Assembly: GCF_003076755.1 (NCBI RefSeq)
Contig: NZ_QDKM01000014.1
Coordinates: 1-42,320, forward strand
Origin: Pararhodobacter oceanensis
GTDB taxonomy: Bacteria > Pseudomonadota > Alphaproteobacteria > Rhodobacterales > Rhodobacteraceae
Direction: 5' to 3'
DNA length: 42,320 bases
In this document: positions 1-42,320 of the stretch, one piece after another
Layout of the letters: the number at the start of each line of letters is the position of its first letter
How positions within the stretch are numbered: the stretch's first letter is position 1
Position numbers and translations under genes: made by a program
Notes under the pieces: generated by a model
What the model was told of the DNA's origin: nothing
What the model saw: only the letters and a program-made list of their open reading frames with translations
The model's database searches: none

Positions 1-127
1 TCGGAAATATGGGTGATGGTAGACTCTGGCATGTGGCATATCCCTTTCTCGGCTGAGAATTGACGGCGTCTGAACACCGCCATGATATGCCGCCCCTCAG
101 GGCATCACCAACTTCCGCGCATTTCTC
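1..127 (-). mobile_element. IS256-family element, partial copy (5' end of transposase and terminus)
   Basis: These 127 bases are identical to 23107-23233, the transposase-start end of the complete IS256-family element at 21858-23233. Positions 1-32 hold the first codons of the transposase on the minus strand (start at 32) and the rest is the promoter side and terminal inverted repeat, ending at 127. The remainder of this copy lies outside the window. Identity stops abruptly at 127, which fixes the IS boundary. The sequence directly after it, 128-136, is the same 9-mer that precedes the left end of the other copy. Confidence 0.93.
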
Positions 128-136
128 GGCTGACGC
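128..136. repeat. 9-bp repeat abutting IS256 copy 1 (target-duplication half)
   Basis: The 9-mer ggctgacgc follows the right end of the left IS copy, and the same 9-mer is found at 21849-21857 just before the left end of the complete copy. IS256-family elements generate 8-9 bp duplications. Here the two halves lie on the inner sides of two different IS copies rather than on both sides of one. Confidence 0.85.
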
Positions 137-458
137 CCGCTCACCCCACCCCTGACAGTTTTCAAATCCTGTTGATCCGCCTGCCATCCTGTCAGGTCCG
201 AGAAAACCGGCAAGCGCCGCCTTTGGCGTCGGTTCCGGTCGAGAATTCCGGTTCCTCCCACGCGCAGGCGCGCGGTTCCCTCCCAAATTCACGCCCTCCA
301 CCCGGTTGTCACGGCCCCGCCAGGCCGCAGGACGGGCTTTGCCCTTACCTGCTCTGCCCTTCGGAATGCATGGGCATTCCAAAGATCAGAACAGGAAGGC
401 CCGCCCATTGGCGGAAAGGGGAAGAGACCCGGCCCGCGTCCTCAAAGGAGGGTCACAA
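137..458. other. non-coding leader upstream of ardC, with a hairpin at 363-380
   Basis: No convincing gene is seen here. Reading frames cross the stretch but lack a ribosome site and family-like composition. A 7-bp inverted repeat (GGAATGC/GCATTCC, 4-base loop) at 363-380 lies about 80 bp upstream of the ardC start and could be an operator or a single-strand promoter-like fold. The second idea is only inference. Confidence 0.4.
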
Positions 459-1343
459 ATGACCGCAGAGAAGTTTGACGTTTATTCCCATGTTACCAAC
501 CAGATCATCGCGCAGATCGAGGCGGGAACGCCGCCCTGGCGCAAGCCGTGGACCGGTGGCGGGGCATCAGTGAGTTTGCCGGAACGGTTCAACGGCGAGG
601 CCTATCGGGGCATCAACATCCTGATGCTTTGGGCCACCGCGATGGCCAAGGACTACAGCTCAGCCCGCTGGATGACGTTCAATCAGGCCAAGCAGCTTGG
701 GGGCCATGTCCGCAAGGGCGAGAAATCCGCCACGGTCGTGAAATACGGCACTGTCGAGCGCGAGGACGAGAGTGGCGAGGAACGCCAGATCCCCTACGCG
801 AAGGCTTACCGCGTGTTTAACGCAGATCAGATCGAAGGTTTGCCCGCTGAATTCTACATCCTGCCCGATCCGCCCCGTGATCTTGGCACCGTCGCTGATC
901 CGGCGTTGGAGGCATTCTTTGCCGCGAGTGGCGCGCAGATCGACAGCACCGAGGAGCCGCGCGCCTATTACAACATCAAGACCGACCGAATCCACATGCC
1001 GCCGATTGCAACCTTCCACAGGGCCGCAGGATATTACGGCACCTTGGCGCATGAGTTGACCCACTGGACAGGGGCGACAAAGCGGCTGGACCGCTTGGGC
1101 CGGTTCAATGATCGCAAGGCATACGCGTTCGAGGAGCTGGTCGCGGAAATTGGCAACTGCATGCTGTGCGCGCAGATCGGGGTGGAGCCTGAATTCGACC
1201 AGAGCGCTGCCTATGTCGAAGGATGGCTGGAAGCGATGAAGGAAGACAGCCGCGCAATATTCCGCGCCGCGTCCGAGGCGCAGAAGGCTGTGGATTATAT
1301 TATGACCCGAACCGCGCAGGCCGATAGGATGGCCGCCGAGTAA
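459..1343 (+). CDS. ardC: ArdC-family anti-restriction protein
   Basis: A 294-residue protein with the two-part ArdC layout. The N-terminal ArdC-like single-strand DNA-binding domain is at about residues 5-120 (PPWRKPW near 25-31, then the 'GxxYRGINILML' stretch). A zincin-like metallopeptidase domain follows, with HELTHW at residues 198-203 and a downstream glutamate (FEELVAE, about 224-230) as probable third zinc ligand. Family members protect incoming plasmid DNA from host restriction, particularly while it is single-stranded. The start at 459 is chosen because AAAGGAGG lies just upstream; a longer frame would begin at 306 without a ribosome site. It is transcribed alone and followed by a strong terminator. 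In the inferred circular plasmid it lies close to the relaxase gene across the IS256 junction, a common place for transfer-protection genes. Confidence 0.9.
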   Translation: MTAEKFDVYSHVTNQIIAQIEAGTPPWRKPWTGGGASVSLPERFNGEAYRGINILMLWATAMAKDYSSARWMTFNQAKQLGGHVRKGEKSATVVKYGTVEREDESGEERQIPYAKAYRVFNADQIEGLPAEFYILPDPPRDLGTVADPALEAFFAASGAQIDSTEEPRAYYNIKTDRIHMPPIATFHRAAGYYGTLAHELTHWTGATKRLDRLGRFNDRKAYAFEELVAEIGNCMLCAQIGVEPEFDQSAAYVEGWLEAMKEDSRAIFRAASEAQKAVDYIMTRTAQADRMAAE

Positions 1344-1368
1344 CAGCCCGCACCGCCGCAATGATCGA

Positions 1369-1397
1369 GGCCCCCGTCAGCAGGCGGGGGGCTTTTT
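1369..1397 (+). terminator. rho-independent terminator after ardC
   Basis: A G/C-rich stem (GCCCCCG paired with CGGGGGGC) is followed by a TTTTT run about 25-50 bp after the ardC stop codon. It would end ardC transcription. Confidence 0.8.
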
Positions 1398-1554
1398 GCG
1401 TTGCGGCGTGACTCTGTGCGGGGCGGTTTCAGGGTGACCTGTCGGCGGGCAACCTGAAGGCCACCCGCCGACAGGCCCGGCGCTTCGCGCGGACGGGCAT
1501 GAAATGCCCGGAAGCGGGGGAATTCCAGATCGGCGAAAACCGTTTAGCGCAAAC
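1398..1554. repeat. two inverted repeats between ardC and kwaB
   Basis: A 12-bp perfect inverted repeat, CCTGTCGGCGGG (1438-1449) with CCCGCCGACAGG (1464-1475), has a 14-base loop. A smaller one, CGGGCAT/ATGCCCG, lies at about 1494-1510. Neither has a T-tract, so they are not simple terminators. They sit between the convergent ardC and kwaBA units and could stall transcription or bind a protein. Confidence 0.5.
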
Positions 1555-2388
1555 CTAGCCGATCGCTTGGACGGAGTTCGCCAAACGCTTCTCTTGGCTA
1601 TGCATTGTTGTGTAGAAGCGCTCTTCGATCCCATACAGAATAAGCTTTAACTGTTGGTCCGTTGACAGCTCGAAGCACTTTCCGTCGGCGGTAAGGGTGA
1701 CACCCTCCTTGCAGTAGTTTTTGATATATTCGACAAGGTTTTCCCGCTGTGCAGCAGGCATTGCCTGAAGCGTATCGGTAACAAGAGCAAGCCGTTTTCG
1801 ATTAGGCTTGGAAACTGAGCTATGATCGTATGGTTTCACTAGCTGAATAAATTCAGAATTGAGGAAAGCTTTCACCTCTGCTTCGGTCGCCTCCTTATAT
1901 AGCTGGTCGATCCCCGGAAATATTGAAGAAACGGAAGCTATGTCCCTGAACAAAAGAACATCGCTGCCTTTAATAAACACGGCATCCGGAACGGATTTTA
2001 CAACTATCCTGTTCGCGCTTTCTTCTAGGTGCGCAGCCTCCCCAAACTGGATAATCTTGCGCGTGATAAAAGATGATGGCGTAACCTTCTGAAAATAAAT
2101 GTCTTTTCCTTGGGTGCTGATTATGCAAGAAATGTCCCGAAATTTACCTTTGCTCAGATCGTCGTAATCCTTGGTGTCGAGATCTCCACTTAGTTCGCCA
2201 ATGTAAAACTCTTGCTCGCTGAATTTTTCGATCTTAAACCATGCATCCTCGTCCAGATTGTGGTCCGGATTGTAGTCCACCATAGATACTGCAGTCGGGT
2301 CGAGCGTTGGATACAGTTTCGTATCAGACAGAAGTTTTTTGTAAGGATTCTTTCTTAGGCGTTTCACACGCACCAGTACCTGATCCAT
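1555..2388 (-). CDS. kwaB: KwaB-like protein (DUF4868), Kiwa anti-phage system
   Basis: A 277-residue soluble protein with no signal peptide or membrane segment. Its size, its general look and its place directly after a small four-helix membrane protein fit KwaB (DUF4868) of Kiwa, in which a membrane sensor KwaA works with the cytosolic DNA-binding effector KwaB against phage replication. The start at 2388 is supported by AAAGGAG a few bases upstream; the longer frame from 2418 runs back into kwaA. The kwaA stop and this start are separated by one base, so the pair is translationally coupled. Base composition is clearly lower in GC than the surrounding plasmid backbone, a sign of recent transfer. 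The family call is from recognition of pattern and context, not from a search. Confidence 0.62.
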   Translation of the reverse strand: MDQVLVRVKRLRKNPYKKLLSDTKLYPTLDPTAVSMVDYNPDHNLDEDAWFKIEKFSEQEFYIGELSGDLDTKDYDDLSKGKFRDISCIISTQGKDIYFQKVTPSSFITRKIIQFGEAAHLEESANRIVVKSVPDAVFIKGSDVLLFRDIASVSSIFPGIDQLYKEATEAEVKAFLNSEFIQLVKPYDHSSVSKPNRKRLALVTDTLQAMPAAQRENLVEYIKNYCKEGVTLTADGKCFELSTDQQLKLILYGIEERFYTTMHSQEKRLANSVQAIG

Positions 2389-2389
2389 T

Positions 2390-2935
2390 CTATCTCCTTT
2401 CAATAAAGGTGTAGTCATTTATCCGTCGTGCCACGGGTATTATAACTGTGCTGGGCTTTTTATACCTCTCGCGGCTTATCAAGAAGATAGTTGTGCCAGA
2501 TTGAGTTTTGACATTGTAGAATTCGTACCCAAAAAGAAGAAAGATAGGATTGAAATAGAGGGCTTGCGAAAGGAAAGTGAAGACAAAAAGAATCCCGTAA
2601 ACGAAGATGAGCGCTTGCCAATCCGAAATGCTCAGCGCGACAAAGAAATAGCCCAGGTAGCTAGGAAGAAAGCTGTTGTTCGCGTGCTCAATGGTTTCTG
2701 TTTCGCCCTCTTTGAACTCATCTTTGCCGAGGAAGCTGGACAAAGCCAAGCTTAACCAGGTCAGCAGAACCGGCGCTATGGTGTAGGCGAGATATGATAG
2801 ATAGTCAGGCATGCCCACCGTTACCGGATGGGGATAAAAATATTTAACTGAAAAGTTGTTCTGAATGCAGAAAATGATGACCAGGAGAGATGTTGCGTTG
2901 AACGTAAGCAATAGCCTGAAGGCAATATTTCCCAT
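2390..2935 (-). CDS. kwaA: KwaA-like membrane protein, Kiwa anti-phage system
   Basis: A 181-residue membrane protein. Hydrophobic segments lie at about residues 5-25, 47-69, 90-104 and 106-137, giving the four-helix layout of KwaA, followed by a cytosolic tail with the pattern 'FGYEFY...G...FLIS...RINDYTFIE'. The start at 2935 has TAAGGAGG upstream with a rather long gap (about 12 bases). The reading frame stays open upstream into an IS1182-like transposase fragment (through position 3361), so a chimeric start is formally possible but the KwaA part has its own ribosome site. It lies one base ahead of kwaB. AT-rich codons set it apart from neighbours. An unrelated membrane partner of a DUF4868 protein is the alternative. 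Confidence 0.6.
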   Translation of the reverse strand: MGNIAFRLLLTFNATSLLVIIFCIQNNFSVKYFYPHPVTVGMPDYLSYLAYTIAPVLLTWLSLALSSFLGKDEFKEGETETIEHANNSFLPSYLGYFFVALSISDWQALIFVYGILFVFTFLSQALYFNPIFLLFGYEFYNVKTQSGTTIFLISRERYKKPSTVIIPVARRINDYTFIERR

Positions 2936-3039
2936 GTTATGCGTCTGCCTCCTTACATAGGTTCTATCAGAAGATGAGGGAATGTCAGGGTAAACAATAC
3001 AAGTGGGCGTCTCACAGCCGCTTTTTCTTTTCCGGTCAG

Positions 3040-3125
3040 AAACGGTGGTAAGCGCCGGTGACAAAAACGTACGGGTTTGGGCCCATACTGCGCTGCGGAG
3101 AACGTCCGGAAGGAGCCGATTCTGT
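3040..3125. repeat. 86-bp dispersed repeat, copy 1
   Basis: This stretch matches 5097-5182 with about three mismatches. Copy 1 separates kwaA from the IS1182-like fragment; copy 2 abuts a small TTGAAAAAC-bounded element. The repeat has no convincing coding function and looks like the scar of a mobile element shared between module boundaries. Confidence 0.85.
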
Positions 3126-3419
3126 GGAATACCGAAGCAATAGCCCACCAGGAGCATCCGGATCAGCAGCTCGGGATCGACTGACGGACGGCCCGTATGG
3201 CTGTAGAAATCGGCGAGATAGCTGCGGATGCTGCTCAAATCCACGAACCGGTCGATAGATCGCAGAAGATGATCTTCAGGGACGTGATCCTCCAGCGAGA
3301 ACTCGTAGAACAGCGCCGGCTGCGCCTCCTGTCGCGGTCCCATCATCGCCGACCCTCCCACCCATCAAGGGAATTGAATCAGCGAGATGCCCCTCGATCA
3401 AGCGAGAGTTTTTCAACGA
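3126..3419 (-). pseudogene. IS1182/IS5-like transposase, N-terminal fragment with terminus
   Basis: The minus-strand frame starting at 3346 encodes about 73 residues typical of the N-terminal DUF772-type domain of IS1182/IS5-related transposases (FYEFSLEDHVPEDHLLRSID, then LLIRMLLVGYCFGI). It then breaks off at about 3128, where the 86-bp repeat begins; the normal continuation (the SERRLCEEV-type stretch and the DDE core) is absent. Upstream of the start, positions 3405-3416 (GAGAGTTTTTCA) resemble the terminal inverted repeat also seen at 5180-5192 and 5322-5336. It is a dead element end that supplies the upstream boundary of the Kiwa module. Confidence 0.75.
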
Positions 3420-3439
3420 AATAAGCCCAAATCCGCTAT

Positions 3440-4369
3440 TCAGGCGGACCTCACTCCGAGTTCAGTCTCTATTTGTTTTCGCGAATAAGGCATCGTGATG
3501 ATGCCGAGGCATCCCACGACCAGTGCCACGCCAACCCATCCAAGGACTGGCAAGCGCTCGCCCACGATGATCACGGCCAGAACTGCGGCAATGACAGGCT
3601 CCAGCAGCGTAATTGTGGTTGCCATGCTAGCTTGCACACGAGCAAGGCCATAGCCGAAACACAGATATCCTAGGAACATTGGCACGGCAGCCATGTACAT
3701 CCCGACTGCCGCATTTTCCCACGACGCAAGGAATGGCCCGCCTGTCGCAACAAGCACTGGCATCAGCAGAAGGCCACCAAGCCCGAAGGTTGCTCCCATC
3801 GCTACGGATGACCTCATGCCTCGGAGCATCATCCTGCGCGCGGTCCAAGAGTATAGGGCGTAGGTTAGCCCCCCGATAAGGCCTAGGGTCACACCAAGAG
3901 GAACGTCGTTCCCGCCGACCACCTCGCTATGCGACGCGCTTTCCGCCACACAGATGAAAGTCATACCAATCAGTCCGACCAAGGCTCCGATGGCCAAACG
4001 TGCCGTCAGACCTGCCCGATCCAAAACATATTCAATAAGAGCTGATAGCAGCGGTGCGGACCCGATGGTGATGACGGTTCCAATCGTCACGCCCGCCAAC
4101 CTCATCGAACCATAGAAGGCCAAAGGATAGGCTGCGACAGCAACCGCCCCGATCACGAGCAGCCTGCGTTGATCCCATAGTACTGCGCGGGAACGGCTGA
4201 TGCCGCGCAGAGCGATCAAGGCTTGCGCGATCCCACCGACCCCCATTGCTGCCGCGCCGATGGCGGCAGGGCTGACATCTGGCGCAAAGGTTGCAGCAGT
4301 CCCGGTTGTGCCCCAGACAACGGCTGCGAACAGGATCGCGACAACGCCCCCGACATATCCTGGCGTCAT
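3440..4369 (-). CDS. EamA/DMT-family exporter
   Basis: A 309-residue inner-membrane protein with ten predicted hydrophobic helices in two EamA repeats (roughly residues 8-138 and 158-292). The pattern is the usual one: an N-terminal 'VWGTTGT' helix, 'ALYSWTARRM' between the halves, and a C-terminal 'LLEPVIAAVLAVIIVGERLPVLGWVGVALV' type helix pair. Family members export amino acids, metabolites or drugs; the substrate cannot be read from sequence. The start lies one base after the stop of the upstream tetR gene (TGA-C-ATG), so the two form a coupled operon and the regulator probably controls this exporter in response to its substrate. Confidence 0.9.
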   Translation of the reverse strand: MTPGYVGGVVAILFAAVVWGTTGTAATFAPDVSPAAIGAAAMGVGGIAQALIALRGISRSRAVLWDQRRLLVIGAVAVAAYPLAFYGSMRLAGVTIGTVITIGSAPLLSALIEYVLDRAGLTARLAIGALVGLIGMTFICVAESASHSEVVGGNDVPLGVTLGLIGGLTYALYSWTARRMMLRGMRSSVAMGATFGLGGLLLMPVLVATGGPFLASWENAAVGMYMAAVPMFLGYLCFGYGLARVQASMATTITLLEPVIAAVLAVIIVGERLPVLGWVGVALVVGCLGIITMPYSRKQIETELGVRSA

Positions 4370-4370
4370 G

Positions 4371-4961
4371 TCAAAGCGCCTTCAGCATGTCGGACACCAT
4401 GGCCCGCGCCGATATGACCCTTGCGCTGTTGCCCTCAAGTCCTGCCCGCGTCATGGCTCCTTCCAGCAAGAAGGCGATGTGTGCTGCAAGGCTAGACACA
4501 CGGTGAAAGTCATCTGGCACAATCTCGGAAAGATGCTGAGCGAGGATGTTTTCTACCTGTTCCTTGTGCCGCCGAACGGCCACGCGACCGGCATCGCCCG
4601 CCTCAAGTTCGGCCGCCGCATTTAACAGCCCGCACCCGCGAAACCCATGCTCATAGGCGTGTTCAGCGTGATCCTGATAGGCGTCAAAGACGGCTAGGAT
4701 GCGTTCTTTCGGATGGGATGCCGTAGCTTCTCGCGCGGCGTAAAGCGCCAGCCATTCCGCATGTCTCGCTTCGATATACTGGTTCACCAGATCAGCCTTC
4801 GAGGCGAAGTTATTGTAGAGGCTCTTTTTCGCCACCCCCGCGCGTTCCACGATGGCGTCTATGCCGGTCCCGCTGATGCCATGATTGTAGAATAGGATCA
4901 TCGCGGCCTGCATGAGGCGGTCGTGAGCACTACCTTTCGGTGTGGCGTCTGGCATGGCCAT
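4371..4961 (-). CDS. TetR/AcrR-family transcriptional regulator
   Basis: A 196-residue regulator. The N-terminal helix-turn-helix is at about residues 13-58 ('AAMILFYNHGISGTGIDAIVERAGVAKKSLYNNFASKADLV', broken here only by description), followed by an all-helical ligand-binding domain. The start at 4961 is preferred because AGGGGAA lies just upstream; a TTG at 4964 is in frame but closer. It is the first gene of a two-gene unit with the EamA exporter, and a 28-bp palindrome 14-41 bp upstream (4975-5002) is the obvious autoregulatory operator. Which ligand lifts repression is unknown. Confidence 0.9.
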   Translation of the reverse strand: MAMPDATPKGSAHDRLMQAAMILFYNHGISGTGIDAIVERAGVAKKSLYNNFASKADLVNQYIEARHAEWLALYAAREATASHPKERILAVFDAYQDHAEHAYEHGFRGCGLLNAAAELEAGDAGRVAVRRHKEQVENILAQHLSEIVPDDFHRVSSLAAHIAFLLEGAMTRAGLEGNSARVISARAMVSDMLKAL

Positions 4962-4974
4962 CAAATTCCCCTAA

Positions 4975-5002
4975 TTTGTAGGTAGATCGGTATACCTACA
5001 AA
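4975..5002. promoter_or_regulatory. palindromic operator for the TetR-exporter operon
   Basis: Two perfect 10-bp arms, TTTGTAGGTA and TACCTACAAA, are separated by 8 bp. The site lies immediately upstream of the tetR start, where a TetR dimer binding over the promoter would repress both genes. Confidence 0.75.
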
Positions 5003-5062
5003 ACGGAGGTGGGCACAAGAGCGAAGTCCGTGGTGCACGAATGTCGCGAATGTCCGCTCAGC

Positions 5063-5106
5063 GGACATAAACCTCCTGCCAGAAGGTGTGCGCCAAAAAC
5101 GGTGGT
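5063..5106. repeat. 44-bp dispersed repeat, copy 1
   Basis: Identical over 44 bases to 8310-8353. It runs directly into the 86-bp repeat copy at 5097. On the minus strand it encodes a 'FWRTPSGRRFMS' string that appears in spurious frames. It marks the boundary between the TetR/EamA and MerR/RsgA modules. Confidence 0.85.
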
Positions 5107-5182
5107 AAGCGCCGGTGATAAAAACGTACGGGTTTGGGCCCATACTGCGCTGCGGAGAACGTCCGGAAGGAGCCCATTCTGT
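5097..5182. repeat. 86-bp dispersed repeat, copy 2
   Basis: Matches 3040-3125 with about three mismatches. Its right edge coincides with the terminal repeat of the 157-bp element at 5180-5336. Confidence 0.85.
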
Positions 5183-5336
5183 TGAAAAACTCTTTGCCGC
5201 AACTGCAAATTTTGGGAATGTGGGAAACCGTTCTCCGAGGAGCGGACTGCGCTCCTTGACGCCTTCAAAATTAGAGTAATTCGAAATTCTGTTCTTCCAA
5301 TCTGACCCCCACCCGCTGTCTGAGGGTTTTTCAACA
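5180..5336. mobile_element. 157-bp MITE-like element
   Basis: It is bounded by inverted repeats TGTTGAAAAACTC (5180-5192) and GAGGGTTTTTCAACA (5322-5336), the same terminal motif seen at the IS1182-like fragment (3405-3416). It contains no gene. The simplest reading is an internally deleted IS1182-like element that could have been mobilised by a full copy. No flanking target duplication is obvious. Confidence 0.5.
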
Positions 5337-5375
5337 CAATCCGCCCAAAGCGGACCGGATCGGCAGCGGTCGGAG

Positions 5376-6452
5376 TTATCGCTTTCGATCCGATTTTGCC
5401 TTCATTGCGCTGCGGACGAGCTTGCCGAAGGCGCGGTCCTTTTCGCGGCGTTCCGCGAGGCTGGCAGAGTTGAAAGCCTCCTCGGCTTGGAGCTTGCGCC
5501 AGCGGGCGAGCCGTTCAGGGTCGAGGCTGTCGTCTTCGATGGCGGCCAAGATGGCGCAGCCCGGCTCGGTCTCATGCCGACAGTCGGCGAAGCGACAGCG
5601 AGCGGCCAGCGCCTCGATATCCTCGAACACGTCGGCGATGCCGGTCGCGGCGTCGGTCAGTTGAAGCTCGCGCATGCCGGGCGTGTCGAGGACGAGGCAG
5701 CCGCCGGTGGTGGCGTGCAGTTCGCGTCGGGTCGTGGTGTGCCGGCCCCTCGCATCGTCGTTACGGATGCCCTGGGTGGCGATGTCTTGCGTTCCAAGGA
5801 GTGCGTTGGTGAGGGTCGACTTTCCGACCCCGGAGGAGCCGAGGAAGACGATCGTCCGTCCCGATTTGCACCAGCTGGCCAGCGCCTTCGCCGGCTCTTC
5901 GCCACGGGCGTCGAGCGCCACGACTGGGACCCGCTCCGACACCTTCTGTGCCTCTTCGACATAGGGCGCGGGGTCTTCGGCGAGGTCCGCCTTGGTCAGC
6001 AAGATCACCGGCTCGATGCCAGCCTCGAAGGCCATTGCGACGTAGCGCTCCAGTCGCGCCACGTTGAAATCCTGGTTGCAGGAGGTGACGACGAAGACGG
6101 TGTCGATGTTCGCCGCGATCAGCTGCACCTCTCGGCCCGTGCCCGGCGCGCGGCGCTTGATCAGGCTCTTGCGCTCCAGCACGCGGCTCGACCGTGGCCG
6201 TGCGCGGTTGAGTAGCAGCCAGTCGCCCACGGTTGCGTCGGGCCCCGGCGGGATCGTCTCGTCGATGCCGTCGCCCGCCACCTGTAAGCCGCTGCGATGC
6301 ACGGCGACCACGCGCACAGGGGGCGTCGCGGTCAGGGCGTCAGTGTCGATCTGGCTTGCGAAGGTCGGGCCCCAGCCTAAGCGCTCCAGCGCTGTGGGTT
6401 CGCGGCGCGCCGGAGTGCCACCCGGCATGAAGGCAGAAAAATCGCGGATCAT
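5376..6452 (-). CDS. rsgA: ribosome small subunit-dependent GTPase (RsgA/YjeQ)
   Basis: A 358-residue circularly permuted GTPase. The N-terminal OB-fold region (about 45-100) is followed by the permuted motifs: G4 TKAD at 153-156, G1 GSSGVGKS at 205-212, the switch region DDARGRHTTT near 222-231, and G3 DTPG at 246-249. A C-terminal zinc knuckle has Cys276, Cys281, His283 and Cys289. RsgA releases maturation factors from the 30S subunit and acts in ribosome assembly or hibernation. Here it is the last gene of a three-gene operon on plasmid DNA, starting 4 bp after a GNAT gene. It is probably an extra, horizontally acquired paralogue rather than the housekeeping copy. Confidence 0.93.
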   Translation of the reverse strand: MIRDFSAFMPGGTPARREPTALERLGWGPTFASQIDTDALTATPPVRVVAVHRSGLQVAGDGIDETIPPGPDATVGDWLLLNRARPRSSRVLERKSLIKRRAPGTGREVQLIAANIDTVFVVTSCNQDFNVARLERYVAMAFEAGIEPVILLTKADLAEDPAPYVEEAQKVSERVPVVALDARGEEPAKALASWCKSGRTIVFLGSSGVGKSTLTNALLGTQDIATQGIRNDDARGRHTTTRRELHATTGGCLVLDTPGMRELQLTDAATGIADVFEDIEALAARCRFADCRHETEPGCAILAAIEDDSLDPERLARWRKLQAEEAFNSASLAERREKDRAFGKLVRSAMKAKSDRKR

Positions 6453-6456
6453 CGGC

Positions 6457-6996
6457 CTACCAAAGCGCCGGATCGTCGAACGCGGCGACGCAGTGCGCCG
6501 GCCCGCTGAGGGGCGTCAGCGGCGCGCCGGTCAGGGACTGGGCGATCCAGCCCTGCGGCTGGCCGAGCGGCTGTGGCGCGGGAACGACGGTCTCCAAGAC
6601 GGGCCTGAACCCAGCCCGGCCATAGAAGGCCGGGTCGCCATATGTCACGGCGATGTCTACGCCCTCCTGCCGGAGCGCGTCGAGACCATGGGCGATCAGC
6701 CGTTGCCCGATACCCTTGCCCTGATGCGCCGTGGCGACCGCCACGGGGGCCATTAGGAAGACCGTGCGCGGATCGCCCGTGTAGGTGAGGCGGGTGAAGA
6801 AGATGCCACCGAGAAGCGCGCCGTCCTCCCAAGCGGTGAAGACGCGCAGATCCTCGGTCGACGTCTCTAAGATCAGGCGGCGCGCGAGGGCGCCGATCAA
6901 CGCGCCTTCCTCCGCGCCCTCCAAGGCTGTGAAGGCGGCCGCGAAGATCTCCACAATTGCTTTGGCGTGGGTGGTGTAATCTGTTGAATAGTTCAT
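6457..6996 (-). CDS. GNAT-family N-acetyltransferase
   Basis: A 179-residue acetyltransferase. The acetyl-CoA-binding motif A is clear: 'LMAPVAVATAHQGKGIGQRLIAHGL' (described here in parts, around residues 82-106), followed by 'GDPAFYGRAGFRPV', typical of YhbS-like GNATs. The start at 6996 has AGAGAGG upstream; a start at 7029 would overlap the preceding gene. It lies between the MerR-methyltransferase gene and rsgA, all on the same strand with short gaps, so it is most likely part of one operon. The substrate is unknown. Confidence 0.88.
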   Translation of the reverse strand: MNYSTDYTTHAKAIVEIFAAAFTALEGAEEGALIGALARRLILETSTEDLRVFTAWEDGALLGGIFFTRLTYTGDPRTVFLMAPVAVATAHQGKGIGQRLIAHGLDALRQEGVDIAVTYGDPAFYGRAGFRPVLETVVPAPQPLGQPQGWIAQSLTGAPLTPLSGPAHCVAAFDDPALW

Positions 6997-7025
6997 GTCT
7001 TGATCCTCTCTGGTGCCGGGCTGGG

Positions 7026-8195
7026 TCAAAGCCGCTCCAGCACGAACATCTCGTAGCCAAATTGCCCGCGCCCGGCCTCCAGCACAGCGATCTCGCGGCG
7101 CAGGTCGTCAAGGACACGGGCACCCGCAAGACGCGGCTCGAGCGCGTCGAGCCGCGCGGCGAGCGGACGGTAATAGGTCTCCATCCCCTCCAGCCCGATG
7201 TCGAAATGGCCAACGACGCTGTAGCCCGCGCGCCTGGCTTGTGCTGCGTGGGTCGCGGGCGTCGCCATTGCGGGGTATTCCGCGGTCCAGAAGGCGCGGA
7301 TGGCCTCGTCGGGCGTGTCGGTCCGCCAGACCATGTCGGAGAACACGAGCGCACCGCCGGGCCGGATAAGCGCCCGCCAGGCCGCAAGCGCCTTTTCCAC
7401 TCCGAGAATATAGGCGCTGCCTTCGGACCAGATCACATCCCAGGGACGCTCGGGCGCGGGAAGAGTGGCCATATCGACGTTCTGCACTTCGATCCGATCG
7501 GCAAAACCGCCCGCGTCAATCCGCGCGCGCAGCTTGTCCAGCGCGCCTTCGGCCGTGTCGGTTGCCATGATGCGCGCCGTGGTGGCATCGGCCAGCGTCA
7601 TTGTCGCCATGCCGGGGCCGCAGCCGATCTCGAGGATCGTCTCGGGCTCGAACGGCACCATTGTCAGCGCCCGGCGTGTCGCTTCGGTCGTTCCCGGGCC
7701 CCACCAGTCGAGGTCGGCGAAAACCTCCATGAACCCGGCCATGTAGGCGTCGTGGGTATTCATGTCCTTGGACACCAGCGCGACCAGCCCCGCCTCCGCG
7801 CTGGAAAAGCCCTGCGACATGAGCCAGGCGCGGTGCAGATCGGGCGCGACGCGCTCGACCTCTTCGTGCCAGTCCTTGAGGCTCGACTGTCCCAGCAGAG
7901 CCGCCAGAAGGTCGCGCGACCGCGTCTTCTCGGCGATCTCCGCGTTTAGCACGGCGAGGCGCTGTCCCAGCATGTCGCGGTCGAGCTTACCATCGAGACA
8001 GGCCTGGCATTCCTGAAGGCTCAGTCCGCCGGCCTGAAGCTGCTGCATCAGCCGCAGCCGCTGTCGGTCGGCGTCGGTGTAGACGCGATAGCCGTTCGCC
8101 CGGCGCTCGCTCTTCAGTAGCCCAAGCTTCTCGTAATAGAGCAGTGTCGCGCGCGAGAGCCCTACGCTCTCCGCCAATTCCGAGATCTGATACAT
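7026..8195 (-). CDS. MerR-family regulator fused to a SAM-dependent methyltransferase
   Basis: A 389-residue fusion. Residues 1-70 form a MerR winged helix ('YQISELAESVGLSRATLLYY', then 'RRANGYRVYTDAD') with a dimerisation helix to about 115. Residues 180-389 form a class I methyltransferase with motif I ILEIGCGPG at 187-195. Regulators of this architecture are thought to use the methyltransferase-like part as an effector domain, or to methylate a substrate directly. It heads an operon with a GNAT and rsgA. The probable promoter (8242-8272) has the 19-bp spacing typical of MerR-controlled promoters, suggesting autoregulation. Confidence 0.88.
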   Translation of the reverse strand: MYQISELAESVGLSRATLLYYEKLGLLKSERRANGYRVYTDADRQRLRLMQQLQAGGLSLQECQACLDGKLDRDMLGQRLAVLNAEIAEKTRSRDLLAALLGQSSLKDWHEEVERVAPDLHRAWLMSQGFSSAEAGLVALVSKDMNTHDAYMAGFMEVFADLDWWGPGTTEATRRALTMVPFEPETILEIGCGPGMATMTLADATTARIMATDTAEGALDKLRARIDAGGFADRIEVQNVDMATLPAPERPWDVIWSEGSAYILGVEKALAAWRALIRPGGALVFSDMVWRTDTPDEAIRAFWTAEYPAMATPATHAAQARRAGYSVVGHFDIGLEGMETYYRPLAARLDALEPRLAGARVLDDLRREIAVLEAGRGQFGYEMFVLERL

Positions 8196-8241
8196 CCGCC
8201 GCCGCCTTGTTCACTCACACCGATTCTCGACCGTCAAGAAC

Positions 8242-8272
8242 TTCCTAAGGTGTAAAGCTATAGACAGGTCAA
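8242..8272 (-). promoter_or_regulatory. candidate MerR-type promoter
   Basis: On the minus strand TTGACC (8267-8272) and TAGGAA (8242-8247) are separated by 19 bp, the over-long spacer characteristic of promoters twisted by MerR-family activators. The site is about 50 bp upstream of the MerR-methyltransferase start. The dyad between the boxes is poor, so the call is tentative. Confidence 0.4.
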
Positions 8273-8309
8273 GTTTGGTGACGCTGAAAGTCGGCTTCGT
8301 CCGCACACC

Positions 8310-8353
8310 GGACATAAACCTCCTGCCAGAAGGTGTGCGCCAAAAACGGTGGT
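8310..8353. repeat. 44-bp dispersed repeat, copy 2
   Basis: Identical to 5063-5106. Together the two copies bracket the MerR/GNAT/RsgA operon in direct orientation, the arrangement expected if this module was brought in or duplicated by recombination between repeats. Confidence 0.85.
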
Positions 8354-8422
8354 TTTTGGAACAGTGAGAATGCCCTTTTGGGGCCACACCGATACTTGTA
8401 GCACAGCAATCAAATTGCACCT

Positions 8423-9310
8423 TCAATCCGGAATTATCGCTCCAAAATGCTTTAACTTGTGTTCCGGTTCGACATGGATCGTGATCTTGGCTCCATCCAA
8501 GAGATCTTTCAGAGAATTCTCTATCCGGTCGCAGATTTCATGCGATTGAAAAACCGTCGTTTCACCGGGCACGACCAGATGGAAATCAATAAATATTGCC
8601 GGGCCTGCGTGTCGTGTCCGAAGATCGTGTGCTTGCATTGCGCCATCCAATTGTGACGCGATAACATTACGGATCGCGTCAAGTGTCTGCGCTGAGACGG
8701 CCTCATCCATCAGGCCGCTCAGGGACTCTTTGACGATTTTCGAACCTGACCAGAGGATGTTGACAGCCACGAGTGCGGCCAATGCCGGATCCAGTATCCA
8801 CCATCCTGTTGCGACAGCCAGAATAACGCCAGCGGCAACCCCGACAGAGGTAAGAACATCCGTAATCAGGTGTTTTCCATCGGCTACCAAGGCTGGTGAT
8901 TTCTGGGCTCGTCCACGCGTGATCAGCACCCAAGCCCATAGCCCGTTTATGACTGTTGCCGCCATGTTCACAAGAAGCCCTGCTACTGGGGCGTCAAGCA
9001 TGACTGGCTGCATGAAGCCGTGGTAGGCCTCACGAAAGATCAGCAGTGCGGCAACGATGATCATTACACCTTCGAGGACAGCACTGAAAAATTCTGCCTT
9101 GTGGTGTCCATAGGGGTGATTGGCATCAGCGGGTTTGGCCGCGATATGGATCGCGACGAGCGCGGCGAACGCTGTTGCTACATTGACCGTGCTTTCGAGT
9201 GCGTCTGATAAAAGTGCGACCGAACCAGTTATCCAGTAGGCGAGGGCTTTCAATCCCAAGACAGCAAAGCCGACGAAAATACTGCTAATTGCAAGCTTGA
9301 TATTGGTCAT
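8423..9310 (-). CDS. cation diffusion facilitator (CDF) metal transporter
   Basis: A 295-residue protein with six transmembrane helices and a C-terminal cytoplasmic domain (about 205-295). Family signatures are visible: 'SVALLSDALESTVNV' in helix 2, 'HPYGHHKAEFFSAVLEG' after helix 2, and 'DGKHLITDVLTSVGV' in helix 5, supplying the metal-site Asp and His residues. CDF proteins export zinc, iron, cobalt or manganese in exchange for protons. The start at 9310 has GGAGGAG upstream; the frame could extend to 9337 without a better site. It is transcribed alone. No regulator lies next to it. Confidence 0.92.
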   Translation of the reverse strand: MTNIKLAISSIFVGFAVLGLKALAYWITGSVALLSDALESTVNVATAFAALVAIHIAAKPADANHPYGHHKAEFFSAVLEGVMIIVAALLIFREAYHGFMQPVMLDAPVAGLLVNMAATVINGLWAWVLITRGRAQKSPALVADGKHLITDVLTSVGVAAGVILAVATGWWILDPALAALVAVNILWSGSKIVKESLSGLMDEAVSAQTLDAIRNVIASQLDGAMQAHDLRTRHAGPAIFIDFHLVVPGETTVFQSHEICDRIENSLKDLLDGAKITIHVEPEHKLKHFGAIIPD

Positions 9311-9491
9311 GTTGGCCGCTCCTCCAGTCCTGATCACGGCAGTTAGTTTGCGCGATACAGTGATGCAAGCCGCTGACTTTGCGAGTGAAAGTCATGTTCA
9401 AATTTATCTATATTTTTATAGCTGGGATGCTCCAAAAACCCTCGTTTTTGACCGCGCGCACTGCCCTGCCTAGGATCAACCGCTTAGCTGG

Positions 9492-9538
9492 GACAAAAAC
9501 CTCCGGCAAAACCTTTGCGGTTTTGGCAGGTTTTTGTC
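9492..9538. promoter_or_regulatory. inverted repeat upstream of the resolvase gene (possible res site or element end)
   Basis: GACAAAAACCT followed by an AAAACC block on the left mirrors GGTTTTGG then AGGTTTTTGTC on the right, with a short centre. It ends 10 bp before the resolvase start codon, the usual place of a crossover or operator site for a Tn3-type resolvase. A terminal repeat of a lost element is the alternative. Confidence 0.5.
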
Positions 9539-9548
9539 ACACTGAGGC

Positions 9549-10088
9549 ATGATCATCGGATATGCCCGCGTCAGCACTGACGACCAGAGCCTAGATTCAC
9601 AGACTGATGCCCTCTCGGCAGCCGGTGCCGAGAGAGTCTTCGCAGATAAGATCAGCGGATCAAGGCGCGCCCGCCCGGAACTGGACAGAATGCTGGAGCA
9701 GCTCCGGGACGGCGACGTTGTGACCGTCACGAAGTATGACCGCCTGGCGCGCTCGATGAAAGACCTGCTGGAGATTGTCGAGACGATCCGCGCGCGCGGA
9801 GCCGGCTTCCGGTCCCTGGCTGAGGACATCGACACGACGACGCCGGCTGGCCGTCTTGTGTTCCATGTTTTTGCTTCCATTGCCCAGTTCGAGCGGGAAC
9901 GGATTTCAGAGCGGACCAGAGAAGGTCTGGCATCCGCCCGCAAGCGGGGCCGGATCGGAGGAAGGCCCCCTGCCCTGTCGCCCGCTCAAAAGGACGAGGT
10001 GCGTCGTATGCGAGATGAAGACCACCGTGCCATCTCAGAGATTGCCCGCTTGTTCAAAGTCAGCGAACGAACAGTGCGACGAGTTTAA
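9549..10088 (+). CDS. serine resolvase/invertase, Tn3-type
   Basis: A 179-residue small serine recombinase. 'MIIGYARVSTDDQ' carries the nucleophile Ser9, and 'YDRLARSMKDLLEIV' plus the 'GRLVFHVFASIAQFERERISERTREGL' region form the catalytic core and long E helix. The C-terminal helix-turn-helix is 'ISEIARLFKVSERTVRRV'. It is full length for the family. Such enzymes resolve cointegrates or plasmid multimers. It overlaps by 4 bp, tail to tail, the last gene of the defence operon. No transposase accompanies it, so a role in plasmid multimer resolution is plausible. Confidence 0.92.
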   Translation: MIIGYARVSTDDQSLDSQTDALSAAGAERVFADKISGSRRARPELDRMLEQLRDGDVVTVTKYDRLARSMKDLLEIVETIRARGAGFRSLAEDIDTTTPAGRLVFHVFASIAQFERERISERTREGLASARKRGRIGGRPPALSPAQKDEVRRMRDEDHRAISEIARLFKVSERTVRRV

Positions 10089-11029
10089 GAAACGATTTCG
10101 GCGAAGTTTGGTAAGTATTTGTAATATCTTTGAAAAGAACGTATTTGATGCTCCAGGAGATCGAAGCCAAGCTCCTGTACTCTAGCGCGGGTCAAATCCT
10201 CCAAGCATGGCAACTCGGCTTGAAGGGTGGCAACTTCCTTTAGCGTCATCGGCGGAGCCTGGATCATCTCATCGACGATACCCTGCCACTTATGATCCGC
10301 GATGACAGCTCGTGCTGCTGGTGCTGTGCCAAGAGCTGGTAAGACACCGCCGACAGTTACCATTCCAACTGAGTCGAAGTATGGAATCTTAAAGGAACGA
10401 ATGAACCCCCCAGGACGAGCGTTGTCGGCGACGACCGAGCTTAGAAAATCCATTGTCAAAGATGCTAGCGTTTGCGGCAGGTTCTCTTGGTTGCAATCCT
10501 CGCGACTGAGTTCGTCAGGAACTACTGGACCCAAGATGTCAGCCACGCGCCCGGGACGCTGCGCAGGCTTTCCATAAGCATTTTGTGTGGCACTAAACGT
10601 AAACAAGACGATGCTGTTTGGTGGTGCGTTGAGCAATAGCCACCGCATTTCTTCCACCTTTTCCTCATCCAAAGCGCCATCATAGTCGAGCCACACGATC
10701 CATGGCCTGGCTTGGTATTCCCCTTGGTTCAGAAGTTCTGGAAGTTTGTCTTCGGATCGTCCTTCGACAACACTTATTGACCGGTAAACCTTGTTAAATT
10801 CTGCGCGCCGAAAGCCAACGTCGTTGGCCTCGATCGATATCATCTCATCAATTTCCAGTGCTTTGTGAGCCATCACAAAGTCAGTGAACCATATCGACCC
10901 GAACCCTATATATAATGAGTTTTGCAGGGCCATGGCGTCGCTAAGAGCTTTTAGCCCATGAAAAACAATGCCGCGTTGCACACTTTTACTCGGCCGAAGG
11001 CTGTAGTTAATCGAGTCGAAGGATGCCAT
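10085..11029 (-). CDS. Rossmann/methyltransferase-like protein of the GHKL defence operon
   Basis: A 314-residue protein of no family I can name with certainty. Residues 38-140 look like a class I methyltransferase (O-methyltransferase-like) fold: 'LYIGFGSIWFTDF' in the place of motif I, 'MISIEAND' as an acidic strand end, 'VVEGRSEDKLPEL', then 'IVWLDYDGALD' as a motif IV-like strand. The glycine-rich motif is degenerate, so SAM binding is uncertain. The rest is mixed alpha/beta. The start codon overlaps the GHKL gene's stop codon (TAATG), showing tight coupling. Its fixed place at the end of the operon suggests it is a functional component of the defence system. Confidence 0.6.
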   Translation of the reverse strand: MASFDSINYSLRPSKSVQRGIVFHGLKALSDAMALQNSLYIGFGSIWFTDFVMAHKALEIDEMISIEANDVGFRRAEFNKVYRSISVVEGRSEDKLPELLNQGEYQARPWIVWLDYDGALDEEKVEEMRWLLLNAPPNSIVLFTFSATQNAYGKPAQRPGRVADILGPVVPDELSREDCNQENLPQTLASLTMDFLSSVVADNARPGGFIRSFKIPYFDSVGMVTVGGVLPALGTAPAARAVIADHKWQGIVDEMIQAPPMTLKEVATLQAELPCLEDLTRARVQELGFDLLEHQIRSFQRYYKYLPNFAEIVS

Positions 11030-12396
11030 TAGTCTTCCCCGACCAAATCAGCGTAGGCATATTCGAAAGACTGAAGCCCAACCTCTTTGTAGGGCATCCG
11101 GATATTCCCCATTGCGGTAGCCAGCTTGAGCAACCTTGGTTTTGGTACGCTGTATAAAACATTCGCTTCTGGAACCCGTTTCTTCGTCGCAACCTGCGGC
11201 AAAACCACTGCCGGTTGTGCGGCGACTTCATAGATGGGCACTGATTTGGCTTCCTGCTCCTGCCCTACAACCTCGTCTCTTTCTCTTTGCCTTCGGGCAT
11301 TGGTGTAGGCGATCCAAGCCTTCGAAGGTTCGCGCATGTTAGGGCGATAGCGTCGATAGAGTTGGGAAGTCGCGTCAACACTTCTTTTCGTTGTGGTCAA
11401 TGGAAGAAGATCGGCTCGCCGCGAGGAAAAAATGATCAACCCCATAAATCCAGTGTATTGGGGGTGCCATATAGGCCAACTCTCCGTACCCCATCCGGTT
11501 AGCGTGGTCTTGTCCGCAGCCAGAACAATCCTGCCGTTACAGACGACATACCAACCAGAGCGGTTTTGGTCCTCGTCCCAGTCGCCATCTGGATCACTGT
11601 CCTCCGGGGGAATGGCCTCCATACCAGCAAGAACTTCTACATAGACCTTTTCGCCCTCTATGTTCTCTTCGAAGCTGGCTCTCATGGGCGAAAACTCTCC
11701 GCCCTGTCGTAGCTCGATTGCCCAGCCGTTTATCGATTTTCCTTCTACCTCAATAGTCAGGCCGCGATGTAGATGAAGGGCGTAATCGCGTGCAATCGCC
11801 CTGCGAAGATCTTGGATGAATCTTGGACTTTCAAAAGATTGGGCTGCCGCTTCGTTGAGGTCTGTCACATCTATTTGGACACCAGGCGCGGCTAGATTGT
11901 CTGCTCCTTCGATGTCAAAATCCCAGTTGCCATCGCCAGCCGCCAGCCAAGCATTCACGTCGACAGGAACACGAAACGACATCAAGCCGCCATTATCAGT
12001 GAATGTGCTTTTAATACCAATTTTAGAGCCTATTTTGAAAACGGCTCGCTTCATTCCGATGCCGTATACGCCGATGCTGAAGTTTTCGGTTTCTGCGTCG
12101 TCCTTGCGGCCAAAAGTGAACGCGTAATTGGCAGCATCGTCTAGCGAGATGCCTCCGCAATTATCATGAATTGAGAATCTATCTGGCTTAATTTCGATGC
12201 TTATCTTGTATGCTGAGAGATCAGTATCATCGGCCAAACTCATTGGTCGACCACCAGCCAGCTCCCAAGCCCCGTCGATGCTGTTGTCGATCAGATCAAA
12301 AATACAGTCTTCTAAAGTAATGTCCCGTGTGATCATCCTGACAAAGAATGCCTTGGTCGGGTTTGCACTCGCTTTGGATTTGTCACCTGGTATCAT
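11029..12396 (-). CDS. GHKL (Hsp90/MutL/MORC-like) ATPase of a defence operon
   Basis: A 455-residue protein with a clear GHKL ATPase domain: N-box 'DLIDNSIDGA' at residues 34-43, G1 box 'DNCGGI' at 78-83, and the glycine-rich lid 'IGVYGIGMKRA' at 108-118. A transducer-like region follows to about 330, then a proline- and charge-rich tail. GHKL ATPases of the MutL/MORC type are known from comparative genomics (Iyer, Abhiman and Aravind) to occur in bacterial restriction-modification operons, where they may act as ATP-gated DNA clamps. It lies 50 bp after the nuclease gene and overlaps the next gene by one base. Confidence 0.85.
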   Translation of the reverse strand: MIPGDKSKASANPTKAFFVRMITRDITLEDCIFDLIDNSIDGAWELAGGRPMSLADDTDLSAYKISIEIKPDRFSIHDNCGGISLDDAANYAFTFGRKDDAETENFSIGVYGIGMKRAVFKIGSKIGIKSTFTDNGGLMSFRVPVDVNAWLAAGDGNWDFDIEGADNLAAPGVQIDVTDLNEAAAQSFESPRFIQDLRRAIARDYALHLHRGLTIEVEGKSINGWAIELRQGGEFSPMRASFEENIEGEKVYVEVLAGMEAIPPEDSDPDGDWDEDQNRSGWYVVCNGRIVLAADKTTLTGWGTESWPIWHPQYTGFMGLIIFSSRRADLLPLTTTKRSVDATSQLYRRYRPNMREPSKAWIAYTNARRQRERDEVVGQEQEAKSVPIYEVAAQPAVVLPQVATKKRVPEANVLYSVPKPRLLKLATAMGNIRMPYKEVGLQSFEYAYADLVGED

Positions 12397-12446
12397 GTAA
12401 AACTCCCCAAAACCAATGATATAGAAATCACGATAAGGGCAATCTA

Positions 12447-13235
12447 TCAGTCTCGATAGTCCCGTATCGCGTCAGGGTTGAGCTTTTTCGCCGGGACAAG
12501 CCGATAGTGCCGCTCTTCCACAACCTTTACCTCATCGTCCTGCAAGGTGAGCTCGAACAGCGCAACCACCTGTGCTTCCATGAATTGCGCGGCGATCGCT
12601 CTGCTCCGCATGCCTGGGAACTTCTCTTCGACGAAGCGAATGTCTTGGCTCGTCTGTACGATGCCAATCTGATCCTTGCCACCTTTGGCCTGCACGGGGA
12701 TGACATAGTGGCAGCCACGCTTGTCGAGCCCGACATAGAGCTCGTCGATCTCGATCTGCCCAATCCCTTTGACCGTTGTACGAAGGTGGTTCTGAAGGCT
12801 GTAGGTCGTGAGGCTCAAGAATGTGTCGATCAGCCGGTTGTAGCGCACGATAGCCAAAAGCGCCTGCTCGTCGTCGAGCGCATAGGCCCGGATCAGCTCG
12901 GGCGTAGCATCGGGAATGTTGATCGTCACCAAGTCTTCGCGGGGTAGGACGCGATTGATCTTGACCAGGCGAAACTTATAAACGGCACGCCCTGCGAGTT
13001 CGATCACCCATTCCATACCCTCGGGCTGGGTATCAACGATGCGCTCGGGCAATGCCGACCGAAACCGAAAAGAGTAGAGCACGTCGCCCAAGTTCTTCGG
13101 GAGCTTGATGTCCAAGGCTTCAGCCGCATCTTCGATATCGGTGCGGGCGAATTGGAGTTCGGTTGTTCTGTCACTGTAGCGGTCGAAGAAAATCTTCTCG
13201 ACGAGAGCGCCATAACGATTGGGCGACTTAGCCAT
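12447..13235 (-). CDS. restriction endonuclease-like protein, PD-(D/E)XK type
   Basis: A 262-residue protein. The region around residues 160-185 reads 'IEIDELYVG' then 'HYVIPVQAKGG', which fits a PD-(D/E)XK nuclease core with Asp164/Glu165 and a Gln182-X-Lys184 variant of the (D/E)XK motif. A helix rich in conserved polar residues follows ('GIVQTSQDIRFVEEKFPG'). Its start overlaps the methyltransferase stop by 8 bp (ATGGCTAA), the usual arrangement of a Type II-like modification/restriction pair. The recognition sequence is not readable from here. Nuclease activity is inferred from the motif and the neighbour. Confidence 0.72.
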   Translation of the reverse strand: MAKSPNRYGALVEKIFFDRYSDRTTELQFARTDIEDAAEALDIKLPKNLGDVLYSFRFRSALPERIVDTQPEGMEWVIELAGRAVYKFRLVKINRVLPREDLVTINIPDATPELIRAYALDDEQALLAIVRYNRLIDTFLSLTTYSLQNHLRTTVKGIGQIEIDELYVGLDKRGCHYVIPVQAKGGKDQIGIVQTSQDIRFVEEKFPGMRSRAIAAQFMEAQVVALFELTLQDDEVKVVEERHYRLVPAKKLNPDAIRDYRD

Positions 13236-14580
13236 AGGCTACCCTCCCCGCATTGATCTCTTCCTCGATCTGTTCCTGCGTGCGCTTCTTCGCCCCGCTC
13301 TTTCGGTCGCGCTTGCTTGGCGGTGGTGTGATCCCGAAGCGGCGCGAGGCTTGTGAAAGGTCGAGCGTCAAAAGCTTTTGGTCACCTAGTGATAAAACTT
13401 CTTCAGGCCTAGTGGGCTCGATACCCAGAGCTTCGATCATCTTCGCGGCTATCGCCCTGGCTAAAGGCGGCGGGACCGCGTTGCCGATCTGGCGCGCACC
13501 ATGCCACTTGGTAGCATGAAGCCGGAACCAGTCAGGGAAACCATGTAAGCGAGCCATCTCGCGAACGGTGATGCAGCGCGCATGGCGATAATGGATAGGT
13601 CGCGGGCTGGTGAAGGCCCCCCTCGCTCCGTCTGTTCCCGCACGAAGCGTGTTGGAAACTCCGCCTTGCGGGAGCTTGAAGAACCGGCTGATTGGCTCAA
13701 CAGCCCCTTCTTCTGTTTGGCCAAATCGCCGCCGTGAAATTTCCGTGTGTTTAGTACGCGCGCTCGATGTCAGAATCTCGGGACTCCACTCGCGCATATA
13801 GCCAAAATGCCACGCGTCGTTCTTCAGCCCGCGAAGGCCAGCCGCGTAGACGGATGGTTCACCAAAACGGTTTGTTTTGACCGCATCACTAACATTCAGC
13901 GTTTCGAAGGAGTCGGCATCAGGAAGATCCCCGATCGCCTCGGCGCAAGACGGCCCATAGACCAACTCAGGAAAGAGCTTTGGCCGACCGGCAATGTTCG
14001 TCATAGGGGTAGGATAGTCGGGAAGCACCCCACCCTTCTTTACACCCATGAGGATGAAGCGCTCGCGCGACTGTGGTGTGCCATAGTGACCGGCATTAAG
14101 CACCTTCCACGGCAAGCGGCACTCGTAACCAACCCGCTCGAAGGCCTCCACCAGCTCCTTCAGGAAGGTCTTGTGCCTACCAACCGTGAGTCCTTTGACA
14201 TTTTCGAAGACGAAGCTTTCCGCGTCGAGCTCATCCACGAGACGTACAAAATCAAGAACTAGCTTGTTGCGAGGGTCGTCGAGCGCTCTGTGACCAATCA
14301 GGGAAAAGCCCTGGCATGGCGCACCGCCGAAGACACAATCGATCTTATTTCCCTCAAGGCCAGCACGTTGTCTAATTTCTTCGCCGGTAAGCTCAGCGAC
14401 CGAAGCGGGGATCACAGTGGTTTCTGGGAAGTTGAACTCGTGAACGGCACAATGCACGGGATCGATCTCGATCGCGGCCCTCACATCAAAGCCTGCTTGC
14501 TCGAAGCCGAGGCTCAGCCCCCCTGCCCCTGCAAAAAGATCAATTCCGATTGGTCGCATTGCGCTTATCTTTCTCAACAT
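13228..14580 (-). CDS. DNA (cytosine-5) methyltransferase
   Basis: A 450-residue C5 DNA methyltransferase. Motif I is 'DLFAGAGG' at 14-21, motif IV 'GGAPCQGFS' at 85-93 with catalytic Cys89, motif VI 'ENVKG' at 126-130, motif VIII 'QSRERFILMG' at 170-179, motif IX 'RLHGFPDWF' near 334, and motif X 'QIGNAVPPPLARAI' near 354. The target-recognition region lies between VIII and IX. A lysine/arginine-rich C-terminal tail extends beyond the usual end. It is the first gene of the four-gene operon and starts 23 bp after the small partition gene, so it may be read from the par promoter as well. The start at 14580 has a weak AGG; Met8 (14559) is an alternative. Confidence 0.93.
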   Translation of the reverse strand: MLRKISAMRPIGIDLFAGAGGLSLGFEQAGFDVRAAIEIDPVHCAVHEFNFPETTVIPASVAELTGEEIRQRAGLEGNKIDCVFGGAPCQGFSLIGHRALDDPRNKLVLDFVRLVDELDAESFVFENVKGLTVGRHKTFLKELVEAFERVGYECRLPWKVLNAGHYGTPQSRERFILMGVKKGGVLPDYPTPMTNIAGRPKLFPELVYGPSCAEAIGDLPDADSFETLNVSDAVKTNRFGEPSVYAAGLRGLKNDAWHFGYMREWSPEILTSSARTKHTEISRRRFGQTEEGAVEPISRFFKLPQGGVSNTLRAGTDGARGAFTSPRPIHYRHARCITVREMARLHGFPDWFRLHATKWHGARQIGNAVPPPLARAIAAKMIEALGIEPTRPEEVLSLGDQKLLTLDLSQASRRFGITPPPSKRDRKSGAKKRTQEQIEEEINAGRVAYG

Positions 14581-14603
14581 TTGCCTAGCATCACACCCTT
14601 TGG

Positions 14604-14882
14604 TTAATGCGATCCTTCATATTTTTCCCACATCAGCTCGATCAACTGGCCTTGCGTGACACCGAGTCTTTCAGCTTCTGCTGCAATGGCTTCCCCTACC
14701 CAAGGAAAAACCTTGGGGTGTAGTTGATGCGTCCGGGGACTGGGCTTGCGGCCAGGCTTCTTGCGAGGTGTCCTGTCTAAAAACCCCCTCGCCTCTCCGA
14801 CCTCATCCACGCGCCGGACTTCTTCAACAGTCGTATCCTTGGGGCGTGCCTTCAATCCTGCAAGTCTATTTGAGCCGCTCAT
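14604..14882 (-). CDS. small ribbon-helix-helix partition protein (ParB/ParG-like)
   Basis: A 92-residue basic protein overlapping the 3' end of parA by 17 bp. Its N-terminal half is charged and probably flexible. The C-terminal half ('SPRTHQLHPKVFPWVGEAIAAEAERLGVTQGQLIELMW', seen in pieces) has the strand-helix-helix pattern of a ribbon-helix-helix DNA-binding fold. Type Ib partition systems pair a short ParA with just such a small centromere-binding protein, and the five 18-bp repeats upstream of parA are its likely target and also its operator. No close family is recognised. Confidence 0.65.
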   Translation of the reverse strand: MSGSNRLAGLKARPKDTTVEEVRRVDEVGEARGFLDRTPRKKPGRKPSPRTHQLHPKVFPWVGEAIAAEAERLGVTQGQLIELMWEKYEGSH

Positions 14883-15534
14883 AAACAGCCTCCGCGAATG
14901 CTTGGGCGTTGATCAACGCCTTATCCACTTTTCCGCCTGTCATCATCTCAGGGTCGTTCATCATCGCGGTCAGATCGCCGCCATAGGCAAACAATTCCGA
15001 GAATGCCGCGCGTGCTACCAAGGATGGCTCGATCACGTCGATCCCAGCTCCTCTGAGCTGTTCCTCCAATTCCTTTTGGACGCGGCTTTTGACTGCAGCG
15101 CTGGTTTTGGTCAAAACCACGGCATGTCGGATCGAACGTCCGAGCGCCTCTTCTTCCTCTCGCACCAATGCCAGGGCTTCGGAACCGATCTCTGCGTCGA
15201 GAGCGGTCGGCTGCATCGGAACAATAACCAAGTCGGCTTGTGAAATCGCACGGCTGACCAGCTGTGATGCGACGCCTTCCAAGTCCACAATGACGATCTT
15301 GCCGTCGCCATCAGCACTCCGAATAGTGGGAACGATCTCTGAACGGCCGATCTCGCTCTTGAGCGTCACGCCAGCGGGCAATCCATGTGAAGCCCATCTG
15401 GTCAGAGATTTGTTCGGGTCGCAGTCCAACACTGTGACATCCGCTCTCATGCGCGCGAATTCTGACGCAAGCAGTACGGCGCATGTGGATTTGCCGACCC
15501 CCCCTTTTGGGCTTGCCATGACGATGACGGGCAT
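14866..15534 (-). CDS. parA: ParA-family partition ATPase
   Basis: A 222-residue P-loop ATPase with the deviant Walker A motif KGGVGKST at residues 10-17, 'VTVLDCDPNKSLTRW' as the A' motif, and 'KIVIVDLEG' as Walker B. Lacking an N-terminal DNA-binding domain, it belongs to the short (type Ib) ParA class, which moves plasmid copies over the nucleoid with a small partner protein. The start at 15534 has AGGA seven bases upstream. It is followed by the overlapping small partition gene, and its promoter region contains the 18-bp repeat array. Confidence 0.92.
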   Translation of the reverse strand: MPVIVMASPKGGVGKSTCAVLLASEFARMRADVTVLDCDPNKSLTRWASHGLPAGVTLKSEIGRSEIVPTIRSADGDGKIVIVDLEGVASQLVSRAISQADLVIVPMQPTALDAEIGSEALALVREEEEALGRSIRHAVVLTKTSAAVKSRVQKELEEQLRGAGIDVIEPSLVARAAFSELFAYGGDLTAMMNDPEMMTGGKVDKALINAQAFAEAVYERLK

Positions 15535-15558
15535 TGCTCGATCCTGCTAGTTTTATGT

Positions 15559-15648
15559 TACCGGATTTATATCTCTTACCAGAAAAAATTCCAATACCTG
15601 AATTTAATCTATAACCGGTTTTATTTCGCATACCGGTTTTTAATCTCA
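15559..15648. repeat. five 18-bp tandem repeats: candidate centromere (parS) and parA operator
   Basis: ACC(G/A/T)G cores begin at 15560, 15578, 15596, 15614 and 15632, an exact 18-bp period. The consensus unit is close to TACCGGATTTTAATCTCT, strongest in the first, fourth and fifth copies. The array fills the gap between repA and parA. A phased direct-repeat array ahead of a type Ib parA is the typical position of the centromere bound by a ribbon-helix-helix partner, which also represses the operon. Confidence 0.75.
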
Positions 15649-16680
15649 TGGCCTCCCGCGTTTCTCAAACCACTTCCGGCAAAACCCGACAAAAGCTCGA
15701 TCAGCATTGCGAGGGGGCTCTACGCACCAGCTGCGCCATTCCTGTTCAAGAAAACGTACATCCCATCCAGGAGCAGCATGGCGCGCTTCTTCGTAGGTAT
15801 CGGACTGCAAAGGCGGAATGCTGCCCTCTACGATCGAAGTAGGTGACATCGTGCCACGATTGGTGAAAACCACCATGTCGGCTTCATCCTCGAAGGTGAC
15901 GTGGTAGTCCGGCAAGTGGTCATGCTCTACAAGCTGCCGGATCATCTGCCGGAAGCGCTTCTGAGGGCTTTGAGAACCAGTCTTGAGAAGCAGTTTAGCC
16001 AGTGTGATGCGCCAGTATTTCTGTTGGCCACAGTGTTTACGAGCAATTTCATACACCCGCCGTTCAATGGGCTTGCGCAGACGGAAGTAGTCCTTATGCA
16101 GAGTCAGAACTTCTTCGTTGCGTATCGCGTTAAAGACCCAATCCGACAGCTTCACCTCACACCAGAGCAGACGACCATCGAGACCATGCTTGCGGCGGAT
16201 TGAGGAAGCGTCGATCAGGCCGAACCCATCGACCTGTTCTTCGTCCCCGGTCACAATGTTCGTCCTGATACGGGTTCCTTCAAGACGGTCCAGGGCATCG
16301 AGAAGGGACTGATACTCTCGGCCACTTGTACCGCGATTTGTGAAGATAAGCAGCTCTCTGGAATTGATCCGAACACGGGGCGAAACTGGAAGGCCCTCTT
16401 TCAGTTTCGCCATGATCTGGCTAATGCAGTAGATCAAAATATCTTTGTCGTAGATCGTTGCGAGACCCTTCACACTAGGCGTGATCTGCAGCCACTTATT
16501 GCCATTCTCGTATCGCTTGATCGTCGTTTCCGGCTTCTTTGAAAGCGAGTAGAACGGATGCTCCATATGTTGCATCACGTCCTTCAACACAGCGTCAGCC
16601 ACATCGCAGATGAAGAGGTCATGCTGCGGGTGACGATCCGGGAGGAGCGGGGCGAGGGCGTTCGTGTTATCAGTTACCAT
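15646..16680 (-). CDS. repA: plasmid replication initiator RepA (RPA family)
   Basis: A 344-residue initiator of the alphaproteobacterial 'replication initiator protein A' type. Recognisable stretches include 'FYSLSKKPETTIKRYENG', 'WLQITPSVKGLATIYDKDILIY' (in pieces) and 'FTNRGTSGREYQSLLDALDRLEGTRI', which form the first winged-helix domain, and 'YFRLRKPIERRVYEIARKHCG', which leads into the second. RepA binds iterons to melt the origin. The start at 16680 lies inside an iteron: the first one (16661-16678) encodes residues 2-7, so initiator binding would cover its own start codon. It is the upstream neighbour of parA on the same strand. Confidence 0.92.
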   Translation of the reverse strand: MVTDNTNALAPLLPDRHPQHDLFICDVADAVLKDVMQHMEHPFYSLSKKPETTIKRYENGNKWLQITPSVKGLATIYDKDILIYCISQIMAKLKEGLPVSPRVRINSRELLIFTNRGTSGREYQSLLDALDRLEGTRIRTNIVTGDEEQVDGFGLIDASSIRRKHGLDGRLLWCEVKLSDWVFNAIRNEEVLTLHKDYFRLRKPIERRVYEIARKHCGQQKYWRITLAKLLLKTGSQSPQKRFRQMIRQLVEHDHLPDYHVTFEDEADMVVFTNRGTMSPTSIVEGSIPPLQSDTYEEARHAAPGWDVRFLEQEWRSWCVEPPRNADRAFVGFCRKWFEKRGRP

Positions 16681-16778
16681 GGGCCCACATTCGTGGTTTT
16701 AGTTACCACAGTCAAGATTCGTGTTATCAGTTACCCAAAGCAGGATTTCAGTTACCAAGATTCGTGTTATCAGTTACC
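16661..16778. repeat. iteron array, probable replication origin (oriV)
   Basis: Three perfect copies of the 18-mer TTCGTGTTATCAGTTACC lie at 16661-16678, 16718-16735 and 16761-16778. Two variants lie at 16690-16707 and about 16740-16756. Start-to-start spacing is 29, 28, about 21 and 22 bp. The array directly precedes repA and overlaps its first codons. It is followed by an AT-rich stretch (16779-16870) that could be the melting region. Confidence 0.85.
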
Positions 16779-16905
16779 GAGGATTAGAAGAAGTCATTAA
16801 ATTTCAAACGACTAAGAGTAATCTTCTCACCCGTAACACAGATTCTAACACATATATAACACCCAGCCTGTCAAGTTGAGACAGTCACTGACAGCACTTC
16901 ACCCA
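16779..16905. other. AT-rich stretch beside the iterons
   Basis: This short AT-rich segment contains 'acacatatataacac'. It has no gene. It lies between the iterons and a plasmid membrane-protein gene and fits a DNA-unwinding element of the origin. Confidence 0.4.
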
Positions 16906-17454
16906 TCACCTCTGATAGAACACACACGCATCAACACCCGTGGTTGTCGTCGTCCAGGACGCTCCAAGAACAGCGCATGTGGCCGCGTTGTTGGCCAAGA
17001 AACGAGGAAGCGTCACCGTCAGCACCAAAGCCAGAACCACTGCACCCAGACCAAACCAGGGCAGGCGGCTTTTGAGGCGCTCCGCTTTCTGTTCGCGTTC
17101 GAACACCTCTCGATAGGCTTTGGACCTGTCATCTTCAGATTTGGCCAAGGCCACGATGGTTTTTTCTGTCTGGACGCCAAGGTGTCTGACAATCTCGGTC
17201 ATCGCGTCTGCGGTTGCCCCAAGGTGGCTGTTGAGGGTCTGACCCAGAAGATCCCCGTAATTTTTCGGATTGGTCTGGTCACGTGCGGCGAAGGCCGCGA
17301 TCCGCGCTTCCGTCGCAACCTTGATCTGCTTGTCCGCCACGGCGGTCAGATCGTCGATCCTGTCGGACATGCTGGCGACAGCCGTTGCCATCAGATCGAG
17401 CGTTTCGCGCAGATCATCGTCGGAGAGAGCAGGGGGGTCGGGTTGGTCTGGCAT
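16906..17454 (-). CDS. DUF6118-like plasmid protein with one membrane helix
   Basis: A 182-residue protein. Residues 10-60 are acidic and helical, 60-130 look like a coiled coil with many Ala, Lys and Glu, and one hydrophobic helix spans about 131-152 ('LPWFGLGAVVLALVLTVTLP'). A short C-terminal tail with two Cys follows. It lies 18 bp after traG in the same orientation. Proteins of this make-up (DUF6118) are commonly found beside traG on alphaproteobacterial mobilizable plasmids, but their role in transfer is not established. Confidence 0.65.
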   Translation of the reverse strand: MPDQPDPPALSDDDLRETLDLMATAVASMSDRIDDLTAVADKQIKVATEARIAAFAARDQTNPKNYGDLLGQTLNSHLGATADAMTEIVRHLGVQTEKTIVALAKSEDDRSKAYREVFEREQKAERLKSRLPWFGLGAVVLALVLTVTLPRFLANNAATCAVLGASWTTTTTGVDACVFYQR

Positions 17455-17472
17455 CGGGAGGCGTCCTTCGGA

Positions 17473-19146
17473 TTACTGGTCCTGCGGGACGAACAGCCCC
17501 TTGAACTCGGGATCGGTGTAGTAGCGCAGCTTTTGGGCCACGGCGGTGGCTTGCCCCTGCACGCGCAGGAGCTGGTTTTCCGGGCGGAGCTGCATGATTT
17601 CATCTGGGGTCAGCAGATCGCGGCCCGTGAGGTTGTTGCTGAAGCTGGGGCCGTCACCGGGCTTGAAGCTGTCGGTTTGGAACCCGGCAGTTTCCTGACC
17701 CATCATCTGGCTCAACCACTTGGCCGTCTCGAAGTCATTGACCCCGAAGACCTGCTGCACCCCGGCATTGGCAATGAAGGTGCCCGCGCGTTCGCCGTAG
17801 AGGTCCTTGAGCTGGCTCATATCCTGTAGGATCGGCCAGAGCTGTAGCCCATAGCCCGCCATCAGCCCCATGGCGCGCTCCACGGCCTCCAGGCGGCCCA
17901 GGGCGGCAAACTCGTCCAGGAGGAACAGCGTGGGCGTCTTAAGGCGCTGTATGCCCCCCTGAGCGCCTGCAGGGTCGCTCTGGGGCCTCACGGACGCTTC
18001 TGCGTCCCGTGCGATGTCCTGGAGGGCCTGAGAGACCAGAAGGCGCAGCCAGCGGCTGTAGGCGTCCATCCGGTTCGGTGGCAGCACCAGAAACACCGAA
18101 GCGATCCGGTGGCGCAGATCGGAGAAGTGGAAATCCGACTGCGAAAGAACCCTGGCAATACGCGGGCTGTCCAGGAAATGCGTGTGGCGCTGCGCGTTCG
18201 ACAGCACCGAGGCGGCTTCGCGATCCGCCTTGCCGAGGAAGCGGTTGGCGGCGCGGGCAATCAGCCCGCCCGCCGCATCGCTGTCCTGCATCAGCTCCAG
18301 CAGCGCGCGCAGCTTTTCCGGGGGCAGGGCGAGATATTCCCGGACGGTGGCAAGCGTCCGGCGGTTGCGGTCCTCGTGGCAGACGCAGAACATGATCAGC
18401 CCGCCGAGGATGGCCTTGGCCTCCTCGTTCCAGTGTGCTTCCGTCACCTGTCCCGGCGGGTCCATGACCAGCGCCTCTGTCAGGGAGGCCGCATCCTCGC
18501 CCAGATCGAGGCTGTCCGGTGCCAGCCGGTCGAGCGGGTTGTAGGCAGCAGACGGCATCCCGGAGACCTCAAACGGATCGAGGACGTGGACCGTTCCGAA
18601 CCGCCGCCGGGCTTCCCCGGCGATACGGGCGTTCTCGCCCTTGGGGTCGATGACCAGCACCGAGCGTTCCGCCGCCAGCAAGTTCGGGATGACGGTGCCG
18701 ACACCTTTCCCGGCCCGTGTCGGGGCGAGGGTGATCAGATGGGCGGGGCCGTCATAGTGCAGCAGTCGTCCGGTGTGCGGGTTGCGCCCGATCAGAAGGC
18801 CGTCTTCCCGCTGGAGCTTCTTCAGCTCCTTGCGGTTGGCGAAGCGGGCGGAGCCGTGGCTGTCGCCGGTCAGCCCGAAGAAGGCATCGGCCCCGGAGGC
18901 CATGCGCCAGTACTGGAACCCGAAGACAACGCCTATGAGCATGAACGGCCCAAAGACCAGCCACTGCCATGCGCTTTCGCCGGGCGGTTGGTCGAAGAAG
19001 GCGAAGACGAACGGCGTGGCGACAAGTGCCCCGATCATCGCGCCGAACAGGACAGCGCCGATCATCCAGCCCAGTAGGATGGGCGTGAAGATCAATCGAC
19101 CGAAGAGCCGGAACAGCCCTCCGAAGACAAGCATCACGCCCCGCAT
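17473..19146 (-). CDS. traG: TraG/VirD4-type coupling protein
   Basis: A 557-residue type IV coupling protein. Two hydrophobic segments (about 14-50 and 62-80) anchor it in the inner membrane. Walker A is 'APTRAGKGVG' at 141-150, followed by 'VLVIDPKGENARIAGEARR', and Walker B is 'LFLLDEFAALG' further on. It brings the relaxase-DNA complex to a type IV secretion channel. The start codon overlaps the traD stop (TGATG). No VirB-type channel genes occur in the window, so transfer needs a helper element. It is somewhat shorter than Ti-type TraG, as usual for mobilizable plasmids. Confidence 0.93.
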   Translation of the reverse strand: MRGVMLVFGGLFRLFGRLIFTPILLGWMIGAVLFGAMIGALVATPFVFAFFDQPPGESAWQWLVFGPFMLIGVVFGFQYWRMASGADAFFGLTGDSHGSARFANRKELKKLQREDGLLIGRNPHTGRLLHYDGPAHLITLAPTRAGKGVGTVIPNLLAAERSVLVIDPKGENARIAGEARRRFGTVHVLDPFEVSGMPSAAYNPLDRLAPDSLDLGEDAASLTEALVMDPPGQVTEAHWNEEAKAILGGLIMFCVCHEDRNRRTLATVREYLALPPEKLRALLELMQDSDAAGGLIARAANRFLGKADREAASVLSNAQRHTHFLDSPRIARVLSQSDFHFSDLRHRIASVFLVLPPNRMDAYSRWLRLLVSQALQDIARDAEASVRPQSDPAGAQGGIQRLKTPTLFLLDEFAALGRLEAVERAMGLMAGYGLQLWPILQDMSQLKDLYGERAGTFIANAGVQQVFGVNDFETAKWLSQMMGQETAGFQTDSFKPGDGPSFSNNLTGRDLLTPDEIMQLRPENQLLRVQGQATAVAQKLRYYTDPEFKGLFVPQDQ

Positions 19147-19457
19147 CAGGACGATGTGTCCGGATCAGAGCTGGATGGGGCAGGGGAGGGCATGTTCCAG
19201 TCGGCGAAGGCCTTGCGATCCTGTTCGCGGGGCAGGTTGCGGATCAGCCGGTCGAGCATCGCGGCAGCCCCGGAATCCCGTTCCGCCAGATCGAGGAGCG
19301 CACCGCCCAGGATCACCTTACGCCGCGTGTCGAGTTTGCGCTGTCTGGTACTTTCCCTGTTCTTCAGCGCTTGGAGCCGGGCCTTGGCCTGGGCATATCG
19401 TTTCTCGGCGCGCTCAAGTTCTGTTTCTGCCAAATCTCTACCCTCGCCACCAAACAT
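19146..19457 (-). CDS. traD: TraD-like conjugal transfer accessory protein
   Basis: A 103-residue, highly charged protein. 'TRQRKLDTRRKVILGGALLDLAERDS' (in parts, about residues 36-62) is the signature of the small TraD/MobC-like proteins encoded ahead of traG in rhizobial and rhodobacterial plasmids. These bind near oriT and help the relaxase. Its N-terminal half is a predicted coiled coil. The stop codon overlaps the traG start. The oriT core lies about 65 bp upstream of its start codon. Confidence 0.78.
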   Translation of the reverse strand: MFGGEGRDLAETELERAEKRYAQAKARLQALKNRESTRQRKLDTRRKVILGGALLDLAERDSGAAAMLDRLIRNLPREQDRKAFADWNMPSPAPSSSDPDTSS

Positions 19458-19522
19458 TCTTGTGGTTGAAGTTGTTCTTGCCAGATCAACCGATAGCGCT
19501 TACCCGTAGGCCTGTAAAGGAC

Positions 19523-19539
19523 AAGGGCGCACTTATGCA
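19523..19539 (-). other. oriT core (MOBQ/RSF1010-Ti type nick region)
   Basis: On the minus strand the sequence reads TGCATAAGTGCGCCCTT, which contains the core of Q-type nick sites (TAAGTGCGCCCT, cleaved near GCG/CCCT in RSF1010-like plasmids). It lies between divergent traD-traG and the MOBQ-type relaxase gene, the same layout as the traCDG-oriT-traA region of Ti plasmids. The usual inverted repeat next to the nick is not obvious. Confidence 0.72.
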
Positions 19540-20076
19540 AACTCTTCACCTGCGGTTCCGAGATTTGCGTGCGATCTCTCTGGAGCAAAGCCCCGGCCGA
19601 TGGCCATCCCCTTCGCTGCGTGCCGCCGCGACATGGAAGGGCGCGCTGCCCCTTCCAAACCATCCCAGCCCAACCTCAGCGGTTGGATCGCGTCCCGCCC
19701 GATGCCCCACGGTGGGGGTCGGTCTGCCGCTGGCGTCTCCCTTGCGGGAGGTTCGTGTCGGTGCGAACGCGCACCCCGGCAAACCTGACGGTGCCGACAC
19801 GAACCGGGTTTGCCCCCAGCAAACCGCCAGTGATCTGTCCCCATATCCCGCCCCCCATGAGGCTGGGGATCTGGGGGCAGATCACTGGCAAGCCCGCGCG
19901 TCGGAGAGCTGTTGGCTCGCCTCAAGCGGGCTGTCTTTTCCAGTCGTACCGCGCCGGGGCAGGGCGCGATCCATCGGGGAAAAGACGGCTCACCCGGTGG
20001 CCCATGTCGGGGCCTGGGCCGGGGTCAGCAGCGGCGCGCGTCGGTATCGTCTGCATCAGAGGGCGGGGTAGTCAGC
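19540..20076. repeat. mobA leader with a cluster of long inverted repeats
   Basis: No gene is supported here. Inverted repeats are dense: GGTTCGTGTCGG (19750-19761) with CCGACACGAACC (19794-19805); GGCAAACC (19778-19785) with GGTTTGCC (19807-19814); GCCAGTGATCTG (19826-19837) with CAGATCACTGGC (19878-19889). The first two overlap, so the corresponding hairpins exclude each other. The region precedes the relaxase gene and adjoins oriT; a role in relaxosome assembly or control of mobA is inferred only. Confidence 0.6.
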
Positions 20077-21363
20077 ATGGCCAGCTACCACCTCTCCGTA
20101 AAGACGATCAAACGCAGCGCCGGGCGCTCCGCCACGGCGGCGGCAGCCTACCGTGTCGGGGAGCGCATTGAGTGCCAGCGCGAAGGCCGTGTCCACGATT
20201 ACACCCGCAAGCAGGGCATCGAGGAGACCTTCATACTGACCCCGAAGGACGCCCCCGACTGGGCCTCGGACCGGTCCCGCCTCTGGAACGAGGCCGAGGC
20301 CAGCGAGACTCGCCGCAACTCCGTCACCGCCCGCGAATGGGAGCTGGCCCTGCCCTCCGAGATCAGCGCCGAGGCCCGGTCGCAGATCACCCGCGACTTT
20401 GCCCAGGAGCTGGTCAGCCGCTACGGTGTGGCCGTCGATGTTGCGATCCATGCGCCCCACCGCGAAGGCGATCAGCGCAACCACCATGCCCACGTCCTGA
20501 CTTCCACCCGCAAGCTGGAAGCCGGGGGCTTCACCACCAAAACCCGCGTGCTTGATTCCGCCAAGACCGGCGGTGTCGAGATCGAGCAGATGCGCGGCCT
20601 CTGGGCCGAGTTGCAGAACCGCGCGCTGGAGCGTGTCGGGGAGGTCGAGCGCGTCGATCACCGGTCGCTTGAGAAGCAGCGCGAGACGGCGCTGGATCGT
20701 GGTGACAAGCTGACGGCCGAGGAGCTGGATCGCGACCCCGAGCTGAAGCTGGGGCCAGCGGCTAATTCCATGGAGCGGCGCGCGAAAGCTGTGGCTGAGC
20801 GTCAGGGCCGGGAATACGTCCCCGTTACCGAGCGCGGGGCCGTGGTCCATGCCGCCCGCCAGGCCCGCGCCGCTTTCCGCGAAATGCGTGAGCGGCTGGA
20901 TATTGCGCGGGAGACTTACGGCATCGAGCGCGAGGCGGGGCAGGGCCGCGTCTCTGCCGGTCTGGCCGCACTCAGGGCCGCGACTGCGAAAGATCGCGAC
21001 GGACGCACATCGGACGATATCCGGGAGCGGTTGTCGCAGGTTGTGGGCCGGTCGCGGGACCAGGACGACACGCCGAAGCCGGAAGGCCGCAATTATGCGC
21101 GCGAGCGCCTGAAGGCGATCATGGAGAAAGACGCCGGTCGCGATGGCCAAGCGGCGGTTCACAAGCTGGACGGGTACAGCGAAAATGACCTTGGCGAAGA
21201 CACAAGCCGCGAGGCGCGCAAGCCGTCCGTCAACGAGCGGCTGAAGGATGTGCTGAACAAACCGCGCGAGCGGCTAGAAATTGAGGACGAGCGCGACCAG
21301 GAGAAGGATCAGGAGGTCGAGAAGGATAGGGACATCGACCGTGATCCAGGTCTCAGTCACTGA
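20077..21363 (+). CDS. mobA: MobA/MobL-family relaxase (MOBQ)
   Basis: A 428-residue relaxase. 'ASYHLSVKTIKRSAGRSATAAAAYR' opens the fold with the likely catalytic tyrosine near residue 25, and 'HREGDQRNHHAHVLTSTR' supplies the histidine triad (HUH-type) for the metal site. These are hallmarks of MOBQ (MobA/MobL, TraA N-terminal) relaxases. It lacks the helicase part of full TraA. The C-terminal 200 residues are highly charged and helical. The start at 20077 has GGGCGGGG upstream; an in-frame extension to 19912 would read through the inverted-repeat leader. It is divergent from traD-traG across the oriT core. Confidence 0.9.
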   Translation: MASYHLSVKTIKRSAGRSATAAAAYRVGERIECQREGRVHDYTRKQGIEETFILTPKDAPDWASDRSRLWNEAEASETRRNSVTAREWELALPSEISAEARSQITRDFAQELVSRYGVAVDVAIHAPHREGDQRNHHAHVLTSTRKLEAGGFTTKTRVLDSAKTGGVEIEQMRGLWAELQNRALERVGEVERVDHRSLEKQRETALDRGDKLTAEELDRDPELKLGPAANSMERRAKAVAERQGREYVPVTERGAVVHAARQARAAFREMRERLDIARETYGIEREAGQGRVSAGLAALRAATAKDRDGRTSDDIRERLSQVVGRSRDQDDTPKPEGRNYARERLKAIMEKDAGRDGQAAVHKLDGYSENDLGEDTSREARKPSVNERLKDVLNKPRERLEIEDERDQEKDQEVEKDRDIDRDPGLSH

Positions 21364-21691
21364 CGAGGCGATGAGAGGTCGTTTCCCCATTCTTCATGGG
21401 AATGCTCGCCTGAGAGAACCCGACACCAACAAGGAATGAAATCACGCCGGTTGCCGTCTTGAATTCGCGCACCCTGATCGCATTCTGCGTCACTCGCGTT
21501 CTGGCAGTGACAAGGATTTTCTCCTGCCCATCACTCCCAACCGTCCGCATGATCCACAGGCCGTACCAGCTTGGTCCCTTGCGTTCAGGATCGGCTTTGC
21601 ACAGCACTTCGACCGTGTGTCCCTCCTGAGCAAGTCCCCGAAGGCCTTGTTCGGTGGTGACGTTTAGTTCGAGGTCAATCGTCTGGTTCAT
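21353..21691 (-). CDS. hypothetical protein convergent with mobA
   Basis: A 112-residue protein, start taken at 21691 ('MNQTIDLELNVTTEQGLRGL'); a longer frame reaches 21751. It overlaps the 3' end of mobA by 11 bp tail to tail. The sequence looks like a small beta-rich domain ('GPSWYGLWIMRTVGSDGQEKILVTARTR'). No family is recognised. The position and length are compatible with a conserved plasmid protein, but no clear ribosome site is seen at either start. Confidence 0.5.
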   Translation of the reverse strand: MNQTIDLELNVTTEQGLRGLAQEGHTVEVLCKADPERKGPSWYGLWIMRTVGSDGQEKILVTARTRVTQNAIRVREFKTATGVISFLVGVGFSQASIPMKNGETTSHRLVSD

Positions 21692-21857
21692 CGCGCATAC
21701 CAACAGAAACAATGATGGTCGTCTTGTGCCTGAATCTAACGAAGGCATCAATCGTATATTATCGATGTAGATATGGCTCGATAGAGTTCAGTGATCCCGG
21801 CAGTGCGCCGGTATCGCTTTGAGCGATAGACAGGACAGGTGATCGACGGGCTGACGC
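21692..21857. other. short non-coding gap ending in the 9-bp IS flank
   Basis: No gene is seen. It contains small dyads such as ATCGATGT/atatcgat-like segments near 21750-21765. Positions 21849-21857 are the 9-mer shared with 128-136. Confidence 0.6.
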
Positions 21858-23233
21858 GAGATATCGGCAAAAGTTGGTGACGCTTGATCAGGCGGCAGCT
21901 TGAAGTTGGCGGAGCCCGTCGCGGAACTCAACCCCTTGGATGATCTCTGGCAGGCGGTTTCGACCGTCGAGTTTGCGCCATTTCTTCTGCGCCGAGATCA
22001 TCAGCTTGAAAGCCATGGCCAGGCCGGTCTGTCGGCTGAGGCAGCCCTTGGTGCGTTTCGTGCGATGCCGGACGGTCGCGAACGTGCTCTCGATCGGGTT
22101 TGACGTCCGGATGTGTTTCCAGTGTTCCGCAGGGAAGTCGTAGAATGTCAGCAACGCCTCGCGGTCCTTGACCAGCTTGGCAACCGCCTTGTCCCATTTC
22201 ACACCGTAGGTTTCGATGAAGAAGTCGAAGGCCGCGTTCGCCTTGGCCTTTGTCTCGGCCTGCCAGATGTCGTGCAAATGACCCTTGGCCTTGGCTTGGA
22301 TGGATTTCGGCATCGCGTTCAGCACGTTCATGGTTTTATGCACCCAGCAGCGCTGCTCCTTGGTGGTGGCGAACACCTCGCGCAGTGCCGCCCAGAACCC
22401 CAAGGCACCGTCACCGATGGCCAGCTTTGGTTCCTGTGTCAGGCCGCGGCGTTTGAGATCGAGCAGCAGCTCGCGCCAGCTTTGGGTGCTTTCTCGGAAG
22501 CCGTCGGTCATCGCCAACAGCTCCTTGCGGCCATATTCATCCGCCCCGACAATCACCAGAACGCATTGTTTTTCCTCAGCCATGCGTGGCTTGAAGTAAA
22601 CCCCGTCGGCCCAGATGTAGAGAAAGCGCCGATTGCCGAGGTCACGTTTCTGCCAAGCCTCGTAGTCTGCCCACCAGTCAGCCTTCAGCCGGGAGACGGT
22701 CTTGGCGGACAGGCCCTTGGCGTTCGGACCCAGCAGCGCTCCCAGAGCTTCGGTGAAATCGCCGGTGGACACGCCCTTGAGATACAGCCAGGGCAGCAGC
22801 TCCTCGACCGATTTCGCCTTGCGCAGATACCGCGGTAGAATGCTTGGCGTGAAGGTGATCTTGTCTTCGCCAGCACCCCGATCCCGCACGCGCGGCACCT
22901 TCACGGGCACCGGGCCAATGCCGGTCATTACCTCGCGTTCTGGGAGGTGACCATGGCGGACCAGGCGCGCGCGCCCGTCCTCAAGCATGTCCTTGGAAAA
23001 CGCGGCCATGAGATTGGCCAGCTCCGCATGGATCGCCTGTTCGATCAGCTTGCGCGCTCCATCGCGCAGGACGTCAGTGAATGGGTCGGAGCCAAATCCT
23101 GATGGATCGGAAATATGGGTGATGGTAGACTCTGGCATGTGGCATATCCCTTTCTCGGCTGAGAATTGACGGCGTCTGAACACCGCCATGATATGCCGCC
23201 CCTCAGGGCATCACCAACTTCCGCGCATTTCTC
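21858..23233 (-). mobile_element. complete IS256-family insertion sequence
   Basis: A 1376-bp element bounded by imperfect inverted repeats. The left end starts GAGATATCGGCAAAAGTTGG and the right end, read inward, starts GAGAAATGCGCGGAAGTTGG. The right 127 bp are identical to 1-127. The left flank is ggctgacgc and the right flank is tgggcaaa, so this copy is not bordered by a direct duplication of its own. Its right side interrupts a helicase gene. Confidence 0.92.
21888..23138 (-). CDS. IS256-family transposase
   Basis: A 416-residue DDE transposase of the Mutator/IS256 type. The catalytic Asp residues are in 'WADGVYFKPRM' and 'IGDGALGFWAALREVF', and the Glu is in 'SNPIESTFATVRHRT'. The HWKHIRTSNPIES stretch and the C-terminal 'TKGCLSRQTGLAMAFKL' are family hallmarks. 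The start at 23138 is chosen because AAAGGG precedes it. The enzyme uses copy-out/paste-in transposition via a circular intermediate and gives 8-9 bp duplications. It appears intact and could still be active. Confidence 0.95.
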   Translation of the reverse strand: MPESTITHISDPSGFGSDPFTDVLRDGARKLIEQAIHAELANLMAAFSKDMLEDGRARLVRHGHLPEREVMTGIGPVPVKVPRVRDRGAGEDKITFTPSILPRYLRKAKSVEELLPWLYLKGVSTGDFTEALGALLGPNAKGLSAKTVSRLKADWWADYEAWQKRDLGNRRFLYIWADGVYFKPRMAEEKQCVLVIVGADEYGRKELLAMTDGFRESTQSWRELLLDLKRRGLTQEPKLAIGDGALGFWAALREVFATTKEQRCWVHKTMNVLNAMPKSIQAKAKGHLHDIWQAETKAKANAAFDFFIETYGVKWDKAVAKLVKDREALLTFYDFPAEHWKHIRTSNPIESTFATVRHRTKRTKGCLSRQTGLAMAFKLMISAQKKWRKLDGRNRLPEIIQGVEFRDGLRQLQAAA

Positions 23234-25425
23234 TGGGCAAAGAGGTAATTGGCCGTATCTGCGAAGGCGGTGAAGACGACTACCTTGCGGTTACCTGCGT
23301 TCAGCGGATTAGCCATCTTGCCTTCAATTTCGGCTATTAGGTGTTGAAGTTTGGCGTCGTCCGCTGGCGTGACACGCTCCATTTCGGCAATCAGGGCGTC
23401 GATGATAATCTTGTCGGCCGCCAGCTCGTGCTTCCATGCCTTGATATCCATGTCCGCCAGATCAATCTTGATCTTCTTCCCAACAGAGAAGTCTGCGAAA
23501 TCGTCGTCCTCTTCAGCGGTGCGCTCGAAGTCGACATTCAAATCACCCACAAGTCCGTCGCCCCCAGATGCTACGAACCGATCGATCGCTTCCAGCGTGC
23601 GCCCAATGTTCCCTGAAAGGGCACCAAGGGTCTTGCGGAAAGCGTAGACAGAGCTTTCCAGCCGCTTGAGCAGGTTGGTCGTCATCAGAGCTTGTAGGCT
23701 TTTCTCGCGATCTGCCTGCTTCAGCGTGCCTTTACCACCATCGGTCTTGGTATCATAAAGGTCTTCATATTTTTTTAGCCTGCTGGGCTGGATGTAATTG
23801 ACTGGGGCATATACTGCCATTTTGAGCGCACTTAGCTGCGCAAATATGTCGTTAAACCCAATCACGTCTAATCGATGGGTGATAGGCAGGTGGTGCGACA
23901 GCGGCTTTAACCGCGTTGGGAACCTCCCGATGTCAGCGGTGTCGTAGAAGGTCTCGATATGTTTGCGAGATCGAGCGATTGTCACCGCGTCCAAAAGTTC
24001 AAAGAAATCAAAATCTAATGCGCGTAGGATCGAAGCAGGGGTTCTCTGACTAGGAGGCAACTCGGACCAGATGTTGAATGCCGCCTGAGCACGGCGAAAT
24101 ATTTCTTCTACGCTGGTCTTGGTCTTGAGGTTCTTACTGAGCGCGTCCGAATGTCCTTCATAGGCCAAAGCCAACTGGTTTCGCAGATCCGTGAAGCGGT
24201 TATTCACTGGCGTGGCTGATAGCATCAAAACCTTTGTTTTCACCCCCGCCTTGATGACCTTCTCCATCAATCGCTGGTATCGAGTTTCACGGTCCTTATA
24301 TACGTCGTTGTTCCGGAAGTTGTGGGACTCATCGATGACAACCAGATCGTAATTTCCCCAATTTACACGATCGAGACGCATCCCGAAAGATTCACCTGAT
24401 GTCCGAGATAGGTCAGTGTGGGACAGGACGTCGTAACGGAACCGGTCTTTTGCAAAAATGTTCGTGGTCAGATTTGCATTGTAATTTCGCCAATTGTCCG
24501 CGAGCTTCTTGGGGCAAAGGACGAGCACGTCTTTGTTGCGCAGTTCGTAATATTTGACGACAGCAAGGGCCGTAAAGGTTTTTCCAAGGCCAACACTGTC
24601 CGCAAGAATACAACCGTTGTAGGTCTCAAGTTTGTTAATGATACCGACAGCGGCATCTCGTTGGTAATTGAACAGCTTTTTCCACACCAAACTTTCCTGA
24701 TACCCAGTGCGATCCTTTGGCAAAACGTCTTCATCGATCTCGCTCAAAAAATCACTGAATAGATTAAAGAGGATCATGAAGTATACTCGTTCCGCTGAGT
24801 TTTCCTGATATACCGCCTCGATATACTCCAATACTTCAGTAGTCACGTCGTTTAACTTTTCATCGTCGTTCCAGATTTGGTCAAACAGATTCAGGTAAGT
24901 TTGCGCAAATTGAGGCTCATCCATTACTTGTGTGTAATTTGAAACTGCGTTTCCTTGTTGATATCCTAGATCAACAGCGGTGAAGCCAGAGAGCGGCATG
25001 TAGGCTGTATGCGCTCCGGTTTTCTGAATATGTGCAAATTGCTGCATTGGACCAGAGGTAGCGTTTGATTTAAAACGTGCCTTCCTACGTATCCAATCAG
25101 CGCACTCACGGGCCACTGCCCGCTGGGTCATTTTGTTGCGCAATTGGATTTCGAACTCGCTACCCGACAGAACACTACTGGAGCGCCCATTCGGAATGAA
25201 AAATTGGCGCTTCTCTTTTTTGATGCGATCAATCGCGCCGTTTGCCACAAATGTCGGTTCAGTGAAAAGGAACTCAAATTCGTCCAACTTTTCCAACTCG
25301 GACCTTAAGGCCTCAAAAGCGTAGATCGAAAAACAACCCGCAGCGACACGGAGTTTCGTCCCCCCAGTTAGCTCGCGCTTGAGGTCGTCGCCCAAGAGGG
25401 TCGTAGTGTTGTCGATTATCCGCAA
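23234..25425 (-). pseudogene. SNF2/DEAD-like helicase with PLD-type N-terminus, truncated by IS256
   Basis: About 730 host-encoded residues remain. The N-terminal 180 residues resemble the phospholipase D-like module found in large SNF2-type helicases ('LRVAAGCFSIYAFEAL'). The first RecA-like domain has 'ILADSVGLGKTFTAL' (Walker A, near 273-287), 'VVIDESHNF' (motif II) and 'LMLSATPVNNR' (motif III). The frame reaches 'KVVVFTAFADTANYLFAQ' at the start of the second RecA domain and then runs into the IS terminus, ending in a few IS-encoded residues. The rest of the second RecA domain and the C-terminus are missing, so it should be inactive. The start is TTG at 25425 with GGAG upstream. The lost 3' part should lie left of the IS copy at the window start. 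Confidence 0.85.
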
Positions 25426-25440
25426 AGTTGAGCTCCATTA

Positions 25441-25474
25441 CCAGATAACGTTGACTTATCCACACCTTATCTGG
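25441..25474. promoter_or_regulatory. inverted repeat in the helicase promoter region
   Basis: CCAGATAA (25441-25448) is mirrored by TTATCTGG (25467-25474), 16 bp upstream of the helicase start. It is a plausible operator for control of the helicase gene. Confidence 0.45.
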
Positions 25475-25725
25475 AAGGCGTAAATGTGCAATGTGATCAG
25501 CAACTTTGGGCCGGTGATTCCGTGCGCCCTTCAAGCTTGGCTAAACATGAAAAATCGACCCTGACCTGCCTCTGGGTCAAGATCCATAAGCAGAGCAGAA
25601 CCTTGGCGGCGAGGGCACAGGCAAGTAAGTCGGCATGGCTCTGATGCGAGATTGTCGGACAATCGGGTTAGCGAGAAAGTATCACGGATCACACCTCAGC
25701 CCATCGCCCCGAGGTGCCGGAAAAT
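25475..25725. other. non-coding gap
   Basis: Nothing recognisable was found: no frame with a ribosome site, no RNA fold of note. It lies between the helicase promoter and the terminator of a small-ORF pair on the same strand. Confidence 0.4.
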
Positions 25726-25748
25726 GCAGGCACCTTCAAGGTGCCTGC
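25726..25748 (-). terminator. hairpin terminator after the small-ORF pair
   Basis: A perfect 11-bp inverted repeat (GCAGGCACCTT/AAGGTGCCTGC, one-base centre) is followed on the minus strand by ATTTT. It lies only 5 bp past the stop codon at 25754, which supports the upstream frame being a real gene. Confidence 0.65.
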
Positions 25749-25753
25749 GTCGG

Positions 25754-26059
25754 TCAGGCAGCGCGCCGACCATTTTCGTCAAGCCGGATACCGAAGGATC
25801 GCTCAAGCTGTTCAAGCCGGTTCATGCGCGCGCGGGCGGATTTCAAGAACTGCCTGCGACCAACGCTAGTATTGAGAACTCGGCGAGCTACTTCACTTTC
25901 AAGGCGCCGCCTGTGGCGGGCGAGCGATGCGGTGCGGTCGTAGTGGGACATCTTTTCGAGAGCACTTGCGCGGGGCAGATACTGGTCGCGCGGCGTCTTG
26001 CAATATCGCTCGGCAGTCAGATGAACCAAATTTTGTAGCAACGGGTTTAGGGTCATCAC
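25754..26059 (-). CDS. hypothetical basic protein, translationally coupled
   Basis: A 101-residue protein rich in Arg and Leu, with helical heptads ('ALEKMSHYDRTASLARHRRRLESEVARRVL', described in part). The family is not recognised. Its ATG overlaps the stop codon of the 34-residue frame upstream (TGATG), and a terminator hairpin follows its stop directly. Both points argue that it is expressed. The helical, basic character would fit nucleic-acid binding, but this is only a guess. Confidence 0.5.
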   Translation of the reverse strand: MMTLNPLLQNLVHLTAERYCKTPRDQYLPRASALEKMSHYDRTASLARHRRRLESEVARRVLNTSVGRRQFLKSARARMNRLEQLERSFGIRLDENGRRAA

Positions 26060-26160
26060 GCAACCTCGCTGATGAAGGCTTCGGTCTGGGCGCTGGTGCT
26101 GTTAATCGCCAACAGGAGTAGCATTGCGGGGTCAGGTTTCTTCGTAGTGTCAGGTTTCAT
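26056..26160 (-). CDS. 34-residue small protein coupled to the next gene
   Basis: The frame MKPDTTKKPDPAMLLLLAIN... ends in a TGA that overlaps the start of the 101-residue protein. It has a short hydrophobic centre (MLLLLAI) between polar ends. The ribosome site is weak. It may be a real small protein or a leader that couples translation. Confidence 0.35.
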   Translation of the reverse strand: MKPDTTKKPDPAMLLLLAINSTSAQTEAFISEVA

Positions 26161-26644
26161 TTCGGTGCTTTCGATGCAGTGGAGGATGGTCGACTTTGGG
26201 CGTTCGTTAATTTCTGAACCTCCTAGGAACGTTTCGTGGCAAGTAGGGAGCCAGCCGGAGAATGCTTGTGGCGACTGCAATTGCAGCGAGCAAACCTACT
26301 AATAAACACGATTTTTCCTCCTGTCGCCCGGCAAATGAGCGGCAAATTTACATTCTTAACTCATTGATAATAATGGATATGTGTGGTGAAAAGTCACCAA
26401 AAAGCCACAATCTAACAGTCAGTGGTGCGCTCAGGCCATTCGAAATCATCCCTGAAGCCCTCATGACCTGCCCTTTTTTCAAGGCCATTCGTAATTCGAG
26501 CCTGTTCTCCATTGGGGCCGCCAGCACATTTGCCGATTTTATTTTGGATCGCCATCTATCTCAGGCCTCTCCCGAGGCTGCTAACTGTAGATTTCCACGC
26601 GGAAGTGACCCAGGTTTTCCATCGAGAACTGACCGACCTTGAGG
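26161..26644. other. non-coding or degenerate stretch
   Basis: No supported gene was found. The right end, at about 26581-26640, contains transposon-like codons ('VGQFSMENLGHF') in a broken minus-strand frame continuous with the IS debris that follows. Confidence 0.4.
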
Positions 26645-26990
26645 TTATGTTTTCGAGGGGCAGTCTGGGGGCAAGACATCAATACCCTCCCGCTTCTCTC
26701 GTGCCGCGACGGATGCGTTTGCTTTGAAGTGGAAGCTGTCTTGCCGGTTTTGAGGGTGTGGCAGCGGTGGATCAGGCCGTCGAGGAGTGCGGTCGTCATC
26801 TTGGGATCGGCGACGTCCTCGAGAAAACTGGCAAGCCAGGCTCCGGGGTTTGCGCCGTTCATGCGAGCGGTTTCGATGAGCGTAAAGGCGTTCGCCGCAG
26901 CTTTGTCGCCGCCTGTCAAGCCCGTGGAGAGGTAACGCCCCGTGCTTCCGCCCAAGCATCTCGGTCCCGGACCGATTAGGTATGCGCACC
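26645..26990 (-). pseudogene. chimeric IS66 tnpC / IS21 istB remnant
   Basis: Two broken transposon genes are fused. From about 26990 to 26810 the minus strand encodes, with a frameshift, the end of an IS66-type TnpC ('GRKHGALPLHG' in one frame, 'TGGDKAAANAFTLIETARMNGANPGAWLASFLED' in another). From about 26814 it continues as the C-terminus of an IS21 IstB ATPase ('DPKMTTALLDGLIHRCHTLKTG', then after another frameshift 'FHFKANASVAAREKRE'), stopping at 26645. The two join at the Asp-Pro-Lys. It marks deletion or recombination among nested IS elements. Confidence 0.6.
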
Positions 26991-27749
26991 TCCCCGCTCG
27001 TCAAGTGCAACGGCGTGTAGCGCGACAATCTGGGTGAGAAGAGCGCGTCAATCACGAGCGACAAACCCCTTGCCCGCGACAATGGAAACCGTCATCGTCC
27101 CTTTGTCGCGACCAAGGATTCTCAACCTGATTGACGCTGGATTCTCATCTTGTTTGTCGCGCTGCAACGCATTAACGTAGCTCGACAGGATGTGGTTTGC
27201 CCATCTCTGACCTCCGCATCCACTTCAACAGCAGAGAAACACAGATCACTCCTTGTGAGGACCGGTAACCACTCCTTTTTCTTCACCTAATAGCTGCGGA
27301 AATAGGTCTTTCCCCCCAAAGGGAAACACGAACGCCAATCCATGTCACCTTGAGGGGGAATCTGCGTCTAACAGGTTGTGAAGGGCTCGTGACATCAGGT
27401 GGCTTCCATTGACCTGACAGCGCCCCGCTTCCCGGTCTTTCGACCAAGCGGTTACAGTCTCACGACTGCGCATCGCGACCGGCTCACCAACGACCGAACC
27501 GCGATCGGTTGTTGTGGCCCAGAACCGAAGTTCACCGCACAGAGCAACCGTCTTGCTGTGCCATTTCGCCCAAAGGGCCGGCGGCAACTACTTGGGGCGT
27601 CCGATGTTCTCCACCGGGGGGCGATCCAAAGCAATCTTTCCTGCGTCTCCAGCTAGACGACTCGCTGCCCGGTCATGTTCCCGGTGCCGGCGGTAATTAC
27701 GGTGCTGGTATATTGATGAGTGCTTTGTGATATGATGTGCTTTGTGCTT
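26991..27749. other. non-coding, probably degraded insertion-sequence DNA
   Basis: About 760 bp without a supported gene. Frames over 60 codons exist on both strands (for example near 27345-27587) but have no ribosome site and no family resemblance. Given the IS66/IS21 scraps on its left, worn-down mobile DNA is the simplest reading. Confidence 0.45.
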
Positions 27750-27935
27750 TCAGATTGCCCTAAAGTAATCTGCGATTGCAGGATAACGGTTTCGCATGAG
27801 TTGTGCAATAGAGCTATCGCTATATATGCGTTCTGCCAGCTTATTATTGTAAATCAACTCGAGTAGTTCCACCAAGGCCGGCGCGCGTGTGCACTCTGGG
27901 GACCTCAAGAAACAAGTGTGCGGTAGGGAGCTCAA
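27750..27935 (-). CDS. possible small protein or gene fragment
   Basis: A 61-residue frame in locally AT-rich DNA. The C-terminal part 'VELLELIYNNKLAERIYSDSSIAQLMRNRYPAIADYF' looks protein-like and helical, while the N-terminus does not. It may be the 3' end of a lost gene. No family is recognised. Confidence 0.25.
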   Translation of the reverse strand: MSSLPHTCFLRSPECTRAPALVELLELIYNNKLAERIYSDSSIAQLMRNRYPAIADYFRAI

Positions 27936-28061
27936 GGAGACTTTACTCTGCTAACGACTGTGATGCCGCGCACCGGGCGTTTTTGCTGCGATACAGTGCG
28001 CAACTACCCGACCAATGCTAGCGTGCGATTCTATTCTGTCGGCGCGAGGCGCGAACCAAAT

Positions 28062-29399
28062 TCAACTCGCCCGCGCCGGTTCTCGCCCGACAGACCGCAG
28101 CAGCACCGACGCGACCAGATCGCCGGTGACATTGACCGAGGTCCGGCACATGTCGAGCAACCGGTCAACGCCCAGGATGATCACCATGCCCTCGACCGGG
28201 ATCCCCATATTCGTGGCGACGCTGACCAGAATGGCGATACTCACCCCTGGTGTGCCAGGTGCGCCGATGCTGGAGGCGACAAGCGTCCCAACCACTACCG
28301 CGATCTCAACCGGTGTCGGCTCAATGCCGGCGAGTTGCGCCAGGAACAAGATCGCCACCGCCTGATACAACGCGGTGCCGGCCATATTCATCGTTGCGCC
28401 CAAGGGCACGACCAGATTAGCGATATTTTCCGGCACACCGAGCTGTCGCGCGGACTGGATTGTCACCGGCATCACCGCCGAGGAACTGGACGTCGAGAAC
28501 GCCAGCAGCAGATTGCTGCCTGCGGCCTTCACAAACCGCATAGGCGTGATCCGTGCAAAGACGAAAGCGATCAGCAGATATAGGGCCAGTAGCAGCGCCA
28601 GCCCCAGCAGCACGGTTCCGACGTAGCCCGAGATGCCAATCATGGTCTCGAACCCCATCCGCATCACCAGCTGCGCCATCAATCCGAAGACCGCGAAGGG
28701 TGCCAGAAACATCGCCCATTTCACGATGTTCATGGAGATCGACAGCAAGGCATCCATGAGGGCGAGAAAGGGCTTTGCGCGCACCGGCTGCACCTGCGTG
28801 ACCGAGATGCCAACCAGCAACGCCAGAACCACCACGGCCAGCATGTCGCCCTGCACGATCGAGGCGGTGGGGTTCGTCGGTAGAATTTCCACAATCATAT
28901 CAGGCACCGAGACCTGCGCGGGCGGGTCCGGCAGGTCCGGCATTTCGCCGTTCGAGGACGGTGTGTCGGCGGAGGTTCCTTGCGAAAACCCGGCCAACCC
29001 GACACCGGGCCGCAGCCACTGCGCAAGCGCAACCCCGATCAGTGCCGCCGCTGTCGTGGTCGCAAGGATGAAGGCCACGAGCCGCAAGCCAACCGAGCGC
29101 AACTCCTCGCCGGACCCTGCCCCTGACAGTCCGCCCACAATCGACGAGAAGATCAGCGGAACCAGCACCATCGCGATCAACGCCAGAAATATGCGTCCCG
29201 GCATGGCCAGCCAATGCCCGACAATCTCGGCGGTTTCAGGGTCTATCAGCCCTGCAGACTCGCTCAGCAGTAAGCCAAGGCCAAACCCCAAGACCATGCC
29301 CAGCATCACCTGCGCCCAAAGCCGAGAAGTCATCCAGACCCGCAGCTTGAACCGCTGCTGAGAAATCTGTATCGGTGTATCTTGACTATCTGCTGCCAT
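28062..29399 (-). CDS. dicarboxylate/amino acid:cation symporter (DAACS family)
   Basis: A 445-residue secondary transporter of the GltP/DctA family. The hallmark re-entrant loop motif is 'FSTSSSSAVMPVT', followed by 'VVPLGATMNMAGTALYQ' and 'GVDRLLDMCRTSVNVTGD', which line the substrate and sodium/proton sites. The family takes up glutamate, aspartate or C4-dicarboxylates. The gene is complete and stands alone; a variable Pro/Ser-rich loop at about residues 140-170 replaces the usual short connection. No two-component regulator lies nearby. The start at 29399 gives the usual N-terminal cytoplasmic stretch before the first helix. Confidence 0.93.
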   Translation of the reverse strand: MAADSQDTPIQISQQRFKLRVWMTSRLWAQVMLGMVLGFGLGLLLSESAGLIDPETAEIVGHWLAMPGRIFLALIAMVLVPLIFSSIVGGLSGAGSGEELRSVGLRLVAFILATTTAAALIGVALAQWLRPGVGLAGFSQGTSADTPSSNGEMPDLPDPPAQVSVPDMIVEILPTNPTASIVQGDMLAVVVLALLVGISVTQVQPVRAKPFLALMDALLSISMNIVKWAMFLAPFAVFGLMAQLVMRMGFETMIGISGYVGTVLLGLALLLALYLLIAFVFARITPMRFVKAAGSNLLLAFSTSSSSAVMPVTIQSARQLGVPENIANLVVPLGATMNMAGTALYQAVAILFLAQLAGIEPTPVEIAVVVGTLVASSIGAPGTPGVSIAILVSVATNMGIPVEGMVIILGVDRLLDMCRTSVNVTGDLVASVLLRSVGREPARAS

Positions 29400-29759
29400 G
29401 TGTGGGCTTTCTTGTGACGTGTATCGGCTCGGGCCATCATATGCTGCGAGCGTTTACCGGGCCAATCAACGCGCTACGTCACGCAGCCGTTCCTCGACAA
29501 ACACTAACCTGCAATTCTATGTCTCTGCGATGACATACGGCCGGTGAGCAAGAAGCTCCAGAACGGCTCTACCCTCACCGCCGCACTGACCGCCCTAATT
29601 TCGGAATCGGCGACACTTTAGAACCGAGTCGCTTACACACTGCAATGCAAATTCAAATCGTGATCGCCCCCTAGGGAACACTCCTTGCTTCCAGCGCGAA
29701 GGGCCGGTTTGTGCCGAATACGTTTTGCCCCCTGATTCAAACAGGTTGTTTGCTACCGC
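29400..29759. other. non-coding gap
   Basis: No gene, RNA or clear repeat is supported in these 360 bp. It lies upstream of the symporter and downstream of an unknown gene on the same strand, and should hold the symporter promoter. Confidence 0.4.
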
Positions 29760-30620
29760 CTATTCCGTTACGCGGCGCTCTTGATGGATAACAGGACCAG
29801 CTCCGCGAATATGTGGGGTTCTGAAACTTAGGCCACCGGCGGCGGTTCGCATCCAATGGCCGCGAACCCAGTGCGCGCGGCGCTTACCTTCTACGGCCGG
29901 ATCATGGTTCCGATCTCGGCTCATAGCGGCCAGCTGGCCTCGGCCTGCTTGGCCCAAACTAATCTTTGAAACACGGATATCTGGCAAGGGGCGTCCGGCC
30001 CTTTCGGCGCGACGGCGTTCCGCGCGAGGATAAGCCGATCCTTTTTCCACCTCAAGCATACCCTTATATTTCAGAAGAGTAGCTATCCCGACACCCATTG
30101 AGAGCAAGGTGAGTGCATTGGTCCGGTCTTGCACCATGCCGCCAGAAAGGTTGGTTATGCTTGAAACTACACTCGCTAAATCTGCCGTCGGTGTAGGGGT
30201 GACTTTAAACGGAAAGCTGTCTGTGCTAATTATTGTCAAGCTGGGCATTAACCCACCAGTATGGACCGCATGAAACTGAGCTTCGATCGCAGCATCTATT
30301 TGCGTCAAAAGCCCTATTCCCATAAAATCTAGGACTGGTGTTCTCTTTTCAATTATCATTGCAGGAAACGGCAGTTTAACGTGTTGAAACGTGTCCTCCA
30401 GAGCTTCACTCGACATTTCATTCATCAAGCCAGCCAGCATTGCCTCGGCTTCGTCATCGATTTGAAAAATCTCCGCCTGGGATAGGTTGTGTATTTGAAC
30501 ATCTCGATATTGAGTGAGCCTATCGAGCAGGTCGGGAGAAATTTCAGATCGTCTTTTGCCGAAGACGCTTAGCAAGCTATCCGGGAAACTATTGTAGAAT
30601 TCGATGAGCGCTTGAAGCAT
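29760..30620 (-). CDS. hypothetical protein with Arg/His/Trp-rich C-terminal tail
   Basis: A 286-residue protein, start placed at 30620 with GGGAAGA upstream; the open frame reaches 30911, but that extension looks non-coding. Residues 1-180 are helical and acidic with no known motif. A hydrophobic patch at about 168-186 ('LTLLSMGVGIATLLKYKG') may be a buried or membrane helix. The C-terminal 60 residues contain 'KRRAHWVRGHWMRTAAGGLSFRTPHIRG' (in parts), a pattern I associate with the ends of many unassigned phage and mobile-element proteins. Codon usage is more AT-rich in the first two thirds than in the tail. Confidence 0.55.
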   Translation of the reverse strand: MLQALIEFYNSFPDSLLSVFGKRRSEISPDLLDRLTQYRDVQIHNLSQAEIFQIDDEAEAMLAGLMNEMSSEALEDTFQHVKLPFPAMIIEKRTPVLDFMGIGLLTQIDAAIEAQFHAVHTGGLMPSLTIISTDSFPFKVTPTPTADLASVVSSITNLSGGMVQDRTNALTLLSMGVGIATLLKYKGMLEVEKGSAYPRAERRRAERAGRPLPDIRVSKISLGQAGRGQLAAMSRDRNHDPAVEGKRRAHWVRGHWMRTAAGGLSFRTPHIRGAGPVIHQERRVTE

Positions 30621-31260
30621 AGAAAGGTCTTCCCATAGTCTTATGTAACTCTCGGAGCCGTGGACAGACGACGCGGTGGTGCAGGCGGGCATTAGGATCA
30701 TATGCATTTCTACAACGCAACTGCAGCCTAGTAATGTAACCTCCAGTTTGCCAAGGACACTATCTGCGCACAGATGCCGTTCATGGCCGGTGTCGCGAAT
30801 GCCTGCTTCCTGCCGATCCAGTTGTTGACGCCAAGAACGGACGAAGCCCCCTCGCCAGCAAACCGTAATCATCAGGAACGCCTGCGTTGCGCCTGAGACA
30901 GCATCGCGCAAGATGCCGGAGGTCTAGGGCGGCCGCCGAGATCGACGGAGGACCGAAGCGCCTGATAAGCCCTCCACCGATTCGATACACGCTTCAGCGA
31001 AGGCGCAGCGGCAAAGCTAGTTAGCCCTCACCCACAAGCACCTCATAGGCGCGCCAGGGCGGTCGCTGAGTCGCGCCTTCACCAGAAACGAGCCCGAGGT
31101 GCAGAGGCAATGTGGAGCCAGCCAGTGACCGCCCTATGCGCTCAACGCACTCAGCGCCATGCCGGGACCGAGGGTGGTCTAATCCCGATCCGGTTTTCAT
31201 CATATATCAACAGTCAATTACTCAAGTAGTATAGTTATAGTATATGAGAGAAGGATTGGG
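30621..31260. other. non-coding gap with AT-rich promoter-like end
   Basis: No convincing gene was found in 640 bp. The last 60 bp (31200-31260) are very AT-rich with 'tatagttatagtatatg', resembling a promoter for the short frame that begins at 31261. Confidence 0.4.
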
Positions 31261-31434
31261 ATGGCGCAGGATTTGACCACCTCCGATCATGACCGATCCC
31301 CTGGTTGTCCCGTGCCAAATCCCATCGTCCTTGCTCCATTTGGGTCCGACCTCGAGCGAGCTGCTTTCGATTTGTCCGCGCCGAATTTCGATCCGAGGTG
31401 CTGTCCTTTCATCCGTCTCTTCGGGGGAATTTGA
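31261..31434 (+). CDS. possible 57-residue small protein
   Basis: A short frame preceded by an AT-rich promoter-like segment and AGAAGGA six bases before the ATG. It begins MAQDLTTSDHDRSPGCPVPN and has a family-free, Pro-rich composition. A frame change near 31430 would extend it to about 31520 ('NFRLKNVNFVLSAQ'), so it may be the 5' end of a frameshifted gene. The ribosome site is the main support. Confidence 0.3.
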   Translation: MAQDLTTSDHDRSPGCPVPNPIVLAPFGSDLERAAFDLSAPNFDPRCCPFIRLFGGI

Positions 31435-31678
31435 ATTTTCGGCTCAAAAACGTAAACTTCGTGTTAAGCGCGCAAGTGTATGCCCTTATAAATATGGGTT
31501 TCGCTTTGCGTTGGGCTTAACGTTCTGAGGTCAGCCCACACCGTTTTCCGACCGAATGTTAACCTTCTGACCGCGTTTTGGCCGTCAAACCTACCCGTGT
31601 GAACACATCTGCCTGACGTATGGACAGTTTCGTTAACGCACTCGGCACGAATGTTAACCTGTCACGCTGCTATTTGCC
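31435..31678. other. non-coding gap
   Basis: Nothing clear is present. Three copies of a loose 'gttaac'-type word (near 31558, 31635 and 31654) occur without a regular period. Confidence 0.3.
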
Positions 31679-32143
31679 TTATAGACTGTCGCTCACGACT
31701 GTGCGTAACCGTCCAGAGATTGCGCTCTCTGCCGCTTTGGCTGTAGAAAATCTACCGAGGTTGAGCACGCCATCCTCAGCTACGATCAACGCTTCAAAAT
31801 GATCCCCGATGCGGACAACGCCTCGCCGTCCGGTCGGTTCAGCATAGGGCGTGCGATGATCTCTTTTCTGCGCGCGGTCGCCTTCACGCAGGTTGGCCCA
31901 GCGATTGTTACTCCGCACTCCATCGATATGCTCGATGTTCCACCGGGGCATCAATCCCGTCATCCAGAACCATGCCAGCCGGTGCAGCGGGTATCGCTTG
32001 CCATCGATCGAAACCTTCAAGCTGCCGCGCGAGTCATGGATGGTTCCGGCGATCCGACCCGCCCTGAGCCCCCGCGCCCAGGTGAACTGGCCGGTGGTGG
32101 GATCGTAGCGAAGCACCGCCCGCAGGCGCTGTTGGGTGAGCAT
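31679..32143 (-). CDS. HNH endonuclease
   Basis: A 154-residue HNH-family protein. The N-terminal 'YDPTTGQFTWARG' and 'RYPLHRLAWFWMTGLMPRWNIEHIDGVRSNNRWANLR' (in parts, about residues 48-85) give the HNH_3 zinc-finger nuclease core with His, His and Asn ligand/catalytic residues, followed by an AP2-like C-terminal domain. Such proteins are typical of phages, homing elements and mobile islands. The start at 32143 has AAAGGAG upstream; an in-frame extension to 32263 would overlap the operator region. It is divergent from the nucleotidyltransferase gene, with twin palindromes between them. Confidence 0.88.
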   Translation of the reverse strand: MLTQQRLRAVLRYDPTTGQFTWARGLRAGRIAGTIHDSRGSLKVSIDGKRYPLHRLAWFWMTGLMPRWNIEHIDGVRSNNRWANLREGDRAQKRDHRTPYAEPTGRRGVVRIGDHFEALIVAEDGVLNLGRFSTAKAAESAISGRLRTVVSDSL

Positions 32144-32207
32144 GGCGTGTCTCCTTTGGCGTTGCCCGCTGCCTCGACGGGCCGGAATACTCTTGCGCAA
32201 CACCATA

Positions 32208-32231
32208 CCACACAATAAATACTTTGTGTGG
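32208..32231. promoter_or_regulatory. palindromic operator, copy 1
   Basis: CCACACAA and TTGTGTGG arms are separated by 8 bp, 24 bp overall. The same arms and length recur 48 bp downstream. The pair lies in the divergent promoter region of the HNH and nucleotidyltransferase genes. Confidence 0.7.
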
Positions 32232-32255
32232 CAATTTGCGGCGCCATGCCGTATA

Positions 32256-32279
32256 CCACACAACGAATCTCTCGTGTGG
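32256..32279. promoter_or_regulatory. palindromic operator, copy 2
   Basis: CCACACAACG with CGTGTGG, 24 bp overall, matches copy 1 in its arms. It ends 19 bp before the nucleotidyltransferase start codon, so a bound protein would block transcription or translation initiation. Confidence 0.7.
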
Positions 32280-32298
32280 CATCAACCGGAGTCCCCTC

Positions 32299-33315
32299 AT
32301 GAAGCACCACTCCCTGATCGGACAATCCGCGTGGCAGGATCTTCGCCGCCTACTCGGTGAGGCCGTGGCTTCGGATCTGCGCGGCAAGCCCACGCTGCGC
32401 AAACGCGAGGAACGGGGGTATTGGTATGACCGGTTTCGCCAAGGAGATCAGATCGTTGAGCGCTACATCGGTGAGGATACCGACGAGCTTCGCAGCCGAT
32501 TGGAACGCTACGAGGCCCTGCGCGACGCGGCTAAGGCTCGCAAGGTCGAGACCAGCCGCCTGATCCGCCTGTTGCGCAGCGAAGGCTACCTGACCCCTGA
32601 CCTTGCCACCGGGCAGATCCTGATGGCGATGGCGAAGGCGGGGGTGTTTCGTCTTGGCGGCACGGTTGTCGGCACGCAGGCCTTTCGGCACTACGAGGGC
32701 GTCTTGGGCGTGCAGATCGGCGCTGATCAGGCCGCGCAGACCAATGACATCGATATCGCCAGCTTCGAGCGCCTGTCGCTGGCCGTCGATGACCAAGTCG
32801 ATCCCACACTGGGCGAGGTGTTCAAAAGCCTTGATTTCGAGCCGCTGCCCTCGACCGACAAGCGCAAGGCCTGGCGCTGGAAGCAAACCCGGCAGCAGAC
32901 TTTGGTCGAGTTCCTGACACCCTCGTTTCGTGAAAACGAAGAGCTGCGTGACCTCCCCGCGCTTGGCGTCAGCGCGCAGTCGTTGCATTTCCTCAACTAC
33001 CTGATTGCCGAGCCCTTAACCGTGCCGCTTCTCTACCGAGAAGGCGCCCTGATCCAGATCCCCCGCGCCGAACGCTACGCGATCCACAAGCTGATCGTGT
33101 CGGTGCGCCGTCGGGGCGGTGATGACGCGCTCAAGGCGCACAAGGACCGGGCGCAGGCGGCGTTTCTAATCGCGGTGCTGAAAGATGAAGACCCCTACGC
33201 ATTGCTCGACGCCTGGGAGACCGCCCGCGCCAAAGGCTCTGCCTGGCGCGAGGCGCTGGATGAGGCGCTAAGCCAGATGCCGGAGACGGCGGAGGCCTTG
33301 CGCGATCTGGCATAG
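32299..33315 (+). CDS. GSU2403-family nucleotidyltransferase-fold protein
   Basis: A 338-residue protein. The nucleotidyltransferase core is at about residues 115-230: 'RLGGTVVGTQAF' precedes the metal-binding 'QTNDIDIA' (residues 147-154), with the later strand in 'VEFLTP'. The N-terminal 100 residues are helical and charged ('RERGYWYDRFRQGDQIVERYIGED' type). The GSU2403 family is related in fold to the AbiEii toxins and other defence or toxin nucleotidyltransferases, but its substrate is unknown. The start at 32299 has CGGAG upstream. Twin palindromes just upstream suggest tight repression. No antitoxin-like partner is adjacent on the same strand. Confidence 0.82.
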   Translation: MKHHSLIGQSAWQDLRRLLGEAVASDLRGKPTLRKREERGYWYDRFRQGDQIVERYIGEDTDELRSRLERYEALRDAAKARKVETSRLIRLLRSEGYLTPDLATGQILMAMAKAGVFRLGGTVVGTQAFRHYEGVLGVQIGADQAAQTNDIDIASFERLSLAVDDQVDPTLGEVFKSLDFEPLPSTDKRKAWRWKQTRQQTLVEFLTPSFRENEELRDLPALGVSAQSLHFLNYLIAEPLTVPLLYREGALIQIPRAERYAIHKLIVSVRRRGGDDALKAHKDRAQAAFLIAVLKDEDPYALLDAWETARAKGSAWREALDEALSQMPETAEALRDLA

Positions 33316-33434
33316 CTGAGCTTTCTCGGCGTGGATCAGCGCGCCGAGATAGCGTCATCCACACCCGCGCAGAGTCTCTGAGCGCGCCCGTGGCGGGCAT
33401 CACAGGCGATTAGGCAATCAATACCGGCCACGCC

Positions 33435-34055
33435 TTAGCTCTGCCCCACCGGCCGATACATAAACCAATTGCGCATGCCGAGCACCGAGACACTGCCCTC
33501 CTTGGAAAACCCCAGCGTTTGGTAGAATGCGACATTGATCGGCAGATCGGTCTCCAGCCAAGCGGGCGCGTGGCAGGCATCGACCCGCCGACAGCCCGCC
33601 GCCATCAAACGCCGCCCAACGCCGCGCCGACGGAAGTCCGCGTGCACCGCCAAAGGGCCGATGTGCCAATGTGGCGCGTCGGGATCATGGCGCGCCCAGA
33701 TCGTCAGCCAGCGATAGAGTGGCCAGAGCGTGGTCGGCGGCAGTCTGAACATAAACCCGCGCCCGATCTCGACGCGGTCGCGCAGGCTGGGCCGGCACAG
33801 ACCCGGACCAATCAGCCCCAAAACACCGATCAATTCGTCTTGGTGAAAGGCCCCTAAAAACTCGCCGCGCTCGTGGATATAGTCGACCATAATCTCGAGA
33901 AATCCGGCTAATCGCCGCTGGCGTCGCGTGGGATCAGCCCCGAAAACGCGGATATGCAACGGATTGTCGCACATCGCCGCGGCCAACAAAGCCACCGCGG
34001 CGGGCAAATCGTCAGGTGCCAATCCTCTAATTTGAAGCTTGAGTTCCACCGGCAT
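33435..34055 (-). CDS. GNAT-family N-acetyltransferase
   Basis: A 206-residue acetyltransferase. 'HWHIGPLAVHADFRRRGVGRRLMAAGCRRVD' (in parts, about residues 131-161) is the acetyl-CoA motif A, followed by 'LETDLPINVAFYQTLGF', a common motif B. The start at 34055 has GGAGG five bases upstream; the frame extends to 34094 without support. It stands alone. The substrate is unknown. Confidence 0.88.
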   Translation of the reverse strand: MPVELKLQIRGLAPDDLPAAVALLAAAMCDNPLHIRVFGADPTRRQRRLAGFLEIMVDYIHERGEFLGAFHQDELIGVLGLIGPGLCRPSLRDRVEIGRGFMFRLPPTTLWPLYRWLTIWARHDPDAPHWHIGPLAVHADFRRRGVGRRLMAAGCRRVDACHAPAWLETDLPINVAFYQTLGFSKEGSVSVLGMRNWFMYRPVGQS

Positions 34056-34143
34056 GCCGACCTCCGGACCACTTGGGCCGTCGAGTTGAACCAAAGCGCA
34101 CCGAAGGCCGCCTTACCCGAGGATCAGGGCCGCCGCCGCTTCA

Positions 34144-34608
34144 TCAGTATTCAGATATATGCAGCACTGCATTCCGCACGCGGGTGCGCCCGTAGGTGCC
34201 TACCCAGATGTCATACTGCCCTGATCGCGGGTTATTGAGACGGATGACCGGATCCAAACCATCACCGTCATCATTGCAATACCACGTTGCCGTCGGATCG
34301 TTGACCAAAAGCATCGTGTCGCCTCGCGCACGCACATAGAATGTCAGACTGTATTGCCCCGCATTGTAGTGTAGCCGATAATCCGGCGCACTGGCAAACC
34401 AACCTCCGTAGGGGCACCCGCTGCTGCCGCTAAAATGGTTATCACCACCGGCCTGAACAGTTTGAGTCTGCGGGTCCGGTCGGAAGTTCCAGTTCAGCGA
34501 GGCGGTGCCGTAAGATGGGTTCAACCGCCAATTCTGCGCACTCACCGGCGTCGCAGTCACCGAAAATACAGAAATACAGGCGCAAAGCGCAAAAACCATC
34601 AGCCTCAT
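34144..34608 (-). CDS. secreted PPC-like domain protein
   Basis: A 154-residue exported protein. A signal peptide spans residues 1-24 ('MRLMVFALCACISVFSVTATPVSA', cleavage before Gln25). The mature part has repeated 'D..Y.L......SLTFYVRARGDTMLLVND' and 'WYCNDDGDGLDPVIRLNNPRSGQYDIWVGTY' features of the bacterial pre-peptidase C-terminal (PPC) beta-sandwich, often mis-annotated as peptidase S1. No catalytic residues are present. GGAGG lies upstream of the start. It is probably a periplasmic or surface binding module. Confidence 0.8.
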   Translation of the reverse strand: MRLMVFALCACISVFSVTATPVSAQNWRLNPSYGTASLNWNFRPDPQTQTVQAGGDNHFSGSSGCPYGGWFASAPDYRLHYNAGQYSLTFYVRARGDTMLLVNDPTATWYCNDDGDGLDPVIRLNNPRSGQYDIWVGTYGRTRVRNAVLHISEY

Positions 34609-35209
34609 TTATGTGCCTCCGAAGCAAATTAAAAAAATACCAATCAAGATTCAGTCGGTAGTGAACCAGGCAAGCAGACGCTGATTCGAAAGAAATCTTG
34701 CATCTGCTCGAAGGCCCTGTCCAGATATTTTATAATCATGACAACTGTCGATGCAGGTCATCGATTTAGATTTGTGGGTTCCTAATCCGCATCGACTTCC
34801 TACATTAAGGCGCCTCGCGAAAGCGCGGGTTATGCGTCGGGGCTGCGTTAGGCTTGGAGTGCTTTCTAAGGTGGATCACCCGGCAAGCACTCCTTTCGGG
34901 CCATCAAGCCGCCAGCGTCGAAGACTCCGCATGGCGCACGGCGCCAACTACCAGAGACGGCAGAGGCCTAGCGCAACTTGGATTGACCGGTAGTTCTTGT
35001 GGCATGCCGCTTCATCGCGCCTGAGGTGGAAACACAGGCACCCACACAGAGGCCCTGAGGGCGTCACTGACGGGCGTCACTGCTGTATGCGTGACCAATA
35101 GGTGTCACCCACGCAGCGCCCTGAGCGCCCTGTGGGTCGGACGCCTCGGCGAGCCTCGATCGCTTGGCCGAGAAGTGGTTTTCCCGACCGAAGCATTGCT
35201 TGCCATTGG
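34609..35209. repeat. non-coding gap containing a worn duplicate of the nucleotidyltransferase 3' end
   Basis: No gene is supported. Positions 34950-34981 resemble 33280-33311 (the last codons of the nucleotidyltransferase gene), and 35039-35080 match 33362-33403 at about 32 of 42 bases. The order is kept, so this appears to be a decayed second copy of that gene's tail and trailer. Confidence 0.5.
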
Positions 35210-36103
35210 TTAAAACATTCCAAAAAAGGGATTTTTCTTCATCTCGGCATCTTCATCGTCTTCTTGCTCGACAACCGGAGTAGTGTCAGGCGTAGGGGCG
35301 TGCGTTTGGGGCGAGGTTGCAATAGGTGAAGGCGCTGGCTCCGACGTGACAGTCTGCTTCGGAAGCTCGACCACCGAGACGTCATCATCCTCCACATCCG
35401 TCTCCCATTCCAGAAGTCGCTTTTTCGCGCGCACGCGATGACGCTTGATCGTATCGCGAGTCCACGGATTGTTTGCGCCTGTGAGAATTCCGCGACTATT
35501 TAGTATAGCTGCAAGTCCTTCGTTGTTCAGGCCTCGATACGCTGGATTCTGCAAAAGGATCGATGCTATTTCGTCGACGAGATTATCAGATTTTATTGCC
35601 CGTGCTTTTGCCGAAGCAGCATTGGCCGCCGAACGATCTGTTTTCGAACCAAGTTTGACCCCTGAGTTGCGCTTCTCAGCAAGTGCCTTCGCGGTTCCAT
35701 CTCGGGTCGCCTGCGCAAATGCCTCACCGCTTTCGACTGCCGTCAGTATCTGTTGCCTGTCCAGCACTGCATCGTGATAGACGGAGCCGACCGGAACAGA
35801 GTGCTTATCGAGCCAATTGCCTGCAGCTGCAGCGTTGCGAAACAGCCTGGTTGGCTCAGGCACAATCAAGCAGGCGTTCTCACGCGTTGCAGACGCCAAT
35901 GCATCCCTCAACCCAGGACGGCGCTCCGCGCTGAGATCGTGAGTTGCGGAGCTGGTATCGTCAAAGATGGCTAACAGACTAATCCGGCGAGTTGCGCACC
36001 ATTTTCGAATTTCCTCTGCCTGTCTCTCAAGGGCGTGATCTCCGTCGTTTTGCTTCTCCGTTGATACCCGTATGTAACCAACAGCCTTGGTAAGTGTGCT
36101 CAT
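35210..36103 (-). CDS. serine recombinase with recombinase domain and acidic tail
   Basis: A 297-residue site-specific recombinase. The N-terminal resolvase catalytic domain has 'AVGYIRVSTEKQ' with nucleophile Ser14 and 'LIVPEPTRLFRN' near 80. The middle part (about 150-230) has 'NPAYRGLNNEGLAAILNSRGILTGANNPWTRDTIKRH', a recombinase-type DNA-binding domain. The last 60 residues are acidic and Pro/Thr-rich and end in DEDAEMKKNPFFGMF. That tail resembles the acidic, hydrophobic tips used to dock partner proteins. The start at 36103 is preferred; an in-frame extension to 36151 overlaps the palindromic site. Confidence 0.82.
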   Translation of the reverse strand: MSTLTKAVGYIRVSTEKQNDGDHALERQAEEIRKWCATRRISLLAIFDDTSSATHDLSAERRPGLRDALASATRENACLIVPEPTRLFRNAAAAGNWLDKHSVPVGSVYHDAVLDRQQILTAVESGEAFAQATRDGTAKALAEKRNSGVKLGSKTDRSAANAASAKARAIKSDNLVDEIASILLQNPAYRGLNNEGLAAILNSRGILTGANNPWTRDTIKRHRVRAKKRLLEWETDVEDDDVSVVELPKQTVTSEPAPSPIATSPQTHAPTPDTTPVVEQEDDEDAEMKKNPFFGMF

Positions 36104-36117
36104 AGACGGTCTTCTTC

Positions 36118-36222
36118 TTTTATAAATGTTCCCGTTAGGGGGTTTTTGCATACGGCTCGGACAGGCCCAGCAATCCTATAAATGTTCTCTTATAGGAACA
36201 TTTATAGGATTTGGGAACATTT
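36118..36222. promoter_or_regulatory. palindromic recombination/operator site with flanking half-sites
   Basis: A 40-bp palindrome (36172-36211) has perfect 16-bp arms, AATCCTATAAATGTTC and its complement, around an 8-bp centre. Extra half-sites lie on either side: TATAAATGTTCCC at 36121-36133 and GGGAACATTTGC at 36213-36224. The cluster sits directly upstream of the serine recombinase and is either its res/crossover site or its operator. Confidence 0.72.
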
Positions 36223-36229
36223 GCAACAA

Positions 36230-36602
36230 TTTGCGTCCTTCCGCACGAATGTTTTTCCGTCGTGGCACCCACGGCAGACATGGACGGGCACACGCCGTCT
36301 ACCTCCTGAGGTCAATTGCCGGTGTTCGAGAGCATGAGATAAGAATACCGGGACATATGCGATGCCGCCCAACTGCTGGCGCACTCACACACCCTCGCCC
36401 GCGCTACGCGATCTGCGCGATACGTGGAGGGTTGAAGCGCCCCGCATGGCTGGCACCGCTTGCACCCCCATGACCGCTGCGGTTTTTCTCTAGGACTTCG
36501 GTTTCTTTGCAAGTCCCAACGCGACAGATGAAAGTCCCACCCGACCGTGCTGTGGTGATGCGGTAAGTAGGTGCTGCAACCATTCACCGCAGCGAGATCT
36601 CA
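36230..36602. other. non-coding gap between divergent genes
   Basis: Nothing firm is present. It should hold the promoter of the XRE regulator. Weak dyads occur, but no gene or RNA is supported. Confidence 0.4.
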
Positions 36603-36998
36603 ATGAACCCATACCAGAACACCCCTACCGCTCGACTGATCGCAGATCGTATCCGCGACCTGTCGCACAGGAAAACACAGGCCGAGATTGCGTCCGAGGC
36701 TGGTTTTCCCAACGCCAACATGATGACATTTCTCAAGAACGGGCGAAACAAGGTGCCAATTGACCGGGTGCCATCCCTAGCAAAGGCGCTTGAGGTCGAT
36801 CCCGCATATCTGATGCGGCTTGCCCTCGATCAGGCGGTGGGCGCAACCGCTGCGCAAGCAATCACCGACATCTTCGGCACCCCCACCACGGTTAACGAGC
36901 GCACTTGGCTCACCGAGCTGCGCAATGTATCCGACAATTCAGACCCCAGACTGACCGCGCGGTCGCGTGCAGCACTCAGAGGAGTATTCGGCAAATGA
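36603..36998 (+). CDS. XRE-family helix-turn-helix regulator
   Basis: A 131-residue protein with a Cro/C1-type helix-turn-helix at about residues 12-70 ('KTQAEIASEAGFPNANMMTFLKNGRNKVPIDRVPSLAKALEVDP', in parts) and a helical C-terminal part. Regulators of this size control phage-like and mobile-element functions. Its stop codon overlaps the start of a 56-residue gene (ATGA), so the two are translationally coupled. It is divergent from the serine recombinase. Confidence 0.85.
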   Translation: MNPYQNTPTARLIADRIRDLSHRKTQAEIASEAGFPNANMMTFLKNGRNKVPIDRVPSLAKALEVDPAYLMRLALDQAVGATAAQAITDIFGTPTTVNERTWLTELRNVSDNSDPRLTARSRAALRGVFGK

Positions 36999-37165
36999 AC
37001 GAACCTGTTTTTACGATACCGACGGCCCCAGCGGGGCCATGGGAATCGCTCACCACGAACGAGAAGGATTGGATCGAATTCATCAGAGTCATCTCTGCGG
37101 GGAGTGACCCAAAAGTGACCCCAAGCCGCGTCCGCGCCCTGCGGGCTCTTCTCGACGCGGGATGA
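36995..37165 (+). CDS. 56-residue small protein coupled to the XRE regulator
   Basis: The small acidic-to-neutral protein begins MNEPVFTIPTAPAGPWESLT, with a helical second half ('EKDWIEFIRVISAGSDPKVTPSRVRALRALLDAG'). Its ATG overlaps the stop of the regulator. The second half ('DPKVTPSRVRALRALLDAG') resembles the end of the regulator itself ('DPRLTARSRAALRGVFGK'), as if it were a duplicated tail. It may modulate the regulator. Confidence 0.65.
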   Translation: MNEPVFTIPTAPAGPWESLTTNEKDWIEFIRVISAGSDPKVTPSRVRALRALLDAG

Positions 37166-37266
37166 GGCGGCGGCGCAGAGAAGTTCAGCCGTTTCCCGTT
37201 TTACTGAGCGGACACCGGACTCAAGGTGCCCGCTCGCTGAAATAGAAACGCTATCGTGTGCCTTAA

Positions 37267-37335
37267 TGTTCAACTGCCACGATGAGCTTTCTTGTGCCAG
37301 AATGAGTGCGTTCCAGCGTGCCAGAATTCGGTGTA
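37267..37335. repeat. three 12-bp direct repeats, IS21-like terminus or integrase arm sites
   Basis: TGCCACGATGAG (37275), TGCCAGAATGAG (37295) and TGCCAGAATTCG (37319) are spaced 20 and 24 bp apart. Multiple short direct repeats are typical of IS21-family ends, and IstB debris occurs elsewhere in the window. Integrase arm-type sites beside the tRNA scar are the other possibility. Confidence 0.5.
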
Positions 37336-37359
37336 AGTAATTGGAATATATAAGGTTAT

Positions 37360-37388
37360 GGAGGGTTCGAATCCCTCCGGGCCTACCA
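37360..37388 (+). other. tRNA 3'-end fragment (attachment-site scar)
   Basis: The segment contains a perfect T-arm (GAGGG TTCGAAT CCCTC) followed by CGGGCCTACCA, the acceptor 3' strand with an encoded CCA. The upstream sequence is AT-rich and cannot form the rest of a tRNA. Such 3' fragments are left where integrative elements recombine into tRNA genes, so this probably marks one border of an island. Confidence 0.7.
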
Positions 37389-37640
37389 GTGCTTTCGATG
37401 GTGTAGAGATCAGAGCTGCTGATCCCGTGTTCGCGGCACGGTTCGGATCTCTTGCCGAGAAAATCCTACCTTTCAGCACCGCCAGTTCGAGGGGGATTGT
37501 CCAGCCGCGGCGATTGCAGTGCCGAGGCCCTCCAAGTCCACTAAAGAGCCCTGGCTGCAAGTTGTCGTCGGGTCCCTCTGGAAGGGGCGATCCCTTGGAC
37601 CTATCTGTGCATTCTGAAACCGAAATCTGGAGATATCGAC
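37389..37640. other. short gap upstream of the MDR gene
   Basis: No gene is supported. It should include the promoter of the MDR oxidoreductase. Confidence 0.35.
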
Positions 37641-38753
37641 ATGAGCACCACCGGCAAGCAGCTATTCACCACATTGGAAAGCAATGGCAGGCTCACCGTC
37701 GCGATCGAGGATGTGCGTTTTCCCAATCCGACCGGCAATCAGGTGCTGGTGAAGATGGAGGCAGCGCCGATCAACCCTTCGGATCTGGCCATTCTGACCG
37801 GTGCGGCGGATCTGGAAAACGCCGAATACTCGCCCGGTAAATACGTGGCCCAGATGCCCGAGCCGTTCAATTCAGGCTCCAAGGCGCGTCACGGGTTGAA
37901 ACTCCCTGCCGGTAATGAAGGCGCGGGCACGGTCGTCGCAACCGGCGATGGCGAGATGGCCAAGGCGCTGATGGGGCAGCGGGTCGCCTGTGTGCCTGGC
38001 AATGCCTACAGCCAATATTGTATCGCCGAGGCCGCCATGTGCCTGCCGCTGGGCGATTATTCAGCCGAGGACGGAGCCAGCGGTTTCGTCAATCCGATGA
38101 CCGCGCTCGGCTTTGTGGAAAACGCCAAGCTCGACGGGCAAAACGCGATCCTGCACACGGTCGGAGCCTCTAACCTCGGCCAGATGCTGACCCGGATCTG
38201 CAATGAAGACGGCATCGGGCTGGTCAATATCGTGCGCAAAGAGGAGCAGGTTGACCTGCTGCAGAAGCTGGGCGCGACCCATGTGGTCAACTCCTCCGCT
38301 GATGGTTTCAGGGAGCAGCTGCGCTCGGCAATCGACGACACCGGCGCCTTTTATGGCTTCGATCCGATCGGCGGCGGGCAATCGGTCGATAGTGTTTTCA
38401 AGGCGATGGAACAGGTCGCGGTTGGCAAGATGAGCGAGTTCTCGCGCTATGGCTCCAACCAGCAAAAGCGGATGTTCATCTACGGTCGGTTGGACGTTTC
38501 ACCGACGATCCTGTCGCCAAGCTACGGCTTCGGCTGGACCCTGTCCGGCTGGCTCCTGTTCCCCTTCCTGCAATCGGTCGGCATGGAAACCATGGGCCGG
38601 ATGCGCAAACGTGTGCTGAACAACCTGACGACGACCTTTGCCAGCCATTACAAGAAGCGGGTGAGCCTCGAGGAGATGCTGACCAAGGACGCGGTGACCG
38701 ACTACCGCGCGATGAAAACGGGTGAGAAGTATCTCGTTATGCCGTGGAAATAA
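37641..38753 (+). CDS. zinc-binding dehydrogenase/quinone reductase-like protein (MDR superfamily)
   Basis: A 370-residue medium-chain oxidoreductase. The N-terminal GroES-like domain ('VLVKMEAAPINPSDLAILTG') leads to 'LPAGNEGAGTVVATGDG', and a Rossmann domain starts at about residue 170 ('AILHTVGASNLGQMLTRIC'). It lacks the usual Cys/His zinc ligands, so it is probably an NADPH-dependent quinone or enone reductase. The start at 37641 has GGAGA upstream. It stands alone at the border of the chromosomal-type region. Confidence 0.9.
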   Translation: MSTTGKQLFTTLESNGRLTVAIEDVRFPNPTGNQVLVKMEAAPINPSDLAILTGAADLENAEYSPGKYVAQMPEPFNSGSKARHGLKLPAGNEGAGTVVATGDGEMAKALMGQRVACVPGNAYSQYCIAEAAMCLPLGDYSAEDGASGFVNPMTALGFVENAKLDGQNAILHTVGASNLGQMLTRICNEDGIGLVNIVRKEEQVDLLQKLGATHVVNSSADGFREQLRSAIDDTGAFYGFDPIGGGQSVDSVFKAMEQVAVGKMSEFSRYGSNQQKRMFIYGRLDVSPTILSPSYGFGWTLSGWLLFPFLQSVGMETMGRMRKRVLNNLTTTFASHYKKRVSLEEMLTKDAVTDYRAMKTGEKYLVMPWK

Positions 38754-39010
38754 GGGGCTAACGCTAAGCCATGCGAGGCCGATTTGGGTGAGTGAACCTC
38801 TGCGCCGCAATCTGCAGGCGCAGAGGGTCCACACATCCCGCCCTTTGGCAGGGGCGTTGAGAGCAGCTCAATGCTGGCTCTCGTCGTCCTGTCCAGATGG
38901 CACGTCACGGTCCTTGGCGGGGGCCTTCGCTGCGCGGTCGATAGGGCGGAGCGGTGGGTTTGTAGGGTGCGGGCGAGATCGGGGGATCGGGCTCGCCCGC
39001 GGTTGCTCGC
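38754..39010. other. intergenic, no gene seen
   Basis: This short gap lies between the MDR gene and the convergent trpS. No clear terminator was seen. Confidence 0.35.
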
Positions 39011-40012
39011 CTATAGCTGGAACAGGCCCAAGGCGCTGACCACGTCGCGTTTTGTTGCCTCGGTGCGTGTTTGCGCCCGCTCGGTGCCGTCCTTGATCAC
39101 CTCAAGCACATACCCCCGGTCCTTGGAAAGCTGCGCCCTGCGCGCGCGGATCGGGGCGATGAGCTCCTGAAGGATGGCCTCCAGACGTGCCTTGATCTTG
39201 CCATCACCGAGCCCGCCGCGCTGGTATTGCGCCTTGAGTTCGGCAAGCTCGTTTTGGTCGGGGTCGAAGGCGTCGAGATAGGTGAAGACCACATTGCCTT
39301 CGATGCGCCCCGGGTCTTGGACGCGCAGGTGGTTGGGGTCGGTGAACATCGCCCTGACCGCGGCGCGGATGTCGTCGGGCGATGCCGAGAGCGGAATGGC
39401 GTTGCCGGTGGATTTCGACATTTTCGCCTTGCCGTCGATGCCGGGCAATCGGCCCGCCTTGGGGATGATCGCCTGCGCGTGCGGCAGCACGGATTGGCCC
39501 GCGGTGGCGTTGATCCGGCGCACGATCTCGTTGGTTTGTTCGATCAGCGGGGCCTGATCCTCGCCGACCGGCACGAGGGTCGCCTTGAAACCGGTAATAT
39601 CCGCCGCCTGTGCCGCCGGATAACAGAGGAAACCGGCGGGAATATCGCGCCCGAACCCGCGCGCGCGGATCTCGTCCTTGATCGTCGGATTCCGTTCGAG
39701 CCGCGCCACCGTGACGAAGTTCAGATAGAGCATCGACAGTTCGGCCAGCGCCGGTAAATGCGATTGCAGGCAGATCGTGCTGCGCGCGGGGTCAATGCCC
39801 ACGGCCATATAATCCAGCGCAACCTCGATCACGTTGCGCTGCACTTTCTGCGGATCATGGGCGTTGTCGGTCAGCGCCTGGGTATCGGCCAGCAGCAGGA
39901 ATTGCTCATGGCTGTCCTGATAGCGCAGCCGGTTTGCCAGCGAGCCCGCGTAATGCCCGATATGCAGCGGCCCGGTGGTGCGGTCGCCGGTCAGAATGGT
40001 TGATATGTTCAT
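39011..40012 (-). CDS. trpS: tryptophanyl-tRNA synthetase
   Basis: A 333-residue class I synthetase that charges tRNA-Trp. The HIGH motif is at residues 17-20 ('TTGPLHIGHYAGS') and the KMSKS loop is in 'DGKAKMSKSTGNAIPL' near residue 200. 'LCYPAAQAADITGF' and 'PVGEDQAPLIEQT' form the Trp and ATP pocket. Length is normal. The start at 40012 has AGG upstream; the frame extends to 40135 through the leader, which is not coding in that phase. A Trp-Trp leader peptide and terminator hairpin lie between 40055 and 40164, so expression is probably attenuated by charged tRNA-Trp. Confidence 0.95.
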   Translation of the reverse strand: MNISTILTGDRTTGPLHIGHYAGSLANRLRYQDSHEQFLLLADTQALTDNAHDPQKVQRNVIEVALDYMAVGIDPARSTICLQSHLPALAELSMLYLNFVTVARLERNPTIKDEIRARGFGRDIPAGFLCYPAAQAADITGFKATLVPVGEDQAPLIEQTNEIVRRINATAGQSVLPHAQAIIPKAGRLPGIDGKAKMSKSTGNAIPLSASPDDIRAAVRAMFTDPNHLRVQDPGRIEGNVVFTYLDAFDPDQNELAELKAQYQRGGLGDGKIKARLEAILQELIAPIRARRAQLSKDRGYVLEVIKDGTERAQTRTEATKRDVVSALGLFQL

Positions 40013-40054
40013 GTGCCTATTCTCATAAAATGAGAGGCCGCGCATCGGGAGGTT

Positions 40055-40086
40055 CGGAAAACAAAAGGCCGCCCATGCGGCGGCCT
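40055..40086 (-). terminator. attenuator terminator of trpS
   Basis: On the minus strand a perfect 8-bp stem (AGGCCGCC/GGCGGCCT, 5-base loop; 40066-40086) is followed by TTTTGTTTT. It lies between the leader peptide stop and the trpS start, the position of a classical attenuator. Confidence 0.8.
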
Positions 40087-40116
40087 CGGACTGCGATTGG
40101 TCATCCGGCCACCCTG

Positions 40117-40164
40117 TCAGGAAGCCAGCCACCAAGTGATTGCGATGATCGTCGTGTTTTCCAT
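40117..40164 (-). CDS. trpS leader peptide with tandem Trp codons
   Basis: A 15-residue frame, MENTTIIAITWWLAS, lies 105 bp upstream of trpS and carries two adjacent Trp codons. Together with the downstream terminator hairpin it forms a textbook transcription attenuator: a ribosome stalled at Trp codons would prevent the terminator from forming. GG-rich segments between the stop and the terminator could form the antiterminator. The ribosome site is weak. Confidence 0.75.
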   Translation of the reverse strand: MENTTIIAITWWLAS

Positions 40165-40411
40165 AGGGTGCTGCCTAACCCCGGCGCGATCACGCGTCAA
40201 TCAAATGATGGACGGGGTGCGAGGCGGAGGTTGGTGAAGCGGACACAAACGCCAGATAGGGGGCGCCTGCGAAGGCGCAAGACGTTCTGTTCGCATTAGA
40301 TATGGACGGCTGTATTGCTTGTGAAGCGGCATGAGGTAGAGTTGACCCGAAGACCCTCGCAAAGCAGCTTTGCTGCGCTGAATTTTCTTGGATCATCTTG
40401 GAGGTAGAGTA
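40165..40411. other. divergent promoter region of trpS leader and the zinc-ribbon gene
   Basis: No gene is seen. A short palindrome (CAAAGC-A-GCTTTG, 40360-40372) lies about 40 bp before the next start. Confidence 0.4.
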
Positions 40412-41482
40412 ATGCCGCAAATCGGATACCTCAGCGAAGATCGCCTGCGAAACATTCCCAAAAGGCAGTGGGCGGCGCATGAATTTTCTTTTTATTTGCA
40501 TGATCTGATTGCGCATTTGACTTCAGCGGCGGAACGCCACCGCGCTGGGCATATTCAAATTAAAATCGAGACGGAAAAAGATATCGAAGCATTAAGGGAA
40601 GCATCCGATCCGATTGATTTTCTTTCTGTCACTGGCAGGACAGATGAAGAGCGCAGACTAATGGTCAATCACATCTGTGCTGCTTTGTTGCCAGATATGC
40701 TTCATTTCATTCATGCAGGCCTGACCGCTTTGGAAAAGCGTAAGTTCACACTTGCGTTCGCGTGTCTTAGAAAGCCGTTCAATGAGGGAATGCCTCTCAT
40801 CGCTCTGCTGTGTGCAGACGAAGAAAAATTCTTCACGAAATTTAAAACCGATCCTGTTGACTTTCTTGATGGTCGTAGATTCCACCGCACAGCCAAGAGG
40901 TTGGCAATCGAAGCGGCAATTGCGAAATGTTCTGATTTAGATTTTCTATCTGCGGACGTGTTGTATGCATATCTATTCGATTTCGAAAACCCATCCGGTT
41001 TTGCTGGTCTTTTCGACAAGGCAATGCATCTGGTCACACGAAACTCTAGCATTAAGACAGAAGCCTATAACCTAAATTTCATTTTCAAAGATCCAAGGCA
41101 AAACGATGTTTATGAATCGTCGTATCAGGTAATATCTTATGTTCTGCTTTGCATACACTTGATGCAAGTTGAGTTGCTAAAACGAATGCATTTCCCAGCG
41201 GATGATTATCTGAAACAGCTAAGCATCAGAGCTGCAGGAACTTACCAGGCTTTGTTCCTCAAGGGGCGCTCAGAAATTGCGGGCAGTATAAATGAAACAC
41301 TTGGTGGGCTGATGAAATGCCCAGTTTGCAATGAGCGTGTTCGACTGAGGAAGCGAACTGTCCCGATGTTCTTTGTTACTGAGAATCTTGAATGCGACCA
41401 ATGTGGCCATGTTAACCAATTTCCGTTGGCGTGGTTGATGAGCAATCATGCTGGTGATGGGGTTAATAGCCAGCATGATTGA
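40412..41482 (+). CDS. hypothetical protein with C-terminal zinc ribbon
   Basis: A 356-residue protein of unknown family. Most of it is alpha-helical and AT-rich in codon use. The C-terminal 55 residues contain CPVC and CDQCG about 20 residues apart, a four-cysteine zinc ribbon, separated by 'NERVRLRKRTVPMFFVTENLE'. GGAGG lies upstream of the start at 40412. The low GC compared with trpS on its left and the SDR on its right suggests an acquired gene. No operon partner is seen. Confidence 0.7.
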   Translation: MPQIGYLSEDRLRNIPKRQWAAHEFSFYLHDLIAHLTSAAERHRAGHIQIKIETEKDIEALREASDPIDFLSVTGRTDEERRLMVNHICAALLPDMLHFIHAGLTALEKRKFTLAFACLRKPFNEGMPLIALLCADEEKFFTKFKTDPVDFLDGRRFHRTAKRLAIEAAIAKCSDLDFLSADVLYAYLFDFENPSGFAGLFDKAMHLVTRNSSIKTEAYNLNFIFKDPRQNDVYESSYQVISYVLLCIHLMQVELLKRMHFPADDYLKQLSIRAAGTYQALFLKGRSEIAGSINETLGGLMKCPVCNERVRLRKRTVPMFFVTENLECDQCGHVNQFPLAWLMSNHAGDGVNSQHD

Positions 41483-41640
41483 TAGATAGTAACTGGGTGG
41501 CTTCGCTGCTGGCGAAGAATAACCGAAAGCCGCCTAACAGAAACACAACGCCAATTCTAGGCCGGCTGCATAACCCAGTACATGAAGCGACCGAGGGCCT
41601 CGGCCCACACAGCAGGGGCGCGCGGGGCGCGGCTGGTGGC
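41483..41640. other. intergenic, convergent genes
   Basis: No gene is seen. No clear T-tract terminator was found. Confidence 0.3.
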
Positions 41641-42217
41641 TTATGTCAGGAACTGTTCAGCGACTTGCGATTGTTGTTTGAGCCCGTCGGGATCAAGCCC
41701 CGTCTTGAGGCTGGTGAAGGCTTCGGACCAGTCGGAGGTGCGGGTGCGGATCGGGGGCTGTGGCAGGGCCATGACCTGCATAACCACCGCGGCCACCTCG
41801 TCGGCAGTCTGGTAGATACCGGTCTCCTGACGGTTTTGCGAGCCCGAGATGTATTTTTGCAGGATCGGCAGGTATTCGTCCTCTAGCATGCCGCCGGTCT
41901 GGGCGACCTGTTCCAGCACCGTATTGGCAAACTCGGAGGCAATGCCGCCCGGCTCAATGGCGGTGAAATGGATGCCGAAGGCGGGGGTGATATAGCTTGC
42001 CATCGCCTCGGTCAGCCCCTCGACGGCAAATTTCGCGCCGCAGTAGACTTCGTTGAACGGCTGCCCGACCAGACCGCCAACCGAGCTGATGTTGATCACA
42101 TGGCCAGCGCGGGCTTTGCGCATATGCGGCATCACCGCCTTGGTGCAGCGTGCGACCCCCATATAGTTGATATCGAGGATCTTCTGGATATCCGTAAGCG
42201 GTGTGCCGCCCTCACAT
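41641..42217 (-). pseudogene. short-chain dehydrogenase/reductase, 5' end missing
   Basis: About 190 residues of a classical SDR remain. 'HVINISSVGGLVG' holds the catalytic Ser and 'YCGAKFAVEGLTEAM' the YxxxK pair, followed by 'FTAIEPGGIASEF'. The N-terminal NAD(P)-binding motif TGxxxGIG and the NNAG strand are absent: the protein-like sequence starts abruptly at 'GGTPLTDIQKILDINY' near 42205. Upstream is repeat-rich foreign sequence. The frame continues to 42279 in non-SDR residues. The gene is probably dead. Confidence 0.85.
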
Positions 42218-42320
42218 TGTAGTGCGTTTCGCGCCCTGCGAGATGTTTCGCATCTCATTACGGGGAGTGCGTTTCGCAATGTGCGCTATAAATTCGTTTC
42301 TAAAATCACTTGGTGTCGAG
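42218..42320. mobile_element. unidentified element-like sequence interrupting the SDR gene
   Basis: AGTGCGTTTCGC occurs twice (42221-42232 and 42266-42277) around a hairpin GAGATG-TTTCG-CATCTC (42240-42256). The change from SDR-coding to this repeat-rich, more AT-rich DNA is sharp, as at the end of an insertion element. The element runs beyond the window, and I cannot assign its family. Confidence 0.45.

Follow-up and report, generated by a model that had tools for sequence, protein, structure and literature searches.

The 42,320-bp stretch of Pararhodobacter oceanensis DNA analysed here (the window), which is contig C14 in its entirety with base 1 at the contig start, probably reflects two ordinary, independent insertions of an IS256-family element on two replicons that were joined by the assembler. 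As assembled, C14 runs from a plasmid through a whole insertion sequence (IS) into the chromosome, and the initial annotation had read this arrangement as the capture of a complete mobilizable plasmid in the form of a cointegrate.

Results

The IS256-family element and its two insertion sites

The complete IS (21858..23233, 1376 bp, minus strand) encodes a transposase (ORF 21888-23189, minus strand) that scores 315.9 bits against NF033543 (cut-off 150) and also matches Pfam Transposase_mut, which bears out the original assignment to the IS256 family. The termini, GAGATATCGGCAAAAGTTGGTGACGC and GAGAAATGCGCGGAAGTTGGTGATGC, are imperfect terminal inverted repeats. Comparison with IS256-family elements of Rhodobacterales, for example those on Paracoccus and Sulfitobacter plasmids, upholds the limits of the element: among the best 10 of 17 matched records, eight match bases 1-1376 end to end, while two fall slightly short, at 1-1374 and 1-1367. 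These best 10 matches are 82.8-87.7% identical to the IS; the elements share the full length and a short target duplication, but the IS analysed here is a sequence variant of its own. In the part of its description considered here, ISPaes3 of the same family is given as 1393 bp long with an 8-bp target duplication (PMC3281130). In the readable contigs of this genome (40 of 72 candidates scored), the IS occurs once in full and twice as an end of 127 bp, which amounts to two copies in these contigs.

Each of the two insertion sites carries its own 9-bp target duplication. On the plasmid, GGCTGACGC is present at 128..136, on the right side of the insertion site, and at 21849..21857, on the left side, as the initial annotation had noticed along with the different outer right flank, tgggcaaa. 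In the empty-site alignment, the plasmid flanks joined with one copy of the duplication align without a break over about 1 kb to four closed plasmids (L045-L048; 95.6-96.6% identity), so that the ends of the plasmid part join up where the IS sits, in agreement with the circle originally proposed between the two 9-mers. This site lies in a spacer between a small gene and an ardC-like gene.

The second insertion interrupts a gene for an SNF2-type helicase. The 5' part of this gene (23203..25425, minus strand; the ORF as listed ends within the IS) covers positions 163-629 of the HKD+Snf2 model, and contig C26 carries the 3' part (model positions 634-947), followed by tgggcaaag and by 127 bp of the IS, where the contig stops (C26:4208-4334). 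The duplication TGGGCAAAG is found at 23234..23242 on the right side of this insertion and at C26:4199-4207 on the left side. When joined with one duplication copy, the helicase flanks give an unbroken alignment of about 1 kb (82.4% identity) to a genome of the same genus (G002), in which a second locus aligns at 70.7% with 36 gap positions. The prediction that the left outer flank would contain tgggcaaa-like bases and the missing 3' part of the helicase gene is thus borne out, but it fits a free plasmid equally well: since both IS copies are flanked by duplications of their own and relatives align across both empty sites without a break, a matching left flank cannot discriminate between the two arrangements.

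The repeats in the window are real and beyond chance. None of 500 random 60-mers from the window recurred in the sequence pool, and the probability of a given 9-mer match is about 4e-6. A composite transposon of some 24 kb with an IS copy at either end was rejected as the origin of the structure, given the separate duplications at the two copies and the closure of the plasmid where the IS lies.

The plasmid part

Positions 128-21857 look like a complete mobilizable plasmid, judging from the predicted genes, which include those for partition, mobilization and cargo named in the initial annotation. The replication initiator RepA of the RPA family (15646..16680, minus strand), a ParA-like partition ATPase (14866..15534, minus strand) and a MobQ relaxase (19912..21363, plus strand; mechanical ORF limits) are all present. 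The VirD4/TraG-like coupling protein (17473..19146, minus strand) matches Pfam T4SS-DNA_transf above the cut-off and NCBIfam models with scores under their cut-offs. An ArdC-like antirestriction protein or zincin metallopeptidase (306..1343, plus strand; Pfam ArdcN and MPTase-PolyVal; mechanical ORF limits) is accompanied by a type II restriction enzyme with a C5 cytosine methyltransferase (12447..14580, minus strand) and by a cargo region (3440..9337, minus strand) encoding an EamA transporter, a TetR regulator, an RsgA-like GTPase, a MerR/methyltransferase and a cation efflux protein.

By its gene content and relatives, the plasmid is a member of a known RepA/MobQ kind found in Rhodobacterales. 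RepA is up to 99% identical to proteins of other genomes, and the contigs that carry its relatives have a median length of 17.7 kb and a maximum of 150.9 kb (80 of 99 relatives); their shortness is a weak sign because an IS-flanked integrated copy would also break out in draft assemblies. The plasmid part matches 87 PLSDB records, and in all four circular relatives inspected (15.1, 15.8, 31.9 and 39.4 kb), the genes for RepA, coupling protein, mobilization protein, MobQ and zincin follow a similar order. This backbone order is that of small mobilizable RepA/MobQ plasmids of Rhodobacterales, such as NZ_CP136700, NZ_CP018079 and NZ_CP010680 (pP75_g), and ParA appears in the displayed stretch of three of the four relatives; the plasmid described here differs from them in cargo (type II restriction-modification, cation efflux, GTPase and EamA transporter) and in the single IS256-family insertion of its own, which interrupts the conserved spacer. 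Of the similar free circular plasmid that the initial annotation suggested looking for, the gene order was recovered in four circles, but a free plasmid with this cargo was not found among the 87 PLSDB records, none of which covers 80% of the query (best, 43%). Across the 18 genomes of the genus searched, the query 14600-21857 yielded short matches only (44-195 bp, in seven other genomes), with no instance of the same backbone, and the one exact plasmid-IS junction searched for had no match in viral contigs, a collection that is not one of plasmids. In the available part of a published survey, seven RepA-type plasmids of 4.6-47.7 kb have copy numbers of 2.6-12.5, the value of 2.6 belonging to CP085149 (PMC9025767), which is among the PLSDB relatives of the plasmid part.

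The right part of the window

The gene for tryptophanyl-tRNA synthetase (trpS; 39011..40135, minus strand) marks the right part of the window as chromosomal, and its homologue lies at 3.57 Mb of a two-contig genome of the same genus; on these grounds, the reading of the right part as another plasmid was rejected. Among the 12 PLSDB records that match the right part, the best, a 70-kb Neotabrizicola plasmid with a helicase homologue (77%), speaks for the plasmid reading but covers 11% of the query. The basis for the chromosomal place of the helicase is that it shares a contig with trpS. In G002, where the helicase homologue is on contig C5 and the trpS homologue on C3, synteny is not conserved at the helicase locus. 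The G+C content does not clearly separate the parts (plasmid, 58.0%; right part, 56.2%; C26, 55.6%).

Contig ends and word content

The first 127 bases of the window (1..127), the right end of the second IS copy, match the right 127 bp of the complete IS on the same strand with 100% identity, as originally noted. Of the 64 contig ends in the assembly, 16 read N and were left out; the other 48 were compared with one another, with the window and with C26. The longest terminal match was exactly 127 bp at 39 of these 48 ends and 119 bp at one; the remaining eight had no match of at least 30 bp and may match contig interiors or the eight contigs with N-read ends. Because 39 of 48 readable ends show exactly 127 bp, this length is a property of the assembler, a k-mer overlap, and the IS is not its source. 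The reading of positions 1..127 as a truncated IS was rejected accordingly.

We compared the words of two models, a free plasmid plus an interrupted helicase gene and a cointegrate. The two contain the same words at length 1377 and, therefore, at all shorter lengths. At 1378 bases, one word of C14 is missing from the free model, and none is missing from the cointegrate model. The join within C14 over the 1376-bp repeat is the sole evidence favouring fusion. The assembler joined this side, whereas the other side is broken at C26. Assemblers usually need support, such as long fragments, to cross an unresolved repeat, a point against the reading as separate replicons.

Discussion

What stands of the proposed capture is the plasmid-like character of 128-21857 and the presence of an IS copy in the helicase gene; the fusion itself does not follow, given that no word of up to 1377 bases tells the competing models apart. 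Under the explanation that we favour, one IS copy would have inserted into a mobilizable RepA/MobQ plasmid that forms a free circle (23,106 bp including the IS and 21,721 bp in its absence), where it duplicated GGCTGACGC; a second copy would have entered the chromosomal helicase gene, where it duplicated TGGGCAAAG and left the gene divided between C14 and C26. In an assembly with k=127, the common 1376-bp IS would turn the plasmid into a loop on the chromosomal path, and the assembler would have proceeded from chromosome through IS to plasmid and halted on re-entry into the IS, leaving the 127-bp stubs at C14:1-127 and C26:4208-4334. We infer both the free state of the plasmid and this behaviour of the assembler.

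A true cointegrate, in which homologous (RecA-type) recombination between the plasmid IS and the helicase IS integrated the plasmid into the chromosome between two IS copies, appears unlikely. C14 does connect the plasmid, the complete IS and the helicase, and the flanks are as expected, with TGGGCAAAG outside and GGCTGACGC inside on both sides; however, two separate insertions give the same pattern, so that it is not specific to a cointegrate. Furthermore, reads or pairs that cross the IS on one side should also join C26 to position 128, and these remain unjoined. Plasmids of the RepA/MobQ kind are known as free and small, and a multicopy replicon within a chromosome is expected to be costly. 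There is a precedent in Sulfitobacter pontiacus CB2047, where, according to the portion of the report considered here, integration of a 280-kb plasmid is explained by recombination of repeated rrn operons, with Nanopore reads as confirmation (PMC13386836). The broader proposition, that the chromosome houses a whole mobilizable RepA/MobQ plasmid whose replication and partition genes look intact, flanked by two IS256-family copies and perhaps alternating between the integrated and free states, is likewise doubtful.

A mixture of states in the sequenced DNA, with the plasmid integrating and excising via the IS copies, is still less probable: two direct IS repeats could recombine in either direction, but coexistence would need reads of both kinds. 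We give the least credence, very little indeed, to replicative cointegration, whereby the plasmid IS transposing into the helicase gene fused the replicons and duplicated itself. Although the outer and inner 9-mers would come out the same by this route, the usual view is that IS256-family elements move via excised circles (copy-out paste-in) rather than through cointegrates, and the points against fusion apply here as well.

Taken together, the two independent insertions that we consider probable indicate that a draft contig from short reads can imitate plasmid capture when plasmid and chromosome share one IS, and that scans for integrated plasmids should begin by checking whether contig ends overlap over a k-mer length. 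Were the fusion real, the cointegrate would be of a known kind, formed by the same mechanism as the integration in S. pontiacus CB2047; as far as the cited portion of that report goes, the latter involves 280 kb and rrn operons and is confirmed by long reads (PMC13386836), whereas the case described here involves a smaller plasmid and an IS repeat and is known from the assembly alone. It would then represent the small-plasmid counterpart of the integration already confirmed in Sulfitobacter.

Two insertion sites of one element

The window spans all of C14 (42,320 bp), one of the 32 contigs of this draft genome, and holds a single complete insertion sequence (IS; 21858-23233), the right 127 bp of which recur at the window's first bases. 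The sole further match in the genome lies at the extreme end of another contig, C26 (4208-4334 of 4334), and corresponds to the IS's left 127 bp (40 of 72 candidates were scored; contigs reading N cannot show matches). A profile search assigns the element to the IS256 family (NF033543, 315.9 bits against a cut-off of 150). In the plasmid database PLSDB, 17 records match the IS, and because 8 of the 10 matches shown run end to end (bases 1-1376, 82.8-87.7%), the limits 21858-23233 proposed in the initial annotation are right.

Both pairs of IS flanks are clean 9-bp duplications, one pair per site. On the plasmid side, GGCTGACGC is present at both 21849-21857 and 128-136, as initially described for the inner 9-mers; on the chromosomal side, TGGGCAAAG is present at both 23234-23242 and C26:4199-4207. 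When 500 bases per side were joined with a single copy of the duplication retained, the plasmid site aligned without a break over about 1 kb with each of four closed plasmids (95.6-96.6%); the helicase site did likewise with the same-genus genome G002 (82.4%), compared to 70.7% with 36 gap positions at a second G002 locus. The 50 columns on either side of the junction were gap-free in all three alignments printed (pP75_g, the S. alexandrii plasmid and G002). The helicase gene itself is split at the IS, with positions 163-629 of the model PDLC01075 (HKD+Snf2, 948 positions) in the window and 634-947 in C26; in G002, the homologues of the two parts adjoin with an 8-base overlap at the insertion site.

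Contig ends

For all 32 contigs, we compared each end with the other ends, the window and C26, leaving out the 16 of 64 that read N. The longest exact terminal match was exactly 127 bp in 39 of the 48 readable ends and 119 bp in one, and eight had no match of at least 30 bp. One uniform overlap length is the mark of de Bruijn assembly, here with k=127; the assembler was possibly SPAdes, which we take to be the usual program at this k. Given these 39 ends, window positions 1-127 therefore mark the point at which the assembler broke off, having entered a second IS copy by 127 bp; C26 likewise ends 127 bp inside the opposite side of that copy. Thus, the repeat initially reported at 1-127 is present, but its length was set by the assembler overlap.

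The last 127 bp of the window (42194-42320) are common to contig C18, and two Sulfitobacter plasmids have similar stretches with a transposase annotation, so that this end, next to a truncated short-chain dehydrogenase ORF, probably reflects a further mobile-element break. In two related drafts, relatives of the IS take the form of many short stretches: G003 has 14, each about 95-98 bp long, with 4 beginning at contig base 1, and G015 has 15 of about 87-120 bp; both drafts seem to show a like contig-break pattern.

Free plasmid or cointegrate

The initial annotation had proposed a mobilizable plasmid captured as an IS256 cointegrate in a host helicase gene. We scripted two models, one a 23,106 bp free circle alongside a chromosome that has an IS of its own, the other the fused order chromosome - IS - plasmid - IS - chromosome. 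The two models shared every word at lengths 128, 250, 600 and 1377, and at 1378 two words differed each way; hence, reads shorter than 1378 bases cannot tell the two states apart. The 3' part of the helicase was indeed located past the far IS end, in C26, a prediction that holds under both models alike. The case for fusion comes down to one 1378-base word in the contigs as written that the free model lacks (none is absent from the cointegrate model). That word is the only evidence for fusion.

We consider it likely that the plasmid is free, with its own IS, and that a separate IS insertion occurred in the chromosomal helicase. A true cointegrate formed by recombination would account for the 1378-base word, but the contigs cross the IS on just one of the two sides, which would be odd had reads or pairs been able to span it, and both models give a graph with a loop (IS - plasmid - IS) attached to the chromosomal path, which assemblers may traverse anyway; we regard this explanation as rather unlikely. 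A mixture of free and integrated states appears improbable, and we consider replicative cointegration very improbable. A short-read benchmark states that repeats common to different replicons prohibit complete plasmid assembly (PMC5695206). Real integration has a precedent in a 280-kb plasmid of Sulfitobacter pontiacus CB2047, described as Nanopore-confirmed (PMC13386836).

The plasmid and its relatives

Positions 128-21857 encode a RepA (RPA family), a ParA-like ATPase, a VirD4/TraG-like coupling protein and a MobQ relaxase, along with an ArdC-like/zincin protein and cargo that includes a type II restriction-modification pair and a cation efflux protein. From family knowledge, we presume that replication would depend on RepA and segregation on ParA, and that MobQ and the plasmid's coupling protein would mobilize the plasmid with mating machinery supplied by a helper. 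Beside the restriction-modification genes, two neighbouring genes (10085-12396) encode a Methyltransf_35 protein, which is a putative O-methyltransferase, and a HATPase_c_3 ATPase. The plasmid also encodes an RsgA-like GTPase (5376-6452), a type normally known as a ribosome-maturation factor. Two overlapping ORFs at 1555-3361 (-) probably represent an IS1182-family element that is broken or frameshifted; one of them matches an IS1182-type transposase N-terminus at a score below the model cut-off.

The four PLSDB relatives examined are circular (15.1-39.4 kb), with the same backbone and like gene order. None of the 87 PLSDB records matching 128-21857 covers 80% of it (best, 43%). Of 99 RepA relatives found in GTDB genomes, 80 were kept; their contigs have a median length of 17.7 kb and a maximum of 150.9 kb, and 5 of the 80 lie on contigs longer than 60 kb. 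The first 23 (full length, at least 94% identity) are all on contigs of at most 53.8 kb, and a partial relative with 99% identity (L156) is on a 3.1 kb contig. Among 18 genomes of the genus, the backbone (14600-21857) is found in the window's own genome alone, with short matches only in 7 others. For seven RepA-type plasmids of 4.6-47.7 kb, the copy numbers listed in one study are 2.6-12.5 (PMC9025767); one of the seven, CP085149, is also among the PLSDB relatives of 128-21857.

The interrupted locus

We take the part of the window beyond the IS as chromosomal because it carries trpS (profile search), and the homologue of this gene in the two-contig genome G017 is located on contig C1, at 3.57 Mb. 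Against this placement, a helicase homologue (77%) resides on a 70-kb Neotabrizicola plasmid, and the helicase and trpS homologues are on separate contigs in G002. The interrupted SNF2-type helicase (window 23203-25425 and C26 130-4281; best defence model HKD+Snf2, C3a139), which has an uninterrupted homologue on G002 contig C5, is followed by DUF4391, a type III-like N6/N4 methyltransferase and an AlbA_2/Schlafen-type gene. Because the chromosomal IS copy broke the helicase beside the DUF4391 and methyltransferase genes, this locus, which is restriction- or defence-like, has probably lost its activity in the strain.
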